DNA of 64,000 nt from a virus, in IMG/VR virus record IMGVR_UViG_3300037262_000003, positions 1 through 64,000 of that record. One strand, 5' to 3'. The notes under the pieces are model-generated. The model did no database searches. It had not been told where the DNA came from and saw only the letters and a program-made list of their open reading frames with translations. A program made the translations under genes and the position numbers. This document shows positions 1 through 64,000 of the stretch, one piece after another (the stretch's first letter is position 1; every line of letters begins with the position of its first letter).

Positions 1-33
1 GTGCTTGGTTCGTGCTTGGTTCGTGCTTGGTTT
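1..33. repeat. Triplicated 11-bp direct repeat
   Basis: Three tandem copies of gtgcttggttc, the last ending in t, stand at the left edge of the window. The array may continue to the left. It lies downstream of a leftward promoter (44-72), so it could be transcribed or be an iteron-like site; function unknown. Confidence 0.75.
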
Positions 34-43
34 GTTGATGTTC

Positions 44-72
44 AATCTACATCATGTGGAGCTGCCCGTCAA
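44..72 (-). promoter_or_regulatory. Sigma70-type promoter
   Basis: Leftward -35 TTGACG (67-72), 17-bp spacer, -10 TAGATT (44-49). It reads toward the 11-bp repeat and off the window. Confidence 0.6.
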
Positions 73-157
73 GTGGGTACACGCCCAATTTATGGTTTCC
101 GCAACTGCCGTCCCATGTCTGTGGTTAACGTGTACCCGCTTGGCGGGCCATGCCATC

Positions 158-186
158 AATCTACATGGCATGACCCACCGTGTCAA
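158..186 (-). promoter_or_regulatory. Sigma70-type promoter
   Basis: Leftward -35 TTGACA (181-186), 17-bp spacer, -10 TAGATT (158-163), starting exactly where the gene at 187-627 ends. Confidence 0.65.
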
Positions 187-627
187 CTACTCGTCGTCGT
201 CCTCGTCCAGCAGTTCGGAAATGCTCTCACCGTCCGCCAGCAGTTCAAGGGCTTCCGTGACTTCTTCGACAGTCCGCTCGGGAGCGAACAGCCAATCCCC
301 TTCCTCGCTGGTCAGCCCGAGCTGCTCCCGAGCGTACGTGTCCACGATGACCTCATGACCGTCGCCGAAGATCACCCGGTCATATCGCCAATCATACTTG
401 TCATTCTTGTGCAGAGTCAAGAGCACGACGTTGCCCGCGACACATGCCGTGGTACCGCAGACGTTCTTCTCGAACACCGTCCGGAGCTGCCCGGCAGTCT
501 GGATGTAGTCGTCCCCGTCATTGAAATACGGGCGGGAGAACCAGCTTCCCTGGTCGTAGTGCTTGCCCGCCTTGACGATCTCAAGAGTCGTGGCCGCTAC
601 CTTGCGCTTGCCAGTGATGCGACGCAT
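187..627 (-). CDS. Hypothetical protein with CGTTACVAG motif
   Basis: A 146-aa protein of unknown function. The start is supported by GGAGG six bases ahead of the ATG. A CGTTACVAG motif lies near residues 58-66, and similar C-x3-C-x-AG cores recur in small actinophage proteins as I remember them. The C-terminus is strongly acidic (residues ~125-146, rich in D/E). It has its own promoter at 660-688 and no overlap with its neighbour. No catalytic signature was seen. Confidence 0.8.
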   Translation of the reverse strand: MRRITGKRKVAATTLEIVKAGKHYDQGSWFSRPYFNDGDDYIQTAGQLRTVFEKNVCGTTACVAGNVVLLTLHKNDKYDWRYDRVIFGDGHEVIVDTYAREQLGLTSEEGDWLFAPERTVEEVTEALELLADGESISELLDEDDDE

Positions 628-659
628 GTTGCCTCCATGTTGTTTCTTGCGATGGCTTC

Positions 660-688
660 ACAGTATCAGGGCATACGCCCGATGTCAA
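660..688 (-). promoter_or_regulatory. Promoter for the 146-aa gene
   Basis: TTGACA (683-688), 17-bp spacer, TACTGT (660-665). The -35 box sits at the base of the hairpin 677-708, so the end of the upstream unit and the start of this one overlap physically. Confidence 0.7.
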
Positions 689-708
689 ATCCTCTCATGA
701 CATCGGGC
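677..708 (-). terminator. Hairpin between genes, overlapping a promoter
   Basis: An 11-bp perfect stem, GCCCGATGTCA / TGACATCGGGC, with a 10-nt loop. It follows the stop of the gene at 729-944 and lacks a clear U-tract. It shares bases with the -35 of the next promoter. Confidence 0.6.
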
Positions 709-728
709 ACGAGCCTCATACGATGATG

Positions 729-944
729 CTAGAACGGGGGTTCGTCGTCATAATCCCCGTTGTCGAAGCCGTAGCCGTCCTCCGGGTCGTCCTCGTCATC
801 GGGAACATCGTCCCACATGTCCCGGTCGTCGTCAACCGACTCCATGTCGATTTCATCGGCACCGAGCCAGTAGCCCTCACTGCCGACAGGGTAGAGATCG
901 TCGTAACGATCCTCATACGCTGCCTCAAGGTACTCGTCTTCCAC
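729..944 (-). CDS. Very acidic small protein
   Basis: 71 aa with over 40% Asp/Glu. It starts at a GTG, preceded by AGGAGG with a 4-nt gap. The composition fits a DNA-mimic or a protein-interaction tail, but no family was recognised. It is cotranscribed with the 45-aa gene upstream (960-1097), from which it is separated by only 15 nt. Confidence 0.7.
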   Translation of the reverse strand: MEDEYLEAAYEDRYDDLYPVGSEGYWLGADEIDMESVDDDRDMWDDVPDDEDDPEDGYGFDNGDYDDEPPF

Positions 945-959
945 AGTTCCTCCTATGAG

Positions 960-1097
960 TTAGACGTACTGCTGGTCAAGGATGAACACCATCGTGCCAC
1001 CCCGACCACACTTCACACTGTAATGCACGTCACGGTGCTTGTCAAGCCACCGCGTCATGCGCGCCAGGTCTGACTTGTTCATGATCTCTACGCTCAT
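960..1097 (-). CDS. Small protein, probably from a leaderless mRNA
   Basis: 45 aa, beginning MSVEIMNKSDLARM, with a basic middle and a hydrophobic C-terminus. The -10 TAGGAT ends six bases before the ATG, which would put the transcription start at or next to the A of ATG. An AGGATGG string overlaps the -10 and could be a weak ribosome site instead. The same layout occurs at 3730 and, with a 7-nt gap, at 10360. Function unknown. Confidence 0.65.
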   Translation of the reverse strand: MSVEIMNKSDLARMTRWLDKHRDVHYSVKCGRGGTMVFILDQQYV

Positions 1098-1103
1098 GAC
1101 ACC

Positions 1104-1132
1104 ATCCTATGCCCGTTGGGTTAGGTTGTCAA
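1104..1132 (-). promoter_or_regulatory. Promoter for the 45-aa leaderless gene
   Basis: TTGACA (1127-1132), 17-bp spacer, TAGGAT (1104-1109), six bases before the ATG at 1095-1097. Confidence 0.7.
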
Positions 1133-1141
1133 TTCGGTGAG

Positions 1142-1348
1142 TTACTGAATGACCATGACCTTCTGCTGAGAACTGTACCGCACCGTCAGATGCGTGTCAA
1201 CAGGCTTGTCGTTGACGTTCACGTACGCACCATCGTACGGACTCGACAGGTCATTGATCTGGAAGTCGAATCCCAGATTCCAGTCGGCCAGAACGGCTTT
1301 CTTGGACTTGTAGTCACGCCCGTAGGCCGGTACCACCGTGAGATACAT
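1142..1348 (-). CDS. Hypothetical protein
   Basis: 68 aa, beginning MYLTVVPAYGRDYKSKK. I chose the ATG at 1346-1348 because GGAGG lies just upstream; the open frame runs further, but into the tRNA-like sequence. It looks like a small beta-rich fold with no known domain. It is cotranscribed with the tRNA-like RNA at 1378-1430. Confidence 0.7.
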   Translation of the reverse strand: MYLTVVPAYGRDYKSKKAVLADWNLGFDFQINDLSSPYDGAYVNVNDKPVDTHLTVRYSSQQKVMVIQ

Positions 1349-1377
1349 CTTGCCTCCATTTAGTTCTTTTGTCAAAA

Positions 1378-1430
1378 GCCGGGTGAGGGATTCGAACCCC
1401 CGTGCGCGCTGCACCAACCTGCTACCCGAC
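1378..1430 (-). ncRNA. 53-nt tRNA-like RNA (truncated tRNA)
   Basis: A seven-bp acceptor-like stem (GTCGGGT with ACCCGGC, one U-G pair) encloses a canonical T arm, GGGGG-TTCGAAT-CCCTC. Only 22 nt separate the acceptor from the T arm, instead of about 41. They can form one small hairpin, GTGC-AGCGC-GCAC. There is no room for both a D arm and an anticodon arm. Its own promoter places transcription start at its first base. It could be a decayed tRNA, a minimal tRNA-like RNA or a decoy substrate. Confidence 0.6.
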
Positions 1431-1437
1431 GATACAT

Positions 1438-1466
1438 ACTCTACATCTTGCGCACATTTCTGTCAA
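1438..1466 (-). promoter_or_regulatory. Promoter of the tRNA-like RNA
   Basis: TTGACA (1461-1466), 17-bp spacer, TAGAGT (1438-1443). The predicted start (~1431) is adjacent to the 5' end of the acceptor stem. The stop codon TGA of the membrane protein gene lies within the -35 box. Confidence 0.7.
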
Positions 1467-1621
1467 TACAGGTCGAACATAACCAGGACGAGCTGACCCA
1501 GGATGGTGAGCACGAACACGATGAAGATGAAGATCAGCACGACCATGAACAGCAGGATGCGGACGGGCGGAAGAATGATCTGGAACAGGATAAGAGCCAG
1601 GCGATAGGCGACGTCATCCAC
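1463..1621 (-). CDS. Small membrane protein
   Basis: 52 aa. After a short polar N-terminus (MDDVAYR), residues ~8-46 are almost entirely hydrophobic (runs such as LLFMVVLIFIFIVFVL), enough for one long or two short membrane spans. The start is a GTG that overlaps the end of the preceding gene. It has no recognised family; a holin-like or exclusion role is possible but unsupported. Confidence 0.7.
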   Translation of the reverse strand: MDDVAYRLALILFQIILPPVRILLFMVVLIFIFIVFVLTILGQLVLVMFDLY

Positions 1622-1736
1622 GGTGCTTGCCCGTGGGCTTGATCTTCACACCCAGCCAGCGCAGGAGGTTGAACCTGCGTCGTGGCCTGCTACCGTATCG
1701 TAGCTCAGCCATGATCATGTTGTCAATCTCAGTCAT
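1614..1736 (-). CDS. Small basic protein
   Basis: 40 aa, beginning MTEIDNMIMAELRYGSRPRRR, with an Arg/Lys-rich C-terminal half. It overlaps the stop of the 111-aa gene by a few bases and the start of the membrane protein gene downstream, so it is probably translationally coupled to both. Function unknown. Confidence 0.6.
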   Translation of the reverse strand: MTEIDNMIMAELRYGSRPRRRFNLLRWLGVKIKPTGKHRG

Positions 1737-2064
1737 TGTCGATCAGCCCGATTCGTCGGTCGATGTACTCATTGCAGAGGTAGGCGAGTGCAGCCCGAAC
1801 GTTGTTACCATGCTCCTTGATCTTCATGGTCACGGTAGAGATTGACCACCACGTCCAGGTAGCGGTGTCATCCTTGAGTGTGTTCGTGGTCCAGGCGAGA
1901 GTGCCTGCGTCCTCATCTCGAATGTACACGCAGATCATCGGCGTGTCAAACGGAACGACCCTGAATGTGATAGGAAGTCCCCAACTCGCAGACTCCAGGT
2001 CGTAGACGATCTTGTTCATCTCTTCCTGGTTACGCCCGAGCTTTTCGATTGCCTCCGTGCTCAT
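1729..2064 (-). CDS. Hypothetical protein
   Basis: 111 aa, mixed alpha/beta in appearance, with no recognised domain. GGAGG precedes the ATG by five bases. It heads a small leftward unit with the 40- and 52-aa genes, driven by the promoter at 2094-2122. Confidence 0.75.
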   Translation of the reverse strand: MSTEAIEKLGRNQEEMNKIVYDLESASWGLPITFRVVPFDTPMICVYIRDEDAGTLAWTTNTLKDDTATWTWWSISTVTMKIKEHGNNVRAALAYLCNEYIDRRIGLIDND

Positions 2065-2093
2065 GTGCCCTCCAGCATGTGTCGATGAGCTAA

Positions 2094-2122
2094 AGCTTAC
2101 CGTGTTGCGTGTTCCGCGTCAA
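2094..2122 (-). promoter_or_regulatory. Promoter for the 111-aa gene
   Basis: TTGACG (2117-2122), 17-bp spacer, TAAGCT (2094-2099). Confidence 0.6.
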
Positions 2123-2123
2123 G

Positions 2124-2175
2124 TGATCAGGGTTGGGGTTCACGATTACGCGGCCCAACCCCTATCACCTGACAC
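2124..2175 (-). ncRNA. Short structured transcript or leader
   Basis: Between the operator-promoter at 2181-2210 and the next promoter lies no gene, only an imperfect stem of about 14 bp (GTGATAGGGGTTGGG with CCCAACCCTGATCAC) around a 15-nt loop. A transcript from the upstream promoter would consist of little more than this hairpin, so a small RNA or an attenuator is plausible. Confidence 0.45.
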
Positions 2176-2202
2176 GACACAGCTTACATGTCGTGTTCAG
2201 GT
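2167..2202. promoter_or_regulatory. Operator-like palindrome over a -10 box
   Basis: The arms acctgacacgaca and tgtcgtgttcaggt (one bulge) are centred on the -10 TAAGCT of the promoter at 2181-2210. The core matches the palindrome at 2888-2918, which suggests a shared repressor. Confidence 0.55.
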
Positions 2203-2210
2203 TTTGTCAA
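2181..2210 (-). promoter_or_regulatory. Palindrome-covered promoter
   Basis: TTGACA (2205-2210), 18-bp spacer, TAAGCT (2181-2186), immediately after the stop of the gene at 2211. Confidence 0.6.
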
Positions 2211-2474
2211 CTACAGGCCGACGACGACTTCCTCGGCAAACTGCGCCACCAGGGTGGCCACGGCCGCCTCGAACGGGTACACGTTGGCGAACCTCTTGAG
2301 GGTCACCAGCGGGGTGTCACCGGGCTCGTAGACGATCGGGAGCCGCAGCTCATCGGTCACAAGCGCCAGTGACAGCGTAGCCGCCCACCCCGACACGGTG
2401 GTGTCGAGAAGGCTGATCAGCTCGTCCACGTCGGACTGCTCAAGGCCCTGCCAGGTAACGGGGGTCTCGGTCAT
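2211..2474 (-). CDS. Hypothetical protein
   Basis: 87 aa, beginning MTETPVTWQGLEQ, acidic and Leu/Val/Ala-rich, probably helical. GGAGG sits seven bases ahead of the ATG. It has its own promoter at 2503-2531. No family recognised. Confidence 0.72.
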   Translation of the reverse strand: MTETPVTWQGLEQSDVDELISLLDTTVSGWAATLSLALVTDELRLPIVYEPGDTPLVTLKRFANVYPFEAAVATLVAQFAEEVVVGL

Positions 2475-2502
2475 TTTGTGCCTCCATGTTGTGATTGGTT
2501 GA

Positions 2503-2531
2503 AGCTTACCCTGCAATGTGCTGTGTGTCAA
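2503..2531 (-). promoter_or_regulatory. Promoter for the 87-aa gene
   Basis: TTGACA (2526-2531), 17-bp spacer, TAAGCT (2503-2508). Confidence 0.68.
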
Positions 2532-2534
2532 GAC

Positions 2535-2750
2535 TTAGCGAACGTCGAAACAACCTTTACTAACGTTCGCCATGGCTTCCCGAAACAGTTCGGGCGACTT
2601 GAGTGCCATGTACGCGATGACCTCTTCGAGATTGCAGAGGCACATTCCCTCAAGTGCCGCACCGGCACCTTCGACGTACTCTTCGATGTCTGCGAACGTT
2701 GTCCCGTTCCCATCACCGTTCTCATTGAAGCCGGTGAGCTGCTCACCCAT
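2535..2750 (-). CDS. Hypothetical protein with a CLC motif
   Basis: 71 aa, with an acidic N-terminal half, a Cys-Leu-Cys at ~37-39 and one further Cys near the end. AGGAGG stands six bases before the ATG. A 16-bp-arm structured leader (2780-2887) precedes it and may regulate it. Function unknown. Confidence 0.7.
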   Translation of the reverse strand: MGEQLTGFNENGDGNGTTFADIEEYVEGAGAALEGMCLCNLEEVIAYMALKSPELFREAMANVSKGCFDVR

Positions 2751-2779
2751 AATTTACCTCCTGGTTGGGTTCATGTCAA

Positions 2780-2895
2780 GTCATGACTGCCCAACACATA
2801 CGGATCACCAGGAATTCCACCTGCGTGTTTCTTATTAATTATCCGTAGTGTCGCCAACTTAATGCTGCTACGTTGGGCAGTCGTGACCTGACACG
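2780..2895 (-). ncRNA. Structured RNA or regulatory leader
   Basis: About 110 nt without a gene, bounded by complementary 16-mers at 2780-2795 and 2872-2887 (one mismatch) that enclose inner stems, including ACGGAT/ATCCGT and a GGAATTCC palindrome. Transcription would begin at ~2893 from the promoter at 2900-2928 and run into the gene at 2535-2750. It could be a free small RNA or a cis-acting leader. Confidence 0.55.
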
Positions 2896-2918
2896 ACTCA
2901 ATCTAGCAGTCGTGTCAG
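2888..2918. promoter_or_regulatory. Perfect 11-bp-arm operator palindrome on a -10 box
   Basis: ctgacacgact and agtcgtgtcag are separated by 9 bp and centred exactly on the -10 TAGATT. A homodimeric regulator bound here would block RNA polymerase. A related site is at 2167-2202. Confidence 0.6.
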
Positions 2919-2928
2919 AGCCTGTCAA
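2900..2928 (-). promoter_or_regulatory. Palindrome-covered promoter of the structured RNA
   Basis: TTGACA (2923-2928), 17-bp spacer, TAGATT (2900-2905). Confidence 0.7.
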
Positions 2929-2930
2929 GC

Positions 2931-3269
2931 TTATTCCTTGGGCTGAATGCCCTGCTCGGCCGCCCGCTGGTCCCGGATCTCTGCGTGAGTCCCGAAGAAG
3001 CGGAGGTGATAGAGCGCGTGGTCCACAAGCTCTGATTCAGTTTTGGGAACCACGATCTCAAGAGATCCGTACTGCTTGTAGACCTGACCCTTGAGAAAGG
3101 TGGCCAGCTCACCGAACTTGGACAGGGCACCACCTGTGAGCATGTCAGCGGTCAGAGTCGCGACCGTGTTGTGCTTGTCCTGAACATTCATGGCCTCAAC
3201 AGCGGCCTTGATGTCATCCTCGGTGAACTGGATCTTGTAGACCTCAGTGTTGTCGTACGTGTTCGCCAT
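2931..3269 (-). CDS. Hypothetical protein
   Basis: 112 aa, beginning MANTYDNTEVYKIQFTEDD; soluble and probably alpha-helical. GGAGG lies five bases before the ATG. It follows the 60-aa gene by 18 nt in the same unit. No recognised domain. Confidence 0.75.
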   Translation of the reverse strand: MANTYDNTEVYKIQFTEDDIKAAVEAMNVQDKHNTVATLTADMLTGGALSKFGELATFLKGQVYKQYGSLEIVVPKTESELVDHALYHLRFFGTHAEIRDQRAAEQGIQPKE

Positions 3270-3287
3270 GTGAACCTCCGTTGTTGG

Positions 3288-3470
3288 CTAATCTACAGGG
3301 GTGCGGGGGTCAACGTCAAGTCCCATCGAGTCGGCCAGCATAACTAGATCAGTGGCTATCTCCTTGATGAGACCTAGCACGTCGATGATCAGCCGCACAT
3401 CCTGCGTCCTGACTACATCCTCGCTTATTTCAGCGAGGTTGTCAAGTATGGACTGGATAAGAGCTTCCAT
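3288..3470 (-). CDS. Small helical protein
   Basis: 60 aa, beginning MEALIQSILDNLAEISEDV, with heptad-like Leu/Ile spacing consistent with a helical bundle. It starts in a TGATG overlap with the stop of the preceding gene, so its translation is coupled. Function unknown. Confidence 0.7.
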   Translation of the reverse strand: MEALIQSILDNLAEISEDVVRTQDVRLIIDVLGLIKEIATDLVMLADSMGLDVDPRTPVD

Positions 3471-3730
3471 CAGACTCGCCTGATGCCCGAAGGGGTGATG
3501 ATGATCTCACGACCGTAGAGGCACGTAGGAGTAGCAGTCACATTCACGGCCTCCACGTACTCCCAGCCGTGCTGACCGGGGCGACAGGTAGTTGTGTCCA
3601 CCTTGATTTCACCCGTAGTGATCAGTGCCGCCTTAGACCAGTTGGATGCGTCCTTCCACTTGACAGGACCACCGCTAGCCACGGCGTCAGCGATGATGGC
3701 TTTCTCGTCTGCGTTGAACTTTTTCCTCAT
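3470..3730 (-). CDS. Hypothetical protein, probable leaderless mRNA
   Basis: 86 aa, beginning MRKKFNADEKAIIADAV. The ATG at 3728-3730 lies six bases after the -10 TAGGAT, the same spacing as at 1097, so the mRNA probably starts at or near the ATG; an in-frame GTG six bases upstream would leave even less room. No family recognised. Confidence 0.68.
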   Translation of the reverse strand: MRKKFNADEKAIIADAVASGGPVKWKDASNWSKAALITTGEIKVDTTTCRPGQHGWEYVEAVNVTATPTCLYGREIIITPSGIRRV

Positions 3731-3736
3731 GGCCAC

Positions 3737-3765
3737 ATCCTATGTGCTTGGCGCAGAGTTGTCAA
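3737..3765 (-). promoter_or_regulatory. Promoter embedded in the end of the upstream gene
   Basis: TTGACA (3760-3765), 17-bp spacer, TAGGAT (3737-3742). The stop codon TAG of the upstream gene is the first half of the -10 box. A 9-bp hairpin (3754-3774) overlaps the -35. Confidence 0.7.
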
Positions 3766-4228
3766 ACAACTCTGTCATGCTCTCGATGACACCTTCTGGC
3801 AGCTCACGCACCAGCCATGAGTGACCCCACTTGTAGCCCGTGACCGGGCAGGCAGGAGAGTACAGGCCAGCGTCGTTGCGCTGATGATCACAGGCGGCGT
3901 TCATGTCATTGAGATGCCAGTTCTCCCAGTGGCTGGCAAGCCTGTGTACCTTGGTACGATTCCATCGTGGCGCATACGACACCATGTTGTCAAGTGCCTC
4001 ACGGCACTGACCACCAATGATGTAGTCAGTCTTGGAACGATTCCAGACAGCTCCAGAGATACTAAGGCGAGTCACAGTCTCGATCTTACGGTGATCCGTG
4101 GTCTCGAACGTCAGACCCTCACGCGGGACAGAAGTCTCTATCTTGGCGTTGATGACCAGCTCAGCGCTGTTCTTGTATCCGGCGTACTCGCCCGAAACGC
4201 GACCCAGAACGTATTCGTGGACGTACAT
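3740..4228 (-). CDS. Hypothetical protein
   Basis: 162 aa from the ATG at 4226-4228, chosen because AGGAGG lies just upstream; the longer frame has no ribosome site. It has two CxxxC-like Cys pairs near residues 96-130, without a clear zinc pattern. The last codons carry the promoter of the next gene. Confidence 0.72.
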   Translation of the reverse strand: MYVHEYVLGRVSGEYAGYKNSAELVINAKIETSVPREGLTFETTDHRKIETVTRLSISGAVWNRSKTDYIIGGQCREALDNMVSYAPRWNRTKVHRLASHWENWHLNDMNAACDHQRNDAGLYSPACPVTGYKWGHSWLVRELPEGVIESMTELFDNSAPST

Positions 4229-4236
4229 GTTGCCTC

Positions 4237-4389
4237 CTACGATCGGTGTGCGTTGACGTATGTGCAGTTGCACTTGTAGTGCAGAGCGTACCATCGTGCG
4301 ATGGCTGCGTCAACACTATCCATGTTCCACGTGATGTTCGTCAGCCCGTCATCGAAATGACTATCAACGTAAGTCACCTTGATTCGCAT
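4237..4389 (-). CDS. Small protein
   Basis: 50 aa, beginning MRIKVTYVDSHFDDGL, probably a small beta/alpha fold ending in YKCNCTYVNAHRS. The start has GGAGG six bases upstream. It precedes the 162-aa gene by eight bases in one unit. Confidence 0.68.
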   Translation of the reverse strand: MRIKVTYVDSHFDDGLTNITWNMDSVDAAIARWYALHYKCNCTYVNAHRS

Positions 4390-4415
4390 GATTGCCTCCA
4401 TGTGGTTGTGGCCCG

Positions 4416-4444
4416 AGCTTATCACCCGGACCACGACCTGTCAA
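4416..4444 (-). promoter_or_regulatory. Promoter for the 50-aa gene
   Basis: TTGACA (4439-4444), 17-bp spacer, TAAGCT (4416-4421). Imperfect arms GTGGTCC/GGGCCAC flank the -10. Confidence 0.65.
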
Positions 4445-4986
4445 CGTGCCCTAGACCATATCCAGAGTATGGCCTGAAACGCGCTTGGCACAAGACCCAC
4501 GTTCGCCGCTGCCTTTTGATAGGCAAGCACGAAATCACCGTATTGCTTGAGTGTGACCGTGGGTGAGCCGTTGTCCCAATCCAATGTTGCCGCACGGATG
4601 GCGTGTCTGTCAATAGTCACGTAATCCGGGTCGAAGGGGTTCCAGATATTCATGAAGAAGTGGCCCGTCTTGCGGGCCATGGGCAGGACAGTCCGGGGAT
4701 CAGCTCCTGCGTAGATAGCCCTGGCCTTATCCAGAGCGTTACCGACGTGACCGGCAAAGATGCCATTGCAGGCATCAACAGCGAGTCTGCGGTTGATATC
4801 CCACGCCTTGTTGGCACTCAGGCAGGCCAGCATCCCAGCGCCCATCATGACGTTACCATTACCGATCACGTCAGCAAAATCATGAGCTTGCGGGTACCAG
4901 TTCAGGCCCTTGTACCTCTGAATAGGCGTGGTCATGTAGAAACCGTCTAGGAGATTCTTCTCCATTTGTTCCACGGATAGTCTCAT
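4441..4986 (-). CDS. Conserved-looking phage hypothetical protein
   Basis: 181 aa. Contains WYPQAHDFAD near residues 30-39, KTGHFFMNIWNP near 106-117 and VTIDRHAIRAA near 122-132. This Lys-Thr-Gly...Asp-Arg-His arrangement resembles a helical fold I associate with actinophage proteins of unknown function, and an HhH/glycosylase-like fold cannot be excluded. The promoter at 5013-5041 drives it. Confidence 0.75.
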   Translation of the reverse strand: MRLSVEQMEKNLLDGFYMTTPIQRYKGLNWYPQAHDFADVIGNGNVMMGAGMLACLSANKAWDINRRLAVDACNGIFAGHVGNALDKARAIYAGADPRTVLPMARKTGHFFMNIWNPFDPDYVTIDRHAIRAATLDWDNGSPTVTLKQYGDFVLAYQKAAANVGLVPSAFQAILWIWSRAR

Positions 4987-5012
4987 CGTGCCCTCCTTGC
5001 GTCTGTGATTAC

Positions 5013-5041
5013 AGACTACGCAGTGTTCGGTGTCTTGTCAA
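5013..5041 (-). promoter_or_regulatory. Promoter inside a terminator hairpin
   Basis: TTGACA (5036-5041), 17-bp spacer, TAGTCT (5013-5018). The -35 overlaps the loop of the hairpin 5023-5051. Confidence 0.7.
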
Positions 5042-5051
5042 CACCGAACAC
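5023..5051 (-). terminator. Terminator-like hairpin carrying a -35 box
   Basis: An 11-bp perfect stem, GTGTTCGGTGT / ACACCGAACAC, with a 7-nt loop between the genes at 5063 and 4986. Confidence 0.6.
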
Positions 5052-5062
5052 CACATACTCAC

Positions 5063-5449
5063 CTAATCACGGGAGTAGTAAGACACACCGTCGTAGCTCC
5101 ATTCCGTGTAGTCACGAGACATGGTGTCTGCCCACTTCTCGTAGTCGAAGTGGTCGATGATTACCTCATCGGCACCGTGCAGGACACACTCGTCGGCGTA
5201 CTCACGGGTGTAGTCCTCCCAGTGACTTTCAGAGATGAAATCATCGCCGTAGCGGGTGTATTCGTGCATCTGTCGGAGCTGAGTCACAAGCTCCTGGTCG
5301 TAGTCCTCGTACTCGTCTAGGTACGCGGCCCGATCCTCGTCGGTGTAGTCCGTGTCGTCAGAATCACGCTTGAGCCCGTCGTAGTAGTCGAGAAATTCCT
5401 CGATCTCTGCCCTGGAGATAACACTAGCGTGATTGATCTCGTAAGTCAA
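5063..5449 (-). CDS. ArdA-like antirestriction protein candidate
   Basis: 128 aa, very acidic. The C-terminal part (HWEDYTREYADE, then IIDHFDYEKWADTMSRDY) resembles the end of ArdA proteins, where a Y-F-D-Y-E-x-x-A-R-D-L motif is typical. ArdA dimers mimic B-form DNA and block type I restriction enzymes. The start is a TTG after GGAGGCAAG and overlaps the stop of the 58-aa gene. The resemblance is by eye and covers only one ArdA domain, so a generic acidic protein is possible. Confidence 0.55.
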   Translation of the reverse strand: MTYEINHASVISRAEIEEFLDYYDGLKRDSDDTDYTDEDRAAYLDEYEDYDQELVTQLRQMHEYTRYGDDFISESHWEDYTREYADECVLHGADEVIIDHFDYEKWADTMSRDYTEWSYDGVSYYSRD

Positions 5450-5622
5450 CTTGCCTCCGTGTGTGTGACTTTGGACTCTGTTATGTCGAATGAATCTGAG
5501 TCATACCCAATGTTATAGATTTCATCGCACTCGGCAACCTTGTTGGCTGCCCAGAGCATGTCGTCCACCGGGAACTTGGTCTCATCGTATTCGATCCTGA
5601 TTTGGATGTCAACCCGCTTCAC
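5446..5622 (-). CDS. Small hypothetical protein
   Basis: 58 aa from the GTG at 5620-5622 (VKRVDIQIRIEYDE), a beta-strand-like N-terminus. There is no strong ribosome site, so it is probably coupled to the gene 37 nt upstream. Its stop overlaps the TTG start of the ArdA-like gene. Confidence 0.6.
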   Translation of the reverse strand: MKRVDIQIRIEYDETKFPVDDMLWAANKVAECDEIYNIGYDSDSFDITESKVTHTEAS

Positions 5623-5659
5623 TTGGCACCGTCTGTTTGGCAGGGAGTCTCGACCGCCA

Positions 5660-6091
5660 CTAGGAGATGCGCCAGTCGATGTCAGTGTTAGTAACCACCG
5701 ACTCGTAACCGTCGTACTCTTCGATCTTGTACAGAGTCCCAGCGGGCAGCCAGTGGATAGCCAGGTCATCCCCGTGAGAACTGTCGTACTGGAAGACCTT
5801 ACGGGCCTTAAAGCTGATGTCAGCCTCTTCCCCGTACCTCATGAACTTCAGCGTAGCCGCTGCGCCCGTCAGAGTCAAGACCGCGACTCGTGCGTCGGTG
5901 GGATCGATGTCCTTGTTGTACGCCGTCCAGCCCCCACCGTAGCCCGGCGAGTACACGACCGCAACCTCATGGAGATCGTTGTAAATCTTCCCGTTCTCCA
6001 CGGTGTACGTCACGTCATCGTAGTCGAACGTGACCTTACCGGTGAACTGCGGTGACCAGTTCTGAATGGCTGGCAGGTTGTCGTTACTCAT
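5660..6091 (-). CDS. Hypothetical beta-rich protein
   Basis: 143 aa, beginning MSNDNLPAIQNW; many aromatic and Asp residues. The start is supported by GGAGG six bases upstream and overlaps the end of the 37-aa gene. No family recognised. Confidence 0.75.
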   Translation of the reverse strand: MSNDNLPAIQNWSPQFTGKVTFDYDDVTYTVENGKIYNDLHEVAVVYSPGYGGGWTAYNKDIDPTDARVAVLTLTGAAATLKFMRYGEEADISFKARKVFQYDSSHGDDLAIHWLPAGTLYKIEEYDGYESVVTNTDIDWRIS

Positions 6092-6197
6092 TGGATACCT
6101 CCACGTTGTGTGCGTCTCGCGTCTGATACTCGTGAATGAGGTTACCGAAACGGTCCTCACTCACTGATTGCCCGCAGGCTGTGCAGTACATGTCCAT
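6084..6197 (-). CDS. 37-aa protein with one CxxC
   Basis: Begins MDMYCTACGQSVSED; a single CxxC knuckle may bind zinc as a dimer. AGGAGG precedes the ATG by four bases. It is the first gene after the promoter at 6214-6242 and overlaps the next gene by 8 bases. Confidence 0.65.
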   Translation of the reverse strand: MDMYCTACGQSVSEDRFGNLIHEYQTRDAHNVEVSNE

Positions 6198-6213
6198 GTT
6201 TCCTCCTGAGCAC

Positions 6214-6242
6214 AACCTACACCTAAGCGCCCGCCATGTCAA
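6214..6242 (-). promoter_or_regulatory. Promoter with -35 in a terminator loop
   Basis: TTGACA (6237-6242), 17-bp spacer, TAGGTT (6214-6219). The -35 lies in the loop of the 6227-6249 hairpin. Confidence 0.7.
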
Positions 6243-6249
6243 CGGGCGC
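6227..6249 (-). terminator. Terminator-like hairpin carrying a -35 box
   Basis: Stem GCGCCCG / CGGGCGC with a 9-nt loop that contains TTGACA, after the stop of the gene at 6261-6521. Confidence 0.6.
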
Positions 6250-6260
6250 AAAGGTCTGTG

Positions 6261-6521
6261 TCAGATCACAGAGAAAAGCGAGTCATTGGCACCCAGAACA
6301 CGGATGTCACACGGATGCCAGACCTCGGAGCCCCTGTAGTCCGTGCTCTGACCCATGCGCACAGCGTAGTTCCAAGCCGAGACCGATGTGCCTGTGATGA
6401 CCACCGTATCAAACCCTGATCCGTTTGTCATCTTGATCTCGTAGTCAGCAGAGACCTCAGCGATCACGTACTCGACGCGTCGGGCCTTGCGTCCCTGCTT
6501 GGTGTAGTTCTTGCGTCCCAT
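6261..6521 (-). CDS. Hypothetical protein with basic N-terminus
   Basis: 86 aa, beginning MGRKNYTKQGRKARRVEYV; a basic N-terminal tail is followed by a beta-rich body. GGAGG is seven bases upstream of the ATG. The preceding gene overlaps it by 58 nt. Confidence 0.72.
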   Translation of the reverse strand: MGRKNYTKQGRKARRVEYVIAEVSADYEIKMTNGSGFDTVVITGTSVSAWNYAVRMGQSTDYRGSEVWHPCDIRVLGANDSLFSVI

Positions 6522-6712
6522 TTACTTCCCTCCGCGTGCCTCGCCGTTACCGACGACCACACCTTATCTTCGGCTACCTCGACAGCCAAGCCGGGGTAGT
6601 GTTGCGCTATCTCACGAGCCAGGGCTAGTGCAGCATGGTATGTGTTACCACCCTTGCTGTCCTTGTCCTCGACCCTGACTCGTACCAAGTAAACACTAGG
6701 AACGTATGTGAT
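6464..6712 (-). CDS. Hypothetical protein with unusual start codon (ATC?)
   Basis: 82 aa if it starts at ATC (6710-6712), five bases after a perfect AGGAGG; the product would begin (M)TYVPSVYLVRVRVEDKD. The only ordinary in-frame start is a TTG at 6686-6688, which has no ribosome site. The body up to ~residue 60 looks like a real alpha/beta protein; the rest overlaps the next gene. Function unknown. Confidence 0.5.
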   Translation of the reverse strand: MTYVPSVYLVRVRVEDKDSKGGNTYHAALALAREIAQHYPGLAVEVAEDKVWSSVTARHAEGSKWDARTTPSRDARPDASST

Positions 6713-6721
6713 GTCAACCTC

Positions 6722-6940
6722 CTACAAGTCCTGTGCGCCCCAGCTAGGCAGGAACTTGGTCCTGTCTTCCGGGTCATCGAAGAGTCTTTCACCATCAAGC
6801 TCGTAGACCTCTACGGCTTCACAGTCACGGTCGCGTGGTTCACGATCGATACGTGACCAGGCGTCAGCAGGATCTAGGAAGATTCCTAGGGGCTGGTCGC
6901 CTTCCCACCGATTACCGATGGTTGCGAGATAGACCTTCAC
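6722..6940 (-). CDS. Hypothetical protein
   Basis: 72 aa, beginning (M)KVYLATIGNRWEGD. GTG start after AGGAGG with a 4-nt gap, overlapping the TGA of the preceding gene (GTGA). Resembles small phage proteins that modify input-type signals only in size; no domain was recognised. Confidence 0.7.
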   Translation of the reverse strand: MKVYLATIGNRWEGDQPLGIFLDPADAWSRIDREPRDRDCEAVEVYELDGERLFDDPEDRTKFLPSWGAQDL

Positions 6941-7125
6941 GAGTCCTCCTCGTAGTTCTCACTTAGGTGCCCGTTGTAGTATTTGCGTACGAGTGTCTTG
7001 TCGTGGAAGACCCAGACCTCTGTGTCCAGGTACTGCCCGACGCTTGCCCTCTTGGCTTCAAGGTACGCCATCTCTTTGTCAGAGTCAAGGAACTGCGCGC
7101 CGGTCTCAGCTACGCGGTACATCAC
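6937..7125 (-). CDS. Hypothetical protein
   Basis: 62 aa, MMYRVAETGAQFLDSDKEM, starting at GTG 7125 or ATG 7122 inside the stop of the preceding gene. Part of a four-gene coupled run (7439 to 6464). Function unknown. Confidence 0.68.
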   Translation of the reverse strand: MMYRVAETGAQFLDSDKEMAYLEAKRASVGQYLDTEVWVFHDKTLVRKYYNGHLSENYEEDS

Positions 7126-7439
7126 GAATCCAGGTAAAGCATGACCACGCAGGAATTTGCGGGTTCGCTGAACACATGGCCCAGCTTACTCGGTACCTTC
7201 ACGATTGGCAAGCGGGAACCAAACTCTGGTTCCCTCTCTTCATACGCGAATGAGCCTATCGTGCCGTAGTAAGCCCATTCGAACGGGCCACCTTCCCAGG
7301 CTATGCCCCAGTGTCCCCGGCCGTCGTAGTTCTCGATGGCCTTGGGTGCATTGTATCCTGCATCGATCCAATCTCCAAATCGGATCTTGATCAGCTCGAT
7401 GTAGAGTCTGGCGTCGTTCTCTGTGATTGTACTTCGCAT
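7122..7439 (-). CDS. Hypothetical protein
   Basis: 105 aa. A Trp/Gly/Tyr-rich centre (GHWGIAWEGGPFEWAYYG) suggests a compact beta fold. AGGAGG lies four bases before the ATG. First gene of the coupled run down to 6464. Confidence 0.72.
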   Translation of the reverse strand: MRSTITENDARLYIELIKIRFGDWIDAGYNAPKAIENYDGRGHWGIAWEGGPFEWAYYGTIGSFAYEEREPEFGSRLPIVKVPSKLGHVFSEPANSCVVMLYLDS

Positions 7440-7447
7440 GTTTCCTC

Positions 7448-7591
7448 CTAGGTCAACCCTAGACGACGCTTGTCGTTGTCGTCAAGTGGCCAGTTGAATG
7501 CGAACCTGAATTCCAAGTAAGCGATAGTGACACAGACCTTGCAGTAATTGACCTGGCCCGGCTCAACCGGACCCTTGCAGTTCGGGCGCAT
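7448..7591 (-). CDS. 47-aa Cys-containing protein
   Basis: Begins MRPNCKGPVEPGQ. The pattern Cys-x11-Cys-x2-Cys in the first 20 residues suggests metal binding. AGGAGG precedes the ATG; a strong hairpin (7608-7633) lies just upstream of the ribosome site. Confidence 0.65.
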   Translation of the reverse strand: MRPNCKGPVEPGQVNYCKVCVTIAYLEFRFAFNWPLDDNDKRRLGLT

Positions 7592-7607
7592 AATGCCTCC
7601 TATGTGA

Positions 7608-7633
7608 GTGTGGGGCGTATGACCGCCCCACAC
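7608..7633 (-). terminator. Strong intergenic hairpin
   Basis: A 10-bp perfect stem GTGTGGGGCG / CGCCCCACAC with a 6-nt loop, directly after the 96-aa gene. No U-tract follows; it ends close to the ribosome site of the 47-aa gene. Confidence 0.6.
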
Positions 7634-7641
7634 CCTGAACG

Positions 7642-7932
7642 CTACTTGCGCTTGACCGGAATGTCAAGAGGACGAGGCTCGAAGCCATTGTCCGTCATGA
7701 ACTTGTCCAGGTCGTTGTACGCCCGGATCTTACGGGCTCGCGTGTACGGAGCAGAGACATGCGTGATGCGCATCTCCACGAGAATCGGGATAATCGTCTT
7801 GGCGTTGACACGCCTTGAAGCGATCATGCCTGAGTTGCTGCGAAGCTCCAGACCCATAGCAGCGCGGAACTGAATCAACGCAGCGCCCGGAATCTGCGGG
7901 CCGTCGATTGCAAAGCCATTGCCTTCTGACAT
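7642..7932 (-). CDS. Hypothetical protein, possibly DNA-associated
   Basis: 96 aa, beginning MSEGNGFAIDGPQIPGAAL and ending in a basic tail (DIPVKRK). Start supported by AGGAGG six bases upstream. A weaker promoter (TTGACC, 16, TACGGT; 7951-7978) precedes it. Function unknown. Confidence 0.72.
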   Translation of the reverse strand: MSEGNGFAIDGPQIPGAALIQFRAAMGLELRSNSGMIASRRVNAKTIIPILVEMRITHVSAPYTRARKIRAYNDLDKFMTDNGFEPRPLDIPVKRK

Positions 7933-7967
7933 GTGAACCTCCTTGTTGACACCGTAGGATCGAATAC

Positions 7968-8126
7968 TCACAGGTCAAGCACGACCTTCTTGGCGGCGGT
8001 AAGAAGTGCAGCCGCATCAAGCACAGCCTCCTGACGCTTCTCAGGGTCGTCGCTGTTGAGATCATGGACTGATGCATCGAACAGTGAAACCCTCATGGTC
8101 AAGGCTTCCATTGGGTCCATTTCCAT
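7968..8126 (-). CDS. 52-aa helical protein
   Basis: Begins MEMDPMEALTMRVSLFDAS and continues with an Ala-rich amphipathic helix. The ATG overlaps the TAA of the gene upstream (TAATG), and GGAGG lies four bases before it. Function unknown. Confidence 0.65.
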   Translation of the reverse strand: MEMDPMEALTMRVSLFDASVHDLNSDDPEKRQEAVLDAAALLTAAKKVVLDL

Positions 8127-8317
8127 TATTCCTCCGATTCATATGCCAGGATTGACGCCCTGACACCCGCGTTGGGCTCACACCTAGCGTGGCCGTTCCA
8201 GAACTGCCAGCCCTCGGGGGAGTGGAGTACTACCCACTCTCGCTCCCCGAGAACCACAGTATACCTACGCCCGGCAGATGTCAACTCCACAGACTCAACC
8301 TGCCAGCGCGACGGCAT
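8126..8317 (-). CDS. Hypothetical protein
   Basis: 63 aa, beginning MPSRWQVESVELTSAGRRY; likely a small beta-sheet protein with one Cys. GGAGG five bases upstream of the ATG. It lies one base after the SWIM gene. Confidence 0.7.
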   Translation of the reverse strand: MPSRWQVESVELTSAGRRYTVVLGEREWVVLHSPEGWQFWNGHARCEPNAGVRASILAYESEE

Positions 8318-8318
8318 G

Positions 8319-8666
8319 TTACCTCCAGTTGACGCGAGTGTAGCTCAGGCGCTGGATGTGCTTGCAGTTCGTGCCGTCCAGAGACCTGCGGTGAACCCAG
8401 TCGGGGCAGGAGCAAGTCCATGTCCCGTCCTCGAACTCGACCACAGAGTACACCGTTAGGCGAGTATCCGAATCGACCTGGTAGATCTTGGTGATGCCGA
8501 TGTTATGACGCCCGAACTCAGCAATGTTGTTGCTCAGCTTGAGCAGGACATCGGCGTCATCTTCAACGTCGTCGTCCAGAAGATCGATCAGTGACCAGAG
8601 CTGTGCCAGTGTGAGCGTCTGCGGCTTGACGAACGTCACAGTCTTGGCATCGGTATCGAGAATCAT
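8319..8666 (-). CDS. SWIM zinc-finger protein
   Basis: 115 aa. The C-terminus holds a SWIM signature, Cys85-x-Cys87-x13-Cys101-x-His103, preceded by DGTWTCSCPDW. SWIM domains bind DNA or partner proteins and occur in recombination mediators and SWI2/SNF2 proteins. The N-terminal 80 residues are an acidic helix and beta strands without a known domain. GGAGG precedes the ATG. A partner for the phage SNF2-type helicase (36.4-38.0 kb) is possible but unproven. Confidence 0.8.
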   Translation of the reverse strand: MILDTDAKTVTFVKPQTLTLAQLWSLIDLLDDDVEDDADVLLKLSNNIAEFGRHNIGITKIYQVDSDTRLTVYSVVEFEDGTWTCSCPDWVHRRSLDGTNCKHIQRLSYTRVNWR

Positions 8667-8684
8667 TATGCCTCCAGTTCGTAT

Positions 8685-8873
8685 CTAATACCAGAACTGC
8701 CCGAATAGCAGTTCAGGCTGATTCCACCAGCGTTCCCGTGCCCGGTGTCTGTCAATCAGCTCACCGGGCAGGTCACGCAACCTCAGCTTCCTAGAGCTTA
8801 CACGGTGACCGCACAGAACGCAACGCGTCGTTCCGTTTATGACCGTCACATGCCTTCCGTGCGATTCACACAT
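8685..8873 (-). CDS. Zinc-ribbon-like small protein
   Basis: 62 aa. Cys2/His5 and Cys18-x2-Cys21-x-His23 form a likely zinc knuckle; the rest is Arg-rich (SSRKLRLRDLP...RHRARERWW). AGGAGG lies seven bases upstream of the ATG. Nucleic acid binding is likely; role unknown. Confidence 0.7.
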   Translation of the reverse strand: MCESHGRHVTVINGTTRCVLCGHRVSSRKLRLRDLPGELIDRHRARERWWNQPELLFGQFWY

Positions 8874-8903
8874 GTTAACCCTCCTGGGTTTATCGTCTTG
8901 ATA

Positions 8904-9626
8904 CTAGTTGATCGCAGCAGCCGAACGCTGCCCGACGTTGCCGTTGTTGTGAAGGTTAGCACGACGGGCCGCGTCCTGTCCAGCGTTGTAACCAGAAGCA
9001 GAATTGGTAGACCCGCCCTTATATGTGCGGGTTTTGCCGTACTGGTCGTTCATCTTGGCCTTGACCTCGACTGCCCTGTCCCTAAGGACAATATCAGTCC
9101 CGGCGGCCTTTGTCGAGACCGTCTCCGCATTGGCAGCCGTCAGTCGTTTCCCGACAACGTCGATGAAGCCGTTCCAGAACGATGTACGCCACGTCTTAGC
9201 GTGCTCGTAACTCGGAACGCGCTTCGAACGCGCCACACCCTGCTGGTACAGCGACGTGTAGAGGACATCCACAGCCATGAGGTTAGCCTCAAAGCCGAAA
9301 ACGTGCAACTCGTAGTAGTCGATGTTGTTCCGCCTGCCGCGAGTAGGCGACCGGGTCAGAACACAGTCACCACCGAATGCCCGAAGGATGACAGTGTAAA
9401 GGAACATGTGCTGACGCCCGTAGTTCTCATCGAACCTGATCTTCTTGTCACACGGGACCTCACTCACGTCCGCCTTGGCGGCTAGCAATGCTGCATCGAT
9501 GCTGTAACGAGCCATAAGCTCGGCAGCCTTAGCCGTCAGTGCATCAGCCTCTTCCTCAAACTCAGTGGCTTCTGCCTTAGCTAGTAGCCCGCGAACGCGC
9601 TCCAGCATCTTCTCTTTCTCGTCCAT
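8904..9626 (-). CDS. DUF2786 domain protein
   Basis: 240 aa from the ATG at 9624-9626 (MDEKEKMLERVRGLLAKAE), chosen for its ribosome site. Residues ~5-45 match the DUF2786 helical pattern (LLAKAEAT...EAxAxxxKAxELMxRY). The rest is a phage-type extension with an Arg/Lys-rich end. DUF2786 proteins are common in actinobacteria and their phages; their function is unknown. The promoter at 9653-9682 drives it. Confidence 0.82.
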   Translation of the reverse strand: MDEKEKMLERVRGLLAKAEATEFEEEADALTAKAAELMARYSIDAALLAAKADVSEVPCDKKIRFDENYGRQHMFLYTVILRAFGGDCVLTRSPTRGRRNNIDYYELHVFGFEANLMAVDVLYTSLYQQGVARSKRVPSYEHAKTWRTSFWNGFIDVVGKRLTAANAETVSTKAAGTDIVLRDRAVEVKAKMNDQYGKTRTYKGGSTNSASGYNAGQDAARRANLHNNGNVGQRSAAAIN

Positions 9627-9652
9627 TTGCCCTCCTAGGCTGGGGTGTTCTA

Positions 9653-9682
9653 CCATTAACATGGCGTGCCCTGGCATGTCAA
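9653..9682 (-). promoter_or_regulatory. Promoter of the DUF2786 gene
   Basis: TTGACA (9677-9682), 17-18-bp spacer, TTAATG or TAATGG (9653-9659). The -35 lies in the loop of the hairpin 9668-9689. Confidence 0.6.
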
Positions 9683-9689
9683 CCAGGGC
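9668..9689 (-). terminator. Hairpin carrying a -35 box
   Basis: Stem GCCCTGG / CCAGGGC around an 8-nt loop that contains most of TTGACA, after the gene at 9698-9850. Confidence 0.5.
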
Positions 9690-9697
9690 CACCATGA

Positions 9698-9850
9698 CTA
9701 GTCGAGAATCTTCTCACCGTGGACTACCTTATCGTAGATCATGCAGATGCCATCAAGGAGGGATACCTCCAGGACACACAGACCTGCGACAGACCCGACC
9801 GTGAAGCCATCGGAAATAACCTGCCCGATGACCTGTAGGGCTTCAATCAT
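9698..9850 (-). CDS. Small hydrophobic-patch protein
   Basis: 50 aa, beginning MIEALQVIGQVISDGFTVG; mildly hydrophobic, possibly membrane-associated. GGAGG lies five bases before the ATG. An 80-nt structured RNA segment precedes it. Confidence 0.62.
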   Translation of the reverse strand: MIEALQVIGQVISDGFTVGSVAGLCVLEVSLLDGICMIYDKVVHGEKILD

Positions 9851-9870
9851 TCTTACCTCCGTGAAGTTTA

Positions 9871-9950
9871 ACGCCCCGTGGCGCTCGAACCCATCCTTGC
9901 ACACCAGAGATGTGTCGCATTCTAAGGCGGGGAGCCAGGCCACGGGGCGT
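9871..9950 (-). ncRNA. Structured RNA segment between genes
   Basis: A perfect 12-bp stem, ACGCCCCGTGGC / GCCACGGGGCGT, closes a 56-nt multiloop with an inner ACAC/GTGT stem. The span between the inner ends is 76 nt and contains GGTTCGA, which recalls a tRNA, but the T arm does not pair. It may be a terminator, a leader of the 50-aa gene, or a decayed tRNA. Confidence 0.45.
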
Positions 9951-9959
9951 GCGGGAAAG

Positions 9960-10124
9960 CTAACTAGGGTAGGAATACTCTCTCTGCTGTCCCCAGCCCT
10001 CTCCTGAGGACCAGGCTAGAGCAAAAGCATCCCACAGAGTCTCTGTATGGTCAAGGCCCAAAATGCTGAGAAATTCCTCATAGCATTCGTCTTGAGCCTT
10101 ATCCATCTCTTCTTCGAATGTCAT
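9960..10124 (-). CDS. Small acidic protein
   Basis: 54 aa, beginning MTFEEEMDKAQDEC. ATGA overlap with the stop of the gene upstream; an in-frame ATG nine bases earlier is the alternative start. Function unknown. Confidence 0.62.
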   Translation of the reverse strand: MTFEEEMDKAQDECYEEFLSILGLDHTETLWDAFALAWSSGEGWGQQREYSYPS

Positions 10125-10360
10125 TCGTTCCATCCTGTCACATGGACGCACAGTTCCGCAAGCACAACCTTGGAAGCGTACGTACCATCCTTGTTGATGT
10201 TACCGCGTGTCGTGTTGTAGACCGGCTTGACTCGGATCTTGCCCGATTCCGGGTGAAGTTCCTCTATCATTCCGATCTGCATCGCTAGTCCCCCTCCGGG
10301 GCGCTGTGTAGGAAATGCGACGTGTTCACCTACGTGAACGAATGCGTTGATAACGTTCAT
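10121..10360 (-). CDS. Hypothetical protein, probable leaderless mRNA
   Basis: 79 aa, beginning MNVINAFVHVGEHVAF, a beta-barrel-like KOW/SH3-sized protein without clear family. The ATG at 10358-10360 follows the -10 TAGAGT by seven bases, so the mRNA likely has no leader. The frame extends upstream into the tRNA-like sequence, but without a ribosome site. Confidence 0.68.
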   Translation of the reverse strand: MNVINAFVHVGEHVAFPTQRPGGGLAMQIGMIEELHPESGKIRVKPVYNTTRGNINKDGTYASKVVLAELCVHVTGWNE

Positions 10361-10367
10361 GGGTTGA

Positions 10368-10396
10368 ACTCTACCGGTACAGGCAGCCATTGTCAA
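10368..10396 (-). promoter_or_regulatory. Promoter for the leaderless 79-aa gene
   Basis: TTGACA (10391-10396), 17-bp spacer, TAGAGT (10368-10373), eight bases past the 3' end of the tRNA-like gene. Confidence 0.7.
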
Positions 10397-10403
10397 CCCT
10401 TGA

Positions 10404-10519
10404 GCCGCTGGAGGGAGTTGAACCCCCGTACTCACATGCGGGTCCGGACTCCGCAAGGTGTTAACTCAGGTGGCCACCATCGTTTCACACGATTGAGCTA
10501 TTGCCAATGAATCAGCGGC
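10404..10519 (-). tRNA. tRNA-like gene with expanded D region, possible Arg(CCG)
   Basis: A perfect 7-bp acceptor GCCGCTG / CAGCGGC and a T arm GGGGG-TTCAACT-CCCTC. The anticodon stem TGCGG / CCGCA has a loop that can be read with U33 and anticodon CCG (Arg), though a 9-nt loop is equally possible. Between acceptor and anticodon stem are 57 nt instead of about 19, including a hairpin ATCGT-GTGAA-ACGAT and a palindrome GGTGGCCACC. This is either an insertion in the D loop or a non-canonical RNA. No CCA is encoded. Confidence 0.5.
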
Positions 10520-10638
10520 AGGGTAGGTCCACAGGGGGGAATGCACCCCGCACTAGTAATAGCGCACTATCCGACAAGAGACCGTCGCCTCATGGAATGC
10601 GTCTTCCTATTTCGTGCCCGCCTATGCTATGGACCAGT
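10520..10638 (-). other. Inter-tRNA segment with hairpins
   Basis: 119 nt with no gene. Short stems can form (CGAC/GTCG; ATAG/CTAT; GGGG/CCCC). It might be a spacer processed out of a common transcript or a decayed tRNA; no clear acceptor and T-arm pair was found. Confidence 0.35.
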
Positions 10639-10721
10639 GTTCGGGGCCGGACTTGAACCGGCATCTGACTTCTTGACCCTAAGGCACCGCGAAGTCGCTC
10701 TACTCGTTGAGCTACCCGATC
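10639..10721 (-). tRNA. tRNA-like gene with an 18-nt anticodon loop
   Basis: D arm GCTC-AACGAGTA-GAGC, variable loop CAGAT and T arm GCCGG-TTCAAGT-CCGGC are canonical; the acceptor GATCGGG / CCCGAAC has one A-A mismatch. The anticodon stem ACTTC / GAAGT (extendable to 6 bp) closes a loop of 18 nt rather than 7. The loop includes CTTAGGG, which by itself would be a good Leu(TAG) loop, but it is not stem-flanked. Identity cannot be assigned. Its own promoter is at 10730-10758. Confidence 0.6.
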
Positions 10722-10729
10722 GTGTTACC

Positions 10730-10758
10730 AGGATATACCGCCTGGCCCGGTTTGTCAA
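10730..10758 (-). promoter_or_regulatory. Promoter of the tRNA-like pair
   Basis: TTGACA (10753-10758), 17-bp spacer, TATCCT (10730-10735), eight bases before the tRNA-like 5' end. Confidence 0.65.
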
Positions 10759-10765
10759 TTCCGAA

Positions 10766-11482
10766 CTACTTCTTCTTGATGCCCACGACCGGAAGGGTAA
10801 CGATACCCGAAGTCGGGGCAGCGTTGGTGTTGTCCGACAGAATCGGCTTACTCACCAGGTGCAGCGGAGCATCGCTGTAGAACCAGTCCACAGGCCCGCC
10901 CAGCTCCACAAGCGCGTCGGCAGTAGTGAAGAAGAAGACACCCGCGTCCCCACCTTCCTCGCCACCGTACGTGCCGTCGTCACCCAGGCTGTTAACGACG
11001 TCAGAGCACTGGCCCTGCGTGTAACCCGCACCGGAACCCCCGCCGTCCACGAAACCGGTCACGCAGTTCGGGTCGTCCACGATGTCCTGACTCTCGGTGA
11101 GCTGCGACGTGACAGAACTGACCTTACCTAGGATCGTGTAGAAGGTCAAGAGCTGGCCCGTGGAAGCGAAGACGTAGACGTAACCTACCCGGTTCGGGTC
11201 GTTCAGCGTCAGGTCACGCTTGCCGTCGTTGACCATCTCGTCAGTCGGGCCGGTGTACTGGTCGAAGATCGACTTGTCGAACTGAGCGACCTGAGTGTTC
11301 GCAGCCAGATCACCAGTGGCGTTCGCGCCGTCCTTGAGAACAGCACCTTCTGAGATTGCAGCCGCGCCAGTAGGACTGGGAGAAGCGGATGAGACGTCAG
11401 TACCGCTGTTGCCACAGGCAGCCAGACCAGCCACAAGACCGGCGGTGACGATGACACCCGAGATACCCTTGAGCTTATTCAT
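10766..11482 (-). CDS. Phage-encoded lipoprotein
   Basis: 238 aa. Signal peptide with lipobox: basic start MNKLKG, hydrophobic stretch to ~residue 20, then LAACG (lipidated Cys about residue 22). The rest is an exported Ser/Thr/Gly-rich domain with two further Cys in the second half. It lies directly downstream of a gene for a single-span membrane protein. Phage lipoproteins often block superinfection or cell-surface receptors, so an exclusion role is a reasonable inference. Start chosen for GGAGG five bases upstream of the ATG. Confidence 0.8.
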   Translation of the reverse strand: MNKLKGISGVIVTAGLVAGLAACGNSGTDVSSASPSPTGAAAISEGAVLKDGANATGDLAANTQVAQFDKSIFDQYTGPTDEMVNDGKRDLTLNDPNRVGYVYVFASTGQLLTFYTILGKVSSVTSQLTESQDIVDDPNCVTGFVDGGGSGAGYTQGQCSDVVNSLGDDGTYGGEEGGDAGVFFFTTADALVELGGPVDWFYSDAPLHLVSKPILSDNTNAAPTSGIVTLPVVGIKKK

Positions 11483-11504
11483 ACATCCTCCTTGTTCTAA
11501 CGGC

Positions 11505-12026
11505 TTAGCCGTTGAGGTTACCCTTTTCACAGGCCAGGACAGAGACCTGCTTGGACAGATCGACGCCCTTGAACTCCGCGCCGGTCTTGACTTCGAGACT
11601 GTCGTTGTTGTACGTCGTAGCGTCCCGAGTGCAGGACTGCTGCGCAGCAGTAACAGAAGCCTCATCCTGCTGAAGGACGCTACCCAGGTTGCCCGAGGGG
11701 TCAGCAGCGATCTCAGCCGACGTGTACTGACCCTGGAACTGTACCAGAGTCTGCATGTTGGTGGCAACCGTCTCCAGGTCGGCCTGGTAGTTGCCGTACA
11801 GCGTGTAGTACTTGTTGTAGTTCTCGATCTGGGCTGCTGTGCCCGTGACTGAGAACTTGGCGTTGCCGTTGTCGATCTGCTGGGAAATCTCCTGCTGATG
11901 CTGGGCGTTGTGAGACGTGAGCGCCCACGCGCCCACGTAGATACCGAAGCAGACAGCCCCGATGATCACGACAGACAGGATAATAGCCCAGAGACGCTGG
12001 GAGATCCAGACGATACCGCTTACCAT
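11505..12026 (-). CDS. Membrane-anchored extracytoplasmic protein
   Basis: 173 aa. One transmembrane helix at ~12-36, followed by a ~135-aa polar, Gln/Asn/Thr-rich, coiled-coil-like domain with two Cys (~132 and ~167) that could form a disulfide outside the cell. Paired with the lipoprotein (22-nt gap, small hairpin AACGGC-TAA-GCCGTT between). Likely acts on the cell envelope, for example in superinfection exclusion; this is inference. Confidence 0.75.
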   Translation of the reverse strand: MVSGIVWISQRLWAIILSVVIIGAVCFGIYVGAWALTSHNAQHQQEISQQIDNGNAKFSVTGTAAQIENYNKYYTLYGNYQADLETVATNMQTLVQFQGQYTSAEIAADPSGNLGSVLQQDEASVTAAQQSCTRDATTYNNDSLEVKTGAEFKGVDLSKQVSVLACEKGNLNG

Positions 12027-12265
12027 TCAATTCCTCCTCGTAGTAGCGTCAACTTAGGACGCTCTGAGCTTACCCCATTGTCTACTTTGGTGTCAAGGTA
12101 GTCGGCACGGCGAATCTGGATGGCCTCTCCATCCTTGAGATCACCGTATGGCGGGAAAGCACTACGGAGCACGCGGTGAATATCCTCGTCTTTGACGATT
12201 TTAGACACCGCGTGCTCCGTGTCGGGATCTAGTGTGACTAGGTACGTCACCAGGTTCTCCCGCAT
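12020..12265 (-). CDS. Hypothetical protein
   Basis: 81 aa, beginning MRENLVTYLVTLDPDTEHAV. The N-terminus looks like a regulatory ferredoxin-like strand-helix unit. Start overlaps the end of the 62-aa gene; its own end carries the promoter (12067-12096) of the membrane protein gene. Confidence 0.68.
   Translation of the reverse strand: MRENLVTYLVTLDPDTEHAVSKIVKDEDIHRVLRSAFPPYGDLKDGEAIQIRRADYLDTKVDNGVSSERPKLTLLRGGIEW
12067..12096 (-). promoter_or_regulatory. Promoter of the membrane protein/lipoprotein unit
   Basis: TTGACA (12091-12096), 18-bp spacer, TAAGCT (12067-12072), within the coding end of the 81-aa gene. Confidence 0.6.
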
Positions 12266-12435
12266 GACTCAGCGTGCCTGACTGCATCACGAAGGGCCAT
12301 TGACCAATCCCCGTAGTCATTGCCACGGCAATTGCGGTTCCACCCGTGATTCCAGTGAGGACACGTCCAGCGCCACAAGCGTCTGCCGTCATGCGCTACA
12401 GCGTGTGAGAAAACCCTAGTCTTATGACTAATCAG
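12247..12435 (-). CDS. 62-aa Trp/Cys-rich protein with non-standard start
   Basis: The frame HDGRRLWRWTCPHWNHG...NRNCRGNDYGDWSMALRDAV looks like a real zinc- or RNA-binding peptide. There is no ATG, GTG or TTG in frame upstream; the best start is CTG at 12433-12435, six bases after GGAGG, with ATT next to it as the alternative. The stop of the gene upstream overlaps the start. Function unknown. Confidence 0.5.
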   Translation of the reverse strand: MISHKTRVFSHAVAHDGRRLWRWTCPHWNHGWNRNCRGNDYGDWSMALRDAVRHAESCGRTW

Positions 12436-12617
12436 TGGACACCTCCGATCGTGAACTTGCCCGAAGAGTAGATCACGGGCAGAACCCGGATACCGACCAT
12501 GGCTGAATCGCTGCCGAACCGAGCCGCATTGCTAAGAGTAGTCCTAGCCTGCTTCTCAGTCAAGCCCTTACCGATCAGAGTAGGGATAGCGAGGTGGGTA
12601 CTTACAGTCAGTGCCAT
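12432..12617 (-). CDS. Small hypothetical protein
   Basis: 61 aa, beginning MALTVSTHLAIPTLIGKGL; GAGAGG lies six bases before the ATG. First gene downstream of the strong terminator at 12645-12666. Function unknown. Confidence 0.68.
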   Translation of the reverse strand: MALTVSTHLAIPTLIGKGLTEKQARTTLSNAARFGSDSAMVGIRVLPVIYSSGKFTIGGVH

Positions 12618-12644
12618 TTTGATCCTCTCACCTTAGACAAGAAT

Positions 12645-12666
12645 GGCCCGGACAATTGTCCGGGCC
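12645..12666. terminator. Perfect palindromic terminator
   Basis: GGCCCGGACAA / TTGTCCGGGCC, an 11-bp inverted repeat after the hydrolase gene. Followed leftward by ATTCTTGTC, a weak U-rich stretch. Confidence 0.65.
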
Positions 12667-12678
12667 TGTGCTTGCTTC

Positions 12679-13221
12679 CTACCAGAACAATCCGTCCGGT
12701 ATAGCTAGACGGAGATCCTGTAGATACAGGTCGCCGGGTGTTACAAAACCTGGCCAGCGATTGTCACGGAAGATACTGTACCCTCCGCGAGTGGACGCCG
12801 TGTCCACGAGCTGAGAGCAGATCAGGTGACCTGTGTTCCCAATGTAGTGCCTGAGCCCGTCCGTGTCAACATGGAACCTGTGAAGGACGAGTGCATCGTA
12901 GTCCAAGAACGAGTACGGAGTGCCTGCTAGCTTCCTGGCCTCATTGGCAATGGCCGGGCGCAAAGACTGCCCGACACGGGAGTAGATACCGTCACACCAA
13001 TGTACCTCAGCCTCAGTGTAGATGTCAAGGGGGCGAATCTGCGCACCAGCCTTGCCAGGCTCGGCCTGGATTAGCGTGCCGTCACCTAGATCCATGAAGG
13101 CGTGCTCGAAGTCTTCGAAGCCCGAGCCGTTAAGGTACTGGCCTACACGGACACCGAAGCCTAGGCTGCCGTGGATCTGAGTCAGCCCGATACGACCTGG
13201 GTTACTTAGGGTTGTCGGCAT
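12679..13221 (-). CDS. Permuted NlpC/P60-like (YiiX-type) hydrolase
   Basis: 180 aa. His40 in FEHAFMD, Glu54 nearby (LIQAEPG) and Cys135 in LICSQLVD match the circularly permuted papain-like fold of the YiiX/YaeF group, in which His precedes Cys. Such enzymes hydrolyse peptide or amide bonds, often in cell walls. It lies next to a two-span membrane protein, so a lysis role is possible; a lipid-amide or head-associated hydrolase is the alternative. Terminated by the palindrome at 12645. Confidence 0.75.
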   Translation of the reverse strand: MPTTLSNPGRIGLTQIHGSLGFGVRVGQYLNGSGFEDFEHAFMDLGDGTLIQAEPGKAGAQIRPLDIYTEAEVHWCDGIYSRVGQSLRPAIANEARKLAGTPYSFLDYDALVLHRFHVDTDGLRHYIGNTGHLICSQLVDTASTRGGYSIFRDNRWPGFVTPGDLYLQDLRLAIPDGLFW

Positions 13222-13576
13222 CGCTTTCCCCTAGCTTAGCCATAATGGCATCGACCTGTACAGCGATATGCGTCATCGCCATGTGGTCTGCCTCAGCCTT
13301 GGCTGACGACTTCAGTGCGTCCCTGTTGCTGGACTTCTGTAGGACGAACAGCGCCCAGAGCTGAATCCAGTAGGACGACACAAGTCCCAGAACGATGAGC
13401 AGAGGGTGGACGCCAAACGCCAAAAGCGGGATGGCGAAGGCGACCCACACTCCGAATGATGACCCCAGAACACGGGCCAGATGGTCAATAGACCATTCAT
13501 TAAACCTGCTAAGCGCAGTAGAAGGGCGCTTTAGAAGGCTGTCACGATGCGGTACTGCTGGGTGGGAAAGTCTCAT
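13202..13576 (-). CDS. Two-span membrane protein (iron-permease-like; holin candidate)
   Basis: 124 aa. Two hydrophobic spans (~43-60 and ~63-84), cytoplasmic tail with helical repeats. The pattern FNEW..D..AR..GS.F.VWVAF and WIQLWALFVLQKSSNRD resembles the small low-affinity iron permease-like family (PF04120). Next to the permuted hydrolase it could serve as holin. It lacks a clear ribosome site and starts 12 nt after the preceding stop, so it is probably coupled. Confidence 0.65.
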   Translation of the reverse strand: MRLSHPAVPHRDSLLKRPSTALSRFNEWSIDHLARVLGSSFGVWVAFAIPLLAFGVHPLLIVLGLVSSYWIQLWALFVLQKSSNRDALKSSAKAEADHMAMTHIAVQVDAIMAKLGESDADNPK

Positions 13577-13588
13577 GCAACAAGTATG

Positions 13589-13759
13589 TCACCGATTCTT
13601 CTGCCGTGAGTGACGTGCTGCACGGTTCTTTGCCCGGCGCTTATCCACCGTCTTGCGAGGAATAACTCCGGGCGTGGAGTCCCATCGATCACCCAAGACC
13701 ACAGTAACGATATGCTGTGTGGCCCTGTCAACGATCTTGGAAGTCTGATTCCTGCTCAT
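13589..13759 (-). CDS. Basic 56-aa protein
   Basis: Begins MSRNQTSKIVDRATQH and ends in an Arg/Lys-rich tail (KRRAKNRAARHSRQKNR). Nucleic acid binding is likely. GGAGG four bases upstream; ATGA overlap with the previous gene. Confidence 0.65.
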   Translation of the reverse strand: MSRNQTSKIVDRATQHIVTVVLGDRWDSTPGVIPRKTVDKRRAKNRAARHSRQKNR

Positions 13760-13905
13760 CCATCCTCCTTGGACTGCCTGATCGCCTTGATCTTAGCATT
13801 GCGACGGTCCTTACGTGTCTTACGGTGAATGCCCGCAGCACCAGATCGTCGCAGCAGCGTCAGACGATGACCGCGAGATTCTAGTGATACTACCGTTCCC
13901 GGCAT
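13756..13905 (-). CDS. Basic 49-aa protein
   Basis: Begins MPGTVVSLESRGHRL, then Arg/Lys-rich to the end. GGAGG lies five bases before the ATG. Probable nucleic acid binder coupled to the 56-aa gene. Confidence 0.65.
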   Translation of the reverse strand: MPGTVVSLESRGHRLTLLRRSGAAGIHRKTRKDRRNAKIKAIRQSKEDG

Positions 13906-13931
13906 GCTGACCTCCGAAGCAGTAACTTCTC

Positions 13932-15359
13932 TTACTCGACAATCTCTGCATCTAGGATGCTACCAGTGTCCAGCGGAGCTGGCAAGGCCGTGACTCTCTC
14001 TGCCGCCTCACGGCCGAAGATGTTAGAGATCATGCCCGCTCGGGCGTTGCCAGTCGCTTCGATCTTGATGCTGAGCGAGTCCTTCGACGCCTCGACCTTG
14101 CTTGAGATCATCCTGTTGAGACGATCGTACTCGGCGGAAGTATTCTTGTCAATGGCCCCGCCCTGGATCTGCTCGAAGAAGCTAGACCTGAACACACGCT
14201 GTGTTTGCAGCTCAATGAGGGTGTCCTGCAATGCTGCTAGCTGCGTCGTCGTACGGATCTCGACTGGGATCTCGTAGGCGCACTCAGCTCCGGGCCTCAT
14301 CTTAGTGCAAACGTCGTTGATATGGCAAGTGTCGCACTGTAGAAGAGACACGCCCGGAGAACGAAGCATACGACGCTGGGTCTCTGTTCCGTCAGGGTTG
14401 TAGTGGGTCTCTTCCACAGTCTGTAGGAGCGGGAAGGGCACCTTGTCTTCACGTACAGCGATGGCGTTGTTCCCCATAGGTGCTGCACTAATCACAACTC
14501 CCGTGGGGTCTGTTTCCGGTATTTGCCCGAATGGGTCCAGCACGCTAGTAGTAACTCTTGCAGGGCTGATGCTCTCAGCGAACTTCTGCCATGACCACAC
14601 AGAGAGACGAAGCAATTCGTTATTGTCGTCACCCTCGATCTTGCGAGTGTCGAAGCCGTTCTCACGGAGCCAGGCACGGTGGCTTTCACGCCTGTGCTTG
14701 TAATCTCGGGGATAGCGATGAAGCTCTCGCCCGTCCCAGATGAATGTATCACCATACTGCGTGGGACTCAACCATGATGTCGAACCCACCGACGTCAGAG
14801 GCAGGGTCTTCATGGCATCCATCTTAGTCATGGAGACACCGTGGAAGCTAGTGCCACTAGAGAGCGTACGGAGCAGGCCCGTAATATCACTACTATCACT
14901 AGCGTTCTGTAGAAGTCCCACGCGCTCATACTGCTCAGATAGACGGCGTAGTTCTCTGACGCCTGTATCTTCATGCCATACGGGCATCCACTTGTCACTT
15001 GGAAGGTTCTCCCAGTACTGGTGGCGTATATCGTTGATAAGATCCTGTCCGAGGATCTGTGCGTCGAATTCAGAAGCGAAAACGATGTCGTTAATGTTGT
15101 GATCGACAAAGCTCATATACTCCTGGTACAGCTCATACGCTTCTTCCTGAGTGACCTGACCGTCCTTGTTGACGGAGTAAGCCCCCGAGTCAAGATAGAC
15201 CTTGGCACCCTCTGGGAACTCATCACGAATGTGGAAGTCCGTGAGGTTCTTACGGCGTCTGCGTAGACCGTACCATGACAGAGACATAGTGTCCACATGC
15301 TGATCGGCCAGGAATGCACGCCAGCCGGCCTGCTCGCATCCGCCATAGAAAATAATCAC
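13932..15359 (-). CDS. TGT/DpdA-like TIM-barrel protein with C-terminal Cys cluster
   Basis: 475 aa. Residues ~1-200 look like a tRNA-guanine transglycosylase-type barrel as seen in phage DpdA proteins: VYLDSGAYSV (~54-63) with the acidic-Ser-Gly core, later FASEFDAQ and MPVWHED. DpdA enzymes insert 7-deazaguanine into DNA. After ~residue 340 comes a second module with a Cys cluster (CDTCHINDVC...AECAYE) and a helical tail that I associate with small-terminase-like or DNA-binding proteins of large actinophages. No deazaguanine synthesis genes (folE, queC/D/E) are in the window. GTG start after GGAG. Confidence 0.65.
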   Translation of the reverse strand: MIIFYGGCEQAGWRAFLADQHVDTMSLSWYGLRRRRKNLTDFHIRDEFPEGAKVYLDSGAYSVNKDGQVTQEEAYELYQEYMSFVDHNINDIVFASEFDAQILGQDLINDIRHQYWENLPSDKWMPVWHEDTGVRELRRLSEQYERVGLLQNASDSSDITGLLRTLSSGTSFHGVSMTKMDAMKTLPLTSVGSTSWLSPTQYGDTFIWDGRELHRYPRDYKHRRESHRAWLRENGFDTRKIEGDDNNELLRLSVWSWQKFAESISPARVTTSVLDPFGQIPETDPTGVVISAAPMGNNAIAVREDKVPFPLLQTVEETHYNPDGTETQRRMLRSPGVSLLQCDTCHINDVCTKMRPGAECAYEIPVEIRTTTQLAALQDTLIELQTQRVFRSSFFEQIQGGAIDKNTSAEYDRLNRMISSKVEASKDSLSIKIEATGNARAGMISNIFGREAAERVTALPAPLDTGSILDAEIVE

Positions 15360-15361
15360 GC

Positions 15362-15892
15362 CTACTCCAAATGTTCTTCCATGCGCTTGTCGTTCATTCG
15401 AGCGGAACGCTCTGTCTCAATCTTATCAACGAGGGCATCCCATCCCTCGGCACCCCTGCGAGAGCCTGGAAGCCACTCAGGAAGGCCGTAGGCGGGCTGG
15501 GTATACATCAGTACCGGGACACTGGCGTTGATGACCTCACGGGCCTCCTGGGGGCCGTTAACGACCACTACAGAGATGTTATAGCCCCTCATCCTCAGGA
15601 TGCGGATGATGTTCTCCCAGTACGACTCCAGAGTGTTGACGCACATGCTTCCCATGTAAAGTACGTCATCGTACACCAGGATGTTCTCCTGTTCGAGCCA
15701 GTTCTTAGTTCGGTTATTTTGTGTCTCCTGTGTGACCAGGATGATCCTGTACATGGCAGACAGCGTGCGGTAGAGGTGGAAGCCATCGGGATTGAGCTGG
15801 CCGCCCACAGGCTTCTTGAGGATGCCTTCAATGGGCATTACCAGGACACGCGACATTGTGCCCTGGTTGCCCTCAATCCCGATGATGCTCAC
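15362..15892 (-). CDS. HAD-like protein lacking the catalytic Asp
   Basis: 176 aa. VLVMPIEGIL near the N-terminus takes the place of the DxDGT motif of HAD phosphatases, IILVTQET resembles motif II, and ENILVYDDVLYM suggests later strands. The missing nucleophile implies a binding or degenerate role. GTG start overlaps the TGA of the nucleotidyltransferase-like gene. Alternative: unrelated Rossmann-like protein. Confidence 0.55.
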   Translation of the reverse strand: MSIIGIEGNQGTMSRVLVMPIEGILKKPVGGQLNPDGFHLYRTLSAMYRIILVTQETQNNRTKNWLEQENILVYDDVLYMGSMCVNTLESYWENIIRILRMRGYNISVVVVNGPQEAREVINASVPVLMYTQPAYGLPEWLPGSRRGAEGWDALVDKIETERSARMNDKRMEEHLE

Positions 15893-16743
15893 TTGTAATA
15901 CCTCGCGGATGAGTAACGCATTGCTGCGCGGGTGATGATGTCAGCCGGTGTCTCAGTTGGTTCTTCCTCATTGTCTATGAAACCCCTGAGGATGTCAACC
16001 GTTCCTAGTTGCTTACCTCGCTGCCAGCGGAAGTTATGGAAGTCTCCGTATCCCCCGCCAACGTCGGAGAATGCAGCCTTACGCCCGTTGTGGATAGCAT
16101 CCCACAATGAGTGTGCAGCGCGACCGGCCTGGACCTTGCCAAGTGACCCGCCGTTGTCAGCCAGTTCACGCAGGGCTGTGGCCTGCTTGTAGTCAGCGTC
16201 AGTGAAGTCGAACCATTCCTTGGGGTACATTCCCGTAGGGTCTTCCGGCAGCGTCGGAGGCTTGACATCCCAGCGGTCCATGATCAGGTCATAGGCAGCG
16301 TAGGGGTTGATGATCTTGATGTCATCACTGACACCAGGATTCCAGAAGAAGGTGATCTCGTAGTGCTTGCGAGACCCCCCGATTGTGGCGTTGCGTGTCT
16401 TGGGCCAGCTCATTGCCTTGAGCATCTGGTCTGTGTACCTTGCGACCTCTGGCCCGCTGAGACGGGGGAATTGTGGATTATCGTCCAAGAACGTAGCAAG
16501 ATCAACGCCGAACAGAACATCCAGGTCACCATTGCCACGATCAGCACTCCACTGGTAGCTCGCACCTGACCCTGCCAGCCATGCGCAGGTCCAGTTCCAG
16601 GGCTTCTTGAATCCTAGATCATTCTCTAGGTCTGAGTAAAGCGCATTGAGAAGGCCGGTCCTGACATCCTCACGGAGATGATCACCGTCAAAGAGGTCAG
16701 GATCTAGGACTTCTGCTGGCTTCGAGAAGTAACCGCTAGGCAA
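15889..16743 (-). CDS. Nucleotidyltransferase-fold protein
   Basis: 284 aa from a TTG at 16741-16743 that overlaps the stop upstream. AGSGASYQW followed by GNGDLDVLFGVD fits the G-S...DxD core of polymerase-beta-type nucleotidyltransferases; a third acidic residue probably lies in KHYEITFFW. Substrate unknown; tRNA or small-molecule nucleotide transfer are options. The neighbours (HAD-like, TGT-like) suggest a nucleotide or RNA modification unit. Confidence 0.65.
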   Translation of the reverse strand: MPSGYFSKPAEVLDPDLFDGDHLREDVRTGLLNALYSDLENDLGFKKPWNWTCAWLAGSGASYQWSADRGNGDLDVLFGVDLATFLDDNPQFPRLSGPEVARYTDQMLKAMSWPKTRNATIGGSRKHYEITFFWNPGVSDDIKIINPYAAYDLIMDRWDVKPPTLPEDPTGMYPKEWFDFTDADYKQATALRELADNGGSLGKVQAGRAAHSLWDAIHNGRKAAFSDVGGGYGDFHNFRWQRGKQLGTVDILRGFIDNEEEPTETPADIITRAAMRYSSARYYK

Positions 16744-17209
16744 CGAACAGTCCGCCCTCTGACTTACCTTCCGCCTTGGCCTGTGCCTTAGCACCAGCTC
16801 CTAGCACGGACAAGGTAGCCTGAACAGCCATCGGAGCCGCAATCTCTGCGGTCTTCTGGGCAATGATCTGGGCCTGTAGGACATTGAAAGCCCCCTTCAT
16901 GTGATTGCCCGAAGGGTAGTCCATGGGGACCACGTTATCGAAGATGTTCGGGCTGGCTGCGATGATTCCCTCTGGTAGCTGGAAGACCAGGAACGCACAG
17001 GTATACGTGGCGTGGCCCGCTTCTGTGCGCTCGTAAACCGAGAACTCAGATGCGATGCTGGAAGCCGCGTAGATGTCATCAAGCGTGGCTACACGCTTGG
17101 CGGTGACATCAGTAGACTCATCATGGTCAATGAAGTGGGGCTGGCCCAGCCAGTCTACACCGACTACGAACGCCCATGAGACTGTAATCTGGTCCTTGAT
17201 CTTGCTCAT
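16736..17209 (-). CDS. Hypothetical protein
   Basis: 157 aa, beginning MSKIKDQITVSWAFVVG, ending in an Ala/Lys/Gly-rich tail. AGGAGG five bases before the ATG. No recognised domain; genes on both sides are coupled. Confidence 0.72.
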   Translation of the reverse strand: MSKIKDQITVSWAFVVGVDWLGQPHFIDHDESTDVTAKRVATLDDIYAASSIASEFSVYERTEAGHATYTCAFLVFQLPEGIIAASPNIFDNVVPMDYPSGNHMKGAFNVLQAQIIAQKTAEIAAPMAVQATLSVLGAGAKAQAKAEGKSEGGLFVA

Positions 17210-17218
17210 TTATTCCTC

Positions 17219-17374
17219 CTAGTTTCTAACGTGCTTGACCCAGCGCTTGATACGGAGGTACCACGTGGGTACCGTCTGCGTCTTGACGAACTCCTTCATA
17301 TCCTTATCTAGGAGATAGAGGGTAGCCCGAGCCTGCGGAGTCCCGTTCTGGAACTCTCTACATCTTATTGACAA
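17219..17374 (-). CDS. 51-aa basic protein
   Basis: Frame ...REFQNGTPQARATLYLLDKDMKEFV...LRIKRWVKHVRN, basic at the C-terminus. Likely TTG start at 17372-17374 inside the previous gene; a shorter 25-aa version from an internal ATG is possible. The promoter 17362-17390 sits over its start. Confidence 0.5.
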   Translation of the reverse strand: MSIRCREFQNGTPQARATLYLLDKDMKEFVKTQTVPTWYLRIKRWVKHVRN

Positions 17375-17462
17375 CGAACTCGTGTGTCAAGGCGGCAGTC
17401 TCACGGGCGATGTCAGCGGAGAAGTCCTTACGCGGGGAGATATAAAGCCCTAGGAGTCTCAT
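17358..17462 (-). CDS. 34-aa peptide
   Basis: MRLLGLYISPRKDFSADIAR..., starting in an ATGA overlap with the stop of the 190-aa gene. Small but well placed for coupled translation. Function unknown. Confidence 0.5.
   Translation of the reverse strand: MRLLGLYISPRKDFSADIARETAALTHEFVVNKM
17362..17390 (-). promoter_or_regulatory. Promoter inside the 34-aa gene
   Basis: TTGACA (17385-17390), 17-bp spacer, TAAGAT (17362-17367); drives the genes from 17374 downward. Confidence 0.55.
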
Positions 17463-18031
17463 TCGTAGAATCCCTGCTTGATCATGGCGCGCTGCTGCAC
17501 CACAGAGTGATAAGGGCAGAACACGCAGAGGCTTGTGCCCGGACGACGACGGGACTTGGTTTCAATGCCGAGTTCCTTGCGCTCGCCTCTAGTGTCGGGC
17601 ACGAGACGCTTAGCGTCAGACATATAGTCCTGGCAGTTCTCAGTCCTGTTGTGCTGCTTCCAGCACGTGAAAGCGTCTTCCTTGAAGTTAGACCTAGCGT
17701 GGTAGATAGCAGAGCCTAGACCAAGCTCACCCCCGCCATGGGCCTTGGAGATCTCAATCAAGATCTGACGCTGGACTGACGAGTCTCCCCAGGACTTCTC
17801 AGACACGGTGGAGAGAGTGCCGTGGTGATAGTACCGAGGCTTGCCGTCATCGTCTACAGGACCCTGATGGTCGGCCAGACGATAGTTCAGCGTGTCATCA
17901 TACTCAACAGGCCCGTCGTACATTGGAAGTACGTCCACCGTATTGCAGTCGTGACAGATAAGCAGGCGAAGACGAGGGCCACTGGCGTCAATGACCTTCT
18001 CGTCTTCGCCCAGGGTTGGCAGGGCTACCAT
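17459..18031 (-). CDS. Cys-rich metal-binding protein
   Basis: 190 aa. Cys pairs at ICHDCN (~26-29), CWKQH...NC (~123-132) and CVFCPYH (~170-173) suggest a zinc or Fe-S site. An Arg-rich loop precedes the last pair. No family recognised. The start has GGAG seven bases upstream. Confidence 0.72.
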   Translation of the reverse strand: MVALPTLGEDEKVIDASGPRLRLLICHDCNTVDVLPMYDGPVEYDDTLNYRLADHQGPVDDDGKPRYYHHGTLSTVSEKSWGDSSVQRQILIEISKAHGGGELGLGSAIYHARSNFKEDAFTCWKQHNRTENCQDYMSDAKRLVPDTRGERKELGIETKSRRRPGTSLCVFCPYHSVVQQRAMIKQGFYE

Positions 18032-18073
18032 TTAATGCTCCGAATCTAATGCCTTTTGCGAATTAACTAAGAA

Positions 18074-19078
18074 TTAAGCTGTTACTGCGATCTTAGCAGA
18101 TCCAGGGGTGGCCTGTCCACCATCGGCTTCCACGGAAACCTCGTAGACCAGGTTCCTTGTAAGACCGTCGATGACCGCAGTTGTTCCTGCGGCCTTTTCA
18201 GTCTTAACGACGTTGCCGTCCTGCGAAACAGAGACGGTGTAGCCCTCGGGAGCCTTGCCTAGGTTGTCTGGAACTACATCCCAAGAAACACTGATGATAC
18301 CTACATCAGCACGCAGGCCAGTAGGAGCTGCGAAGGTGATCTTCGGTGGTGTCTTTAGCAGGACTGACCATGTGGCGGGGCCTACGACGCCATCGACGGT
18401 GAGCTTGTGGGTGCTCTGGAATACCTTGACTGCCGTCAGAGTGCCAGGCCCGAACGTTGAATCCTCAGCGACCTCAGGGTTGGCGTCCCATACGTTCAGA
18501 CGGACCTGTAGGTCACGAACTGACGGGCCGGTATCACCAAACGACACGGTTGGCTCTGCGTTAGCCGGGGGCGGTACGACGATAGTGAAGAAGTCAGGAT
18601 CACATGCTGATTCGTCTAGCTGCTCACCGTTAGCCGTGCTCGTGTACTGAGTGGCGTCAGCAGACTCGGCAGTGCCCGCGCATGTGCTAGGCCCGCAGAT
18701 GTGCTGACCCTTGCCGTAGTGGGCAGTCCATAGGCGGAATGAGGTGCGAGGAATACCTGCCGCTGCCATCTCATTGACTAGAGCTGTGGCGTTGGAGACC
18801 TGAGTGTAAACAGCGGGCTTGGTAACACCGCCCCCAAGAGCCAGCTTGAACCATGCAGGAGCCTGAGCAATGCTGGCATCACCGTTCTCGACATCAAGAG
18901 CGTCAGCAACGTCAGTAGCCTTGACTGCGATAGTCAGGATGTGGACGTTGGGGCTCGGGAAGCGCTTCTTGATGGCTGAGATGTTAGCGTAGATCCCGTC
19001 TGTGTACCCAGCGTATGCGTCATAGCCCGCTGGCAGCAGATCAACGTCTACGTCATCGAACATCAAAATCTGGGACAT
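18074..19078 (-). CDS. Endolysin: GH25-like domain, peptidoglycan-binding domain, FN3
   Basis: 334 aa. Residues ~1-165 resemble a glycoside hydrolase fold (DUF1906/GH25-like), with FDDVDVDLL, a FRLWTAHYG strand and TQYTSTANGEQLDES...DFF at its end. Residues ~175-245 are a peptidoglycan_binding_1 repeat (GDTGPSVRDLQVRLN...FGPGTLTAVKVFQ). Residues ~250-334 form a fibronectin type III domain. It degrades host peptidoglycan at lysis. No signal peptide, so a holin is needed. Start overlaps the upstream stop (TAATG). Confidence 0.85.
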   Translation of the reverse strand: MSQILMFDDVDVDLLPAGYDAYAGYTDGIYANISAIKKRFPSPNVHILTIAVKATDVADALDVENGDASIAQAPAWFKLALGGGVTKPAVYTQVSNATALVNEMAAAGIPRTSFRLWTAHYGKGQHICGPSTCAGTAESADATQYTSTANGEQLDESACDPDFFTIVVPPPANAEPTVSFGDTGPSVRDLQVRLNVWDANPEVAEDSTFGPGTLTAVKVFQSTHKLTVDGVVGPATWSVLLKTPPKITFAAPTGLRADVGIISVSWDVVPDNLGKAPEGYTVSVSQDGNVVKTEKAAGTTAVIDGLTRNLVYEVSVEADGGQATPGSAKIAVTA

Positions 19079-19359
19079 TAGCGATCACCGTACATCATGA
19101 CACCGGCCATTGAGTGGTCGTCGCCTAGTTCTGGGCACGGAGTAGCCGTGTGGTAAGGGGAGACCATCTTCTGAGCGTCCGGGGTGTCCATCACCGGAGC
19201 CTCATGGATCGCGTAGTAAATGCAAGACAGGTCACTACGGGCATACCACGTAGCCTGCTCTACTTCACCGCCACGGTCCTTGATGACCTGCTTATAGGAA
19301 CCATCTACCATTCCCTGTTCTAGTTCCCTGTTCGCGCTTCTAGGCTGGGCGTAGGCCAT
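19078..19359 (-). CDS. Hypothetical protein upstream of the endolysin
   Basis: 93 aa, beginning MAYAQPRSANRELEQGMVD; soluble, two Cys. Translationally coupled to the endolysin gene. No domain recognised; a lysis accessory role is only positional inference. Confidence 0.7.
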   Translation of the reverse strand: MAYAQPRSANRELEQGMVDGSYKQVIKDRGGEVEQATWYARSDLSCIYYAIHEAPVMDTPDAQKMVSPYHTATPCPELGDDHSMAGVMMYGDR

Positions 19360-19400
19360 GTTGGTTGATTCCTTTCGTTAGTCTACGCCCAGTATACCCT

Positions 19401-20090
19401 CTAGTCCAGCGCGTCCACATCGCAGTATTTGAGCTTGCACAGCACGGGACGGATTTCCTCACCGAATCGCACGTAGTACGAAGTCACAGGACGCCCGACG
19501 ATGCCCTCAAGGGGAACTCCAGGGAACGTGGACTCGTACTCATGGTCAACCATCTTCGACCAGGCACCCGCGATGGAGCACTCGTCTAGGACGTTGACGG
19601 TCGGGACGCCAAGCATGTCCGCCGCGTCATTGATGGCACCGCCGCCCATGAACGGAGAACTTGCAGAAATCCCGTACTTGTTGCCCATCTGCACGTCAAA
19701 GACAATGAAGTCCTGATGCGGTAGATAGCCCGAGCCCTTCTGGATTCCTGCGCCGTAGCCCTCACCGAAGACCTTGACGTGGTTGTCACCGTACAGAGCA
19801 CGGAACTTGTCAGGGTCAGCGATTTCCTCCAGACGTGCGTACAGCCCGCCATGGAAGGCAGCGTTAGCCGTCTTACCGCAGATGACTACACGGTTCTCTT
19901 CCGGAAGCCAGCGCAGCCCGATATTGGTGCCGTCGATCTTCTCAGTCCACGTCCATCGAGCCAGGTACAGGTCTTCCAGGTACTTAGTTGCGTAAGCACC
20001 CGGAATGACTCTCTTGCCATTAGGGGTGCGCTTCCACAGTGCGTTGATCTTGGGGTACCCAGGACCAAACTCTAGTTCAGATAGTGCCAT
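19401..20090 (-). CDS. RNA ligase, Rnl2-like
   Basis: 229 aa. Nucleotidyltransferase motifs in order: motif I KIDGTN (Lys51 forms the AMP adduct), a FGEGYGAGIQKGSGY region (motif III-like), EGIVGRPV (motif IV) and LCKLKYCD (motif V). The length fits an Rnl2-type core without a large C-terminal domain. It seals 3'-OH/5'-P RNA nicks. Together with Pnkp, Rnl1 and the CCA enzyme it probably repairs cleaved tRNAs. Confidence 0.88.
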   Translation of the reverse strand: MALSELEFGPGYPKINALWKRTPNGKRVIPGAYATKYLEDLYLARWTWTEKIDGTNIGLRWLPEENRVVICGKTANAAFHGGLYARLEEIADPDKFRALYGDNHVKVFGEGYGAGIQKGSGYLPHQDFIVFDVQMGNKYGISASSPFMGGGAINDAADMLGVPTVNVLDECSIAGAWSKMVDHEYESTFPGVPLEGIVGRPVTSYYVRFGEEIRPVLCKLKYCDVDALD

Positions 20091-20099
20091 GTTTCCCTC

Positions 20100-20243
20100 C
20101 TAGTTGCCGCAACAGCAGCTACAGTAACAATACCTCGTGATACACGTGCAGCACTTGCACTGGGCAGGCAGCCCGCGTCTCCTAGTCTCGTGTCCGAGCG
20201 AGTGCTGAATGCGTGAGGCCATCATCGATCTAAAGGCTCTCAT
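20100..20243 (-). CDS. 47-aa peptide with Cys-rich tail
   Basis: From the ATG at 20241-20243 (ribosome site GGGAGG). The C-terminus, CKCCTCITRYCYCSCCCGN, has nine Cys in 17 residues; the N-terminus is basic (MRAFRSMMASRIQHSLGHE). A metallothionein-like metal sink or an Fe-S or zinc cluster peptide is likely. Has its own promoter (20263-20291). No homologue recognised. Confidence 0.65.
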   Translation of the reverse strand: MRAFRSMMASRIQHSLGHETRRRGLPAQCKCCTCITRYCYCSCCCGN

Positions 20244-20262
20244 GTCGCCTCCCTTCGACATC

Positions 20263-20291
20263 AGACTAACATCCCCGCTCATCTATGTCAA
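20263..20291 (-). promoter_or_regulatory. Promoter of the Cys-rich peptide gene
   Basis: TTGACA (20286-20291), 17-bp spacer, TAGTCT (20263-20268). Confidence 0.7.
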
Positions 20292-20615
20292 CTAGTACGA
20301 GATGTTGGGCTGGTTGCTGGCGATCATGCCGCCTGTGGCAGTGCCCGAGTAGTCGAAGATGCTCATCTGCGGAGGCTGGCCAGCGTATCCCTGTAGAACG
20401 TCATCGATCGTGGGCTGACGATCAAGTCCGAGAGCCACGACGCCTGTAGGAGCGTAGACCCTCAGTGCCTCAGCGGGCAATTCGGGATTAGCGCAGGCGA
20501 GCGCGTGAGCCATCTTCTGAATCTGATCGGGAGTCTGCTTGTAGACGCCATTGGGCGTGTTGATAGACGACCAGGGCTGAGTCTGGTCATATTCTGTCGT
20601 GATACCTACTGGCAT
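20292..20615 (-). CDS. Hypothetical protein
   Basis: 107 aa, beginning MPVGITTEYDQTQPW; Gln/Pro/Ser-rich, low secondary structure. Start in a TAATG overlap with the GNAT-like gene. First of a run of Gly/Ser-rich proteins up to 22.7 kb, perhaps virion-associated. Confidence 0.68.
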   Translation of the reverse strand: MPVGITTEYDQTQPWSSINTPNGVYKQTPDQIQKMAHALACANPELPAEALRVYAPTGVVALGLDRQPTIDDVLQGYAGQPPQMSIFDYSGTATGGMIASNQPNISY

Positions 20616-20935
20616 TATTCCCACTCCACATTCGACGTGTAGTTAGGCTTGCCCTGACGCTTAGGAAGCTTCTTGCCCGTTTCCTTTGCATGGCTCGCAG
20701 CGAACTTCTGGCCCTCATCGGTCCTGTCAGCGGAATGACGAAGATAGCCTGCCTGGCTCACTCCCTCTTCCCAAGTCTTGCGCATAATGCCCTGGCGGCG
20801 CATCTCGGGGTGAGTCTCCATTGTCTGAATGGTATTGCTGGAGTCCCAGCCCAGACGAGAAACACGCTTATCGCCTAGATAACCCTCGACGGTGCGTGGC
20901 TCGGGTGACTTGAACTGAAGCTCGTTAAGCTCCAT
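20615..20935 (-). CDS. GNAT-like acetyltransferase candidate
   Basis: 106 aa from the ATG at 20933-20935. THPEMRRQGIMRKTWEEG resembles the acetyl-CoA-binding V-x-P-x-x-R-x-x-G-I motif, and RTDEGQKFA parallels RTDDGERFA in the GNAT at 63347-63691. Probably a compact phage GNAT; substrate unknown. Confidence 0.55.
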   Translation of the reverse strand: MELNELQFKSPEPRTVEGYLGDKRVSRLGWDSSNTIQTMETHPEMRRQGIMRKTWEEGVSQAGYLRHSADRTDEGQKFAASHAKETGKKLPKRQGKPNYTSNVEWE

Positions 20936-21080
20936 AGATATCACCCGGACCAATGCCTACGCCCGAACCGTCAAAGCCAACGCCAACAGGACCAGGCTCT
21001 CCGTAAGACCCCATCGGGCCTATGTCGAACTGCTGGCTGTTATACAGATCAGGATTTACACCTGAAAGGCTCCGCTCCAC
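20925..21080 (-). CDS. 51-aa Gly/Pro-rich protein
   Basis: GTG start at 21078-21080 inside the preceding gene. Sequence runs GPMGSYGEPGPVGVGF and GSGVGIGPG, collagen-like in flavour but not a strict Gly-x-y repeat. Function unknown. Confidence 0.5.
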   Translation of the reverse strand: MERSLSGVNPDLYNSQQFDIGPMGSYGEPGPVGVGFDGSGVGIGPGDIYGA

Positions 21081-21649
21081 TGTGGCAGCATTCCTCTCAT
21101 CCTGGCAGCCCGAGAAGGGTCTACGACGGTCACAGGGTTCTTGGCAGGGTCGCCGCCCTGACTACGGAGAGCCTTCTCAATCTCACGAGAATTAGCCCCG
21201 GCAAGCTTGCCATCATTGGCTATCATCTCAACGGGATCGCCCGAAGGTGCCATACGCTGGGTCCTGTAGACGATGCCGCCCTCCTGGTCCGCCATAACAG
21301 CCTCAGACTGGCGCTGTAGGCCCATCATGGGGTTCATGTCATCTGACCAGGAGTAGGCGCTCTTAGGCTGCCTCTCGCCCACGTGGACCCCGCGCTGGTA
21401 CGACGTAGAGGTCAGGCGTGACTGTAGAACGGCAGGGATCTTGTCCCTGTCGCTCTGAGGATTCGTCAGCGTTCCAAGATAACCGTCTGGGTAGCTGGCA
21501 CCAGGAGCGAAACCAGCAGCCTGACGCTTGGCGTCCAGGGGATTCCTGGCAGCCATCATGTCAGTGCCACCGCCACCATAAGCAGGAGCAGAAGGCTGGC
21601 CCACACCACCAGGGAAGTTATTCACCCAGAAACTGCTTCCCTCGGTCAT
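21056..21649 (-). CDS. Gly/Ser/Pro-rich protein, possibly structural
   Basis: 197 aa, mostly low-complexity, beginning MTEGSSFWVNNFPGG. Composition resembles the plus-strand protein at 56027-56938, hinting at a virion or assembly role. GGAG six bases upstream of the ATG. Confidence 0.68.
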   Translation of the reverse strand: MTEGSSFWVNNFPGGVGQPSAPAYGGGGTDMMAARNPLDAKRQAAGFAPGASYPDGYLGTLTNPQSDRDKIPAVLQSRLTSTSYQRGVHVGERQPKSAYSWSDDMNPMMGLQRQSEAVMADQEGGIVYRTQRMAPSGDPVEMIANDGKLAGANSREIEKALRSQGGDPAKNPVTVVDPSRAARMRGMLPQWSGAFQV

Positions 21650-21657
21650 GATGACTC

Positions 21658-21966
21658 CTACTTGATGATAGTGAGCTTCTGCTTGGGCTTCACGGTGTCT
21701 ATGTGATGGGTGGCCATTCCGTGCCCGAAGTTAGCAATACGACTCTCGGGCATACTCTGCTTGTGCATGGTGATCTTCAAAGGCTTACGGCCCTTGAGGC
21801 TAATGTCATGATCGTTCTCGGCGGCACCCTCAGTGGTGTAACCGTAACGACGACGGTGACGACCACCAGTCTTCTCAGTATCGACAACACGCCCAGCACC
21901 CTCTACCTCGTCGGCACCAGCGTTGGCATTCTCGACATCAAGGTCCGGGTCGAGCTTGGCAGCCAT
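21658..21966 (-). CDS. Hypothetical charged protein
   Basis: 102 aa; acidic N-terminus, Arg run GGRHRRRYGY near residue 37, Lys-rich C-terminus (VKPKQKLTIIK). Probably intrinsically disordered. Overlaps the next gene start. Confidence 0.66.
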   Translation of the reverse strand: MAAKLDPDLDVENANAGADEVEGAGRVVDTEKTGGRHRRRYGYTTEGAAENDHDISLKGRKPLKITMHKQSMPESRIANFGHGMATHHIDTVKPKQKLTIIK

Positions 21967-22343
21967 TAGTTAGCGATGACCTGTCCGCCGTCAAAGGCAC
22001 GGTTGTCCCAGAAGTCGCCATTGCCCGTCTTGGAAGCCACAGAAGGCATAATGCGAAGCGCACGGCCTGTCTGAGATGCCTCAGGACTGTTCGGGAATGA
22101 GATTGTCGTCTGAGGGGCGAAGACAGGTCCAGAATGCTCACCGGTAGCGTCAGAGCCTACACCACGGATGGCAGTACCGCCAGTGGCAATAGCGTCTCCA
22201 CCAGAGTACTTGCCTACGGCATGGGTGTAAGGGCTACGATCGCCCGAGGTGTTGACGATGTTGCCCTCAAGAGGGTGATCGCCCATCTTGGCAAAACTGC
22301 TCTGTACAGCGTCACCGTATGAACGGGTGTATGCGTCAGTCAT
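21966..22343 (-). CDS. Gly/Ser-rich hypothetical protein
   Basis: 125 aa, beginning MTDAYTRSYGDAVQSS, low predicted structure. Part of the 20.3-22.7 kb run. Confidence 0.66.
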   Translation of the reverse strand: MTDAYTRSYGDAVQSSFAKMGDHPLEGNIVNTSGDRSPYTHAVGKYSGGDAIATGGTAIRGVGSDATGEHSGPVFAPQTTISFPNSPEASQTGRALRIMPSVASKTGNGDFWDNRAFDGGQVIAN

Positions 22344-22360
22344 GAATACTCCTAGGAAGA

Positions 22361-22699
22361 CTATGTTCCTAGTGTACCAACCTCGCGCTTACCGTCTAGT
22401 AGGAGCTTGTCAATGCCCGTTGTGGTAGTCGGATCACTGCCATTGCCCGAAGGCAGAAGTGTGTTGTTGGACAGAATGCGAGAGTTGTACTCGTTGGAAT
22501 TCATACCATCACCTGACTGGACGGTAGAGTTGAGAACGCTCTGAGGGTTGAAGCCCGAGCCTACCTCATCATTCCACTTGGCACTGTCCGCACCGAGTGA
22601 GCTGGCGACTCTATAGGGGTTACCACTCGATCCCTGCCCGAAAGCGGCTGTACGGCCAGTGAATTCCTGACCACCCTCGCCTGCCTCACTAAGATCCAT
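22361..22699 (-). CDS. Gly/Ser/Asn-rich hypothetical protein
   Basis: 112 aa from the ATG at 22697-22699, preceded by GAGG. Begins MDLSEAGEGGQEFTGR. Overlaps the end of the SpoVS gene. Confidence 0.66.
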   Translation of the reverse strand: MDLSEAGEGGQEFTGRTAAFGQGSSGNPYRVASSLGADSAKWNDEVGSGFNPQSVLNSTVQSGDGMNSNEYNSRILSNNTLLPSGNGSDPTTTTGIDKLLLDGKREVGTLGT

Positions 22700-22997
22700 A
22701 CTGGCCTCTATCCACAATGATCTCGAACGTCAGTGCGGTGACCTCCTTGTCGGGTAGGTCAACATCCGCAAAACCGATACGTACGAGAATATCCATAGCC
22801 TGAGGCTCGACATATCGTCTGGCCACGGCCACTGCCTTGCAAGCCTGGTTAACAGCTCCTGCTCCGATTGCCCTCAACTCGATATGAATCCCGCCGTACA
22901 CCGAATGCGCGATAGCAGAGCCAAGCTTGCCAACCGGAGAAGACGCAGATACCAGCATGGTCTTCTCAATAGCACGAAATTCAGTCATTAGCTCCAT
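22689..22997 (-). CDS. spoVS: SpoVS-family protein
   Basis: 102 aa. The core VGKLGSAIAHSVYGG...IELRAIGAGAVNQACKAVAVARRYVEP...ALTFEIIVDR matches SpoVS (PF04232), an Alba-like small protein; the AIGAGAVNQAxKAxAxAR segment is its hallmark. In bacilli SpoVS affects sporulation and septation, and Alba-like folds bind nucleic acids. In a phage it may coat RNA or DNA, or modulate host development. Closely coupled to the 112-aa gene. Confidence 0.87.
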   Translation of the reverse strand: MELMTEFRAIEKTMLVSASSPVGKLGSAIAHSVYGGIHIELRAIGAGAVNQACKAVAVARRYVEPQAMDILVRIGFADVDLPDKEVTALTFEIIVDRGQYGS

Positions 22998-23020
22998 GTC
23001 TGCTCCTAGTTCAGTTATGA

Positions 23021-23386
23021 CTAGGATAGCGTCTTTCTGACTGTCTTCGTGGCTCTCCGCTTACGCGTGGACTTCTTCGGGGTCGCTCTGATACCGAGGA
23101 CTCGAACGGCTGGAGGCTCGCGCAAATAGTCTGCCATGCGTTGAGCTATTTCCCAGTCCGTGAGACGACCCAGAACTCTGTGGTTACAGTAGGCGCAGAG
23201 TATGCCTCTGACAACGCCCGTCTTATGATCATGGTCTAGAGCATTGGAGATGCCCGAAAGCTCCTTGAGGCAGATGCAGCATCTATGCCCCTGAGCAGCA
23301 AGAATAGCCAGGTATTCCGTCAGGGATATGTTGTACGTGCGCTTAAGGTACGAATCTCTCCTGCGTTCGGCTTCGGTCATATCCAA
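23021..23386 (-). CDS. Recombination endonuclease VII-like
   Basis: 121 aa. Zinc Cys at 36/39 and 64/67 (RCCICL, CAYCNHRVLG) flank DHDHKTGVVRG (51-61), the endonuclease VII active-site region. It resolves branched DNA before packaging or acts as a homing-type nuclease. The C-terminus is Lys/Arg-rich. Start TTG 23386 (GGAGA seven bases upstream) or ATG 23380. Promoter TTGCCA-17-TACAAT at 23413-23441. Confidence 0.88.
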   Translation of the reverse strand: MDMTEAERRRDSYLKRTYNISLTEYLAILAAQGHRCCICLKELSGISNALDHDHKTGVVRGILCAYCNHRVLGRLTDWEIAQRMADYLREPPAVRVLGIRATPKKSTRKRRATKTVRKTLS

Positions 23387-23412
23387 GGGTCTGTCTCCAG
23401 TAGGTTAATCCC

Positions 23413-23441
23413 ATTGTACCGACAGACTCCCGGAATGGCAA
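23413..23441 (-). promoter_or_regulatory. Promoter of the endonuclease VII gene
   Basis: TTGCCA (23436-23441), 17-bp spacer, TACAAT (23413-23418). Confidence 0.55.
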
Positions 23442-23486
23442 GCTATCCTTCTAGCTTGTACCTCAGAATCTCAGCGCCTGTGCCAG

Positions 23487-24680
23487 TCAGCCATACCAGA
23501 CCTCTGACAACCACGCAAGCGCGTCCTCTGTGCTGTTGATGTTGCCCTGATCTTGTTCTTCCTGAGCAGCCCGAAGGATGGTCTTGAATATAGGACCAGG
23601 CTTGAATCCGCGCTCAATCAGGTGATCACCGCGCAGAAAGGGCTGCTGCGGCCCGAAGATGACACCCTCCTCGAAGGCTGCCGCCGTCCAATTGGGCGAC
23701 GGTTCGATCATCAACAGGTCATCGATGCACGAAGGGTGAAGCTTGCGGGCCAGAGTCCTGACATTTGCAGGTGTCAGAGCCTCGTAGAAACCGTCGATGT
23801 TCTCCACCAGTGGAACGATCCTCCGAATAATATGCTCGGGGCACCCTATGCGCTCTAGGAAGGACCGAACTAGTTCAGTGCCAAGCCCGTCGAGCATGGT
23901 GGCGAACACGACAATCAGCCGCTTCTCGCCTGAGATACCCTGAGCGTCACACCTTCTGGCCACAACATCTGTGGTGTAGCCGGTCATCAAGACCGTCTCA
24001 GGAAAACATCCTGTCCAGTCAGTGTCATCGAGAGCCTGGAACATCCTGACGAAATGCGTGCCCCTCGTACCTATCTTCTCCCATTCTGTCCAGATCCTTT
24101 CCTGGGACAGCTCAGAGAAATGAGGCTTGAGTTCCATGCACTTGATCTTGGTCTGCTCGGCAATCGTGAAACCGAAGCGGGCCACGAACTGAATGGCACG
24201 CATGACACGCAGAGGGTCATCTCCGAAGGCTTCAGACGTGTGCCTGAGGATACCCATGTAGAGATCTTCCGTGCCACCGTGAAGGTCTATGACTCTGCCA
24301 GTCTCAGGGTCCAGCATGATCGCGTTCAATGTGAAGTCACGGCGGGCAGAAGCCTCTCGCAGCCCGATGTACGGATCATGTATGACCTCGAAGCCAGTGT
24401 GGCCCGGACCAACTTTGGAGTCAGTCCTGGGAAGCGAGACATCCATGTCAGTGCTGCCCGTGTGGATCTTGAAGACACCAAAAGACCGTCCGACTTCCTT
24501 GACCATGGCGACCTTCTTGAGTGCCGCATGGAGTTCAATCGAGTCGATGTGGAAGACCTCGATGTCGATGTCCTTGCTTTCCTTGCCCATCATGAGGTCA
24601 CGCACGTAACCCCCGACCAGCATAGGCTGGCCTCCTGCTGCCTTGATGGCACTCAGGACTCTTTCAACGTCCTCGTTCAT
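23487..24680 (-). CDS. cca: CCA-adding tRNA nucleotidyltransferase
   Basis: 397 aa, class II. LVGGYVRDLMMG (22-32) and DIDIEV (Asp37, Asp39 catalytic) are followed by RRDFTLNAI and DPLRVMRAIQFVARFGF, the classic class II head-neck motifs. It adds or repairs 3' CCA on tRNAs. The phage tRNAs here encode no CCA, so this enzyme is needed for them. GGAGG precedes the ATG. Confidence 0.93.
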   Translation of the reverse strand: MNEDVERVLSAIKAAGGQPMLVGGYVRDLMMGKESKDIDIEVFHIDSIELHAALKKVAMVKEVGRSFGVFKIHTGSTDMDVSLPRTDSKVGPGHTGFEVIHDPYIGLREASARRDFTLNAIMLDPETGRVIDLHGGTEDLYMGILRHTSEAFGDDPLRVMRAIQFVARFGFTIAEQTKIKCMELKPHFSELSQERIWTEWEKIGTRGTHFVRMFQALDDTDWTGCFPETVLMTGYTTDVVARRCDAQGISGEKRLIVVFATMLDGLGTELVRSFLERIGCPEHIIRRIVPLVENIDGFYEALTPANVRTLARKLHPSCIDDLLMIEPSPNWTAAAFEEGVIFGPQQPFLRGDHLIERGFKPGPIFKTILRAAQEEQDQGNINSTEDALAWLSEVWYG

Positions 24681-24800
24681 CTATCCTCCAAAGTCAAGAG
24701 TGATTCGAACACAGGGACACGGGTAGAAGCGGACCTTCTTGCAGTCCCTGTCCATGTACACGCCTACGACGCAGTAGCGCCAAGAGAACTCTATCTTCAT
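24681..24800 (-). CDS. 39-aa Cys-containing peptide
   Basis: MKIEFSWRYCVVGVYMDRD..., with four Cys (two as CPC). AGGAGG four bases before the ATG. First gene of the CCA-enzyme unit, directly after a promoter-hairpin cassette. Confidence 0.6.
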   Translation of the reverse strand: MKIEFSWRYCVVGVYMDRDCKKVRFYPCPCVRITLDFGG

Positions 24801-24819
24801 ACTTCCTCCTTAAATGACG

Positions 24820-24852
24820 ATAGCCCCCACCCTATCGCAGCGGCGGGGCTAT
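24820..24852 (-). terminator. Hairpin with an embedded -10 box
   Basis: 8-bp stem ATAGCCCC / GGGGCTAT, loop containing TAGGGT. It ends the transcript of the gene at 24858 and overlaps the next promoter. Confidence 0.55.
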
Positions 24853-24857
24853 GTCAA
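24829..24857 (-). promoter_or_regulatory. Promoter of the CCA-enzyme unit
   Basis: TTGACA (24852-24857), 17-bp spacer, TAGGGT (24829-24834). Confidence 0.65.
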
Positions 24858-25016
24858 CTACCACTTGAACCAGAGAAACTTTCGAGTCTTCGGTCCAGTA
24901 CACGGGCAGTACTCGGGATAATCTATACTCCCGGCAACCCGCTTCGAGCACATGGTGTGGTTTGTGTAGTGCCTGTGCAGCTCTACGTCATGGCCACACT
25001 CCAGACATTCTTGCAT
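24858..25016 (-). CDS. 52-aa zinc-binding peptide
   Basis: From the ATG at 25014-25016: MQECLECGHDVELHRHY...CSK...CPC. Six Cys and several His in 40 residues point to a zinc finger. Lies eight bases after the Pnkp gene. Function unknown. Confidence 0.65.
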   Translation of the reverse strand: MQECLECGHDVELHRHYTNHTMCSKRVAGSIDYPEYCPCTGPKTRKFLWFKW

Positions 25017-25024
25017 TGATCTCC

Positions 25025-25951
25025 CTAAAAATCTCCATAATTGACCTGGAGGCAATCCAGGCCGAGCTGCTTGCGCCACATGTTGACCACTCGATCACGG
25101 TCGTCAAGGACGATGCCGATGTTGTAGTTGCCACGAATGTTGTCGTCAAACAGGTCCCTCTTGATGATAGCGTCGTTGATCTGGAGCCTGTCCGCAGGAC
25201 GCATGAGCAGGGCCTTGTAAGACAGCCCGACATGCGAGTGCAGCCATTCCTCAGTGTCACGACGGATGTCGTTGATATCAGGACGGCCCGACATGAAGAT
25301 CAAACCGTAGCCATCACGTTGACGTGACCACAGGAGCTCTATGACCTTGGCCCGCGAGTGATCCAAAGAGACCTTGCTGTAGTCGTAAGGACTACGTATG
25401 CCCGAGCAGTCTGCAACGGTGCCATCGATATCGCAGATGTCAACGCACTCCAGACCGAACGATCCGATGTAGAAGTGAGGACCCTTTCCGGCACTGTCCA
25501 GATCGGGCAGTGGCAGGGGGTATCCCTGACCCTTGATGTTGTTGTTGTACATCTTCATGATCACCGCAGTCGGAACGGGTTCCTTGTCCTTGCGATTCTT
25601 GTTCCGCTCCAGCACGGTATCGATCGGCACGTCAGTCATGTCGCGAACGGTAACCTCAGCACCCACAGAGTAGGCGATTCGATAGAGTTCACGCAGGAAC
25701 TTCGCGGGCAGATTAGTGTCCGAGCTGACCACATCGATGCCCGACTTGAGCAGATCCTGAATGGCCTGGTGCTGGACCTTGGTGACCATTGCCTCCTGAG
25801 CAGACGAACCAATAGTGTAGCCACCCAGCATGAGCCGGATGGCATCCCTGTTGACCTCCGCTCGCGTGTCCGGGGAGAACTCGACCCACTGGCGAGCCGC
25901 AGTGGACTTACCGCAGCCGGGCAGTCCCCGATAGATATTGAGCGTTGCCAC
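25025..25951 (-). CDS. pnkp: Polynucleotide kinase/3'-phosphatase, T4 Pnkp-like
   Basis: 308 aa, the same length class as T4 Pnkp. N-terminal kinase: P-loop GLPGCGKST (9-17), VNRD (~33-36), a lid Arg region. C-terminal phosphatase: DIDGT (174-178), MSGRPD and LLMRPADRLQ...D downstream. It heals broken RNA ends (2',3'-cyclic phosphate or 3'-P to OH; 5'-OH to 5'-P). GTG start overlaps the stop of the Rnl1 gene, so healing and sealing enzymes are co-translated. Confidence 0.93.
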   Translation of the reverse strand: MATLNIYRGLPGCGKSTAARQWVEFSPDTRAEVNRDAIRLMLGGYTIGSSAQEAMVTKVQHQAIQDLLKSGIDVVSSDTNLPAKFLRELYRIAYSVGAEVTVRDMTDVPIDTVLERNKNRKDKEPVPTAVIMKMYNNNIKGQGYPLPLPDLDSAGKGPHFYIGSFGLECVDICDIDGTVADCSGIRSPYDYSKVSLDHSRAKVIELLWSRQRDGYGLIFMSGRPDINDIRRDTEEWLHSHVGLSYKALLMRPADRLQINDAIIKRDLFDDNIRGNYNIGIVLDDRDRVVNMWRKQLGLDCLQVNYGDF

Positions 25952-27055
25952 TTACTCCTCCAATGACGCAGTTACCAGCGACCTCACAGCCTCGGGCTTG
26001 ATTGACCTCCACACTACAGGCCAGATGGACTGCCTGTCAAGTTGCTTGAACAGGTAGCCCTTGAGCGGAGACGGAACGTTCTTCACCGCGAGAGCGAAGT
26101 CCTTCCGTGTGAACTCAGGGTTAGCCGAGTCCAACTCGTACAGGATCTCGGTGTACGCCTCGTACGCAGTCAGTAGGATCTGGTTAGCGAGTGCGAAGAG
26201 GTTGTTGGCAACCTCATCGACCCACGGCCAGAACTCTTCCGGCAGAGGCTCCTTGATCTGGTCAGTCGTCTTGCCCTGAGCCAGAGCCTCCCACACAGAG
26301 CGGTCGGTCATGCCCGTGACAATCCTGTGGAGTGCTACGTAGTCGGCCTGCTTGAGCTTGACCCTCTGGCCTGTCGAGTGGAAGTACACCACGATACCCT
26401 CAGCGTTGTCACGTGGGGGAAGCGCAAGCGCGTCCGCAAACGAGTGAACGTCGAAGGTGCGAGTCGTTGGACCGTTCCAGTTCAGAAGCAGTCTTGACTC
26501 TGACGGAGTGTAGTTCAGGCCCGTCTCGATGTTGACACCACCCAGCAGAACCAGCTCATCCATGTCACCATAGTTGAGCACGATCCTGTTCTCCGGATAG
26601 ATAATTTCAAACAGGTAAGTGATGTCACGGTCCAGAGTGAGAGGGTACAGCAGCCCGTCATTCAGCAGACGAGTCGCGTGCTTGGCCTGGTCACTCACGA
26701 ACGAACCACGAGTCGCCACTGCCCACCCTCCACTAGGCAGGGGGTATAGGATGCCGAGTGAACCGTCCTGCTTGTCAGTCACACTCACACGGCCCGTAGG
26801 TGGAACCCACTCAGGACCGTGCTGCTCGTAGTTGAAGAACTTATCGAACGGGCGAGCAAGGATGTCGTAGTTCGTCATGTCATAGATCAGACCACGGCAC
26901 GCCATGGTCTCCTTGTTCCAGACAACATCCCAAGACGCCTTGTCGGTGTAGTTGAGGATGCCCAGAGGGTGAGACGGGTGGACCTGTAGGTGAATGTAGC
27001 CCTGGTCCATCATGATCTCAAGCCGAGTCGGACTCAGCAAATCGTGTAGCTTCAT
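25952..27055 (-). CDS. RNA ligase, T4 Rnl1-like
   Basis: 367 aa, close to T4 Rnl1 (374). Motif I TDKQDGSLG with nucleophile Lys95; EIIYPENRIVLNY (motif IIIa-like), EGIVVYF (motif IV), VKLKQADYVAL (motif V). The C-terminal domain (~250-367) corresponds to the tRNA-specific helical domain of Rnl1. It seals anticodon-loop breaks healed by Pnkp. Directly upstream of the Pnkp gene. Confidence 0.93.
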   Translation of the reverse strand: MKLHDLLSPTRLEIMMDQGYIHLQVHPSHPLGILNYTDKASWDVVWNKETMACRGLIYDMTNYDILARPFDKFFNYEQHGPEWVPPTGRVSVTDKQDGSLGILYPLPSGGWAVATRGSFVSDQAKHATRLLNDGLLYPLTLDRDITYLFEIIYPENRIVLNYGDMDELVLLGGVNIETGLNYTPSESRLLLNWNGPTTRTFDVHSFADALALPPRDNAEGIVVYFHSTGQRVKLKQADYVALHRIVTGMTDRSVWEALAQGKTTDQIKEPLPEEFWPWVDEVANNLFALANQILLTAYEAYTEILYELDSANPEFTRKDFALAVKNVPSPLKGYLFKQLDRQSIWPVVWRSIKPEAVRSLVTASLEE

Positions 27056-27990
27056 TACTTCCTCCCAGTTGTTCGTGCAGTGCGCTTCCGCACTACGGGA
27101 ACCTCCTTACGATCGTTGTAAGGCTTGCAGTTCTCGCAGGTACCAGGGAAGCGGCACTGAGGTTCTTCCCCTCGTTCCACAGCATACTTGATCGCAACGG
27201 CCTGGTCAACCAGTCTCATGCTGCGGTCTTCGCTGTATTCGATCGTGAAATTCTTGACCTGCTGGTTCCACTTGCACTCGTAGATGAACTCGGCGCTAGT
27301 GAAGGGCAGGCCCCTAGTCTGGCAGATCCAGAGGTAGATGTCAACCTGGTTGACATGCGTCTTGAACGGCCTGGTGATGCCCGACCACATCTTTTGCAGG
27401 TCACCATCTGCCGCGTCAAAGATATCCCAGGCTTCGATGCGAACGGAGCCCGTGCCCACTGACTTGATCTCAGCCAGGGTAGTCCACGCGGCACCGTCAG
27501 CGTGCCCGGCAAGGAGCGCCTCCTCCTCGGCGTTGAGCTGGACCTCCATGTACTCCCAGATGTGGTTGCCGTGCCCTAGATCGCATCCTTCCAGGACATC
27601 ATCTCCCCGATGACGCCATCCCTCGGGTTCTAGGCAGGCTCGCGCCACGTGGTCGCAGATCAGGCACTTCCAGTCACCCCAGAGAGGTGTGGCCGTACGG
27701 AATCTCTGCTGCCACTTGGCGTGAATCGCATGACCCTCATCGAATATGTTCTCAGTCGAGAAGTTGAAGTTCTTACCCTCAATCAGGATAGGACCCTCTG
27801 TGATGCGGAGATACACGGCCCGAGGACAGAACGTCTTCTGATGTGACAACTCAGACGGATGGATTATGTCCCAACGACGGTCTGACTCAACCATGTACTG
27901 CTTGAGCATGTCTTCCTTAACAGCAGGGAGCAGCACGCCCGGAGTCTTCTTGGCTCTAGTTCTCTCGGCTAGTCCAGATGATAGCTTCAC
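27055..27990 (-). CDS. Cas4-like RecB-family exonuclease
   Basis: 311 aa. GHADGAAW and LAEIKSVG give the PD-(D/E)XK motifs; Cys in FCPRAVY and a C-terminal CRFPGTCENCKPY form the four-Cys Fe-S site typical of Cas4/AddB-type nucleases. A further CLICD zinc-like pair lies between. Probably processes DNA ends during recombination-dependent replication. ATG overlap with the Rnl1 gene. Confidence 0.85.
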   Translation of the reverse strand: MKLSSGLAERTRAKKTPGVLLPAVKEDMLKQYMVESDRRWDIIHPSELSHQKTFCPRAVYLRITEGPILIEGKNFNFSTENIFDEGHAIHAKWQQRFRTATPLWGDWKCLICDHVARACLEPEGWRHRGDDVLEGCDLGHGNHIWEYMEVQLNAEEEALLAGHADGAAWTTLAEIKSVGTGSVRIEAWDIFDAADGDLQKMWSGITRPFKTHVNQVDIYLWICQTRGLPFTSAEFIYECKWNQQVKNFTIEYSEDRSMRLVDQAVAIKYAVERGEEPQCRFPGTCENCKPYNDRKEVPVVRKRTARTTGRK

Positions 27991-28205
27991 TTGATGCTCA
28001 AATCTATGTACTCCACCGGAGCGGAGACCGCGAACCGGATATCAAGGTTGTTCTTCTCGAAGACAACCGCGACATCCTGCACATCAGCAGGATCAATGCC
28101 ACCGTGGGCAGTCAGGCACATCTGGACGGCGTAAACAACCTCACCGTCGTTCAGCAACCCGTACGTGTGCTTACGTACCTCTGATGTGATCTCGTCAATC
28201 GTCAT
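27987..28205 (-). CDS. Hypothetical protein
   Basis: 72 aa, beginning MTIDEITSEVRKHTYG; small alpha/beta protein. ATGA overlaps at both ends. Function unknown. Confidence 0.68.
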   Translation of the reverse strand: MTIDEITSEVRKHTYGLLNDGEVVYAVQMCLTAHGGIDPADVQDVAVVFEKNNLDIRFAVSAPVEYIDLSIK

Positions 28206-28608
28206 CTTCTTCCTCCAACTCTCGCCTTGAGATCTTGCCCGCTAGAATGTGCTCCTGCAAGGCATCCTGTAGTTCATCATGGAACATCCAGACCCACTCT
28301 TCGCGTGGTCCGAGCAGTCTGGCATTCCAACGCCAGATCCTGCGCATTATCTTACGATCTTGCTCAGTCATGCCGCCCCAGACACCGAACTTCTCGTTGT
28401 TATACAGTGCGAATTCCAGGCACTGCTGTCGCAAAGGGCAGACGAAGCCGTCTATCTCACCGTTGCAGACATCTAGTGCAGGCTCGGGCTCAAGATCATC
28501 GAACCAAGGATCATAGACCTCTTCTTCACCTGGCTCACGATGAGGGGCAGAGCCTAGGCAGTTGGCTCTTTCCCAATCGGGCGCGTTACCTCTCAAATGC
28601 AATACCAT
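28195..28608 (-). CDS. whiB: WhiB-type Fe-S transcription regulator
   Basis: 137 aa. Four Cys (17, 48, 57, 63), the last two as CPLRQQC, then GVWGGMTEQDR, the WhiB turn, and a basic C-terminal helix. WhiB proteins bind a [4Fe-4S] cluster and sigma factor region 4; they are confined to Actinobacteria and their phages. The N-terminus overlaps an HNH nuclease gene with different base composition, so the start (ATG 28608, or the TTG near 28594) may have been altered by its insertion. Confidence 0.9.
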   Translation of the reverse strand: MVLHLRGNAPDWERANCLGSAPHREPGEEEVYDPWFDDLEPEPALDVCNGEIDGFVCPLRQQCLEFALYNNEKFGVWGGMTEQDRKIMRRIWRWNARLLGPREEWVWMFHDELQDALQEHILAGKISRRELEEEDDD

Positions 28609-29080
28609 TGCCGCTCAATTCCAGTTGCTCAAAATAGTCAGCGACCATACGTAGCTCACCAACAGTTGCGTTGTTCTTTATTAGATTTGCCCTGTAACTA
28701 ATCCAATGAATGTTTCCCTTTGTATATCCAAGTTCAGGACGAATCTTGTCAAGTGAAGGAGACGCAGCAGTATGCCCACCCATTCCCTTCGCCATTGCTA
28801 TTCCAAGCACAGGGCAAACACGAGGGATAGGTAGAATGTCCTCTAGTGTGAGGTCAAAGTCCAAGCCCTCGGTCTTTGCTCTATTCTTGGCTGCTGCCAA
28901 CGCCCTGTTAGCAGGATGTGTACGTGTGTGCTCCTTGCTACGATCCTTTCCACACTGGACACACGCACCACTCTTGACGTATCGACGTGTGTGCCCCGCG
29001 TTACGGCAGGGTGTTCCTTCGTACGTGTTAGCGGGATCAGCCTTGTACATCTCCCACCAACTCAATGAAGTCATTCTCAT
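28586..29080 (-). CDS. HNH-type homing endonuclease-like
   Basis: 164 aa. N-terminal Cys knuckle (CRNAGH...CVQCGKD), then VCPVLGIAMAKG, PSLDKIRPELGYTKGN and IHWISYRANLIKNNAT, a pattern shared with the short gene at 63111-63344. More A+T-rich than its neighbours. It overlaps both neighbouring genes, consistent with recent insertion next to whiB. Confidence 0.72.
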   Translation of the reverse strand: MRMTSLSWWEMYKADPANTYEGTPCRNAGHTRRYVKSGACVQCGKDRSKEHTRTHPANRALAAAKNRAKTEGLDFDLTLEDILPIPRVCPVLGIAMAKGMGGHTAASPSLDKIRPELGYTKGNIHWISYRANLIKNNATVGELRMVADYFEQLELSGNGIAFER

Positions 29081-29363
29081 CTAGAACAATGAAACGTCTA
29101 GGCAACTTGCCTACGCCCTGATCGTAGCTGACAATGAATGCCATACGCCTGCCATCAGCAAGAGCATGTCGTTCGGCTGTCCGTAGTTCTTCCAAGGACA
29201 ATGCGTACGACTTGCGCGTCGTGAACTTGACTTCGAAAGAGAAGTCATCGTTCCTGACGTCATTCTTGACGTCACCTGAGCCAGAGGCTGGAGTGCCACG
29301 GCCACCATGGTTGGCAGCCGTGACCTTCTCCTGCTTGACCGCTATCCTATGAGCACGATCCAT
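29037..29363 (-). CDS. PD-(D/E)XK Holliday-junction resolvase-like
   Basis: 108 aa. GTPASGSGDVKND and FSFEVKFT give the acidic and ExK catalytic motifs; AERHALADGRRMAFIVSY fits the following helix-strand. Likely resolves recombination intermediates. The C-terminus overlaps the HNH gene. Confidence 0.72.
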   Translation of the reverse strand: MDRAHRIAVKQEKVTAANHGGRGTPASGSGDVKNDVRNDDFSFEVKFTTRKSYALSLEELRTAERHALADGRRMAFIVSYDQGVGKLPRRFIVLDENDFIELVGDVQG

Positions 29364-29569
29364 TAGCTAGTGTGCCATTGCCCACTAGACACGGGCAAGA
29401 ACTCTCCTGTCACCTCAGTCCATCCATCGGTGGCTTCCGCATTCGTGGCCTCGATCTTAGTGACCCTGCCCTTCGAGTACTTGAACCCTTTCTGCACTAC
29501 GGCCCGGAAGTTACAGAACTCCACGGCACCGTGCTCGTACGTGACCTTGAATACTCTGGTGTCAGCCAT
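29363..29569 (-). CDS. Hypothetical protein
   Basis: 68 aa, beginning MADTRVFKVTYEHGAVEF; probably a beta-sheet protein. Overlaps the next gene by one base. Function unknown. Confidence 0.68.
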   Translation of the reverse strand: MADTRVFKVTYEHGAVEFCNFRAVVQKGFKYSKGRVTKIEATNAEATDGWTEVTGEFLPVSSGQWHTS

Positions 29570-29819
29570 TTAGAGCCCTCTCGATAGCACGAGCGTCGAG
29601 ATAGTCCGAGATGTTCTGACGCTGCTGTCGAATGCGACGGCGCTTAGCAGAAGAACTCATCTTGGGCTGGCGTCCTGCCCGGTGCTTGGACACGTGGACC
29701 TGGCTGACGGGGGTGATGTTCTCAAGCTGAGACAGGAACCACTCGTCGTAGGGAATGCCAGCCGGGGGCTCGTTCATTCCCTTGGTCGTGGTGTCAGCAG
29801 CCGGGTCAGGGTTGTTCAT
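29562..29819 (-). CDS. Basic hypothetical protein
   Basis: 85 aa from the ATG at 29817-29819 (a GTG 12 bases upstream is possible). Ends in an Arg/Gln-rich helix (AKRRRIRQQRQNISDYLDAR). Likely nucleic acid binding. Confidence 0.62.
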   Translation of the reverse strand: MNNPDPAADTTTKGMNEPPAGIPYDEWFLSQLENITPVSQVHVSKHRAGRQPKMSSSAKRRRIRQQRQNISDYLDARAIERALNG

Positions 29820-29820
29820 C

Positions 29821-30243
29821 CTAGAAGTCACCGTTCAGGAGCTTGTCGATCTTGAGTTCGCCACCCGCTACATGATGCACGGGCTCGGACTTGGCCGCAG
29901 CGGAAGTCAGACGCTCCTCTTGGGTCTCCCAGTGCTTGACGATCTCACCCTGTAGGTCAGGGTTGCCGTCAATGATGGCCTTGATCTCAGTGTATGAATC
30001 GTAGATCTTGATCCAGTCCTCACGAGAGATGGGCTGGAAAGTCTTCTCAGACTCAACAAGCATTGACTGCATCAAGAACTCGCCCGGCATCAGGTGAGCA
30101 TCATGGCCCAGCATCTCGAGGACTTCAACCAGGGCTTCGGCAGCACCAGCGGTGACTTCCTTGAGCACGACACTCAGCGCTTCGAGAACCGGGTCTGCGT
30201 TCTTGATGGCTGACCTCACCGTTTCGGCATTGATCTCTGACAT
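29821..30243 (-). CDS. Hypothetical helical protein
   Basis: 140 aa, beginning MSEINAETVRSAIKN; Ala/Glu/Leu-rich helices. Directly downstream of recA in one unit, perhaps a recombination accessory. Function unknown. Confidence 0.7.
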   Translation of the reverse strand: MSEINAETVRSAIKNADPVLEALSVVLKEVTAGAAEALVEVLEMLGHDAHLMPGEFLMQSMLVESEKTFQPISREDWIKIYDSYTEIKAIIDGNPDLQGEIVKHWETQEERLTSAAAKSEPVHHVAGGELKIDKLLNGDF

Positions 30244-30246
30244 TTG

Positions 30247-31302
30247 TTAAGCCTCCATTGAGTCTAGTGATTCCATAGCTGTTGCGGTACTCAGAACGTC
30301 CCGCCTCAGTGCCTCTTGCAACAGACTATCTGAACGCAGCGCGGATGTCAAGCCTTCCTTGCCCATCCACTGTTGTCCTGCGTACCTGTAGTAGGCACCT
30401 GCCCGAGTGATAAGCCCGAGGGACATACCGATGTCCGTGTATTCCTTTGCCACATCGTAGTCCCCGCGCTTGAAGCCCATCGAAGGTGCGTCTGCGAAGT
30501 ACGCATCCACTGTGGCGATCTGCTGAGGCGCAGCACTCTTGTTCTTTATGGTCTTGAGCTTGATCGTCTGGCCGACCTTGACTTCTCCCTGGCCCGGACG
30601 CTTCTCGGAGATGAAGTCTCCGTCACGTGACAACTCCTCGCGAATGTAGAAGAAGTAGTCCTTGCCCTTACCACCGGGAGTGATCTTGGGGGTACCGAAG
30701 CGAGAAAAGCCGCCTATCTGATCGCGCCACTGATTGATGAAGATCCCAAAGAACGGACGATCACTACCGTCAATTGCTCTAGCACTCGCAGGGCCTACCT
30801 TTCGGATAAACTTGTTGAGTACCTTGGCACCTGACGCCACTACGAACTCGTCCATGCCCTTCTCTGCCTCATCTGAGGGTACGAGAGCTGGGTAACTGTC
30901 GAGTGTTACGTTGTCGAACTCCTGGCATTCTATGCCGTCGATCATGGTCTCCAGTGCGTGCTCCATGACCTGTGTGCGGACTAGAGTCACGCGGTTGAGA
31001 TCCACACCGAGAGCTTCTGCCTGGTCCTTGTCGAAGTGCTCTCCAGCCACCCAGAGTGCGGAAAAGTCTGGGTCCAGCCTCTGGTTCGCTGCAATGCACT
31101 TGAACGTCGTGAATGTCTTGCCCGCTGATGACGGGCCGATGACCTCAACGAAATGGTTGGCTGGATATCCCCCACCCAGGGCTGCGTCGAATGCGAATGA
31201 GCCCGAGGTATACAGTCGGGCAGTGACTAGCTCTGAGGCTGGCACCACGACCTGTGAGCCCAGCTTCTTGTTCATTCGCGTTGCAAAGTCTACAGTAGAC
31301 AT
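30247..31302 (-). CDS. recA: RecA-like recombinase
   Basis: 351 aa. Walker A GPSSAGKT (56-63), Walker B region VTLDSYPAL, and the RecA-type FGIFINQWRDQIG segment. Carries out strand exchange, probably for recombination-dependent replication. Its AGGAGG lies within a hairpin (31308-31339) that only forms in read-through transcripts from the tRNAs; its own promoter starts inside the hairpin loop. Confidence 0.9.
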   Translation of the reverse strand: MSTVDFATRMNKKLGSQVVVPASELVTARLYTSGSFAFDAALGGGYPANHFVEVIGPSSAGKTFTTFKCIAANQRLDPDFSALWVAGEHFDKDQAEALGVDLNRVTLVRTQVMEHALETMIDGIECQEFDNVTLDSYPALVPSDEAEKGMDEFVVASGAKVLNKFIRKVGPASARAIDGSDRPFFGIFINQWRDQIGGFSRFGTPKITPGGKGKDYFFYIREELSRDGDFISEKRPGQGEVKVGQTIKLKTIKNKSAAPQQIATVDAYFADAPSMGFKRGDYDVAKEYTDIGMSLGLITRAGAYYRYAGQQWMGKEGLTSALRSDSLLQEALRRDVLSTATAMESLDSMEA

Positions 31303-31307
31303 GAAAA

Positions 31308-31339
31308 ACCTCCTTGCTTTATTATCTCAGCAAGGAGGT
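31308..31339 (-). terminator. Intrinsic terminator that also masks the recA ribosome site
   Basis: 10-bp stem ACCTCCTTGC / GCAAGGAGGT with a 12-nt loop, followed by five U. The right arm is the recA Shine-Dalgarno sequence. Confidence 0.75.
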
Positions 31340-31349
31340 CCATTGTCAA
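31321..31349 (-). promoter_or_regulatory. recA promoter inside the terminator
   Basis: TTGACA (31344-31349), 17-bp spacer, GATAAT (31321-31326), in the loop. Transcription starts after the left arm, so the mRNA escapes both termination and masking. Confidence 0.7.
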
Positions 31350-31355
31350 GCAATG

Positions 31356-31434
31356 TGCCAGCAGTAGGAGTCGAACCTACTATGTCCGAAGACGGCGGCT
31401 TTACAGGCCGCGTGCATACCTGATGCTTACTGAC
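31356..31434 (-). tRNA. tRNA-Tyr (GTA)
   Basis: 78 nt plus the discriminator A. Acceptor GTCAGTA / TGCTGGC (two U-G pairs), anticodon arm GCGGC-CTGTAAA-GCCGC with anticodon GTA, long class II variable arm CGTC-TTCG-GACATA, T arm GTAGG-TTCGACT-CCTAC. The D loop is only five nt (GCAT-CAGGT-ATGC). No CCA encoded. Confidence 0.88.
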
Positions 31435-31497
31435 ATGAACTCAGGCGCTTATGCGGCTTATCCAGACGACTGGACCTGAGCAGACATTTCTGTCTCG
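31435..31497 (-). ncRNA. Structured segment between two tRNAs
   Basis: 63 nt without a gene. Hairpins AGACA-GAAA-TGTCT and TCCAG-TCGT-CTGGA, with outer CTCAGG / CCTGAG. More structure than a plain spacer; possibly a small RNA co-processed with the tRNAs or a decayed tRNA. Confidence 0.4.
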
Positions 31498-31570
31498 GGT
31501 GAAAGACGGGAGTTGAACCCGCTAAGGATGGATTCACAGTCCATCGCCTAACCGTTTGGCTTCAGTCACC
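31498..31570 (-). tRNA. tRNA-His (GTG)
   Basis: Anticodon arm GATGGA-CTGTGAA-TCCATC with anticodon GTG; G-1 opposite C73, as required for His; D arm GCC-AAACGGTTA-GGC; T arm GCGGG-TTCAACT-CCCGT. Two mismatches at the inner end of the acceptor stem. No CCA encoded. Confidence 0.85.
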
Positions 31571-31576
31571 ATATAG

Positions 31577-31593
31577 GCCCGGTTTTAACGGGC
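31577..31593 (-). other. Small hairpin in the tRNA leader
   Basis: GCCCG-TTAAAAC-CGGGC ahead of tRNA-His; perhaps a processing signal. Confidence 0.4.
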
Positions 31594-31617
31594 TCTTGCT
31601 CTTACTGTGTTGTGTAT

Positions 31618-31641
31618 GACTCCATAGTACATCATGGAGTC
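31618..31641 (-). terminator. Hairpin overlapping the tRNA promoter
   Basis: GACTCCAT / ATGGAGTC, 8 bp, 8-nt loop that includes most of the -10 box. It ends the transcript of the zinc-ribbon gene. Confidence 0.5.
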
Positions 31642-31652
31642 GTCACTGTCAA
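31624..31652 (-). promoter_or_regulatory. Promoter of the tRNA-His/Tyr unit
   Basis: TTGACA (31647-31652), 17-bp spacer, TACTAT (31624-31629). The TGA stop of the upstream gene is inside the -35 box. Confidence 0.7.
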
Positions 31653-32170
31653 GCTCGTGGTGCGTAGCTCCTGGGTACCCCGCTGAACCTCATGAACATT
31701 GACCCACCAGCTCCACCCGTGTCTATCTGACGAGTGTGGATAGAACCAGAGCCAGAACCGCCTCCCACGGCAGGTTCAGGGCTACGAGCACTGTTACCGC
31801 AGTTGAAACACTTGTTCGTAGGCATCGTGACACCCGCGACACGAGTCCCGGCAAGGATGAAGTTACCTGACCCGCACTGATCGCAGACAGCCCGGTACTT
31901 GGCCTTTGTAGCGAGGTCGTACTCTGCAATTGCCTCAGCCTCCTCTGAACTGATCTGCTCATGCCCGCGCTTGCGGATCTGCTGTAGCTGCTGCTGGCTA
32001 GGACCCTGTTGCTGCTGCTGACCATAGCCCGTGACCTGGCTCCCCGGCTGCTGCGGCTGGTAGACCTGCTGAGGTTCGTCCTGCCACCATGCCTTGCCTG
32101 CCACCGGAGCTGTGGGCTGTGCCGCTGGTGCTCCCGATGTCGGAGTGAATACGTTGTCCCAGAATGCCAT
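31649..32170 (-). CDS. Zinc-ribbon protein with Q-rich linker
   Basis: 173 aa. Pro/Gln-rich N-terminal region (~15-65, with GYGQQQQQ), helix, then zinc ribbon CDQC...CFNC (~96-124), then Gly/Ser-rich tail. A nucleic acid-binding accessory of replication is plausible; family not recognised. Confidence 0.75.
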   Translation of the reverse strand: MAFWDNVFTPTSGAPAAQPTAPVAGKAWWQDEPQQVYQPQQPGSQVTGYGQQQQQGPSQQQLQQIRKRGHEQISSEEAEAIAEYDLATKAKYRAVCDQCGSGNFILAGTRVAGVTMPTNKCFNCGNSARSPEPAVGGGSGSGSIHTRQIDTGGAGGSMFMRFSGVPRSYAPRA

Positions 32171-32172
32171 TG

Positions 32173-32586
32173 CTATTCCTTGAATACGAGTATGCCCGAG
32201 GCTAGAAGGTGTGAGACTATGCCGTGGACTGCTGTTACGATTACGTTGGTGGTCTGCCTGACTAGCGTGTTGCGGAGGAAGTCAGTGGGAATTCCGTCAT
32301 CATCATCGTCATCGTCATCGATGACATCCTCTGCCTGCATGAGGAAATATTCAGCGATAGCCTCCGCTGAATAGCTCGACATCACACCGAGGGTTTCCGA
32401 GAGAGGCTTCATTGAACTGATACGAGTGTCGCTTTCCTTGCGTTCCATCTCAAGGACGTCAAGACTGGAGGGTACAAGGCCCAGTCGCTCCTGCATCTCT
32501 AGAAGCTGCTCGTCTGTCGCACTGTAAGGCAGTACGTCAATGATAACCCGACGAAGCAACGACGGTCGAGGGTCTTGTGTCTCCAT
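32173..32586 (-). CDS. Hypothetical protein with Asp run
   Basis: 137 aa from the ATG at 32584-32586 (GGAGG upstream). Eight consecutive Asp near residue 95. N-terminal METQDPRPSLLRRVIID; the second half is hydrophobic and helical. Between polymerase and zinc-ribbon genes; function unknown. Confidence 0.7.
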   Translation of the reverse strand: METQDPRPSLLRRVIIDVLPYSATDEQLLEMQERLGLVPSSLDVLEMERKESDTRISSMKPLSETLGVMSSYSAEAIAEYFLMQAEDVIDDDDDDDDGIPTDFLRNTLVRQTTNVIVTAVHGIVSHLLASGILVFKE

Positions 32587-32587
32587 A

Positions 32588-34714
32588 TTAACCTCCAATA
32601 AGACGAAGGGGCAGGAACCGAAGTCCCTGCCCCTTAGTGTACATGACTAACTTGGCATCTGACCAGCGATCACACACATGGAGATCGATCTTCAAGGGCA
32701 AAGCAACGTAGTCCTGAATCCCTTCGCCCGTCATAGCCCACTCTAGGAGGGCCTGAGCTTCGGGAACATCAGCCTCGGGGCACTCGATCACGATTTCATC
32801 GTGGACCGTAAGGTTGATCGTCCAGTACTCCTTCTTCTTACTATAGAACCTCACCATTGCCATCTTTGTCAAGTCAGCAGACGATCCCTGGATCTTAGCG
32901 TTGAAGATCTGACGCTCAGCCCTGTTCCGAATCTTCTGATCACCAGACATAAGCTCTGGCAGACGACGCATCCTTCCCAGGATGGTTGACGTGTGAGGTG
33001 GCTTGCCCGTCTTCCTCATTGAATGACGTCGGGCCTCACGGAGAACCTTTTCCTTCTCGGCCTCGATCTCCGGGGTGTTCCTGTCGTACCTGTCCTTGAA
33101 CTCCTGAGCCTCATCCATAGACACGGACATCATAGAAGCTAGCTTCTTGATCCACGCGCCGTAGACTGTGGCGAAGTTGATGGACTTGCCGAAACGCTGA
33201 CGGTGATTCTTGGCTTCCTTGTCCCCGGCATCCACTAGAGCTTGCAGTTCTTCCGGTACCAGCCCGAGAGCCATGGCTGCGGTCAATGTGTGAGGGTCGA
33301 TTCCGTTGAGGAACCCGTCCCACATTGCACCATAGCCTATGAAGTGGGCCAGCAGGACCAGCTCGATCTGCCCGTAGTCAGCCACGATCAGCTTGTTACC
33401 TGGTCGGGCAACGAACAGACCACGGATCATCGTAGCCAGGTCATTAGGATCACCGGTCGGACGGGGGATGTTCTGGAGGTTCGGATTTCTACAGCTCATT
33501 CTACCAGTTACTGTGCCGTACTGCACGAAGTCAGGGTAGACGATGCCATCGAACACACGGCATGGCTTTTCCTTGTCGTCTGGGTCACCGAGGTACCCCA
33601 GGACGTACGTGCTGTAGACCTTGTTCGTCTCCCTGTACTCCAAGAGCTTGTCAATGACAGGGTTCTCACCTCTGAAACCTTCTAGGCTCTCGTCATCCGT
33701 TGAGTAGAACGAATGGTCCGGAACGATCTTTACCTTGGCCTTGCGAGCAGCCTCAACCTTCTTCCTCCCAGTCGTGGTCATCTTCCAGGGCCTGAGTCCC
33801 AGGCCGCCGTCCTTCTCGGACTTGAACAGGAGACCCTGGATCTGCTGCGAGCTGCGGAGGTTGACCTTACGTCCAGCCTCATGATAGAACGCCCGCTCTC
33901 TCTGATCAACAAGAACAGACAGTTCCCCGCGTAGCTCCTCCAGCCTCACCGTGTCCATGGCAGTCCCAGTCGTGCGCATGTCAGCCAGGACAGTAGTCAG
34001 CCTGACCTCCCACTCCCAGACTTCCTCAAGTCCGTCAGCGATAAGCAACGGCAGACATCTCTTGTACTCCTGCCATCCGTACACAAGGTCGTAGTGAAGA
34101 TACTGCGCGACCTGGTTCATCCTGTAACGCTCGACGGTCTTGCCAATGCCCGAGTCGTCATAGATAAACCCGTACTTGTTCTTGGTCACAGGCTTGAGAC
34201 CGTACTGCATCTGGTTCTCGTCTGTCAGATGGTGCATCTCTATGGTGCAGACCAGACGACCCTCAGGAACAAGGGGCTTGCCCGAGAACGGAGACGGGCG
34301 GTACTTGGCGACTGACGCACCGTCGAACGTGGCACCGTGAGCGATCTGTGTGATCGCAGAGTCAGCGAACAAAGGATTGATCAGATCAAAGACTTGCTGC
34401 TGATTCATATGCGCCGGGGGCTGTGAGTAGATAGGAACTTTGTAGTTCCTGATCTTACCGTCCTGGCAGAGGCGAGGCTCGATGCCCTCACCGATGATCT
34501 CGTTGCCGATCGGGTGACCCATTGGGATCTTGATGACACGCCCGTGGGTTGCCATTCCCATCCATATAACAGAGTTCCTGGCGGGGACACCGCGATCGTC
34601 TAGGCCCGGCTCAGACGGGATAGACTCCACGTCAAAGAAAAAGATTCCTTGTTCAGCAATATATTCCACCTCCTCCTTCAACCTCTCGGGTGTCAAGATG
34701 ATACTTGAATCCAT
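32588..34714 (-). CDS. polA: DNA polymerase I (family A) with 3'-5' exonuclease
   Basis: 708 aa. Exonuclease FFDVESIPS (~26-34); polymerase motif A VADYGQIELVLLAH, motif B RQRFGKSINFATVYGA, motif C VHDEIVIECPE. Lacks the N-terminal 5'-3' exonuclease domain, as is usual for phages. Replicates the phage genome. Promoter-hairpin cassette at 34734-34771 lies after its leader, reading in the same direction. Confidence 0.97.
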   Translation of the reverse strand: MDSSIILTPERLKEEVEYIAEQGIFFFDVESIPSEPGLDDRGVPARNSVIWMGMATHGRVIKIPMGHPIGNEIIGEGIEPRLCQDGKIRNYKVPIYSQPPAHMNQQQVFDLINPLFADSAITQIAHGATFDGASVAKYRPSPFSGKPLVPEGRLVCTIEMHHLTDENQMQYGLKPVTKNKYGFIYDDSGIGKTVERYRMNQVAQYLHYDLVYGWQEYKRCLPLLIADGLEEVWEWEVRLTTVLADMRTTGTAMDTVRLEELRGELSVLVDQRERAFYHEAGRKVNLRSSQQIQGLLFKSEKDGGLGLRPWKMTTTGRKKVEAARKAKVKIVPDHSFYSTDDESLEGFRGENPVIDKLLEYRETNKVYSTYVLGYLGDPDDKEKPCRVFDGIVYPDFVQYGTVTGRMSCRNPNLQNIPRPTGDPNDLATMIRGLFVARPGNKLIVADYGQIELVLLAHFIGYGAMWDGFLNGIDPHTLTAAMALGLVPEELQALVDAGDKEAKNHRQRFGKSINFATVYGAWIKKLASMMSVSMDEAQEFKDRYDRNTPEIEAEKEKVLREARRHSMRKTGKPPHTSTILGRMRRLPELMSGDQKIRNRAERQIFNAKIQGSSADLTKMAMVRFYSKKKEYWTINLTVHDEIVIECPEADVPEAQALLEWAMTGEGIQDYVALPLKIDLHVCDRWSDAKLVMYTKGQGLRFLPLRLIGG

Positions 34715-34733
34715 GTTTACCTCCCTAAATGCA

Positions 34734-34765
34734 GTAGCACCACCCTAGCATGAGGGTGGTGCTAC
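34734..34765 (-). terminator. 13-bp terminator hairpin
   Basis: Perfect stem GTAGCACCACCCT / AGGGTGGTGCTAC with a 6-nt loop, after the SSB-like gene. It contains the -10 of the polymerase promoter. Confidence 0.7.
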
Positions 34766-34771
34766 TGTCAA
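34742..34771 (-). promoter_or_regulatory. DNA polymerase promoter within a terminator
   Basis: TTGACA (34766-34771), 18-bp spacer, TAGGGT (34742-34747) in the stem of the hairpin. Confidence 0.65.
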
Positions 34772-34773
34772 TG

Positions 34774-35487
34774 TTAGCCTAGGGAGTCCACGAACTCCTG
34801 TAGCTCGGCGCGGGTCTTCATCTGGTTAAGGATGTACGTGTCGTCGTACGCACGGTGACGCAGGGCTTCACGCTGTGTGGCAGTGATCGGGCTGAGACCT
34901 TCCCACTCCGACGCCATGTCATCTTCGGACAGACGGTCCACGCTGTAGGAGAAGAAGCCGTTCTTGCCCTTCTCCTTGGAGATGACCCAGTACATGTTGT
35001 CATCCGAAAGGTGCTTGCCCTTTCCGACGAGCTTGTTGTACTCCTTCTGAATGGCAGAAGTCGGATCAGGAGTTGCCTCCCAGACGAGAACCTTGCTCGG
35101 GGCAGAGACATCCACGACGTTGAAGTACGCGGTAGGCTTGGCCCTGTCACCGATCTCGCAGAGCGGGCAGTCATCCTCGTCCTCAAGGCAGTACTCCACC
35201 TTGGTTACCTGAACGGGCTTGCCCGTGGCCTCATCCACAGACATGTACTTGATCCAGTGACGCTTGGCATAGGAGAAGTTCTCCGGGTCAAGGAAGACCA
35301 GGACCGCTGACGAACCCTCAAGCTGGAAGGTGGTCTTGTTGAGGTTGTTATATCCCCCGAAGCCACGACGTGACGTACGCGCAGTGCGTGTGCCCGTGAC
35401 GGTGGTTCCCTCTGATGCTCCGGTGTCGAATGATTCGCTCACTGTGTCGCTCTCTTCTCTTGTCGCTGTGTTACGCGCTGTTCTCAT
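34774..35487 (-). CDS. ssDNA-binding protein candidate
   Basis: 237 aa. The core FLDPENFSYAKRHWIKY...CPLCEIGDRAKPTAYFNVVDV, with a Cys-x2-Cys zinc-like site and beta strands, resembles phage gp32-like SSBs; the C-terminus is acidic before a helix. Position between polymerase and primase/helicase genes supports it. Start ATG 35487, or a later GTG at the VSESFD site. Confidence 0.65.
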   Translation of the reverse strand: MRTARNTATREESDTVSESFDTGASEGTTVTGTRTARTSRRGFGGYNNLNKTTFQLEGSSAVLVFLDPENFSYAKRHWIKYMSVDEATGKPVQVTKVEYCLEDEDDCPLCEIGDRAKPTAYFNVVDVSAPSKVLVWEATPDPTSAIQKEYNKLVGKGKHLSDDNMYWVISKEKGKNGFFSYSVDRLSEDDMASEWEGLSPITATQREALRHRAYDDTYILNQMKTRAELQEFVDSLG

Positions 35488-35510
35488 GTGTGTTTGACCT
35501 TTCCTCTATT

Positions 35511-35942
35511 TTACCGTATTCCCTGGCGTCTTAGTTCAAGGAAGAGTTCGGTGACCCTCCTGGTGAACCCCGTCTTGGAGATCGAGATCCTCGTACTTGG
35601 GTACAGTACACCCTCTTCGTGTGCGATGTCAAGCAGTCCTTCGACCTGACGACGAGTGTAGTACCTGCGCCTGCCACGAACGTCACCGTTCTTGCCCGGC
35701 ACGTAGTAGCCCGACTTGGGGAGGATGCCGTCAGACTCCCAGCCTCGTATCGTAACAGCCTTACGGTGTCCGAGCAAGTCTGCGAGCTGACCGGTCGTGA
35801 AACACTCTACCTCATACCCCGAGATGGTGAGGATGCGGCCCGAAGGCCATTCGATCTCATCCTCTGGCTCTGGGTCAGGCTTGCGTACCTCGGGCTTCAT
35901 CTTGGAGCCTGGGTAGTACTCGATGATGTTGTCTAGGATCAT
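35511..35942 (-). CDS. MerR-type DNA-binding protein
   Basis: 143 aa. Winged HTH: FTTGQLADLLGHRKAVTIRGWESDG (~48-72), PKSGYY...GRRRYYTRRQVEGLL, as in MerR/excisionase-type proteins. No ligand-binding domain seen. Possible regulator of the replication unit or origin-binding factor. ATGA overlap with the gene upstream. Confidence 0.78.
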   Translation of the reverse strand: MILDNIIEYYPGSKMKPEVRKPDPEPEDEIEWPSGRILTISGYEVECFTTGQLADLLGHRKAVTIRGWESDGILPKSGYYVPGKNGDVRGRRRYYTRRQVEGLLDIAHEEGVLYPSTRISISKTGFTRRVTELFLELRRQGIR

Positions 35943-36361
35943 GACTTCACCGGCACGATGGCAAAGGTCTCGACCTCTGTGATGAGGGAATCGAGCTGTG
36001 CGTCAGTGATCTTGCCCTGCTGGTTGAGCGCGTAGAGCTTGTCCTCATCGAACTGTCGGACTTCCTTGACAGGGAAGACCTCATCGTAAAGATTCAGTTC
36101 CTTGGACAGGGATTCAGTGGCGTCAAGGTCAATGCTTGACGAGATCCTGCGCTGAGCGCAGATCGCCTTGTAGGTCTTGCCTTCTACTGTGAGTTCTTCC
36201 TCGAAGTCAAGCCAGCGATGCCCGTTCTCGTCCTCCCGCCCGTCCTCCATGAGGATCTCACGCAGGAGATTCCTGTAACTATCACGACTCTTACCCGTGC
36301 GTTCCTGTTCAGCACGGTTGAACAAGAAACCGTGAATCATCTGGTTCACCGCGCTGTTCAT
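35939..36361 (-). CDS. Hypothetical protein
   Basis: 140 aa, beginning MNSAVNQMIHGFLFN; helical. Coupled to helicase and MerR-like genes by ATGA overlaps. No domain recognised; a replication accessory is a positional inference. Confidence 0.7.
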   Translation of the reverse strand: MNSAVNQMIHGFLFNRAEQERTGKSRDSYRNLLREILMEDGREDENGHRWLDFEEELTVEGKTYKAICAQRRISSSIDLDATESLSKELNLYDEVFPVKEVRQFDEDKLYALNQQGKITDAQLDSLITEVETFAIVPVKS

Positions 36362-38019
36362 GCCACGTCTCCATTCTCCGAATAGTTACTAGCATACTCC
36401 CAGGCGTCGATGACTTCTTGCGCGTGCTTAATGAGGCTCTTGATGTCCTTGACCAGTGAGCCCGTGATTGTCTTACCGTCAATGGCAGCCAGGGCAATGT
36501 CGTCCTTGAACTCACGGACGGCTGCCTTACGTTCCTCGATCGTGCCTCTCATGAGGACGTTCACTACATTAACCGAGTCGAAGATAGATGAGGCACGGAT
36601 GTGCCGTCCGTTAACCTGCGTGCCAAGTCCGCCCGACCATGCCATGTCGATGTTGATGAGCCAGTTAGCGCACGGCAGGTCAGTACCATAGGCTCCAGCG
36701 TGACTGGAGACGAACACTCTCGTGTCTTCATCGTCTAGGAAGGCGGCAATGGCTGCTTCCTTTGCAGAACTCGTCATCTCTCCGTGGTATTCGACGCACT
36801 CCCAACCGAGATCCTCAAGGCCCTGCTTCGTGACGTTGACCATCATGCGGTAACGGGAGAAGAGAATGACCTTGCTTGACGGATCATTGTGAAGTATGTT
36901 ATTGACCTTGCGCAGAACGTAGTCCAGCTTCGGGGTATCCGTTGGGATACGTGCTCCCTCAGTGACCAGCTTGTGGGCGTACTTCGAGCCCGACTCACCA
37001 TCAGTCTCGTCGTACTTCAACGCCGACAGGTGAATCATCGGAGGGTAGTCAAGCAACTGCTCCATGACAGTGTGGATCGACATGACCTCGCCCATTCCGC
37101 CCTTGGCGCTGGTCTGTCCGCCAGCTCCGTAGTGAGCGCTCAGCGAGAAGCCCCCTGGATGGCTCGGAGAGCGATCGTAGGCGACTAGGAGGTCCCTGGC
37201 CATGTCAACGTATGCCTCTAGCATCTGAGGCTCTGTATCGACCTCCCAGGTATGGTAGACGACCTCTGGCATGAAGGGCGCTACGTCAGGGTCAACCCTG
37301 GACTTCCTGTACATGGCGGTGGACAGCTTCTCCCAGAGGATGTCAAGATTCCTGTAGCCCATGACCCCGCCATTGGAGTCTCTTCTGATGTAGGACTTGT
37401 CGAAGAGGTCAAAGCGCCCGAGGATGTTGCGGTCCACGAACTGCATGATCGAGTAGACATCCTCTGGGATGTTCTCAAGCGGTGTGGCAGTAAGAGCCAG
37501 ACGGAACGGGAAGTATCCCAGGCATTCCTTGATGGCCTGTGACCTCTGCGAAGAGGGGGACTTGATCAGGGAAGCCTCGTCAAGAACAGCGATGGTAGGG
37601 GATAGTTGATAAATATACTCATCGAATTCCGCCACAACCGTGTCGTATCCGACAATGACGTACTCAGGTCGGTTGAGTACTGCACGGGCATACTGATCGC
37701 GGCGCTTAGCAGGGTCTCCGTCGATGATGGTACAGTATTCTTCCTCCGGAACTGTTATGTGCTTGCGCTTGATTTGGAGCTGGCGTGTCGGGATGTCAGT
37801 GACGGAGGCTATGGCCTTGGCCCACTGGTACTTGAGGTTAGCAGGGACCACGAGCAGACAGCACTTGGTCATGCGCCGCTCAAGCAGATCCTCGCAGATG
37901 GCTATAGCCGTGGCAGTCTTCCCAAGCCCTGTGTCCAAGGCGAGCAGAAGACTGCCACGGTCCATGAACATGTCAAACGCCTCTTCCTGGTAGGGAAAGA
38001 GGTCAATTGTCATGGCCAT
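36358..38019 (-). CDS. SNF2-type DNA helicase/translocase
   Basis: 553 aa. Walker A LALDTGLGKTATA, motif II LDEASL, motif III LALTATPLEN, then helicase C: KVILFSRYRMMVNVT, VFVSSHAGAYGTDL. SF2 translocase, DNA remodelling or replication restart. RBS GGAG precedes the ATG. Confidence 0.93.
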   Translation of the reverse strand: MAMTIDLFPYQEEAFDMFMDRGSLLLALDTGLGKTATAIAICEDLLERRMTKCCLLVVPANLKYQWAKAIASVTDIPTRQLQIKRKHITVPEEEYCTIIDGDPAKRRDQYARAVLNRPEYVIVGYDTVVAEFDEYIYQLSPTIAVLDEASLIKSPSSQRSQAIKECLGYFPFRLALTATPLENIPEDVYSIMQFVDRNILGRFDLFDKSYIRRDSNGGVMGYRNLDILWEKLSTAMYRKSRVDPDVAPFMPEVVYHTWEVDTEPQMLEAYVDMARDLLVAYDRSPSHPGGFSLSAHYGAGGQTSAKGGMGEVMSIHTVMEQLLDYPPMIHLSALKYDETDGESGSKYAHKLVTEGARIPTDTPKLDYVLRKVNNILHNDPSSKVILFSRYRMMVNVTKQGLEDLGWECVEYHGEMTSSAKEAAIAAFLDDEDTRVFVSSHAGAYGTDLPCANWLINIDMAWSGGLGTQVNGRHIRASSIFDSVNVVNVLMRGTIEERKAAVREFKDDIALAAIDGKTITGSLVKDIKSLIKHAQEVIDAWEYASNYSENGDVA

Positions 38020-38053
38020 GGATACTCCTTTGTAGACTACTAGTTACTCCAGT

Positions 38054-39040
38054 CTACACCCAATCGATACCTTCGAAGTAGGTGAACGCTGCCGGTGTGG
38101 CAGTGAATATCCCGTTGTGAATCTCCTCAGGAGTCAGGTCGTTAGGATCACGACCATCAGGGGTGTGAATGTACGCACCATTATCCTTGCGTACCGTGCC
38201 GTAGTCGAACACGAACGTGCTCGTCCTGGCGTAGGGGTTGTTGAGAATAAAACGCTGCATGGCCTTGTGCCCGGCAGCGTCGTTGTCCAGCATGAGGATC
38301 ACGTGGTCAGCCACGGGCCAGAGCAGATCGTTGACCTGGTAGTCCGTGAAGCTAGAACCACAGGTACTCACCACTCTCTTCCACCCTGCATCGTAGACAA
38401 GCCCCGCCTTGACTGGGTTCTCTAGGACAACGCACAACCCTACGGTCCCCGTTGACTTTAGATTCCTGTAGCCGAAGACAGTGGTCGCCTTCTTGATCTT
38501 GGGAGGGTAGTTGATCACCAACTGCCCATCTTCCCCCGTCCCCTTCTCCTGCCATCCTATGAGCCTGTCTGTCCAGGGGTCTCTGAGGACAAAGACCCAG
38601 CGTTCCTTCTCTTCATTCCACAGAATCTCAAGAGCCTCGCAGGACTCAGCCGAGATCCTTCTCTCTGCCAATCTCTCCGCAGGCGGTGACACGAACGGCC
38701 AGAGATCCATCTCGCGGACAGCAGCCTCGCGTGCTACCTCAGGCTCATCCACTATTCCGATGCGTACCTTCTGCGTCTTGATCCACGCTACAGCCTCGCC
38801 CGACCGCACTCCCTTGGTGATCTGCACGAGCCACTGGAACGAACCACCGAATCCACAAGAGAAACAGTGGTGCTTACCGGTGTTCATATTGATCGACCAC
38901 GACGGAGAGCCGTCATAGTGCTGCGGGCTAGGGCACAGTGCCGTGGCCTCGTCGCCACGGATCTTGAAATCTATATTCAGATCCCACAGCGCCCGTTCCA
39001 TATCAGCGGGCACCAGATCAGGCAGTCTAGTAATCGTCAT
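38054..39040 (-). CDS. DNA primase
   Basis: 328 aa. Zinc finger Cys36, His41, Cys59, Cys62 (CHC2 type), then a Toprim domain (VVLENPVKAG, VILMLDNDAAG). Makes primers for lagging-strand synthesis. The third of three in-frame ATGs was chosen (six bases after AGGAGG). The gene overlaps the DnaB-like gene. Confidence 0.93.
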   Translation of the reverse strand: MTITRLPDLVPADMERALWDLNIDFKIRGDEATALCPSPQHYDGSPSWSINMNTGKHHCFSCGFGGSFQWLVQITKGVRSGEAVAWIKTQKVRIGIVDEPEVAREAAVREMDLWPFVSPPAERLAERRISAESCEALEILWNEEKERWVFVLRDPWTDRLIGWQEKGTGEDGQLVINYPPKIKKATTVFGYRNLKSTGTVGLCVVLENPVKAGLVYDAGWKRVVSTCGSSFTDYQVNDLLWPVADHVILMLDNDAAGHKAMQRFILNNPYARTSTFVFDYGTVRKDNGAYIHTPDGRDPNDLTPEEIHNGIFTATPAAFTYFEGIDWV

Positions 39041-40343
39041 CATCATCCTCCTTCGCCTCATACGCCTGGAACTCGAATACATCCCAGTCCCATTCACCAC
39101 GGATGGTCGGAAGATAGCCCCGACGTGCCGCAGTGTTCTTGATCGTGATCTCCCTGTCGTCTCCCTTGTCGATGGTGAACACCATATCGGAAGCCATGCG
39201 GAGTCCTGTGCCGCCCATCATCGCAGTGTCATCAAATCCGCCGCCCGACTTGCCGAGCTGCTTCTCACGAGCCTGGTGGGTCACCCAGACAGGGAATCGA
39301 TGTCTCATGGCCAGGTTCTTGAGATCCCTTGCAAGGTTGTCGTGAGCCTCCCAGCTTGAACCAGGAGTGCGGCCCGTGGCCTCGTCAGTCAGGAAGTAAA
39401 ACCCGTCGATGTAAACGATGTCGGGCTCGAACTTCTCGATCTCGTACTCAAGGTGAGACATGGTGAACTTCGAGATGGGCTGGACGATGGAGAATGCCTC
39501 TGAACCGCTGGACATCTCCCTCTCCCAGTACTCGCGGACCTTCTGCTCGTCAGACTTGGGCAGACGGAATTCCCTGGTGCTGGCGATATAAGGCGCAGGG
39601 TTAACCCCGGCTCCATAGCAGACCAGCATGTCACGAACGTCTTCCTCCGGTATCTCAGTCGAGATGAATATGACACGGCGAGGGTCGAGCTGCTCCTGCC
39701 CCGAGAAGGATGTCCTTCCGAACCAGGCGTGGTAGGCAGACTGCAAGAGGAACGTGGTCTTGCCCGCCTTGGCACGGCCTACCAGCGTGATGAGCTGACC
39801 GGGCTGCGAGCCAGGGAAGTGCTTGTCCAGCTCATCGATGCCGAAGCCAGGGCCAGGCTCGCGCACCATAGCGATACGTTCTTCGAGCTGGTAGTCCGAT
39901 CGGTCCCAGGTCACCGAGATGGCAGCCTGCTCCTGCTGGTACAGAACCTTGCGTGCCGTCGCCATCATGATCTCAGCGGCAGTGACAGGATCTCCTGCCT
40001 CCACGTAGCGCTGGGCCTCAGTCGTGCCGACCTGAGTCTCGAACATGGAGACTGCCTGCTTGGCCAGGTCCACAAGCTCACGGTCATCGAACGAGGGCTC
40101 CACCAGCCTGTAACTCTCGGGCGGGTACGAGCGCCTGAACAACGTGATGTCCATGACCTTCGTGTACTTCTCGTAGTGCCTGAGGATGGTGTTCCAGGCG
40201 TCAATGTCCTGGCCCGTGAACACTGCCGCATACGCAGGGCTCATCTGGTTGGACATGAACTCGCCGTCCAGTCCCGCCTTAAGGTAAGGCTGGATGTTCT
40301 TGGTCTGTAGCACACGGGCGATAATCTCACGCCCGAGGATCAT
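39027..40343 (-). CDS. Replicative DNA helicase, DnaB-like
   Basis: 438 aa from the ATG 40343. Walker A GRAKAGKTT (189-197), Walker B IVYIDGFYFL, then WVTHQAR (sensor) and an Asp run at the C-terminus (DDDDD). Unwinds the fork ahead of the polymerase. GGAGG is 15 bases from this ATG but 6 bases from an ATC at 40350-40352, so the true start may be non-standard. Confidence 0.92.
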   Translation of the reverse strand: MILGREIIARVLQTKNIQPYLKAGLDGEFMSNQMSPAYAAVFTGQDIDAWNTILRHYEKYTKVMDITLFRRSYPPESYRLVEPSFDDRELVDLAKQAVSMFETQVGTTEAQRYVEAGDPVTAAEIMMATARKVLYQQEQAAISVTWDRSDYQLEERIAMVREPGPGFGIDELDKHFPGSQPGQLITLVGRAKAGKTTFLLQSAYHAWFGRTSFSGQEQLDPRRVIFISTEIPEEDVRDMLVCYGAGVNPAPYIASTREFRLPKSDEQKVREYWEREMSSGSEAFSIVQPISKFTMSHLEYEIEKFEPDIVYIDGFYFLTDEATGRTPGSSWEAHDNLARDLKNLAMRHRFPVWVTHQAREKQLGKSGGGFDDTAMMGGTGLRMASDMVFTIDKGDDREITIKNTAARRGYLPTIRGEWDWDVFEFQAYEAKEDDDDDY

Positions 40344-40439
40344 CTTAGCGATGGTAATCCTCCTTCTTGTGGGTGAGCGTGCAGCGCTCACCAGTATGCT
40401 TTGAATAGTTACGCGGCATCCAACTGCCACATACTGCCA

Positions 40440-40937
40440 CTACTGAATCCCCTTCCTCTTACGTCTGTCCCGGTACACTCTCCACAGTCCCTTGGTGCAA
40501 TCGTCCAGGGTAACCGGGTCGTAGAACATTCCGAGAACGTCCTCCACGCCATTGCAGTACCCCCAGGGAGCGTTCTTCTTGAAGTACCTCACGACATTGC
40601 GCCCGAAGTCAGCCAGAGATAGCTGCCTGCCGTCACCATCGCGGAACCTCTCGGGGTAAGCCGCATAACTGATCCTGATAGCCGAACGATCCAGGGCGTC
40701 CTGTCCCCTCTTGAACAGCCAGGCAGCGTTCTTGCCTGTGATGATGCCCTCATCGTAGAAGAACTTCTCCATCTCCTGAGCGATAGCCCAGGCCACATCG
40801 TCAGGATCACCCAGTCGGTCAGGCGTAGCGTTCTCACCTCTCACGAACCTAGGACGATCTTCATCAGCCCGACGTTCCCTGTCTCTAAGAGACCCTGGTC
40901 TCGGGGCTGGCTTGTTCCTGTTGTAGACCTTTTCCAT
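40440..40937 (-). CDS. Hypothetical replication-region protein
   Basis: 165 aa, beginning MEKVYNRNKPAPRPG, Arg-rich at both ends, core WAIAQEMEKFFYDEG. AGGAGG four bases upstream. First gene of the replication unit, downstream of promoters at 40958 and 41071. Function unknown. Confidence 0.75.
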   Translation of the reverse strand: MEKVYNRNKPAPRPGSLRDRERRADEDRPRFVRGENATPDRLGDPDDVAWAIAQEMEKFFYDEGIITGKNAAWLFKRGQDALDRSAIRISYAAYPERFRDGDGRQLSLADFGRNVVRYFKKNAPWGYCNGVEDVLGMFYDPVTLDDCTKGLWRVYRDRRKRKGIQ

Positions 40938-40957
40938 GTCGCCTCCTTCTGGTCATA

Positions 40958-40986
40958 GTTCTACAGCACCAGAGTCGGGATGTCAA
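40958..40986 (-). promoter_or_regulatory. Promoter of the leftward replication unit
   Basis: TTGACA (40981-40986), 17-bp spacer, TAGAAC (40958-40963). Confidence 0.6.
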
Positions 40987-41070
40987 CTTCGGAGTCAGCT
41001 CGGCCATAAGTATTTTGGTAGGGAACTACATGAGTATTAGAACCAAAGTCAAAGTCAAAACCTAATGACG

Positions 41071-41099
41071 ATTGTAGCGACGGGTCTAGGAGTTGTCAA
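41071..41099 (-). promoter_or_regulatory. Strong distal promoter of the leftward unit
   Basis: TTGACA (41094-41099), 17-bp spacer, TACAAT (41071-41076), nearly consensus, about 110 bp upstream of the first. Confidence 0.72.
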
Positions 41100-41122
41100 G
41101 CACTCTCGGATCTTGGGACTGC

Positions 41123-41152
41123 TTGACTCCCAGGGGTACCTGGCCCTAGACT
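41123..41152 (+). promoter_or_regulatory. Rightward promoter of the AT-hook gene
   Basis: TTGACT (41123-41128), 18-bp spacer, TAGACT (41147-41152). The spacer holds CCAGG-GGTA-CCTGG, a possible operator. Confidence 0.6.
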
Positions 41153-41174
41153 GTTGGGACAAGGAGGTACAAAC

Positions 41175-42089
41175 ATGACTGAGAACGAGGTGCAAGAGGC
41201 ACCGATGACGACGTACGCCCTGTGGGGCACGGGGGACATCACGGCTGAGAACGCCAAGGCCCTGCTGGAGGAGTACATCCCCGACAATGTGGGCACAGTC
41301 TTCAGGCCCGATCGTATCACGAGGGATCACAAGGGGCTCAGGACTGCCCTGGACTGGTTCGAGAGCCCGGACTTCCTGGGTGACGGCGGGGCTCTGCCCA
41401 GCACGGACCTGATTCAGTCGCTAGTGGATGAGCGCGACGGCGAGTTCCACGATGAGGTCTATCTCTTGGCGCTGTGGCCCAGCGAGCCCTCCCATGAGGA
41501 CTTCGACTTCATCGAGAGCGTGCAGCAGGCTGGCATCACAGTGATCGCCCTGTCACATGCGTTCGTTGAGCTGGACCTGAGCTTGTACAGCAGGCCCGAG
41601 GCGACCAAGGAAGAGAAGGCTGAGGCCAGGGCTGCCGCCATCGCAGAGAAGAAGCCGAGGGGTCGCCCGAGGAAGCTTTCTGACGCTGCCCCTGAGACCA
41701 AGGAGTTCATCAGCCCGAGTGTGACCGAGGCAGCTTCTACTCTGGTCACGGCTACAGATCCACTAGTCTGCGACGGAACGCTGCTGCCCGAGGTTCAGGT
41801 CAACGATGACCTTACCGCACAGATGTTCGCTGGCATCAAGAGGTACATCGATATGAACATCGAGGCCGGTATCAAGGCTGCCATGCAGTCGCTGGGGGAG
41901 GCTGTCCGTCCTGTTCTGCATCACGACGAGCACCCTCCGTTCGAGCCTCCGTACGTTGGCATCGACACCAAGCCTTACTTCTTCAACAAGACCACGAACG
42001 TGTACCGCGAGGGCACAGGCAAGCCGCGACGTGGTGAGCTTCTGGTTAACATGACTGACGAAGAAGCTCAGGAGAAGGGCGCGCTGTGA
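41175..42089 (+). CDS. AT-hook protein
   Basis: 304 aa from the ATG at 41175 (GGAGG upstream). AT-hook KKPRGRPRKL (159-168) between an N-terminal alpha/beta domain and a C-terminal domain with DDLTAQMFAGIKRY. AT-hooks bind the minor groove; the protein may act as nucleoid-like or regulatory factor at the divergent control region. One of four rightward genes in the window. Confidence 0.8.
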   Translation: MTENEVQEAPMTTYALWGTGDITAENAKALLEEYIPDNVGTVFRPDRITRDHKGLRTALDWFESPDFLGDGGALPSTDLIQSLVDERDGEFHDEVYLLALWPSEPSHEDFDFIESVQQAGITVIALSHAFVELDLSLYSRPEATKEEKAEARAAAIAEKKPRGRPRKLSDAAPETKEFISPSVTEAASTLVTATDPLVCDGTLLPEVQVNDDLTAQMFAGIKRYIDMNIEAGIKAAMQSLGEAVRPVLHHDEHPPFEPPYVGIDTKPYFFNKTTNVYREGTGKPRRGELLVNMTDEEAQEKGAL

Positions 42090-42283
42090 TCAAGGCAGAA
42101 TACCTGCGCGGAGTGCTGAACGGGCTGCATGACGCAGGGATGGACCTGGAAATTCTTGACCTGCAAGTCGTATCGAACGGCAAGTACATAGACAAGGGAG
42201 ATCCTGTTGATGTGACAGGAATGGTCCAGGTCTCAGTAAACGAGGATGGTCTCGGAGGTTCGCTGGCCATCGGTATAGAGTAA
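42086..42283 (+). CDS. Small hypothetical protein
   Basis: 65 aa, GTG start overlapping the previous stop (GTGA). MIKAEYLRGVLNGLHD..., alpha/beta. Coupled to the AT-hook gene. Function unknown. Confidence 0.7.
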   Translation: MIKAEYLRGVLNGLHDAGMDLEILDLQVVSNGKYIDKGDPVDVTGMVQVSVNEDGLGGSLAIGIE

Positions 42284-42287
42284 TGAA

Positions 42288-42324
42288 AGAGGCCCCCAGG
42301 GAATAGTCTCAACCTGGGGCCTCT
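42288..42324 (+). terminator. Rightward terminator
   Basis: Long GC-rich stem AGAGGCCCC / GGGGCCTCT, extendable with AGG/CCT past one unpaired C, loop of about 12 nt, right after the 65-aa gene. Confidence 0.72.
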
Positions 42325-42419
42325 AGTGCTCTTGCCGGAAGGAGGGGGTCCAGCTTGAGCGGCGAGTGGAGGGTCCTCGCACTTTTGAGTATACATGATG
42401 GATTGGAAAAGTAATAACA

Positions 42420-42869
42420 ATGCAAAAGGGTAACCTATCTAATCAGGTTCAGGCGAGAGCGCTCTTGGTGTTTGAAGGCGCACTCGGTCACATCTCAGGT
42501 GAAGACGTTAAGGAATTCAACGCACTGGGATCAGCCGGTCAGTGGTACGAGGCATGGTCCCTCTGGACTATCAACGAAGACATGGCAGGAAAGATCTGGC
42601 AGGTCGTCAAGAACCAGTTCGTTCAAATCTCACTGGTCTCATTCGTAGCACCCGAGGATGGTGACGCCAGCTATGGGCTACAGCAGATCATGGACGAGCA
42701 CCACCTACCAATAGCAGAGGTATTTTCTTGGAGCCCTAAGCGTCTAGCCCGAGAGCTTGCGTACATGCCTGACGTGGCCTGCGTCTACGATGCCAACCCT
42801 GAGACATGGGCTATGTTCGGGCGCAAGGGTCAGGCCCTCCAGAACATCAACGACTTCTGTAGGTTCTGA
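42420..42869 (+). CDS. Hypothetical protein
   Basis: 149 aa, beginning MQKGNLSNQVQARALLVF. The C-terminal half (DVACVYDANPETWAMFGRKG) resembles the metal/strand region of HAD-like folds. No strong ribosome site (GGAAAAG); a TATACA box at 42392 may be its promoter. Convergent with the gene at 42884. Confidence 0.68.
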   Translation: MQKGNLSNQVQARALLVFEGALGHISGEDVKEFNALGSAGQWYEAWSLWTINEDMAGKIWQVVKNQFVQISLVSFVAPEDGDASYGLQQIMDEHHLPIAEVFSWSPKRLARELAYMPDVACVYDANPETWAMFGRKGQALQNINDFCRF

Positions 42870-42883
42870 CGCCAGGAATTAGA

Positions 42884-43261
42884 TCAGAGTTCGGGGACGA
42901 ACTTCTCCACTGTTCCTTCGGAATCTGGCAGTGGGTACCCGCGAGTCAGGAAGTCAGTTACCTCGACCTTAGCCTTGGGCTTGAGCTTGACGAGGTTGTC
43001 ACGTATCTTCTCAACAGGTACGCGCACTGGCTCATGCCCCTGGAGTCTTACGCCGGTCCAGCCATAGATCAATCCCATCGGGATAGTCATGGCGAGGGAC
43101 AGAACAATGATGTGCGGTAGCACCAGCGCGGTAAGAGCAGCCGAGAACATGACCAGAGGGTTCAGCTTCTTGTCGATGCTGAATGGCAGCAGGTTAACGA
43201 CCAGCGCGGAGCCCGCTACTGCTGCAAATATTGCGAGTATGATCCAAATGAATTCCATCAT
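42884..43261 (-). CDS. Membrane protein
   Basis: 125 aa. Two to three spans in the first ~70 residues (FIWIILAIFAAVAG...; LTALVLPHIIVLSLAM), then a cytoplasmic Lys-rich tail. -10 TACAAT (43268-43273) six bases before the ATG suggests a leaderless mRNA starting within the end of the fibre gene. Function unknown. Confidence 0.72.
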   Translation of the reverse strand: MMEFIWIILAIFAAVAGSALVVNLLPFSIDKKLNPLVMFSAALTALVLPHIIVLSLAMTIPMGLIYGWTGVRLQGHEPVRVPVEKIRDNLVKLKPKAKVEVTDFLTRGYPLPDSEGTVEKFVPEL

Positions 43262-43273
43262 ACTCGCATTGTA

Positions 43274-45064
43274 CTATGAGAACTGCGTGACGGGGCTGTT
43301 GTAGACCGGGGCGTAGGCGTGCAGCCCGAGCGCCAGATGATCTGACAGCACCGACTGGACGGCAGCGTAGGCGATGTTGCCACGGATGTAGTAGTAAGAG
43401 CGCGAGTCGTTTACCGTGCCTTCCCAGTTCCATCCGTCGAATGACCCGTCACCATAGGGAATGAGCCCGCCAGGGTTTAGCATGACGGCATCCAGATACC
43501 AGTCCATGGTCGTGCTAGTCGGAGCTGTGAGTGAGTTCTCAGTCCAGAAACCTATGATCACATTGGTTGTTGGTGCGATGAACTGCAATGTGATCTGGGT
43601 CCAGCCCGTTGACACAATGGCTATGGTCGCAGAGGCAGCAGATGCCAGTGAGACTGTCGGGTTGACTGCCATCGTCAGGAAGCGAGGGTTAGACCCGTCA
43701 GTGTGCAGCGCGTAGGCTGACACCGTGTATTCCTCGCCCACAATAAGGTCGGGGACCGCTATGTAGTTGCCGACCTGAGTGCCAGTGCCTGTGCTGAACA
43801 AGGAGGCAGAGCCTAGGAAGTGCTGCGATGTCTGTCGTGAGATCGTAGTCGTAGGAGCAGCCACCCATCCCGCAGCGTCAGTCTCGAAATTAGGGTTGGT
43901 GATGTAGTTCATCTGTGATGGTGCCAGGGTGGCGGTCAGTGCCCGAGGGCGAACGTACGCACTGGGAACTACGTTTGCGCCTGTTCCGGGGACAAGCTCG
44001 GCCTGTACGTGAGTGATGTTCTGGGCACCTGATGCCGCAATAGATGCGAACTCATATCCCACTGCGAAGTAAGCCGCCTTGTTCCACGTCTTTGTGTCCG
44101 AGCTGTTGAGCAGCGAGTGCGGGGCAGAGAAGGTAGCGAACGGCCGAGTGTAACCGGCCGATCCTGATGTGTTTACTCCGGAGGCAATGCCAGCGTTGTT
44201 GTACCCGATCAGAGCCATGGCAGGGTCTACGTCTGCCGGTGTGAATGTCGAGAAGTCATCCAGACCTGCGAACATAAGCAGAACTGTCAGACCAGTCGGT
44301 ACCACCGTTCCGCCACCGGATAGGACTACTCCGTCAAGGCCGGTGAATGCATCCCCGGACAAGTCAATGTCGCCAGTGACAGTGATCGGGCCAGAGGCAG
44401 GATCAGAGTTGACCAGGAAGAAGATCGCAGCCTGGTTGAGCAGCGAGGCAAAGCCCGAGAACTGAATGTCACCTGATGCCGCTATCTGATTCTGGTAGAG
44501 CTTGTAACTCGCGCTCTCTTCGGCAGTGCCTACCCAGAATCCAAAGAGCTGATCACCATCGATGTACGGAGTCGGGAGGTTGCCTCCATTGAGAGTGAGG
44601 CTGGGCTCGTACTGAACGCCGTCGATAAGGAACGAGCACATCTGAATGCCGACAGTCTCGACATAGACCGCAATGCTATCGCCGTTAACCAGTGACAGCC
44701 CGTTGAGAATTACCCGCGTCCATCCCATCGTCGGGTCAAACGACACCGTGGTAGACGCCAGAGTAATAGCGCTAGTGGTGTCAATGGCGTAGACGTTCAG
44801 CGTACCAGACTGGTCGATGTCAGAGCCCTGTAGGTAGAAGCTCACACACCCTGTTGCAGACGCCAGAACGGTCCCTGGAGGCAGGATCACGCCCTCGTTA
44901 GGGTTCTGGCCCGGAGCGGTGACTTGTAGGCTCTGCGTGCCGTACAGGCCCGTTCCCATGTTGAGTACAGGGACTACCCCGTTGACTCCAGTGACACCTG
45001 TAAGATCCTGCTCGAAGCTTGGGTTAGAGCAGAAGTTGTAGGTGTATACGCTTGGCCACGCCAT
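43274..45064 (-). CDS. Minor tail protein, carbohydrate-binding modules
   Basis: 596 aa. Repeated jelly-roll-like segments beginning NFCSNPSFE and ITNPNFETDAAGW, of the kind that bind glycans. Ser/Thr/Gly-rich. Probable receptor-binding or decoration protein at the end of the tail module. Confidence 0.8.
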   Translation of the reverse strand: MAWPSVYTYNFCSNPSFEQDLTGVTGVNGVVPVLNMGTGLYGTQSLQVTAPGQNPNEGVILPPGTVLASATGCVSFYLQGSDIDQSGTLNVYAIDTTSAITLASTTVSFDPTMGWTRVILNGLSLVNGDSIAVYVETVGIQMCSFLIDGVQYEPSLTLNGGNLPTPYIDGDQLFGFWVGTAEESASYKLYQNQIAASGDIQFSGFASLLNQAAIFFLVNSDPASGPITVTGDIDLSGDAFTGLDGVVLSGGGTVVPTGLTVLLMFAGLDDFSTFTPADVDPAMALIGYNNAGIASGVNTSGSAGYTRPFATFSAPHSLLNSSDTKTWNKAAYFAVGYEFASIAASGAQNITHVQAELVPGTGANVVPSAYVRPRALTATLAPSQMNYITNPNFETDAAGWVAAPTTTISRQTSQHFLGSASLFSTGTGTQVGNYIAVPDLIVGEEYTVSAYALHTDGSNPRFLTMAVNPTVSLASAASATIAIVSTGWTQITLQFIAPTTNVIIGFWTENSLTAPTSTTMDWYLDAVMLNPGGLIPYGDGSFDGWNWEGTVNDSRSYYYIRGNIAYAAVQSVLSDHLALGLHAYAPVYNSPVTQFS

Positions 45065-45072
45065 GACTACTC

Positions 45073-48000
45073 CTATGTTGCGATGCTGGCGATGCCCGCA
45101 TTCGATGTGGTAGCCGATGTGCTGGGCAAGTAGGGTGTCGTGAGACTTGACATGGCAGTGTGAGTAGCCGTGCCCCCGGAGCCTATCACTACTAGTGTAT
45201 TGGCTGAGGTACGGCTGTTCTTGTAGACGAGCACGGACGGTCCAACGAGAGTTCCCGTAGGGATCGTCGTAGTGCTCGTCGTGTTGTTGAATTCGGCGTA
45301 GATCCTGTCACCCGTTGCAGGTGCCGTACCAGTGTACGCCACGACACGTGTAGTGGCCGACTCGACGTAGTAGAGCGCACTTAGTCCGGCCATCCAGAAA
45401 TTGCTCGTGTTCTCATACCAGAAAAGCGCCCCGCAGTCGTCGCCAGCCTGGGCTGGGTTAGACACGGTGACTGCGCTTGTGCCCTGCGCAGCGCTCGCCA
45501 CCACCCCGATAGCGTCAGCATCAGATGTTCCAGCATAAGCAACTCCATTCGTAGAAACTGTCCAAGTCCCAGCGGGGACACTCCATACTGCTGTTGGAAT
45601 GGCAGGCAGACGCCCGGCTAGAGGATAGCCCGCGCCTGTATCGAATCCGTCGAACTGGTAGTTGGTAGGGTAACCGCCCGACGTTGAGCTAGTACGTGCG
45701 AACACGCGGGTTATTATGCTGCCCCATGAGTCGTAGAACTCAGCGAACGGGGTCACCGTTGTTGACACTGTTGGGGTGAATCCCAGATCAGAGATGGCAT
45801 AGCCTGACATGGTGACAGGCAGACGATGATCTGCTCCAAGCGGAGCCCACTCAGGAGTTGCCACGCAGGTCAGCTCCACAAGATCCCAGTAGGTAGTCAC
45901 ACCTGACGCTGCATTAGTCGGGTTGATGTACACAGTTCCTGCGTTGTTGGGAACTGTGAACACATTTGAGATGGCAGTCCAGGTGCTTGTGGCCAGGACC
46001 ACGGCAGTCGGGAACGCCCCAGACAAGTACGTGCCGAACGGGTCGTTCCAGTTAGCGTGGAGCGACACCGATGGTGTTCCAGTGGATGCGAAAGCCAGCG
46101 CGGTAGCGACGTACGTCGCACCAGGGATGGCCGGTACATTCTCGGGGAAGGCATATCCGTTTACCGCAGTCGATACCAGCGACATAGAGTGCGTGCCATG
46201 GTATGCAAAGGAGGCAGACTGTGTGACCGTGGCATTGTTGCCCTGCCAAGGGGTGATGCCCGTCTCGAAGTCGTAGTTCTGGTTGAGTACAACCTGCTGT
46301 CCCGGTGGCGTGGCTCCTGTGCTCTGACGCAGGGCGATGAAGTTGGTGTTCCCGAATGACACAACCTGGTTGGTCTGGTAAGTCGTGGTGCTATTCCAGG
46401 GCTGAATCCCAGACGGCACTGGCACACCGTGCTCGATTACTAGCTGAGGGTCAGGATACAACGCGGTAGCGGTAACACCTGCGGTTGACCTAGCAACAGA
46501 CCTTAGCAGGGCGTTGGTTATAGTGCTGCCAGTGTTGTTGTTGACGCGGAACGTGTTGCCGTAGCCATTAGGCCCGGTGACCGGTGTGGTTCCTGACTCT
46601 GCCCATGCCTGAGGAGTCGGGAAACCGACTCCCATTGCAGAAGCGTAGGCTGCACCGGATGCGTTAGTGAACTCCCACGTGCCCGAATTCGATGCCAGAC
46701 CGGAGATGCTGATAGGAACGTTGTACTCGGCACCGTTCTTATCGCCGCCGTAGACGGCGGTCCAGTAAGTCGTCGCGCTCAGAGAACCCGAAGGCTGCTC
46801 GTTCTCATTAGCCAGAATGCAGACGTAAAGGTACGGCCCGTTGACACTCTGGGACCAGTTGGCTGTAGTCGTCGGGAGGACCTGCGTCGTGTTGGCTACC
46901 GTGCAGGTGTAGAACAGGTCGTTGTACATCACGACAGATCCTACGTTATAAGTACTTACAACACTCCATGACTGCGCTACAGGGAAGGTCACCAGATTGC
47001 CTGCGACATAAGACATGTTGGCAGACCAGGGAGCGGTCCTAGGATCATCGGGTTCGCTCTGGTCATCATCGAGCATGAAGTTGCGAGTCGTCTGAATGTC
47101 AGCCTGGTAGCCCGTCAGCAGTGTGATGTGCTCTGCGATGCCCGCAAGTGTGCCGCGCTCCTGCATGACACGGCCCCAGAACAGGGCAGCCTTACGTGTG
47201 GTGTAAGCCGGAAGCTCTGGGTTATACGGCAGGCCGATCTCAGCGCAAAGATTCTCAAGATCCCCGAGGCTCATGGTCATGGGGTTGTTGAGGGAGTTGA
47301 ACTTCTGATCGTACTGCGACTTAACAAGGTCAAGCCCCATGCCCACTACTGCCAGGAACTGAGGCAGGGCTTGGTTGTCAGGCTGTTCAGCCCTGTTGAC
47401 CCACTGCCATTCGGGCGCACTTGAGTAGGAGATAGTCACACTGCCGTTAGCGGGAAGCGTGAAGAACGACTGCATACCAAGCGGAATGTTGTTAACCAGG
47501 ACATTGCAGGCGAAAGATAGCCATACGTCAACGTCGTAGCTGTAAGGGTTTGAGACATTTCCGCCAGACGATGGCATAGTGGGCGCGGGTACGGGAATGT
47601 CTGTGACAACCGTGTCTATGGTCTGGCTCTGGAAGAACGCAGGCAGATCCTGCATGAGCTTGATGTCATAACCGTAGTAGTAAGGCATGAGACCGGCGGT
47701 GAAGCCACCGCGAAGCCATACCCCGGCGGACAGTACGTAGATCCCGTAGTACTGGACCGTTCCAGGGCTGGGAGAGGTGTCAACGTACGAGTAAGGGTAC
47801 GACGGAGGCGCACCTGTGACATCTAGGACAATGGTTCCGTCATTCTCGTCAACCGGGAATCCCCAGGTGTTGGAGATCAGACGGAACTCAGTCACAGTTG
47901 CGTTAGTGCCCGGCCCGAGAGGACCCCAGGTCACAAGAATGTTGCCGTAGTCCTGAACGGTAGCAGCCATACCCGGAAAGATATAGGCCGTGTTGACTAC

Positions 48001-48093
48001 CGGGATGGTGATCTGTGAGCCAGGGTAGTTCCCGGTGGGCGGAGTCGGCCCGTAAGTAGACAGACCGTAGTCGTCATAGCCATAAGTCGCCAC
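45073..48093 (-). CDS. Baseplate gpI-like protein fused to fibre modules
   Basis: 1006 aa. Residues ~120-330 resemble P2 gpI tail proteins (LPQFLAVVGMGLDLVKSQYDQ; LENLCAEIGLPYNPELP; GRVMQERGTLAGIAEHI). They are followed by carbohydrate-binding or fibre segments (YVAGNLVTFP, NFIALRQST...) and jelly-roll domains. Joins the baseplate periphery to the host-binding fibre. Confidence 0.85.
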   Translation of the reverse strand: MATYGYDDYGLSTYGPTPPTGNYPGSQITIPVVNTAYIFPGMAATVQDYGNILVTWGPLGPGTNATVTEFRLISNTWGFPVDENDGTIVLDVTGAPPSYPYSYVDTSPSPGTVQYYGIYVLSAGVWLRGGFTAGLMPYYYGYDIKLMQDLPAFFQSQTIDTVVTDIPVPAPTMPSSGGNVSNPYSYDVDVWLSFACNVLVNNIPLGMQSFFTLPANGSVTISYSSAPEWQWVNRAEQPDNQALPQFLAVVGMGLDLVKSQYDQKFNSLNNPMTMSLGDLENLCAEIGLPYNPELPAYTTRKAALFWGRVMQERGTLAGIAEHITLLTGYQADIQTTRNFMLDDDQSEPDDPRTAPWSANMSYVAGNLVTFPVAQSWSVVSTYNVGSVVMYNDLFYTCTVANTTQVLPTTTANWSQSVNGPYLYVCILANENEQPSGSLSATTYWTAVYGGDKNGAEYNVPISISGLASNSGTWEFTNASGAAYASAMGVGFPTPQAWAESGTTPVTGPNGYGNTFRVNNNTGSTITNALLRSVARSTAGVTATALYPDPQLVIEHGVPVPSGIQPWNSTTTYQTNQVVSFGNTNFIALRQSTGATPPGQQVVLNQNYDFETGITPWQGNNATVTQSASFAYHGTHSMSLVSTAVNGYAFPENVPAIPGATYVATALAFASTGTPSVSLHANWNDPFGTYLSGAFPTAVVLATSTWTAISNVFTVPNNAGTVYINPTNAASGVTTYWDLVELTCVATPEWAPLGADHRLPVTMSGYAISDLGFTPTVSTTVTPFAEFYDSWGSIITRVFARTSSTSGGYPTNYQFDGFDTGAGYPLAGRLPAIPTAVWSVPAGTWTVSTNGVAYAGTSDADAIGVVASAAQGTSAVTVSNPAQAGDDCGALFWYENTSNFWMAGLSALYYVESATTRVVAYTGTAPATGDRIYAEFNNTTSTTTIPTGTLVGPSVLVYKNSRTSANTLVVIGSGGTATHTAMSSLTTPYLPSTSATTSNAGIASIAT

Positions 48094-48103
48094 GGATTCC
48101 CCC

Positions 48104-48778
48104 TTACGACTTTAGGAAGTACGCTGATAGATTCATACTCTGGACTGCCAGAGGGTTGACGTTAGTGAAGTTGCCCGACGATACCCCTATGACCGTGCCC
48201 GGACCTACCCAGCCTACGTACGTGGCTTCATTGTGCCCGTCAAGGTTAAGGAACCTCTCACCATAGGCGTTCGATCCAGAGCCAGGGAACTGACTGTAGC
48301 TAAAGATATCACGGCGCAGCACAGCGCCATTGGACATTAGCTGCATCATGACCCAGCCCGAGCCAGCGTAGGCCCAGCGCTGGAATGCGTGGAGAATCCA
48401 CACACCACCGTCCACGATAGTAATGGTCCCACTGCCGTTAAGGTAGTTTCCCCAGCCTGTCGTGGTAGTTCCGAAGGGGTTAGCCACGGCGTGGAAGGTG
48501 CTCACGTCTGTGCTGTGCGCCACATTCCAGTTGGTGTTCCTTGAGATCTCAACAAAAGGATGTCCAGTCTGAGCCTGAGCTGCCGCAAGACGAGCAGACA
48601 TAGAACTGAATGTCTTGGTCGCACCGTTGACTGCGAAGGACTCGATCTGAGGGTTAGGACCGATGTAGGTCTCAAGGGCGGCGATCTCAGCAGCCAGAGC
48701 GTTAGGGTCGGCAGCCCACACAGTCTCGCCATCGATCCTCTGCGTCCAGTTGACTACTGACGTAGGATATGAAGCCAT
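48104..48778 (-). CDS. Tail fibre/TNF-like virion protein
   Basis: 224 aa. Helical N-terminal stalk, then a C1q/TNF-like beta-rich head (NWNVAHSTDVSTFHAV...). Typical trimeric tip protein. Start overlaps the baseplate J stop. Confidence 0.75.
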   Translation of the reverse strand: MASYPTSVVNWTQRIDGETVWAADPNALAAEIAALETYIGPNPQIESFAVNGATKTFSSMSARLAAAQAQTGHPFVEISRNTNWNVAHSTDVSTFHAVANPFGTTTTGWGNYLNGSGTITIVDGGVWILHAFQRWAYAGSGWVMMQLMSNGAVLRRDIFSYSQFPGSGSNAYGERFLNLDGHNEATYVGWVGPGTVIGVSSGNFTNVNPLAVQSMNLSAYFLKS

Positions 48779-50301
48779 TAGATACCGCCGCTCACACTCA
48801 AAGTAAAGTTGCCGGGCACTGGGATCTCGAATGCACGGAGCTGAATCGGGTTGGTGTTCGTCTGGGGTGCGTCTTCACGCGAGATGATAGTCACCACTGC
48901 GTATGCCACGCCCGCCACTCCTAGTATTGTCCCGTAGATTCCGCCGACAGTGAGAAGCTGCCCGAACGTGGTGTTGGGGTTGCTCAGCATGGTGTTCAGG
49001 GATGACTCCACGGATGCCAGCACGCCCGAGTTGCTGTAGCTAGGAAGAACCTGAATGCTGGCGGTGACATCTACTGCCACAAGAGTAGGGGCGGCGGCAC
49101 TGACAGTCACGCCAGCCAGGGTCTTGCCCACGAAGGCAGCCAGTACGGAAGCCTGCTGTGTCGAGCTTGCAGGCTGGTTGTTGTTGCCCATGAGGTACAA
49201 CGTCACGCTAGTGCTGTGCAGAGCTACCGCTGCCACCGTCGTGATGCCAGGGACGTTCTCAGCGATGGACTCGAAGTCGTCAAGAGAGACTGCTCTCTGT
49301 ATCGTAGTGAACGCAGCAGGTGCATTGGCGCGGATCTGATCGTTGGTCTCGGGGTCAGTTCCGCCTGTCATGGCGGTCGATACGTAGGCGTTGGAGATGA
49401 GCTGCGTGGCAACGCCCGTGATTGGGGTCAGGAAGGTACCAACGCTGCCCGCTGAGACGTTCCCAGCACTTCCCTGACCAACTCTGTAGGTAGCGGTGAT
49501 AGTCCCCCCAGAGACCGGTATAGCCCCGTTAACGTTGTCCCCGAACTGGACCCATGTCAGGCCGGTCGAGTCAAGGTACGTAGTGTAAACCAGATCACCA
49601 GGACCGAAGTCCCCTAGGAACTGCACGTAGCTCCACTGTACCGCTGTGCCACCTACGGCGGTGACCTGAACAGAGACAGTGCCGTCGATGATGCCAGTCT
49701 GAGGCAGGCTGAATGCCTGCGCGGCAGTGCCAGCAGACGTGCCTACAGTGTAGTTCGATATTGTCTCACCCTGCGTTACTGTGAGCGTGAGTGTTCCGCC
49801 GTTGGCTGGTACCAGGTAAGAAGCCTGGCCCGGATCGATCTCGTAGACCACAGTCGTGTCGGTGATGGCGTTGAAGCCAGTCATGAGCTGGGTCAGCGGA
49901 GGCACAGTAGTAGCAGGTGAGCCCGCGAAGGTCTGTAGGGTCACGCTTCCGATAGCAGGAGTGCCATTGGATACCGTGTATCCCAATAGCGCTGCGATGT
50001 TTAGCAGACTCTGGCGCTGTGTGGCAGTCGGAAGGTATGCCTCCTGGCTGATCCTATCGCCATAGTAGGACAGGATATCACCCTCGTAGGCGAATGCCTC
50101 GATGATGGCCAGGCCGATGTCACCCTCAGAGGTTCCAATGTCCCAGCCCGGCATTGCTGTCGCGACGTAGGTCTGCAATGATGACATGAATCCCAGGAAG
50201 TCCTTGGACGTATAGTCCACGGACGCAGGGATGGTAAGCCCTGTGATGACCGGGGGAGTCGCGAAAGGATTAGTTGTTACCATTGGTGATTGTTCCCCCA
50301 A
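48778..50301 (-). CDS. Baseplate J-like protein
   Basis: 507 aa. VDYTSKDFLGFMSSLQTY...GWD..TSEGDIGLAIIEAFAYEGDILSYY is the gpJ/gp6-like start; later TDPETNDQIRANAP and DDFESIAENVPGI mark the family. Wedge component of the contractile baseplate. Confidence 0.92.
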   Translation of the reverse strand: MGEQSPMVTTNPFATPPVITGLTIPASVDYTSKDFLGFMSSLQTYVATAMPGWDIGTSEGDIGLAIIEAFAYEGDILSYYGDRISQEAYLPTATQRQSLLNIAALLGYTVSNGTPAIGSVTLQTFAGSPATTVPPLTQLMTGFNAITDTTVVYEIDPGQASYLVPANGGTLTLTVTQGETISNYTVGTSAGTAAQAFSLPQTGIIDGTVSVQVTAVGGTAVQWSYVQFLGDFGPGDLVYTTYLDSTGLTWVQFGDNVNGAIPVSGGTITATYRVGQGSAGNVSAGSVGTFLTPITGVATQLISNAYVSTAMTGGTDPETNDQIRANAPAAFTTIQRAVSLDDFESIAENVPGITTVAAVALHSTSVTLYLMGNNNQPASSTQQASVLAAFVGKTLAGVTVSAAAPTLVAVDVTASIQVLPSYSNSGVLASVESSLNTMLSNPNTTFGQLLTVGGIYGTILGVAGVAYAVVTIISREDAPQTNTNPIQLRAFEIPVPGNFTLSVSGGI

Positions 50302-50686
50302 CGCTCATGGTGGCCTGCTGGTAGATCGGAGTCGTCGCAGTGCCCACTACGTTGACGTTGCTTGAAGAGTACTGAACGTTGACAGCGGCCAGCCCGGACT
50401 GTGCGTCAGTTGACTGTGCAGGAGTGACATTCTCGATGTCAATGTTGGGTTCCCACTGAGAGAAGGCATCGATAACGTCATTCTGTACAACATTTAGCAG
50501 GATAGGGTCGTTGTTTCCAAACACTAGGCCCGCGAGGTTCAGTCCGTAGCTAGCTAGCATGACCCTCTCACCGATGACGGTGGAGATCAGACTCTGGACA
50601 TGCTGATCAGTGACGGCAGCAGTATCGCTGACCGTCGCAATGATACCGTTCGGGCCGAGCTGGAACGGAAGCAAAATCTCTGTCAT
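50270..50686 (-). CDS. Baseplate wedge gp25-like protein
   Basis: 138 aa. LPFQLGPNGIIATVSDTAAV, IGERVMLASYGLNLAGLVF and NDVIDAFSQWEPNI match gp25/gpW. Initiates sheath polymerisation. Overlaps the gpJ start. Confidence 0.88.
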   Translation of the reverse strand: MTEILLPFQLGPNGIIATVSDTAAVTDQHVQSLISTVIGERVMLASYGLNLAGLVFGNNDPILLNVVQNDVIDAFSQWEPNIDIENVTPAQSTDAQSGLAAVNVQYSSSNVNVVGTATTPIYQQATMSVGGTITNGNN

Positions 50687-50701
50687 ATCATAAGAATACC
50701 G

Positions 50702-52327
50702 TTACGCTCCCTTGCGGGTGAATACGCTTCCGTAGTTGGAGGCAGTCTGGGTAGTTCCCGAGGGATTACCCCCCCAGGAGCTATCCAAGGCGATAGTATT
50801 CGACACTGTGGTGTTAAACGCGACATTCGTTGCCTGGCTGGACAGGAACCACGCGTCAGTGCTAGCCCCGCCCTGAAGATTTCCAGTAAACGCCACTCCA
50901 CCCTTGATGAAAATGTTGACCACGCCAGACGTACCAGTCGATATGACGACCATCCTCAACCGGATCTCTCCGGTGTACGTTGTGCTCGGGGCCATTGCTG
51001 TTGCGCCGATAATGTCACCACCGGAAGTAGACACAGCAGTACCGTTGAGGCTGGGCTTGTACCCGTATGTCTCGACTGTCGTCCAGGTAGTAAAGCTGAA
51101 TGGAGTCTCTATCTCGTAGATGGTCCCGACCTGGGCGTCATTAGCAGGGATGGACCACTGCCTGGTCATCGGATTGTATCCGGTGAGGTTGGCGTTGTTG
51201 TCTACGGTATTATCGGCCTGGGTGATGAGAGTGTATCCAGAAAGAGCCGAATGAGGTGAGGTGACTCCGCCCGATAGCGCGATGGGCGCATTGGCTGTGA
51301 TCTCGGATGAGTTCCAGACTAGTATTTCCAGGGCTCCCGCCGCAGAGATCGACATGAGGTAGCCCTCACATAGATGACCGGCTGCCAGACCCGTCTCACT
51401 GCTCAACAGGGCTATTCCGACACCCTTGCTATCTGCTGTGCTGACCGGGCCAGTCAACCACGACACAATCTGCTCGGTAGAACCCGATCCCTGAGCCCAT
51501 GTCTGAAATTTTGCCGGTGTTAGCTCGACAGTAGTACCTGTTGCCTGGACGTGAGCAGCCGATGATCCGTTAAGGGTGTCTCCGAATACAGTCAAAGCCG
51601 AGTAAGCATTGCTTGACCCGGTACCATACGTGGCCACTCCCGAAATGTATTGATTGCCATCCGCCTCAGGCACGTTGATTATCTCATAGTCGTTCCCGGG
51701 CACGGGGGACACGGAGGCGTCGAGGTTTCCGGATGCCGGTGTTCCAGTATAGGCGAGGATCTGCCCGCTGGTTCCGTCCGCGATAAACGTAGCTCCGGTG
51801 ATTGTGCCGCCTGTGATGTCGGGCTCAACCACACCCAGAGGGTTAGTTCCTGCGCCGCTCTGCGCTGAGGTCACCCAGGAGAATGTGGATGTGCCCGAGT
51901 TGAACGTCCAAATCTGGGCAGGACCGTAGAATGTGGTGCCGTCCACTGCAAAGGTCTCGTACCAGACATCCCCGATCTTAGGGTCAGCGGGAGCGCTCGG
52001 AGTGTAGTAAACCGCAGTGATCCCTGCATTGATTATGGGGTCAAGATCAAGCGGGCCGATCCATGCGGGCTGAGAAGGATCACCGCCAATGAACGAGCAG
52101 GCCACTGTGGTCGTGTTATTGGGAATCGAATAGTACGTTCCCAGCGGCACAGCCCAGGCAGACACAGAGTTGCCCAGAACCTGAGGCACATTCAACTGGA
52201 GACGGCCCACGCCAAGAGGGTCATCGTTATTGATGACAGTTCCGGCGTAGATACCTGGCCATAGTGGTACTGTGCCCTCGCCTGCGCTGGGTAGATAAGT
52301 ACTTCCGTTGTTGACTGGGGTTGTCAT
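50702..52327 (-). CDS. Baseplate spike (gp5/gpV-like)
   Basis: 541 aa. N-terminal OB fold (LWPGIYAGTVINNDDPLGVGRLQLNVPQVLGN), then Ser/Thr/Gly beta segments, with jelly-roll end. Membrane-piercing hub. No lysozyme domain evident. Confidence 0.85.
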   Translation of the reverse strand: MTTPVNNGSTYLPSAGEGTVPLWPGIYAGTVINNDDPLGVGRLQLNVPQVLGNSVSAWAVPLGTYYSIPNNTTTVACSFIGGDPSQPAWIGPLDLDPIINAGITAVYYTPSAPADPKIGDVWYETFAVDGTTFYGPAQIWTFNSGTSTFSWVTSAQSGAGTNPLGVVEPDITGGTITGATFIADGTSGQILAYTGTPASGNLDASVSPVPGNDYEIINVPEADGNQYISGVATYGTGSSNAYSALTVFGDTLNGSSAAHVQATGTTVELTPAKFQTWAQGSGSTEQIVSWLTGPVSTADSKGVGIALLSSETGLAAGHLCEGYLMSISAAGALEILVWNSSEITANAPIALSGGVTSPHSALSGYTLITQADNTVDNNANLTGYNPMTRQWSIPANDAQVGTIYEIETPFSFTTWTTVETYGYKPSLNGTAVSTSGGDIIGATAMAPSTTYTGEIRLRMVVISTGTSGVVNIFIKGGVAFTGNLQGGASTDAWFLSSQATNVAFNTTVSNTIALDSSWGGNPSGTTQTASNYGSVFTRKGA

Positions 52328-53505
52328 CAGGCTCCGTTGGCTATGCCGTCAACAATCACAGTCTGCTGCGATGCCTGCCATACGCCCTTATTGCTGACGC
52401 AGGAGACTATCTCCGGTGAGACTGTGACTATATTCTTGTAGGCCGGGACTGGCCCGCCACTGTTTCTTAGGATGTCTACTTGTGTAGTGTACTTGTCGAG
52501 TGTGGCCAAGGGTGAACCTGACATCAAGAGAAGATGTCTTGTCCTGGATATCACCCAGTACCCAATATTACCAGCGGGCAGGGCGTTACCATCTAGGTAA
52601 ACAATCTTGCCGGGATAGAGGCCCTGGTCACCGAAGAACTCAGCGGAAGCCCCGATCCAGAACTGACTAAGGCCAGCCCATGCGTTGATGACCTGCTGAC
52701 CTTCGCCTATGCTGGTGACTGATCTCGTAGTGTTGACAATAGTAGGTCCGCTTCCTCCTGTGGAGTTGGAGATGAGGTTGCCAGTAGCTCCGTCAATTCC
52801 GTAGACGACACGATTTGCCACAGTTGCTCCGGGTAGGTTATTTCCCTGGAGGACGGTGAAGTCTCGCATGGTGTCCTGCTGAAGCTGGGACTTGTCCTGC
52901 TGGAACGTAGACACATTCTGGTTGAATCCTCCCATGAAGTAGATCGCGGGGTCCACGAAGTACAGCGTGCCATTGCTGCACCAGAATCTGTACCCCGTCT
53001 TCTGGGCGAGATAGTTCATGAACTGGAAGTCAGACATGTTGGCCTGGGTCAACTGATTCTGTATCTGAGCGCCCGACGTTACGACACAGCGAAATCCGTA
53101 CTTCTTGGCCATGGACTTAGCCACGAACGTGCCAGTGACATTACCCCACTGATAGCTCTGCTGGGTGTTCATGGGATAGCTAGTCCCGATGCAGTAGTAA
53201 GTGATCTGAAGATTGTGCGAGCCCGACTCTGCGTTCGACTTCATCTCGTAGTGGTTCAAGTACCCGTACCAGGTCATGAGCGCACCCGAAGACTGGCCCC
53301 AAGTCATAGTGATCAGGGCGTCAGAGGGCCATGTCACGATAGAAGACATGTCCTCACCACGGTTGTATTCGATACGCATGGCTGCGATGTCGTGCATACC
53401 CCAGCACATGTCAAGTGAGACGTTAAGTATCACATCTGATACAGGCACGCCGTTTACGGTCACTGCGTAAACGACGGGTGCTACTGGTATTAGCGTGGAC
53501 GCCAT
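52327..53505 (-). CDS. Baseplate hub protein (gp27/gpD-like)
   Basis: 392 aa. Beta-rich start (VYAVTVNGVPVSDVILNVSLDM), QKTGYRFWCSNGTLYFV and a late-control D-type core. Holds the spike at the tail tip. A 15-aa frame (MGLMGNVFKYIGTVS, 53505-53552) lies just upstream; I do not call it. Confidence 0.82.
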   Translation of the reverse strand: MASTLIPVAPVVYAVTVNGVPVSDVILNVSLDMCWGMHDIAAMRIEYNRGEDMSSIVTWPSDALITMTWGQSSGALMTWYGYLNHYEMKSNAESGSHNLQITYYCIGTSYPMNTQQSYQWGNVTGTFVAKSMAKKYGFRCVVTSGAQIQNQLTQANMSDFQFMNYLAQKTGYRFWCSNGTLYFVDPAIYFMGGFNQNVSTFQQDKSQLQQDTMRDFTVLQGNNLPGATVANRVVYGIDGATGNLISNSTGGSGPTIVNTTRSVTSIGEGQQVINAWAGLSQFWIGASAEFFGDQGLYPGKIVYLDGNALPAGNIGYWVISRTRHLLLMSGSPLATLDKYTTQVDILRNSGGPVPAYKNIVTVSPEIVSCVSNKGVWQASQQTVIVDGIANGA

Positions 53506-53554
53506 TACGATACCGTTCCGATGTACTTGAAGACATTACCCATTAGTCCCATGT

Positions 53555-53836
53555 CTATGAGACCGGGATTCTGATCTGGACTCCGACTGGCAAGACTGAC
53601 CAGTCAATGATAACGTCCGGATTGATGTCAGCGATCTGCCACCACAGGGAAGAGTCGCCTAGATACGTGTTCGCCAAATTATCCAGCCTGTCAAAGCCCG
53701 TGACTGTATGAAGCATGAATGAGAACTGTGTGGACTCAGGCTCGGGCAGGGTGATGGTCGTCCTGTTGATGCCGTCAGAGCCTGTGATCATGACCAGAGG
53801 ATCGTTGGCGTACCTGCTGTTTGTTGTGATTGCCAT
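53555..53836 (-). CDS. LysM-like tail protein
   Basis: 93 aa. GFDRLDNLANTYLGDSSLWWQIADIN...LPVGVQIRIP fits a LysM fold as in gp53/XkdP-type tail proteins. Links tape measure and hub. Confidence 0.82.
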   Translation of the reverse strand: MAITTNSRYANDPLVMITGSDGINRTTITLPEPESTQFSFMLHTVTGFDRLDNLANTYLGDSSLWWQIADINPDVIIDWSVLPVGVQIRIPVS

Positions 53837-55971
53837 TAGCCTGTCACTCCCGCTGCGATGTTCCTGATGACTGCGCTCTTGGTCAGCCCGGTCTCTACTG
53901 CCTGAACCAAAGCAGCGGCGGTTGACTGCACATCAGGAGAGTTGTTGGTGCCCGACGTTAGGCCGCTTCCGTTGGTGGTCATTGTGATGGAACCGCTCTG
54001 GAAGATGATAGACAGTCCGGAACCACCAGAACCACCTATGCCTCCCGAGAATGAAGGCTGTAGCATCTTGGCAGTCTGTGCAGCGTTGATGATCTGCTGT
54101 CCGCCGGACATGGCCACGACTTCAGGGCCACGCTCACCGACAACTGCAAGACCGGGCTTGGTACTGCTAGACCCGTCCGAGTACCAGTTGTACTGACGCT
54201 CATGCGCCCAAGCAGTCTCGGGATCTCCATAGCGCTGCTTGATGTACTTAAGACCTGCCTGGATCTGGGTCGCAGGATCACTGCTCTTGGAATAACCTAC
54301 AGTGCCCCATGTCGTGTTGAGGAACTGGGCAATACCATACGCGGTAGAGGTCGGATTCTGGGCAGTGTTGTTCCATCCCGACTCCTGGTTCCACAGCGAT
54401 ACCAGGTCGTCCCATTCAGTGCCAGAGTTCCATCCCTTGTAAGAAGAGTTCACCGAGATGATGTTCTTGGCCATGGCCTGGTTCTGCGATGCCGAGCTTG
54501 ACGACGCACCAGTGTTGCCCGCTCCGCTACCACCGCTAGATGTGGAGTATCCAGTGAGGTCAGCAGCGAGGCCCGTGATGTCCTTGCCTAGGCTGCTGAC
54601 ATTGCCAGCGATAGCGTCAATGACTGTGTTGGAAATACCACCAGCACCTGCCCCGATTACGCCCGAAGAGTTAAGAGATCCCACAGCGCCAGCGAATCCC
54701 GAGGTACCTGCCATGGACTGCAATCCCTTGGCCAGGGCAGCGGTGAACTTGTTGATCATCCCGGTAGCATCCTGTAGACCCTGCGTGAACGCCTGGTTTC
54801 CGCCAGCCTCAGCACCTGTCTGACCTGCCTGGGCCTGAGTCATGGACTGTAGTAGAGACTGGCTCATGCCATGCTGACTCAGCCAGGACTGGGCCGCCTT
54901 CTGCTGAGAAGCCGATCCGTTCATGTACTGGCCGACTTCGTTCTGCATCTGGTTCATCGTCGTCTTACTGCCGACGACGGCCGTGTTCTCCTGTGCCCAC
55001 TGCTGTGACCATGTGTTGTACTGAGACTGGCTCATGCCAGTGGCGTCCATGATCTGCATCTGGAACAGAGGGTTGTCTAGGTTAGCTGAAAGGTTCTGGC
55101 TATTGAATGTGCCAGTAGCGGAGTTGTATCCCTGGAATCCGAATCTCTGCCCGATAGCGCCTTCGACGGCGTTGATGTTGTTGGTCTTGCCAGTGCCGAG
55201 CTGGAGAGGGGTGGTGTTAACACCCATCATCATAAGGTTGTATGACGTGCTGGCGTTGTAAAACTGCCCGGCTACACCTGCTGAGCTAGCCATTCCAAGG
55301 CCGGGGTTAGCCATGGCAGTAGTTGCGGCAAGACCGAATGCCCCATTGCCTCTGCCGTATGTTCCTCCAGCAGGTGCGGTGTAATTCGCCTGTCCCGAGA
55401 TCTGCGACAGGAGCTGTCCTCCGAGACGGGCGTCACTTGCCGATGTGGCCATGTTGTTCTGTGTGAGGTTTGCGCCGTTTCCACCGCCGAATGCCGTGGT
55501 GATGGCGGACTTCGACGAGACGTTCCAGAATGCAGCCTGGGTGTAGCCGTATGTGTTGATCGTGGCCTGGTTGTTTAGCTGCGCAGCACCGGCAGCGAAC
55601 TGCCCGTTGACGGCAGAACTTGCAACGTTGACAAGGGCCTGAGCACCCGATCCGCTACCACCTGTGATACTGAAAGGGTTAACGCCTGACGTACCGCCTG
55701 ATCCGTTGTATCCGCCCGATCCTAGATTGCTGGCAGCACCATTAGACCCGCCACCCGCTCCTGCGTATGATCCACCGGAGAATGCCACTCCCTGAGCCGC
55801 AAGACTAGACGACATGGCAGGACTAGTAGTCATGCCGTTGCCGTTAGAGATACCCTGGATGGCAGTAGTCAGTCCGTCCATTGTGCTGTCAAGACGGTCA
55901 ATGGACTGCTGAAGGTCTGCCGACCCTGAGAGTACGCCCCCCATGGGGTCTGACTGCGATGGTGTGGTCAT
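53836..55971 (-). CDS. Tape measure with transglycosylase domain
   Basis: 711 aa from the ATG at 55969-55971. Ala/Gly/Ser/Gln-rich helices, then a lytic transglycosylase at ~530-640 (VSLWNQESGW...TSTAYGIAQFLNTTWGTVG...QIQAGLKYIKQRYGDPETAWAH). The enzyme probably opens the wall during DNA entry. Short for a tape measure, predicting a tail of roughly 100 nm. Confidence 0.85.
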   Translation of the reverse strand: MTTPSQSDPMGGVLSGSADLQQSIDRLDSTMDGLTTAIQGISNGNGMTTSPAMSSSLAAQGVAFSGGSYAGAGGGSNGAASNLGSGGYNGSGGTSGVNPFSITGGSGSGAQALVNVASSAVNGQFAAGAAQLNNQATINTYGYTQAAFWNVSSKSAITTAFGGGNGANLTQNNMATSASDARLGGQLLSQISGQANYTAPAGGTYGRGNGAFGLAATTAMANPGLGMASSAGVAGQFYNASTSYNLMMMGVNTTPLQLGTGKTNNINAVEGAIGQRFGFQGYNSATGTFNSQNLSANLDNPLFQMQIMDATGMSQSQYNTWSQQWAQENTAVVGSKTTMNQMQNEVGQYMNGSASQQKAAQSWLSQHGMSQSLLQSMTQAQAGQTGAEAGGNQAFTQGLQDATGMINKFTAALAKGLQSMAGTSGFAGAVGSLNSSGVIGAGAGGISNTVIDAIAGNVSSLGKDITGLAADLTGYSTSSGGSGAGNTGASSSSASQNQAMAKNIISVNSSYKGWNSGTEWDDLVSLWNQESGWNNTAQNPTSTAYGIAQFLNTTWGTVGYSKSSDPATQIQAGLKYIKQRYGDPETAWAHERQYNWYSDGSSSTKPGLAVVGERGPEVVAMSGGQQIINAAQTAKMLQPSFSGGIGGSGGSGLSIIFQSGSITMTTNGSGLTSGTNNSPDVQSTAAALVQAVETGLTKSAVIRNIAAGVTG

Positions 55972-56026
55972 CGGGCCTCTTTCTCGTAATATGATTAGTA
56001 TATCTTCTACAAGCTTGGAGTCCCCT

Positions 56027-56938
56027 GTGCCCATCTTCGCAAGCCAGTTTGGCTATGCCAACGCCTATGACCCGATTGGACTTGATACGGGCACGCCATC
56101 AGTCGGTGCCACTCTAGGCAAGTCAGCCAAGGCTTCACCTACTGAGCCCGAAAAGGTAGGTGCCAGTGTAGGAGCATCAGCCGCAGCGTCAGCAGCAGCG
56201 GAAGCGGCAGCGTCCAACGCTGCCAACCAGCAGCTATCCAGCTCTAACGGCAACGCAGGATCGACATCACTGGCTAACCAGGGCACACTGAACAAGCTGA
56301 CCCGTATGGAGTCAATGACTGCCGGGGCCACTAACGCTCCCCTCTCTGACCCGCAGACGAACACTTACAGGTCAGATAGCGACATGCTTGACACACCGAG
56401 TGGCCCGACACCAAAGGAAGCCACTGTTAGCGCCCCGGCAAAGTCGTCTCACACTCTTGCTGCATCGTCAGGTGGCGGGGGATTCTTCCACAGCATTGCC
56501 AACGGATTCGACACTGCCCGTCATTCTGTGTCAGCGGGAACTGACTGGCTCATGAACACCAACGGGACTAACCCCAGTAGCCCGAACAACATGGGATCTG
56601 CCAAGACATACGCACCTCGCGGCACTACTGACTCAGGTGTGACAGAACCTTCCAATGTGTGGAACCCATCTCAGTACACCAACACTCCAAGCCCGAGCGG
56701 CAATGGAAGTGTGATGGCTGGCGTGTCCAGCCCTAGTGCTATCGCTGCTGAGTCAAGCCCGCGTGCCATCGGCATGAACGGTGCCTACAATGAGCAGCAG
56801 TTCGGCCGTCTACAGCAGGCACGTAACGCAGCGCAGTCCCAGGTCGATGACAATGACGCTCCTGGCTGGATGCAGGACATCGAGAATTTCGCCAACAGCC
56901 CGCAGGGCAAGCTTGTAGGAGCAGACGACGACGGCTAA
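56027..56938 (+). CDS. Rightward Ser/Gly/Ala-rich protein within the tail module
   Basis: 303 aa from the GTG at 56027-56029 (GGAG six bases upstream). Disordered composition with short conserved-looking termini (MPIFASQFGYANAYDP; GWMQDIENFANSPQG). It is transcribed against the tail genes; its stop at 56938 abuts the stop of the next gene at 56939. Divergent AT-rich promoter region 55975-56020. Resembles the proteins at 20.3-22.7 kb in composition. Possible internal virion or scaffolding protein. Confidence 0.75.
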   Translation: MPIFASQFGYANAYDPIGLDTGTPSVGATLGKSAKASPTEPEKVGASVGASAAASAAAEAAASNAANQQLSSSNGNAGSTSLANQGTLNKLTRMESMTAGATNAPLSDPQTNTYRSDSDMLDTPSGPTPKEATVSAPAKSSHTLAASSGGGGFFHSIANGFDTARHSVSAGTDWLMNTNGTNPSSPNNMGSAKTYAPRGTTDSGVTEPSNVWNPSQYTNTPSPSGNGSVMAGVSSPSAIAAESSPRAIGMNGAYNEQQFGRLQQARNAAQSQVDDNDAPGWMQDIENFANSPQGKLVGADDDG

Positions 56939-57730
56939 TCACTTCTTCTTGGTGGTCTTCTTCGGTGGCACATAGTTCTTTAGGTTCCCGTAAGGGTTAA
57001 GAACTCCCTGTGCCATCGCCCCATTGGAGAGATAACTGCTTGACGTGCTTGGCAGCATCTGGAATGAGATGTCAATCGTCGCACGATAGGGCACCATGTT
57101 CTGGGTGAATGCCGTGTACGTAACGTCCCACTCGTTGATGAAGCCGTAGTATCCCAGCCTGTTCTCCTGTGCCATGCGAGTAGCGTTGGCACCCACATTC
57201 TGCCCGAAGTACACCCAAGAGAAAATGTTCATCATGACCCCGCCCTTGTTAACGGTCGGGGTCTTTATCTTTGTCGTGCCGGAAGCCAGATTCGACAGCA
57301 TACCGGTGAACTGCATGATCTGCACAACGTCAGACTGCACGCCAATCAATGAAGGGTCGTTGGACGTGCCGTTTGGCTTATTGTAGTTGACTTCATACGT
57401 GCGGTCGAAGTACAGTGTCCATGACACTGACTGGGACAGCGGAATAGCCAGAACGGAACTAGCCCCAGGAGCGTTGTAAAGCATGGCTGCCTGGGCCTGG
57501 TTCGATTCAATGGAGAACGCAGCATAGACCTGCTGAGGATTGTACATAAAATTGAACGTAGCCCGGCCACCGTAGGAGCCTCCGGTGTAACCCAGGTTAC
57601 CTCCGTTGACATCCCAGATCATGTAGCCCTTCTGGAGGTTAGGCGTCAGGCCCATGGCCCGGTCCTTGGTAGCCGATAGCTGCTTAGCAAATGGCGGCTG
57701 TGTGATTAGGGCCTGTGTTGCTGTAGCCAT
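56939..57730 (-). CDS. Tail/baseplate structural protein
   Basis: 263 aa. Beta-rich (RATFNFMYNPQQVYAAFSIES, SWTLYFDRTYEVNY, INEWDVTYTAF), ending in a Lys tail. Position between chaperones and tape measure suggests a tube-initiator or hub protein; family not recognised. Confidence 0.75.
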   Translation of the reverse strand: MATATQALITQPPFAKQLSATKDRAMGLTPNLQKGYMIWDVNGGNLGYTGGSYGGRATFNFMYNPQQVYAAFSIESNQAQAAMLYNAPGASSVLAIPLSQSVSWTLYFDRTYEVNYNKPNGTSNDPSLIGVQSDVVQIMQFTGMLSNLASGTTKIKTPTVNKGGVMMNIFSWVYFGQNVGANATRMAQENRLGYYGFINEWDVTYTAFTQNMVPYRATIDISFQMLPSTSSSYLSNGAMAQGVLNPYGNLKNYVPPKKTTKKK

Positions 57731-57918
57731 TGCTCGCGGGCCTTTCGTTCGATTTCAATCATCTCTGAAGCCCAGTTTACATAGTGACGGCGTATCCTTA
57801 CGGACATCCCCATTAGCTCGTTGAAGCCCCAGCCCGTGAAGTACTGGGACAACTCCCCCACGTCCTGAATGGTCTGCTTGTAGTTCAGACCCTTAAACGA
57901 AGCCGAGGAGGAGGTCAC
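57706..57918 (-). CDS. Tail assembly chaperone, second frame
   Basis: 70 aa, GTG start overlapping the end of the gp26-like gene by 26 nt. Helical, with basic C-terminus. Position and overlap are as in tail chaperone pairs; a frameshift fusion is possible but no classical slippery site was seen. Confidence 0.65.
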   Translation of the reverse strand: MTSSSASFKGLNYKQTIQDVGELSQYFTGWGFNELMGMSVRIRRHYVNWASEMIEIERKAREQWLQQHRP

Positions 57919-58729
57919 GAAACAGATCCACCATGCTGAGTGCCAGCTTCACTTCCTTCTGGCACTCCTCATGCACGAAGCTGATCACGTTGTAACGCGG
58001 GCCAGGCTGACGATCGCTAATTGCTTCGACAAGATTGTGACGGTCTGGGATGTTCATCTCTGCGATGGCACCAGGGAATGCCTGAACGTGAATGCTCGAT
58101 CCGTCAGTACGCGTGATGGTCTTGACGCAGCGGCGTAGCATCTCGGAGTTACGCTCTGTGGCAGTCCAGTTCTTGTTGTCGCAAGCCTTCTGATCCACGC
58201 CCGTTGGGAATCGGACTAGGGCCTTGGCACCACGACGGAGTTCGATCTCGAAACCAGGCTCTCCGTATTCATTGGATTCCAAGGCGACACGTTCAACGCT
58301 GTCAGCGAGGGAGAAATTCAAATCACTCTGGACACCGCAGTGCGGGCAGGTCCATCCTTCGAGTTCAAAGTCAGGCCCGTACGTAGCCACACGGATCTGG
58401 ATGAGAAGCTCGTCACGGTCACCTAGCAAGAGGTTGGCAACACTGTCAGGAGTCGCGGGTATTCCCTGAATGTGCGTCACCCCACGGTTAAGCAGGGTGT
58501 CCATGAAGTGGAACGTTGAGTTAGATGCCATCGTCCTAGACAGGGCTTCCTCGTCAACGCCCGTGAGTTCCTTGACCTGAGCCGTCAGACCACTCGGAAG
58601 GTTGATCAGGTCACCGGGAGCGTTGGGGACAAGCGGAATGTCCTGGCTCCCGGTGAGCTGCGCGATAAGGTCGTTGACTCTGCTGGGGTTAGCTAGAGCT
58701 TCTTCTCGACTAATGAAGGTGTTTTCCAT
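57893..58729 (-). CDS. T4 gp26-like baseplate/tail assembly protein
   Basis: 278 aa. TGVDEEALSR, NRGVTHIQG, LLLGDRDELLIQIRVATYG, then zinc pair CPHC (~127) match the T4_baseplate family. Serves baseplate assembly. GGAG near the ATG. Confidence 0.82.
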   Translation of the reverse strand: MENTFISREEALANPSRVNDLIAQLTGSQDIPLVPNAPGDLINLPSGLTAQVKELTGVDEEALSRTMASNSTFHFMDTLLNRGVTHIQGIPATPDSVANLLLGDRDELLIQIRVATYGPDFELEGWTCPHCGVQSDLNFSLADSVERVALESNEYGEPGFEIELRRGAKALVRFPTGVDQKACDNKNWTATERNSEMLRRCVKTITRTDGSSIHVQAFPGAIAEMNIPDRHNLVEAISDRQPGPRYNVISFVHEECQKEVKLALSMVDLFRDLLLGFV

Positions 58730-58754
58730 TTAATGCTCCAATTTCCTCTGTTAG

Positions 58755-59309
58755 TTAGAAGGATACTCCGGTGGTGACGTTGGTTCCTACTATGAGATCC
58801 CAACCCTCATGGGCCAGAGTCATCTGTGATACGAGAATCTGGTTTGCGCCAGCGTCAAGATCAGAGTAGGATACGGATGACGGCCATGCGTTGTAGACAC
58901 GGAACCATGCGTTGATAGGAGCGGCATAGCCCGTTACAGGATGACCGAGGATCTGAACGTCAACAGTCGCACGGAACTCGCTGCCAGGCCCGTTCGGAAA
59001 CTGGGCAGTATCATCAGTCGTAGCAGCAGCGGTGCCCTGCATGACCTGGAATAGCTGCTTGAGCCACGCCAGCTCGTACTGAGTGCCCACGGCAAGTCCA
59101 CGGCTCAGAACGATCGGGCTGAAGTCAGCCTGCCCAGGAAGCTTCTGAGTTACCGTGTTCATTGATCCGTCACGGTAAGCGATAACGCTCACAGTAACCG
59201 ACAGCCCAGACACAGACATGAATCCGACACTGATAGCACCGCCCGCAGGAGGTGTGATGCTAACGACAAACTTGAAGTTACGTATCGGGTCTGTCTGAAT
59301 GCGAGCCAC
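58755..59309 (-). CDS. Tail tube protein
   Basis: 184 aa from the GTG at 59307-59309 (VARIQTDPIRNFKFVV), the gp19-like start. Forms the inner tube inside the sheath. The usual upstream sequence is overlapped by an HNH gene, so the original start may lie further upstream. Confidence 0.88.
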   Translation of the reverse strand: MARIQTDPIRNFKFVVSITPPAGGAISVGFMSVSGLSVTVSVIAYRDGSMNTVTQKLPGQADFSPIVLSRGLAVGTQYELAWLKQLFQVMQGTAAATTDDTAQFPNGPGSEFRATVDVQILGHPVTGYAAPINAWFRVYNAWPSSVSYSDLDAGANQILVSQMTLAHEGWDLIVGTNVTTGVSF

Positions 59310-59334
59310 ACTGCTAGTCTGTGTGACCTGAATG

Positions 59335-59766
59335 TTACCGATGGCCGTAGCCCCTTTCACGAGTGCGATGCCTATGGCAGTTGGCACACACGACTTCACA
59401 TTTGGCTATCTCGCGCAGGAGACGTGGCATAGCGTATGTCTTCATAGCAGCTACGTTTCCGGACTTCTCAAACCCTGGAAGGTGATCAAAGTCAAGAGCT
59501 TCCGGGTACCTATCGTACCCACAATCGGCACAGCCACTCTCTATCTTTATTCTATCTATAAATGCTTGACGGTCGGCGTAAGCTTCGGGAGAGATTCGGC
59601 AGTACGTGGGATCATCTTCCCGCTTACTCTTGCGCCAGTCTTTCTTCCATTCCAGCGTTTCATACGACTCGTGACGCCCGTTGTGGCCGAAGACGCGACC
59701 GCAGTAGTTACCACGCTTCATGCGATGGTTACAGCGGTCGCTGTCTTCTAGCTTTTCGAACGCCAC
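59335..59766 (-). CDS. HNH endonuclease inserted between sheath and tube
   Basis: 143 aa. Zinc pairs CGRV, CADCGY, CEVVCANCHRHR; core LDFDHLPG...CANCHRHRT is a classic HNH. GTG start. Its presence in the otherwise conserved sheath-tube gap suggests a homing element. Confidence 0.88.
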   Translation of the reverse strand: MAFEKLEDSDRCNHRMKRGNYCGRVFGHNGRHESYETLEWKKDWRKSKREDDPTYCRISPEAYADRQAFIDRIKIESGCADCGYDRYPEALDFDHLPGFEKSGNVAAMKTYAMPRLLREIAKCEVVCANCHRHRTRERGYGHR

Positions 59767-59775
59767 GACAGTTCC

Positions 59776-61788
59776 TTACGAGCTAACTGTGGCTGACGAA
59801 CCTGAGGCCATCTGGGTCAAAGAGATCACCACGAACTCGGCAGGTGCTGCAAGCGCAACGGCCACGGTCGCGTTAACCATTCCTGCTGCAATTGTATTCG
59901 GTGTGTTCACTGTGCTATCGCAGATGACCTGGAAGGAAGTGCTCGGGGTATTGCCCGCGAGCAGACCGTCCTGCATCTCCGACGTTAGATAGCCCGTGAT
60001 GGCTGTTGACATGTTCGACCAGAGCACGGAGTCGTTGTTCTGGAATACAGCGAACGCTGTGATCGCCTGTAGGTCATGCTGGAGCTTCATCAACGTACGA
60101 TTGATGTTGATGTACTTGGCAGGGTAGCCAGCGGCAGTTGTCAGACCGCCGAAGATGCAGAACCCAGTGTTCGGCACGATCTTGATCGGGTTGATCTGAG
60201 ACGTCTCAAGGTTGCCTAGGTCAGTCGGTGTGAAGTAGGCTTCGAGTGCTACCGCTGTGACGCTCGTCTGAGTTCCAGCAGGAGTCTGAGCGACATTGTT
60301 CTGGTTGTCGTTGACTGCCCACTGGCCAAGTACAGCGCCTCCCGGCGGAACCCACTTAGTTGCAGAGGAAGTACCAGCGGCAGGGTCGATGATTGACATC
60401 CAAGGACCGTAGATCTGACCGTTCTGAGAGGCCGTCACTGACGATCCTGACTGGCCCGATGTCATAGTCGTGTATGACGCTGCGACTACGGCACTGGTTG
60501 TCAGTCCGCCATTGAACATTCCGTCGATCACAAGAGCGACATTACCCACGCTGTTAGCCCAGGTGAGTACGTTGTTGAGAAGTGTGTAGTTGATAGTGGG
60601 AGATCCGCCCTGCAAGCCAGAAGAATCCGGCAGGTTAAGGTTGAGGATCTGGTGACCCACAATTCCGGCGAATGATCCCTGCTGCCATGAGACAGACACC
60701 GTGGCAGTGCCCGAAAGAGCGCCGTACAGGTCAATGGCAGTGGTTCCGTCTGTGCCAGGGGTGCTTGAGATAACGGCAGGCTGACTCGGGCCGGTAGCTG
60801 TTCCCAGGCTGATCGGGGTAGCGATGGCGTAAGGGTCAGACACTCCTGATACGTACGATCCTGCGCTCGGGTAATTCGATAGGCGAATGTAAGCCGAACC
60901 TGACGTTGTGCTGTTGATCATGCCAGGAGCATAACGGGAGCTTGCAGGGTTAAGGGAGATGCTTGGCCAGATCTCTACGACGTTGGCTGCATTCGGGCCA
61001 CCCTGGTAGATCTGTAGAGTGAAGAGGCTAGTAGCAGAGCCGTTAGTCGGGGTGATGCTGATGAACAGGTTAGATCCCCATACGCCAGGGAACAACGAGG
61101 TAACCGTCATAGACTGTACGCCCGTGGTGTTTGTCGTCGGAGGAACTGCGCCAGTAGAGGTAGGAGGTGCGGTGATCGTCAGCGCTGTGCCAATGGCAGT
61201 CGGGCTGCCTACAGTCTGCTGACGAGTGTACGTACCGGAGCCGCCTACCTGAGTCGAGTAGCAGTACCAGCCCGTTGCGTTAAGATCCGTTGGCGGTGAG
61301 GGGATGGTGATCGTTGATGTAGAGCCCGTCGTCAGGATAGATCCTGACGGAGACGGAGTGGTCTCACCATTGCCCGTGACGTAAGTCACTTCGAAGCGAT
61401 ACGTACCGGCTGCGACAGTACCGCCAGAGGTAGCAGTAGTTGGAACTGGCGCAGATGGAGCCGAAAGCTCAGGGCCAGTAGTGTCAGCAACAGTCAAAGC
61501 AGCCTGCGTGGCATCGCTGTTAGGAACACGCAGGACGTAGCAGCCCGTGCCACCGTTAGCGAAATACTGGTACACGGCGTATGGAAGATAGCTCGCAGAG
61601 CCCGAGCTGAACCCTCCGTACAGACGCTGGAATGCCTGCCAGTTGGTGATAAACGTCGGAACAGTAGGACCCACGTTGTAGTTTGCGGCGAAGGCTGCAA
61701 CGGCCTCGCCCGGAATGTTACCGGCACTGACCGTAACAGGTGCTGGTACCTGGTTTACGTACACACCTGGGTAAGTGTAGGCGGTCAT
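59776..61788 (-). CDS. Tail sheath protein
   Basis: 670 aa. Start MTAYTYPGVYVNQVPAP and the FANGGTGCYVLRV segment; C-terminal strands (YININRTLMKLQHDLQAI; NNDSVLWSNMSTAI) match contractile sheaths. It contracts to drive the tube. Contains Ig-like insertions in the middle. Confidence 0.96.
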   Translation of the reverse strand: MTAYTYPGVYVNQVPAPVTVSAGNIPGEAVAAFAANYNVGPTVPTFITNWQAFQRLYGGFSSGSASYLPYAVYQYFANGGTGCYVLRVPNSDATQAALTVADTTGPELSAPSAPVPTTATSGGTVAAGTYRFEVTYVTGNGETTPSPSGSILTTGSTSTITIPSPPTDLNATGWYCYSTQVGGSGTYTRQQTVGSPTAIGTALTITAPPTSTGAVPPTTNTTGVQSMTVTSLFPGVWGSNLFISITPTNGSATSLFTLQIYQGGPNAANVVEIWPSISLNPASSRYAPGMINSTTSGSAYIRLSNYPSAGSYVSGVSDPYAIATPISLGTATGPSQPAVISSTPGTDGTTAIDLYGALSGTATVSVSWQQGSFAGIVGHQILNLNLPDSSGLQGGSPTINYTLLNNVLTWANSVGNVALVIDGMFNGGLTTSAVVAASYTTMTSGQSGSSVTASQNGQIYGPWMSIIDPAAGTSSATKWVPPGGAVLGQWAVNDNQNNVAQTPAGTQTSVTAVALEAYFTPTDLGNLETSQINPIKIVPNTGFCIFGGLTTAAGYPAKYININRTLMKLQHDLQAITAFAVFQNNDSVLWSNMSTAITGYLTSEMQDGLLAGNTPSTSFQVICDSTVNTPNTIAAGMVNATVAVALAAPAEFVVISLTQMASGSSATVSS

Positions 61789-61797
61789 CTAGTCTCC

Positions 61798-62547
61798 TTA
61801 ACCGACGTTGACCTGGCTGACAAGTCCCGCGCTCAAGACCCCTGTATTGAGCGCGATCCCAGCCGGGCTATCAAGATCGATATCGCCCAGATCGGAGTAT
61901 ACGGAGAGGTCAAGGTTTATCATGCTTACAGGAATAAGCGTACCACCCCAAGCCACAGAACTCCGAATGTCCTCTAGTAGCTCTGTGTAAAGACGCACAC
62001 GGTAGACCACCTTGAACAGACGCTTGCCGTCTTCATCGAGGCCATAGCCTTCTTCTGGTCCACCCAGGAGACGCATTGTTCTTAGTGTCCCGTTCTGTGG
62101 TACCCACATGGCACCCATCTTCGCAGGAAGACGCCAGAGTGTGGCAAGCTCAGCAATGAGAGGCTGGATGTGCTCGTTCCAGAAACGCCCGTACAGCGTG
62201 ACCTGGTAGTCAAGGTTGTACGGAGTTGGCGGGAACGGTGTGTAATACGGCGAATCCCGAGGGTCTAGCGCATGAGGATCAAACGCCGTGCCGAAAGCGA
62301 AAGGCGTCAGTCCTTCTGGCGTGTAAGGGATCTGCACCATCGCGCCCGACTGCATTCTCTCCTGGTCAGGATAGATACCAGCGTGCTCGATGATGATGAC
62401 AGGGTATGTGAGGTTAGCCAGCTCGTCCTGAGGCAGACGGAATCGCACGCCAACAGGACGACCTCCGACAGGAGCGTTCGTGTCTGTTACCGTGAGTCCC
62501 TGTAGACGCCACTTCATAACGGCGTCCTCATCGCGCAGCCATGGCAT
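61798..62547 (-). CDS. Neck/tail-completion protein
   Basis: 249 aa, beginning MPWLRDEDAVMKWRLQGL. Beta/alpha, YGRFWNEHIQPLIAELATL in the middle. Located upstream of the sheath, where tail terminator proteins lie. Confidence 0.75.
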   Translation of the reverse strand: MPWLRDEDAVMKWRLQGLTVTDTNAPVGGRPVGVRFRLPQDELANLTYPVIIIEHAGIYPDQERMQSGAMVQIPYTPEGLTPFAFGTAFDPHALDPRDSPYYTPFPPTPYNLDYQVTLYGRFWNEHIQPLIAELATLWRLPAKMGAMWVPQNGTLRTMRLLGGPEEGYGLDEDGKRLFKVVYRVRLYTELLEDIRSSVAWGGTLIPVSMINLDLSVYSDLGDIDLDSPAGIALNTGVLSAGLVSQVNVG

Positions 62548-63092
62548 TACTGTGTACCCCCACCAATTGTGCTAGGCGGCCCGTTGGTAGTGTAAGGCCC
62601 GCCCGGAGCCCAGTCAGCGAACTGCGAGTCCCAGACCAGCTCGTCGGGCTTGACCTGTGTCGTGGAGATGGCAACGATGATGTCACGACGCTGCATCTGA
62701 CCTCTGACGGAGATCTGGCGTACTCGGAATACCTTCCTGTCGTACACCACGCGATCCTTCATGTAGTTGCCTGTCATGATGTCAGCGTAATCCATACCGG
62801 CCTGTAGCATCTTGCTGAACGAGACGATGAGGGCGGCGTCGTCGTTGTAGTAGAATCCGTTCTCAGACTCTTCGTTGGCACCTTCCACGTGCTCGATATG
62901 CATACACTGTAGACGCTGTGACGGCAGGTACATAAGCCCGTTGCCCGTAGGCTCGTCGTAAACGTCATCCATCTGAGAGTTGGCCTCATCGAAACGGAAG
63001 TAGTCCGCCCAGTCACCATCAACGGCCTGCCATCCGTCCATGGCACCGAGGATCTTGTCAGTCTCATAAATAGTCCGGATTAAATCTTCCAC
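62547..63092 (-). CDS. Head-tail connector-region protein
   Basis: 181 aa. GTG start; acidic N-terminus, beta core (ALIVSFSKML; RKVFRVRQISVRG). Sits between capsid-side and neck genes. Confidence 0.72.
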   Translation of the reverse strand: MEDLIRTIYETDKILGAMDGWQAVDGDWADYFRFDEANSQMDDVYDEPTGNGLMYLPSQRLQCMHIEHVEGANEESENGFYYNDDAALIVSFSKMLQAGMDYADIMTGNYMKDRVVYDRKVFRVRQISVRGQMQRRDIIVAISTTQVKPDELVWDSQFADWAPGGPYTTNGPPSTIGGGTQ

Positions 63093-63110
63093 GCTTGAAG
63101 TCCATGCGGC

Positions 63111-63344
63111 TCACCGGCTAACCACCTCCTTCAGCACCCACTCCGCGAACAAGCGTAGCTGTTCGGGCGATGCATCTCGTTTCATGCTGTTAGCCAGGTG
63201 GCTAATGACTTGGACATTACCTGGGACATACCCTAGGGCAGGGACGATGCGGTCAAGGCTTGGAGCATTGTGCCCTGGACCTCTTCCAGTACCAGGATAC
63301 AGGGAAATCCCCAAGACAGGGCAAACATCTGGGATGTAGAACAC
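63111..63344 (-). CDS. Short HNH-like protein (fragment?)
   Basis: 77 aa. VCPVLGISLYPG...PSLDRIVPALGYVPGN and VQVISHLANSMKRDAS match the C-terminal half of the gene at 28586-29080 but lack its N-terminal Cys knuckle. A remnant or a minimal version. Confidence 0.65.
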   Translation of the reverse strand: MFYIPDVCPVLGISLYPGTGRGPGHNAPSLDRIVPALGYVPGNVQVISHLANSMKRDASPEQLRLFAEWVLKEVVSR

Positions 63345-63346
63345 TA

Positions 63347-63691
63347 CTACTCCCAGTCCTCGTGATAGACGCGTGCCGGAATTATCCCACCCATCTTCTG
63401 GGCGAAACGCTCTCCGTCATCTGTGCGCTCTGGTGCGTGCATGAGCTGCCCGCCAGTTGCGGCCTGGGCGCGCTGGTACAGAGCTGTTCCTATTCCCCTG
63501 CCACGATCTGCCTTGTCGTAGACCTTTACCTCACCGATCTGCGGACGAGACTGGCCTGAGTCGTAGTTAGACAGATAGCTCAGGTGCGCCACGGGCTCGT
63601 CATTCCGCATGGCGAATACGTGGCCCGAGTTGGTGTCCGGGTCGTGGTGCTCCTCGAACTGCACACTGTTGAGGTGGTCTGTCGCTGACAT
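63347..63691 (-). CDS. GNAT acetyltransferase
   Basis: 114 aa. GEVKVYDKADRGRGIGTALYQRA is the GNAT motif A (R-G-x-G-I-G-x-A). Ends with RTDDGERFAQKMGG. Substrate unknown; similar to the gene at 20615. Confidence 0.8.
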   Translation of the reverse strand: MSATDHLNSVQFEEHHDPDTNSGHVFAMRNDEPVAHLSYLSNYDSGQSRPQIGEVKVYDKADRGRGIGTALYQRAQAATGGQLMHAPERTDDGERFAQKMGGIIPARVYHEDWE

Positions 63692-64000
63692 TACTTCATC
63701 CTCGTCTTGTAACCCTTGTCGCCACGCTCTCCAAGGGAATCTCTTGCCTTCTGTTCATCAGGATTGCGGGCTGTTGACCACGAGTCGTGGACTGCATTAG
63801 GCTGTGCCGTAGGATTGTCACCCACGTCTACGGCAGGCAAGGGCATTCCTAGCCTTGCGGCTACTGCCGCCCGATGATGCCCGCCACCCTGGATCTGGTA
63901 GTTACCAGCACGGTCGTTGAACTTGACACCCACAGGAGTCTGAAAACCATTCTCCTTGACGTGCGACTCCAACTTGGACATGTACTCGGGCTCGCGGTTG
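63691..64000 (-). CDS. ParB/Srx-like nuclease, partial
   Basis: The frame is open past the right edge, so its N-terminus lies outside. IQGGGHHRAAVAARLGMPLPAVDV is a ParB-like GxHR motif. ATG 63981 may be internal. Coupled to the GNAT gene. Confidence 0.7.
   Translation of the reverse strand, partial: NREPEYMSKLESHVKENGFQTPVGVKFNDRAGNYQIQGGGHHRAAVAARLGMPLPAVDVGDNPTAQPNAVHDSWSTARNPDEQKARDSLGERGDKGYKTRMK

Follow-up and report, generated by a model that had tools for sequence, protein, structure and literature searches.

Why does one phage genome carry a single five-base word, GCCCG, in such numbers and mostly on one strand, and what might read it? The question was raised by a 64,000-nucleotide stretch of DNA (here called the window), which comprises positions 1-64,000 of a 110,053-bp virus record of an actinobacterial phage (IMGVR_UViG_3300037262_000003). 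An earlier note on this DNA had counted GCCCG and CGGGC by eye in seven blocks and arrived at about 67:17 on the + strand. A recount of these blocks gave 65:18, and the case became stronger over the full window, in which GCCCG and CGGGC occur 252 and 99 times, respectively, on the + strand. The corresponding ratio in the whole record is 428:213. Among all 5-mers, GCCCG shows the largest strand asymmetry in the window.

The genes were called with a simple codon-model finder written for this analysis, and no curated annotation was used. About 92% of the predicted coding bases are leftward. The closest described relatives are Streptomyces phages of ~112-116 kb, for example BRock, with a DNA polymerase ~40% identical. 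The record contains contractile-tail genes (sheath, baseplate, and tape measure) and also encodes DNA polymerase, primase, DnaB-like helicase, UvsX, RNA repair genes, a TGT/DpdA-like protein (phrog_887), and a WhiB-type regulator; given this regulator, an actinobacterial host is expected. An array of 23 tRNA genes was found at 95,593-100,316 of the record, tRNA-Tyr and tRNA-His at 31.4-31.6 kb of the window, and an Rfam tRNA match at window positions 10,638-10,721. The phage additionally encodes tRNA nucleotidyltransferase, polynucleotide kinase, and RNA ligases. The features to which the text refers are as follows:

27055..27990, - strand: Cas4/RecB-like exonuclease (phrog_2506; Cas4, 6e-9)
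28195..28608, - strand: WhiB-type regulator (PF02467, 1.2e-11), overlooked by the simple gene finder
30247..31302, - strand: UvsX/RecA-like recombinase (phrog_97)
32588..34714, - strand: DNA polymerase I-like replicative polymerase, used as the query for relatives
36358..38019, - strand: SNF2-type helicase/translocase (phrog_62; SNF2-rel_dom, 4.6e-20)
38054..39046, - strand: DnaG-type primase with CHC2 zinc ribbon and Toprim domain (phrog_47; Zn_ribbon_DnaG, 5.8e-7; Toprim_2, 5.7e-7)
39027..40343, - strand: DnaB-like replicative helicase (phrog_19; DnaB_C)
41175..42089, + strand: second rightward gene, unassigned product (homologue 35% identical in the relative G001)
56027..56938, + strand: rightward gene, unassigned product (no match in Pfam and PADLOC)
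87.3-89.0 kb of the record: terminase-like gene, identified by synteny and 53-60% identity to homologues alone

The bias is not a matter of gene direction or codon use. On the coding strand of the leftward genes of the window, the CGGGC:GCCCG ratio is 213:80, and within-gene synonymous shuffles give about 72:57. The codon-shuffled controls, which the earlier note had proposed as a way to refute its claim that codon use is not the cause, thus did not reproduce the ratio. The same note had reported that the bias persists in a rightward gene, and this was confirmed: on the genome + strand, GCCCG:CGGGC is 7:1 in the gene at 56,027-56,938, 6:0 in that at 41,175-42,089, and 37:16 in all rightward genes pooled (binomial p = 0.0055). 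All 45 genes with a length of ≥600 bp exceed their own synonymous shuffles for GCCCG, and the majority orientation is in 2.3-3.4 fold excess in each of the three codon phases. When all 5-mers were compared with synonymous-codon shuffles, GCCCG ranked first (372 observed against ~142 expected, about 2.6-fold, z ~19), and the second-ranked word among non-overlapping 5-mers reached z ~8. Codon use was rejected as the cause by within-gene, across-gene, and codon-order shuffles. Codon-pair junction effects were rejected as well, as a null that keeps the junction dinucleotides gives 127 CGGGC in leftward genes versus 335 observed. Intergenic DNA holds 56 GCCCG and 43 CGGGC, against 21 and 17 under a first-order Markov model. 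The most enriched intergenic 5-mer in the record is GTCAA (64 observed, 20 expected), which reads TTGAC, a -35 promoter-like sequence, on the other strand.

Many palindromic hexamers are strongly avoided in the leftward genes, with observed/expected counts of 0/46 for CAGCTG, 0/43 for CTGCAG, 2/44 for GCCGGC, 3/39 for GTCGAC, and 0/33 for GGCGCC. This avoidance suggests a host rich in restriction enzymes; the relative G001 barely avoids the same hexamers. GCCCG as a by-product of palindrome avoidance was rejected, since only ~130 CGGGC are expected under an MCMC null in which 4- and 6-bp palindromes were approximately matched, rare hexamers being somewhat under-constrained.

The excess belongs to the exact word. 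No one-mismatch neighbour of GCCCG shows a comparable excess, the highest being GCCAG with a z of 2.1, and the sole flanking preference beyond the 5-mer is a mild one for A in the position after it. The contexts tGCCCGa and aGCCCGa described earlier agree with the present counts, with A following GCCCG at 37% of the sites (25% expected) and T preceding it at 33%. Serine-glycine (TCG-GGC) and threonine-glycine (ACG-GGC), which can carry CGGGC, are among the most enriched dipeptides, and the pressure for the word therefore seems to extend to the protein sequence. Because codon use cannot account for the excess, GCCCG is probably a working signal in the phage genome. No relevant mention of GCCCG as a motif turned up in a search of the literature. 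Polar over-represented words as such are already known (Chi, primase sites, orienting sequences), but this word, its exactness, and its distribution over two members appear to be undescribed.

The second member is G001, a 34-kb IMG/VR contig and the nearest relative, whose polymerase is 63% identical. In this contig GCCCG is the top 5-mer (155 observed against ~83 expected) and has the same polarity. Approximately 55 further relatives, each 10 kb or longer and BRock among them, showed no comparable excess of GCCCG, and none was seen in the Streptomyces phage relatives. Searches for further close relatives with strict polymerase peptides and with clade-specific helicase and primase sequences yielded only G001. 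Conservation of individual sites between the two carriers was considered and rejected, as 20% of the GCCCG sites are retained and the median for 5-mers is 17%. Retention is no better than for other words; it is thus the density of GCCCG that is kept while the positions of the sites turn over, as one would expect if the signal is dispersed.

Other words stand out in the relatives. AGTTG/CAACT is in strong excess on both strands in L041/G007, L072/G017, and others (62 CAACT observed and 11 expected in G017); plausibly, this excess is a synonymous escape from the avoided CAGCTG and a phenomenon distinct from GCCCG. In G007 (IMGVR_UViG_3300012942_000038), a polar excess is seen for CTAGAAG and its neighbours (CTAGAA 47:10), which almost always occupy a single codon phase and do not lie at gene ends.

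Actinobacterial chromosomes were sampled in 20-kb stretches beside dnaA from 80 genomes. No GCCCG excess was found in these samples in either orientation (largest z 2.8), and the sampled lineages may omit the true host. GCCCG is therefore unlikely to be a common actinobacterial motif, and the same samples demonstrate that the synonymous-shuffle null is well calibrated. When 396 actinobacterial genomes were compared with the phage DNA in search of the host, short matches alone were obtained, mostly to conserved genes, tRNA, or low-complexity sequence. As the word is absent from the 80 samples and from the distant relatives, its reader is probably encoded by the phage.

GCCCG is also evenly spaced. 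The coefficient of variation (cv) of its spacing is 0.849, the lowest, i.e., the most even, of 131 k-mers of similar abundance; in G001 it is 0.825, within the lowest 3%. The minority orientation, CGGGC on the + strand, is fairly evenly spaced too; for most of the first 49 kb its counts are close to those expected, and much of the 49-110 kb stretch has an excess of it. The polarity that the earlier note had ascribed to the whole window holds there. Beyond ~76 kb, outside the window, it is weaker, with both orientations in excess: the plus share falls from 72% before 75.9 kb to 55% after it (none of 500 permutations matched the observed likelihood gain). The polarity switch sought across the record thus took the form of a drop and not of a full switch; an FtsK/KOPS-like sequence is characterized by a polarity reversal at a defined site, and the decrease to 55% at 75.9 kb occurs without reversal. 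Cumulative GC skew has its minimum at 40,969 and its maximum at 86,677, positions that lie in intergenic gaps or at their edges (40845-41174 of the window and 86675-87313 of the record). A GC-skew or replication switch at 41 kb was rejected, because the overall skew turns there, whereas the four-fold-site skew and the motif polarity do not. Since the four-fold-site skew has no switch at either 40,969 or 86,677, the turns of the overall skew may be due to protein composition and not to replication.

Our preferred reading, which we put forward tentatively, is that GCCCG/CGGGC is a recognition sequence of the replisome, most likely the priming site of the phage's own primase acting with the DnaB-like helicase. 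The DnaG-type primase (38,054-39,046) and the helicase (39,027-40,343) would start Okazaki-fragment primers at a GCCCG/CGGGC template site, and selection would hold at least one site per few hundred bases on the strand that serves mainly as the lagging-strand template. Such selection could yield the exact word, the excess, the polarity, and the even spacing with no need for conserved individual sites. We infer here the reading of the word by a protein, the primase as its reader, and the direction of the forks, for which there are two versions. In the first, 5'-GCCCG on the + strand would be read by rightward forks, against the genes, and the primer would begin with GTP. In the second, 5'-CGGGC on the coding strand would be read by leftward forks, with the genes.

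Known primase sites were run as controls. T7 primase recognizes a pentanucleotide (PMC12839067). The spacing comparison covered three T7-group phages and one Chi phage. On the lagging-template strand, the T7-group sites (G/T)GGTC are evenly spaced, with a spacing variation in the lowest 3% (T7), 11% (T3), and 0.3% (gh-1) of matched controls; the other strand shows no such evenness (45%, 34%, and 9%, respectively). GCCCG resembles these sites in being a short word with a codon-corrected excess, for them mainly of TGGTC, and in an evenness that is apparent for T7 and gh-1 and weaker for T3; in addition, the genome encodes a zinc-ribbon primase and a replicative helicase, as a phage priming site would require. 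It differs from them in its sequence, in that their codon-corrected excess is milder (primase pentamers in T7, T3, and gh-1 reach about 0.9-1.9 fold), and in that T7 has no net polarity (118:117). The size of its excess is nearer to that of Chi in P1, which counts against priming. So do the relatives with homologous primases, in which no comparable word was found, and the fact that no replication origin of the phage was located.

The words recognized by known primases are short and rich in either C or G. A second comparison is offered by the DnaG primases of Aquifex aeolicus and Clostridium difficile, which prefer to initiate at 5'-CCC; this trinucleotide is strand-biased in the C. difficile chromosome, and the helicase alters the specificity of the primase (PMC5204125). 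The C-rich sequence, the strand bias, and the possible part of a helicase are shared with GCCCG, but the site is a trinucleotide and not a pentamer, and the residue before the third zinc cysteine of the primase is His in this phage and in G001 instead of the Lys linked to CCC priming. This residue was rejected as a marker of motif carriers, as His is also present in three relatives without the motif. The primase is 58% identical to that of G001. The DnaB-like helicase is 70% identical in G001 and ~25% identical in relatives without the motif. This strong divergence of DnaB in the two carriers speaks for the priming reading, but it is only moderately out of line with the 34% found among the other relatives. 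Because the zinc-ribbon residue fails to separate the carriers and the helicase divergence is only suggestive, our confidence in the priming reading stays a little short of even.

The earlier note had named packaging, Chi-like, primase, and host-restriction-linked motifs as candidates; a primase site and a Chi-like word both survive. In the Chi-like reading, a helicase-nuclease, either of the host (AdnAB, AddAB, or RecBCD type) or encoded by the phage, halts degradation at the word and recombination begins there, so that dense polar sites protect the phage and aid recombination, as P1 carries E. coli Chi. We regard this main rival of the priming reading as unlikely, though worth serious consideration. 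The pipeline recovered Chi (GCTGGTGG) as the top 8-mer of P1, strongly over-represented (26 observed against 2.9 expected, and 16 against 2.2 on the other strand) and polar (31:19 in the whole genome), and GCCCG shares both the strong codon-corrected excess and the moderate polarity. Chi of Bacillus subtilis, AGCGG, is likewise a pentamer (PMC4824097). The excess of the minority orientation grows toward the right part of the genome, as if sites faced the nearer end, and the Cas4/RecB-like exonuclease (27055..27990) is a possible phage-encoded reader. However, Chi is the word of the host itself, and neither the sampled actinobacterial chromosomes nor the Streptomyces phage relatives are enriched in GCCCG. 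The spacing of Chi in P1 is also irregular (cv 1.24 and 1.45, from small numbers), whereas that of GCCCG is even. The narrower proposal that GCCCG/CGGGC is a Chi-like word of a helicase-nuclease from an unsampled actinobacterial host, or of a phage-encoded enzyme, is improbable in our estimate. A priming site is favoured over a host Chi because the excess, the polarity, the even spacing, and the absence from hosts fit priming better.

It is rather unlikely that GCCCG is some other polar signal read by a phage protein, for example one that orients or loads a translocase, the recombination proteins, or the packaging motor. The SNF2-type helicase, as a possible translocase reader, and the Cas4-like exonuclease would be available for it, and the change of polarity at 75.9 kb is ~11 kb from the terminase-like gene. 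On the other hand, homologues of both proteins (~34-43% identity) occur in relatives without the word, and we know of no phage packaging motor that uses a dense dispersed word.

A context-dependent bias of mutation or repair, for instance by an enzyme resembling very-short-patch repair, could make the word with no selection; it would affect coding and non-coding DNA equally and could be strand-asymmetric. We consider it very unlikely. No single source word one mismatch away explains the gain. Counts of the C-to-T neighbours are close to those expected, and most of the neighbours share in the deficit. Moreover, the enrichment of the Ser-Gly and Thr-Gly dipeptides suggests pressure at the level of protein, and a homogeneous mutation process would not produce even spacing. 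Finally, a link to modification or restriction, in which the phage modifies the word or keeps one orientation to evade a Type III enzyme, is highly improbable: it could draw on the TGT/DpdA-like protein and on the strand-polar EcoP15I sites of T7, whose coding sequences hold them in a single orientation (CAGCAG none, CTGCTG present), but escape predicts rarity or one orientation, GCCCG is over-represented in both, restriction sites are avoided in the genome, and homologues of the TGT/DpdA-like protein are found in relatives without the word.

The occurrence of one exact five-base word in every sizeable gene, on a preferred strand, provides a testable candidate for the target of a replication or recombination enzyme. 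If GCCCG were a Chi-like word, it would be a concrete sequence to try with actinobacterial helicase-nucleases and the first candidate sequence for asking whether AdnAB-type enzymes respond to Chi. If it is a priming site, as we tentatively prefer, even spacing combined with a codon-corrected excess would offer a way to infer the specificity of a primase from sequence, an approach supported in two of the three T7-group phages.
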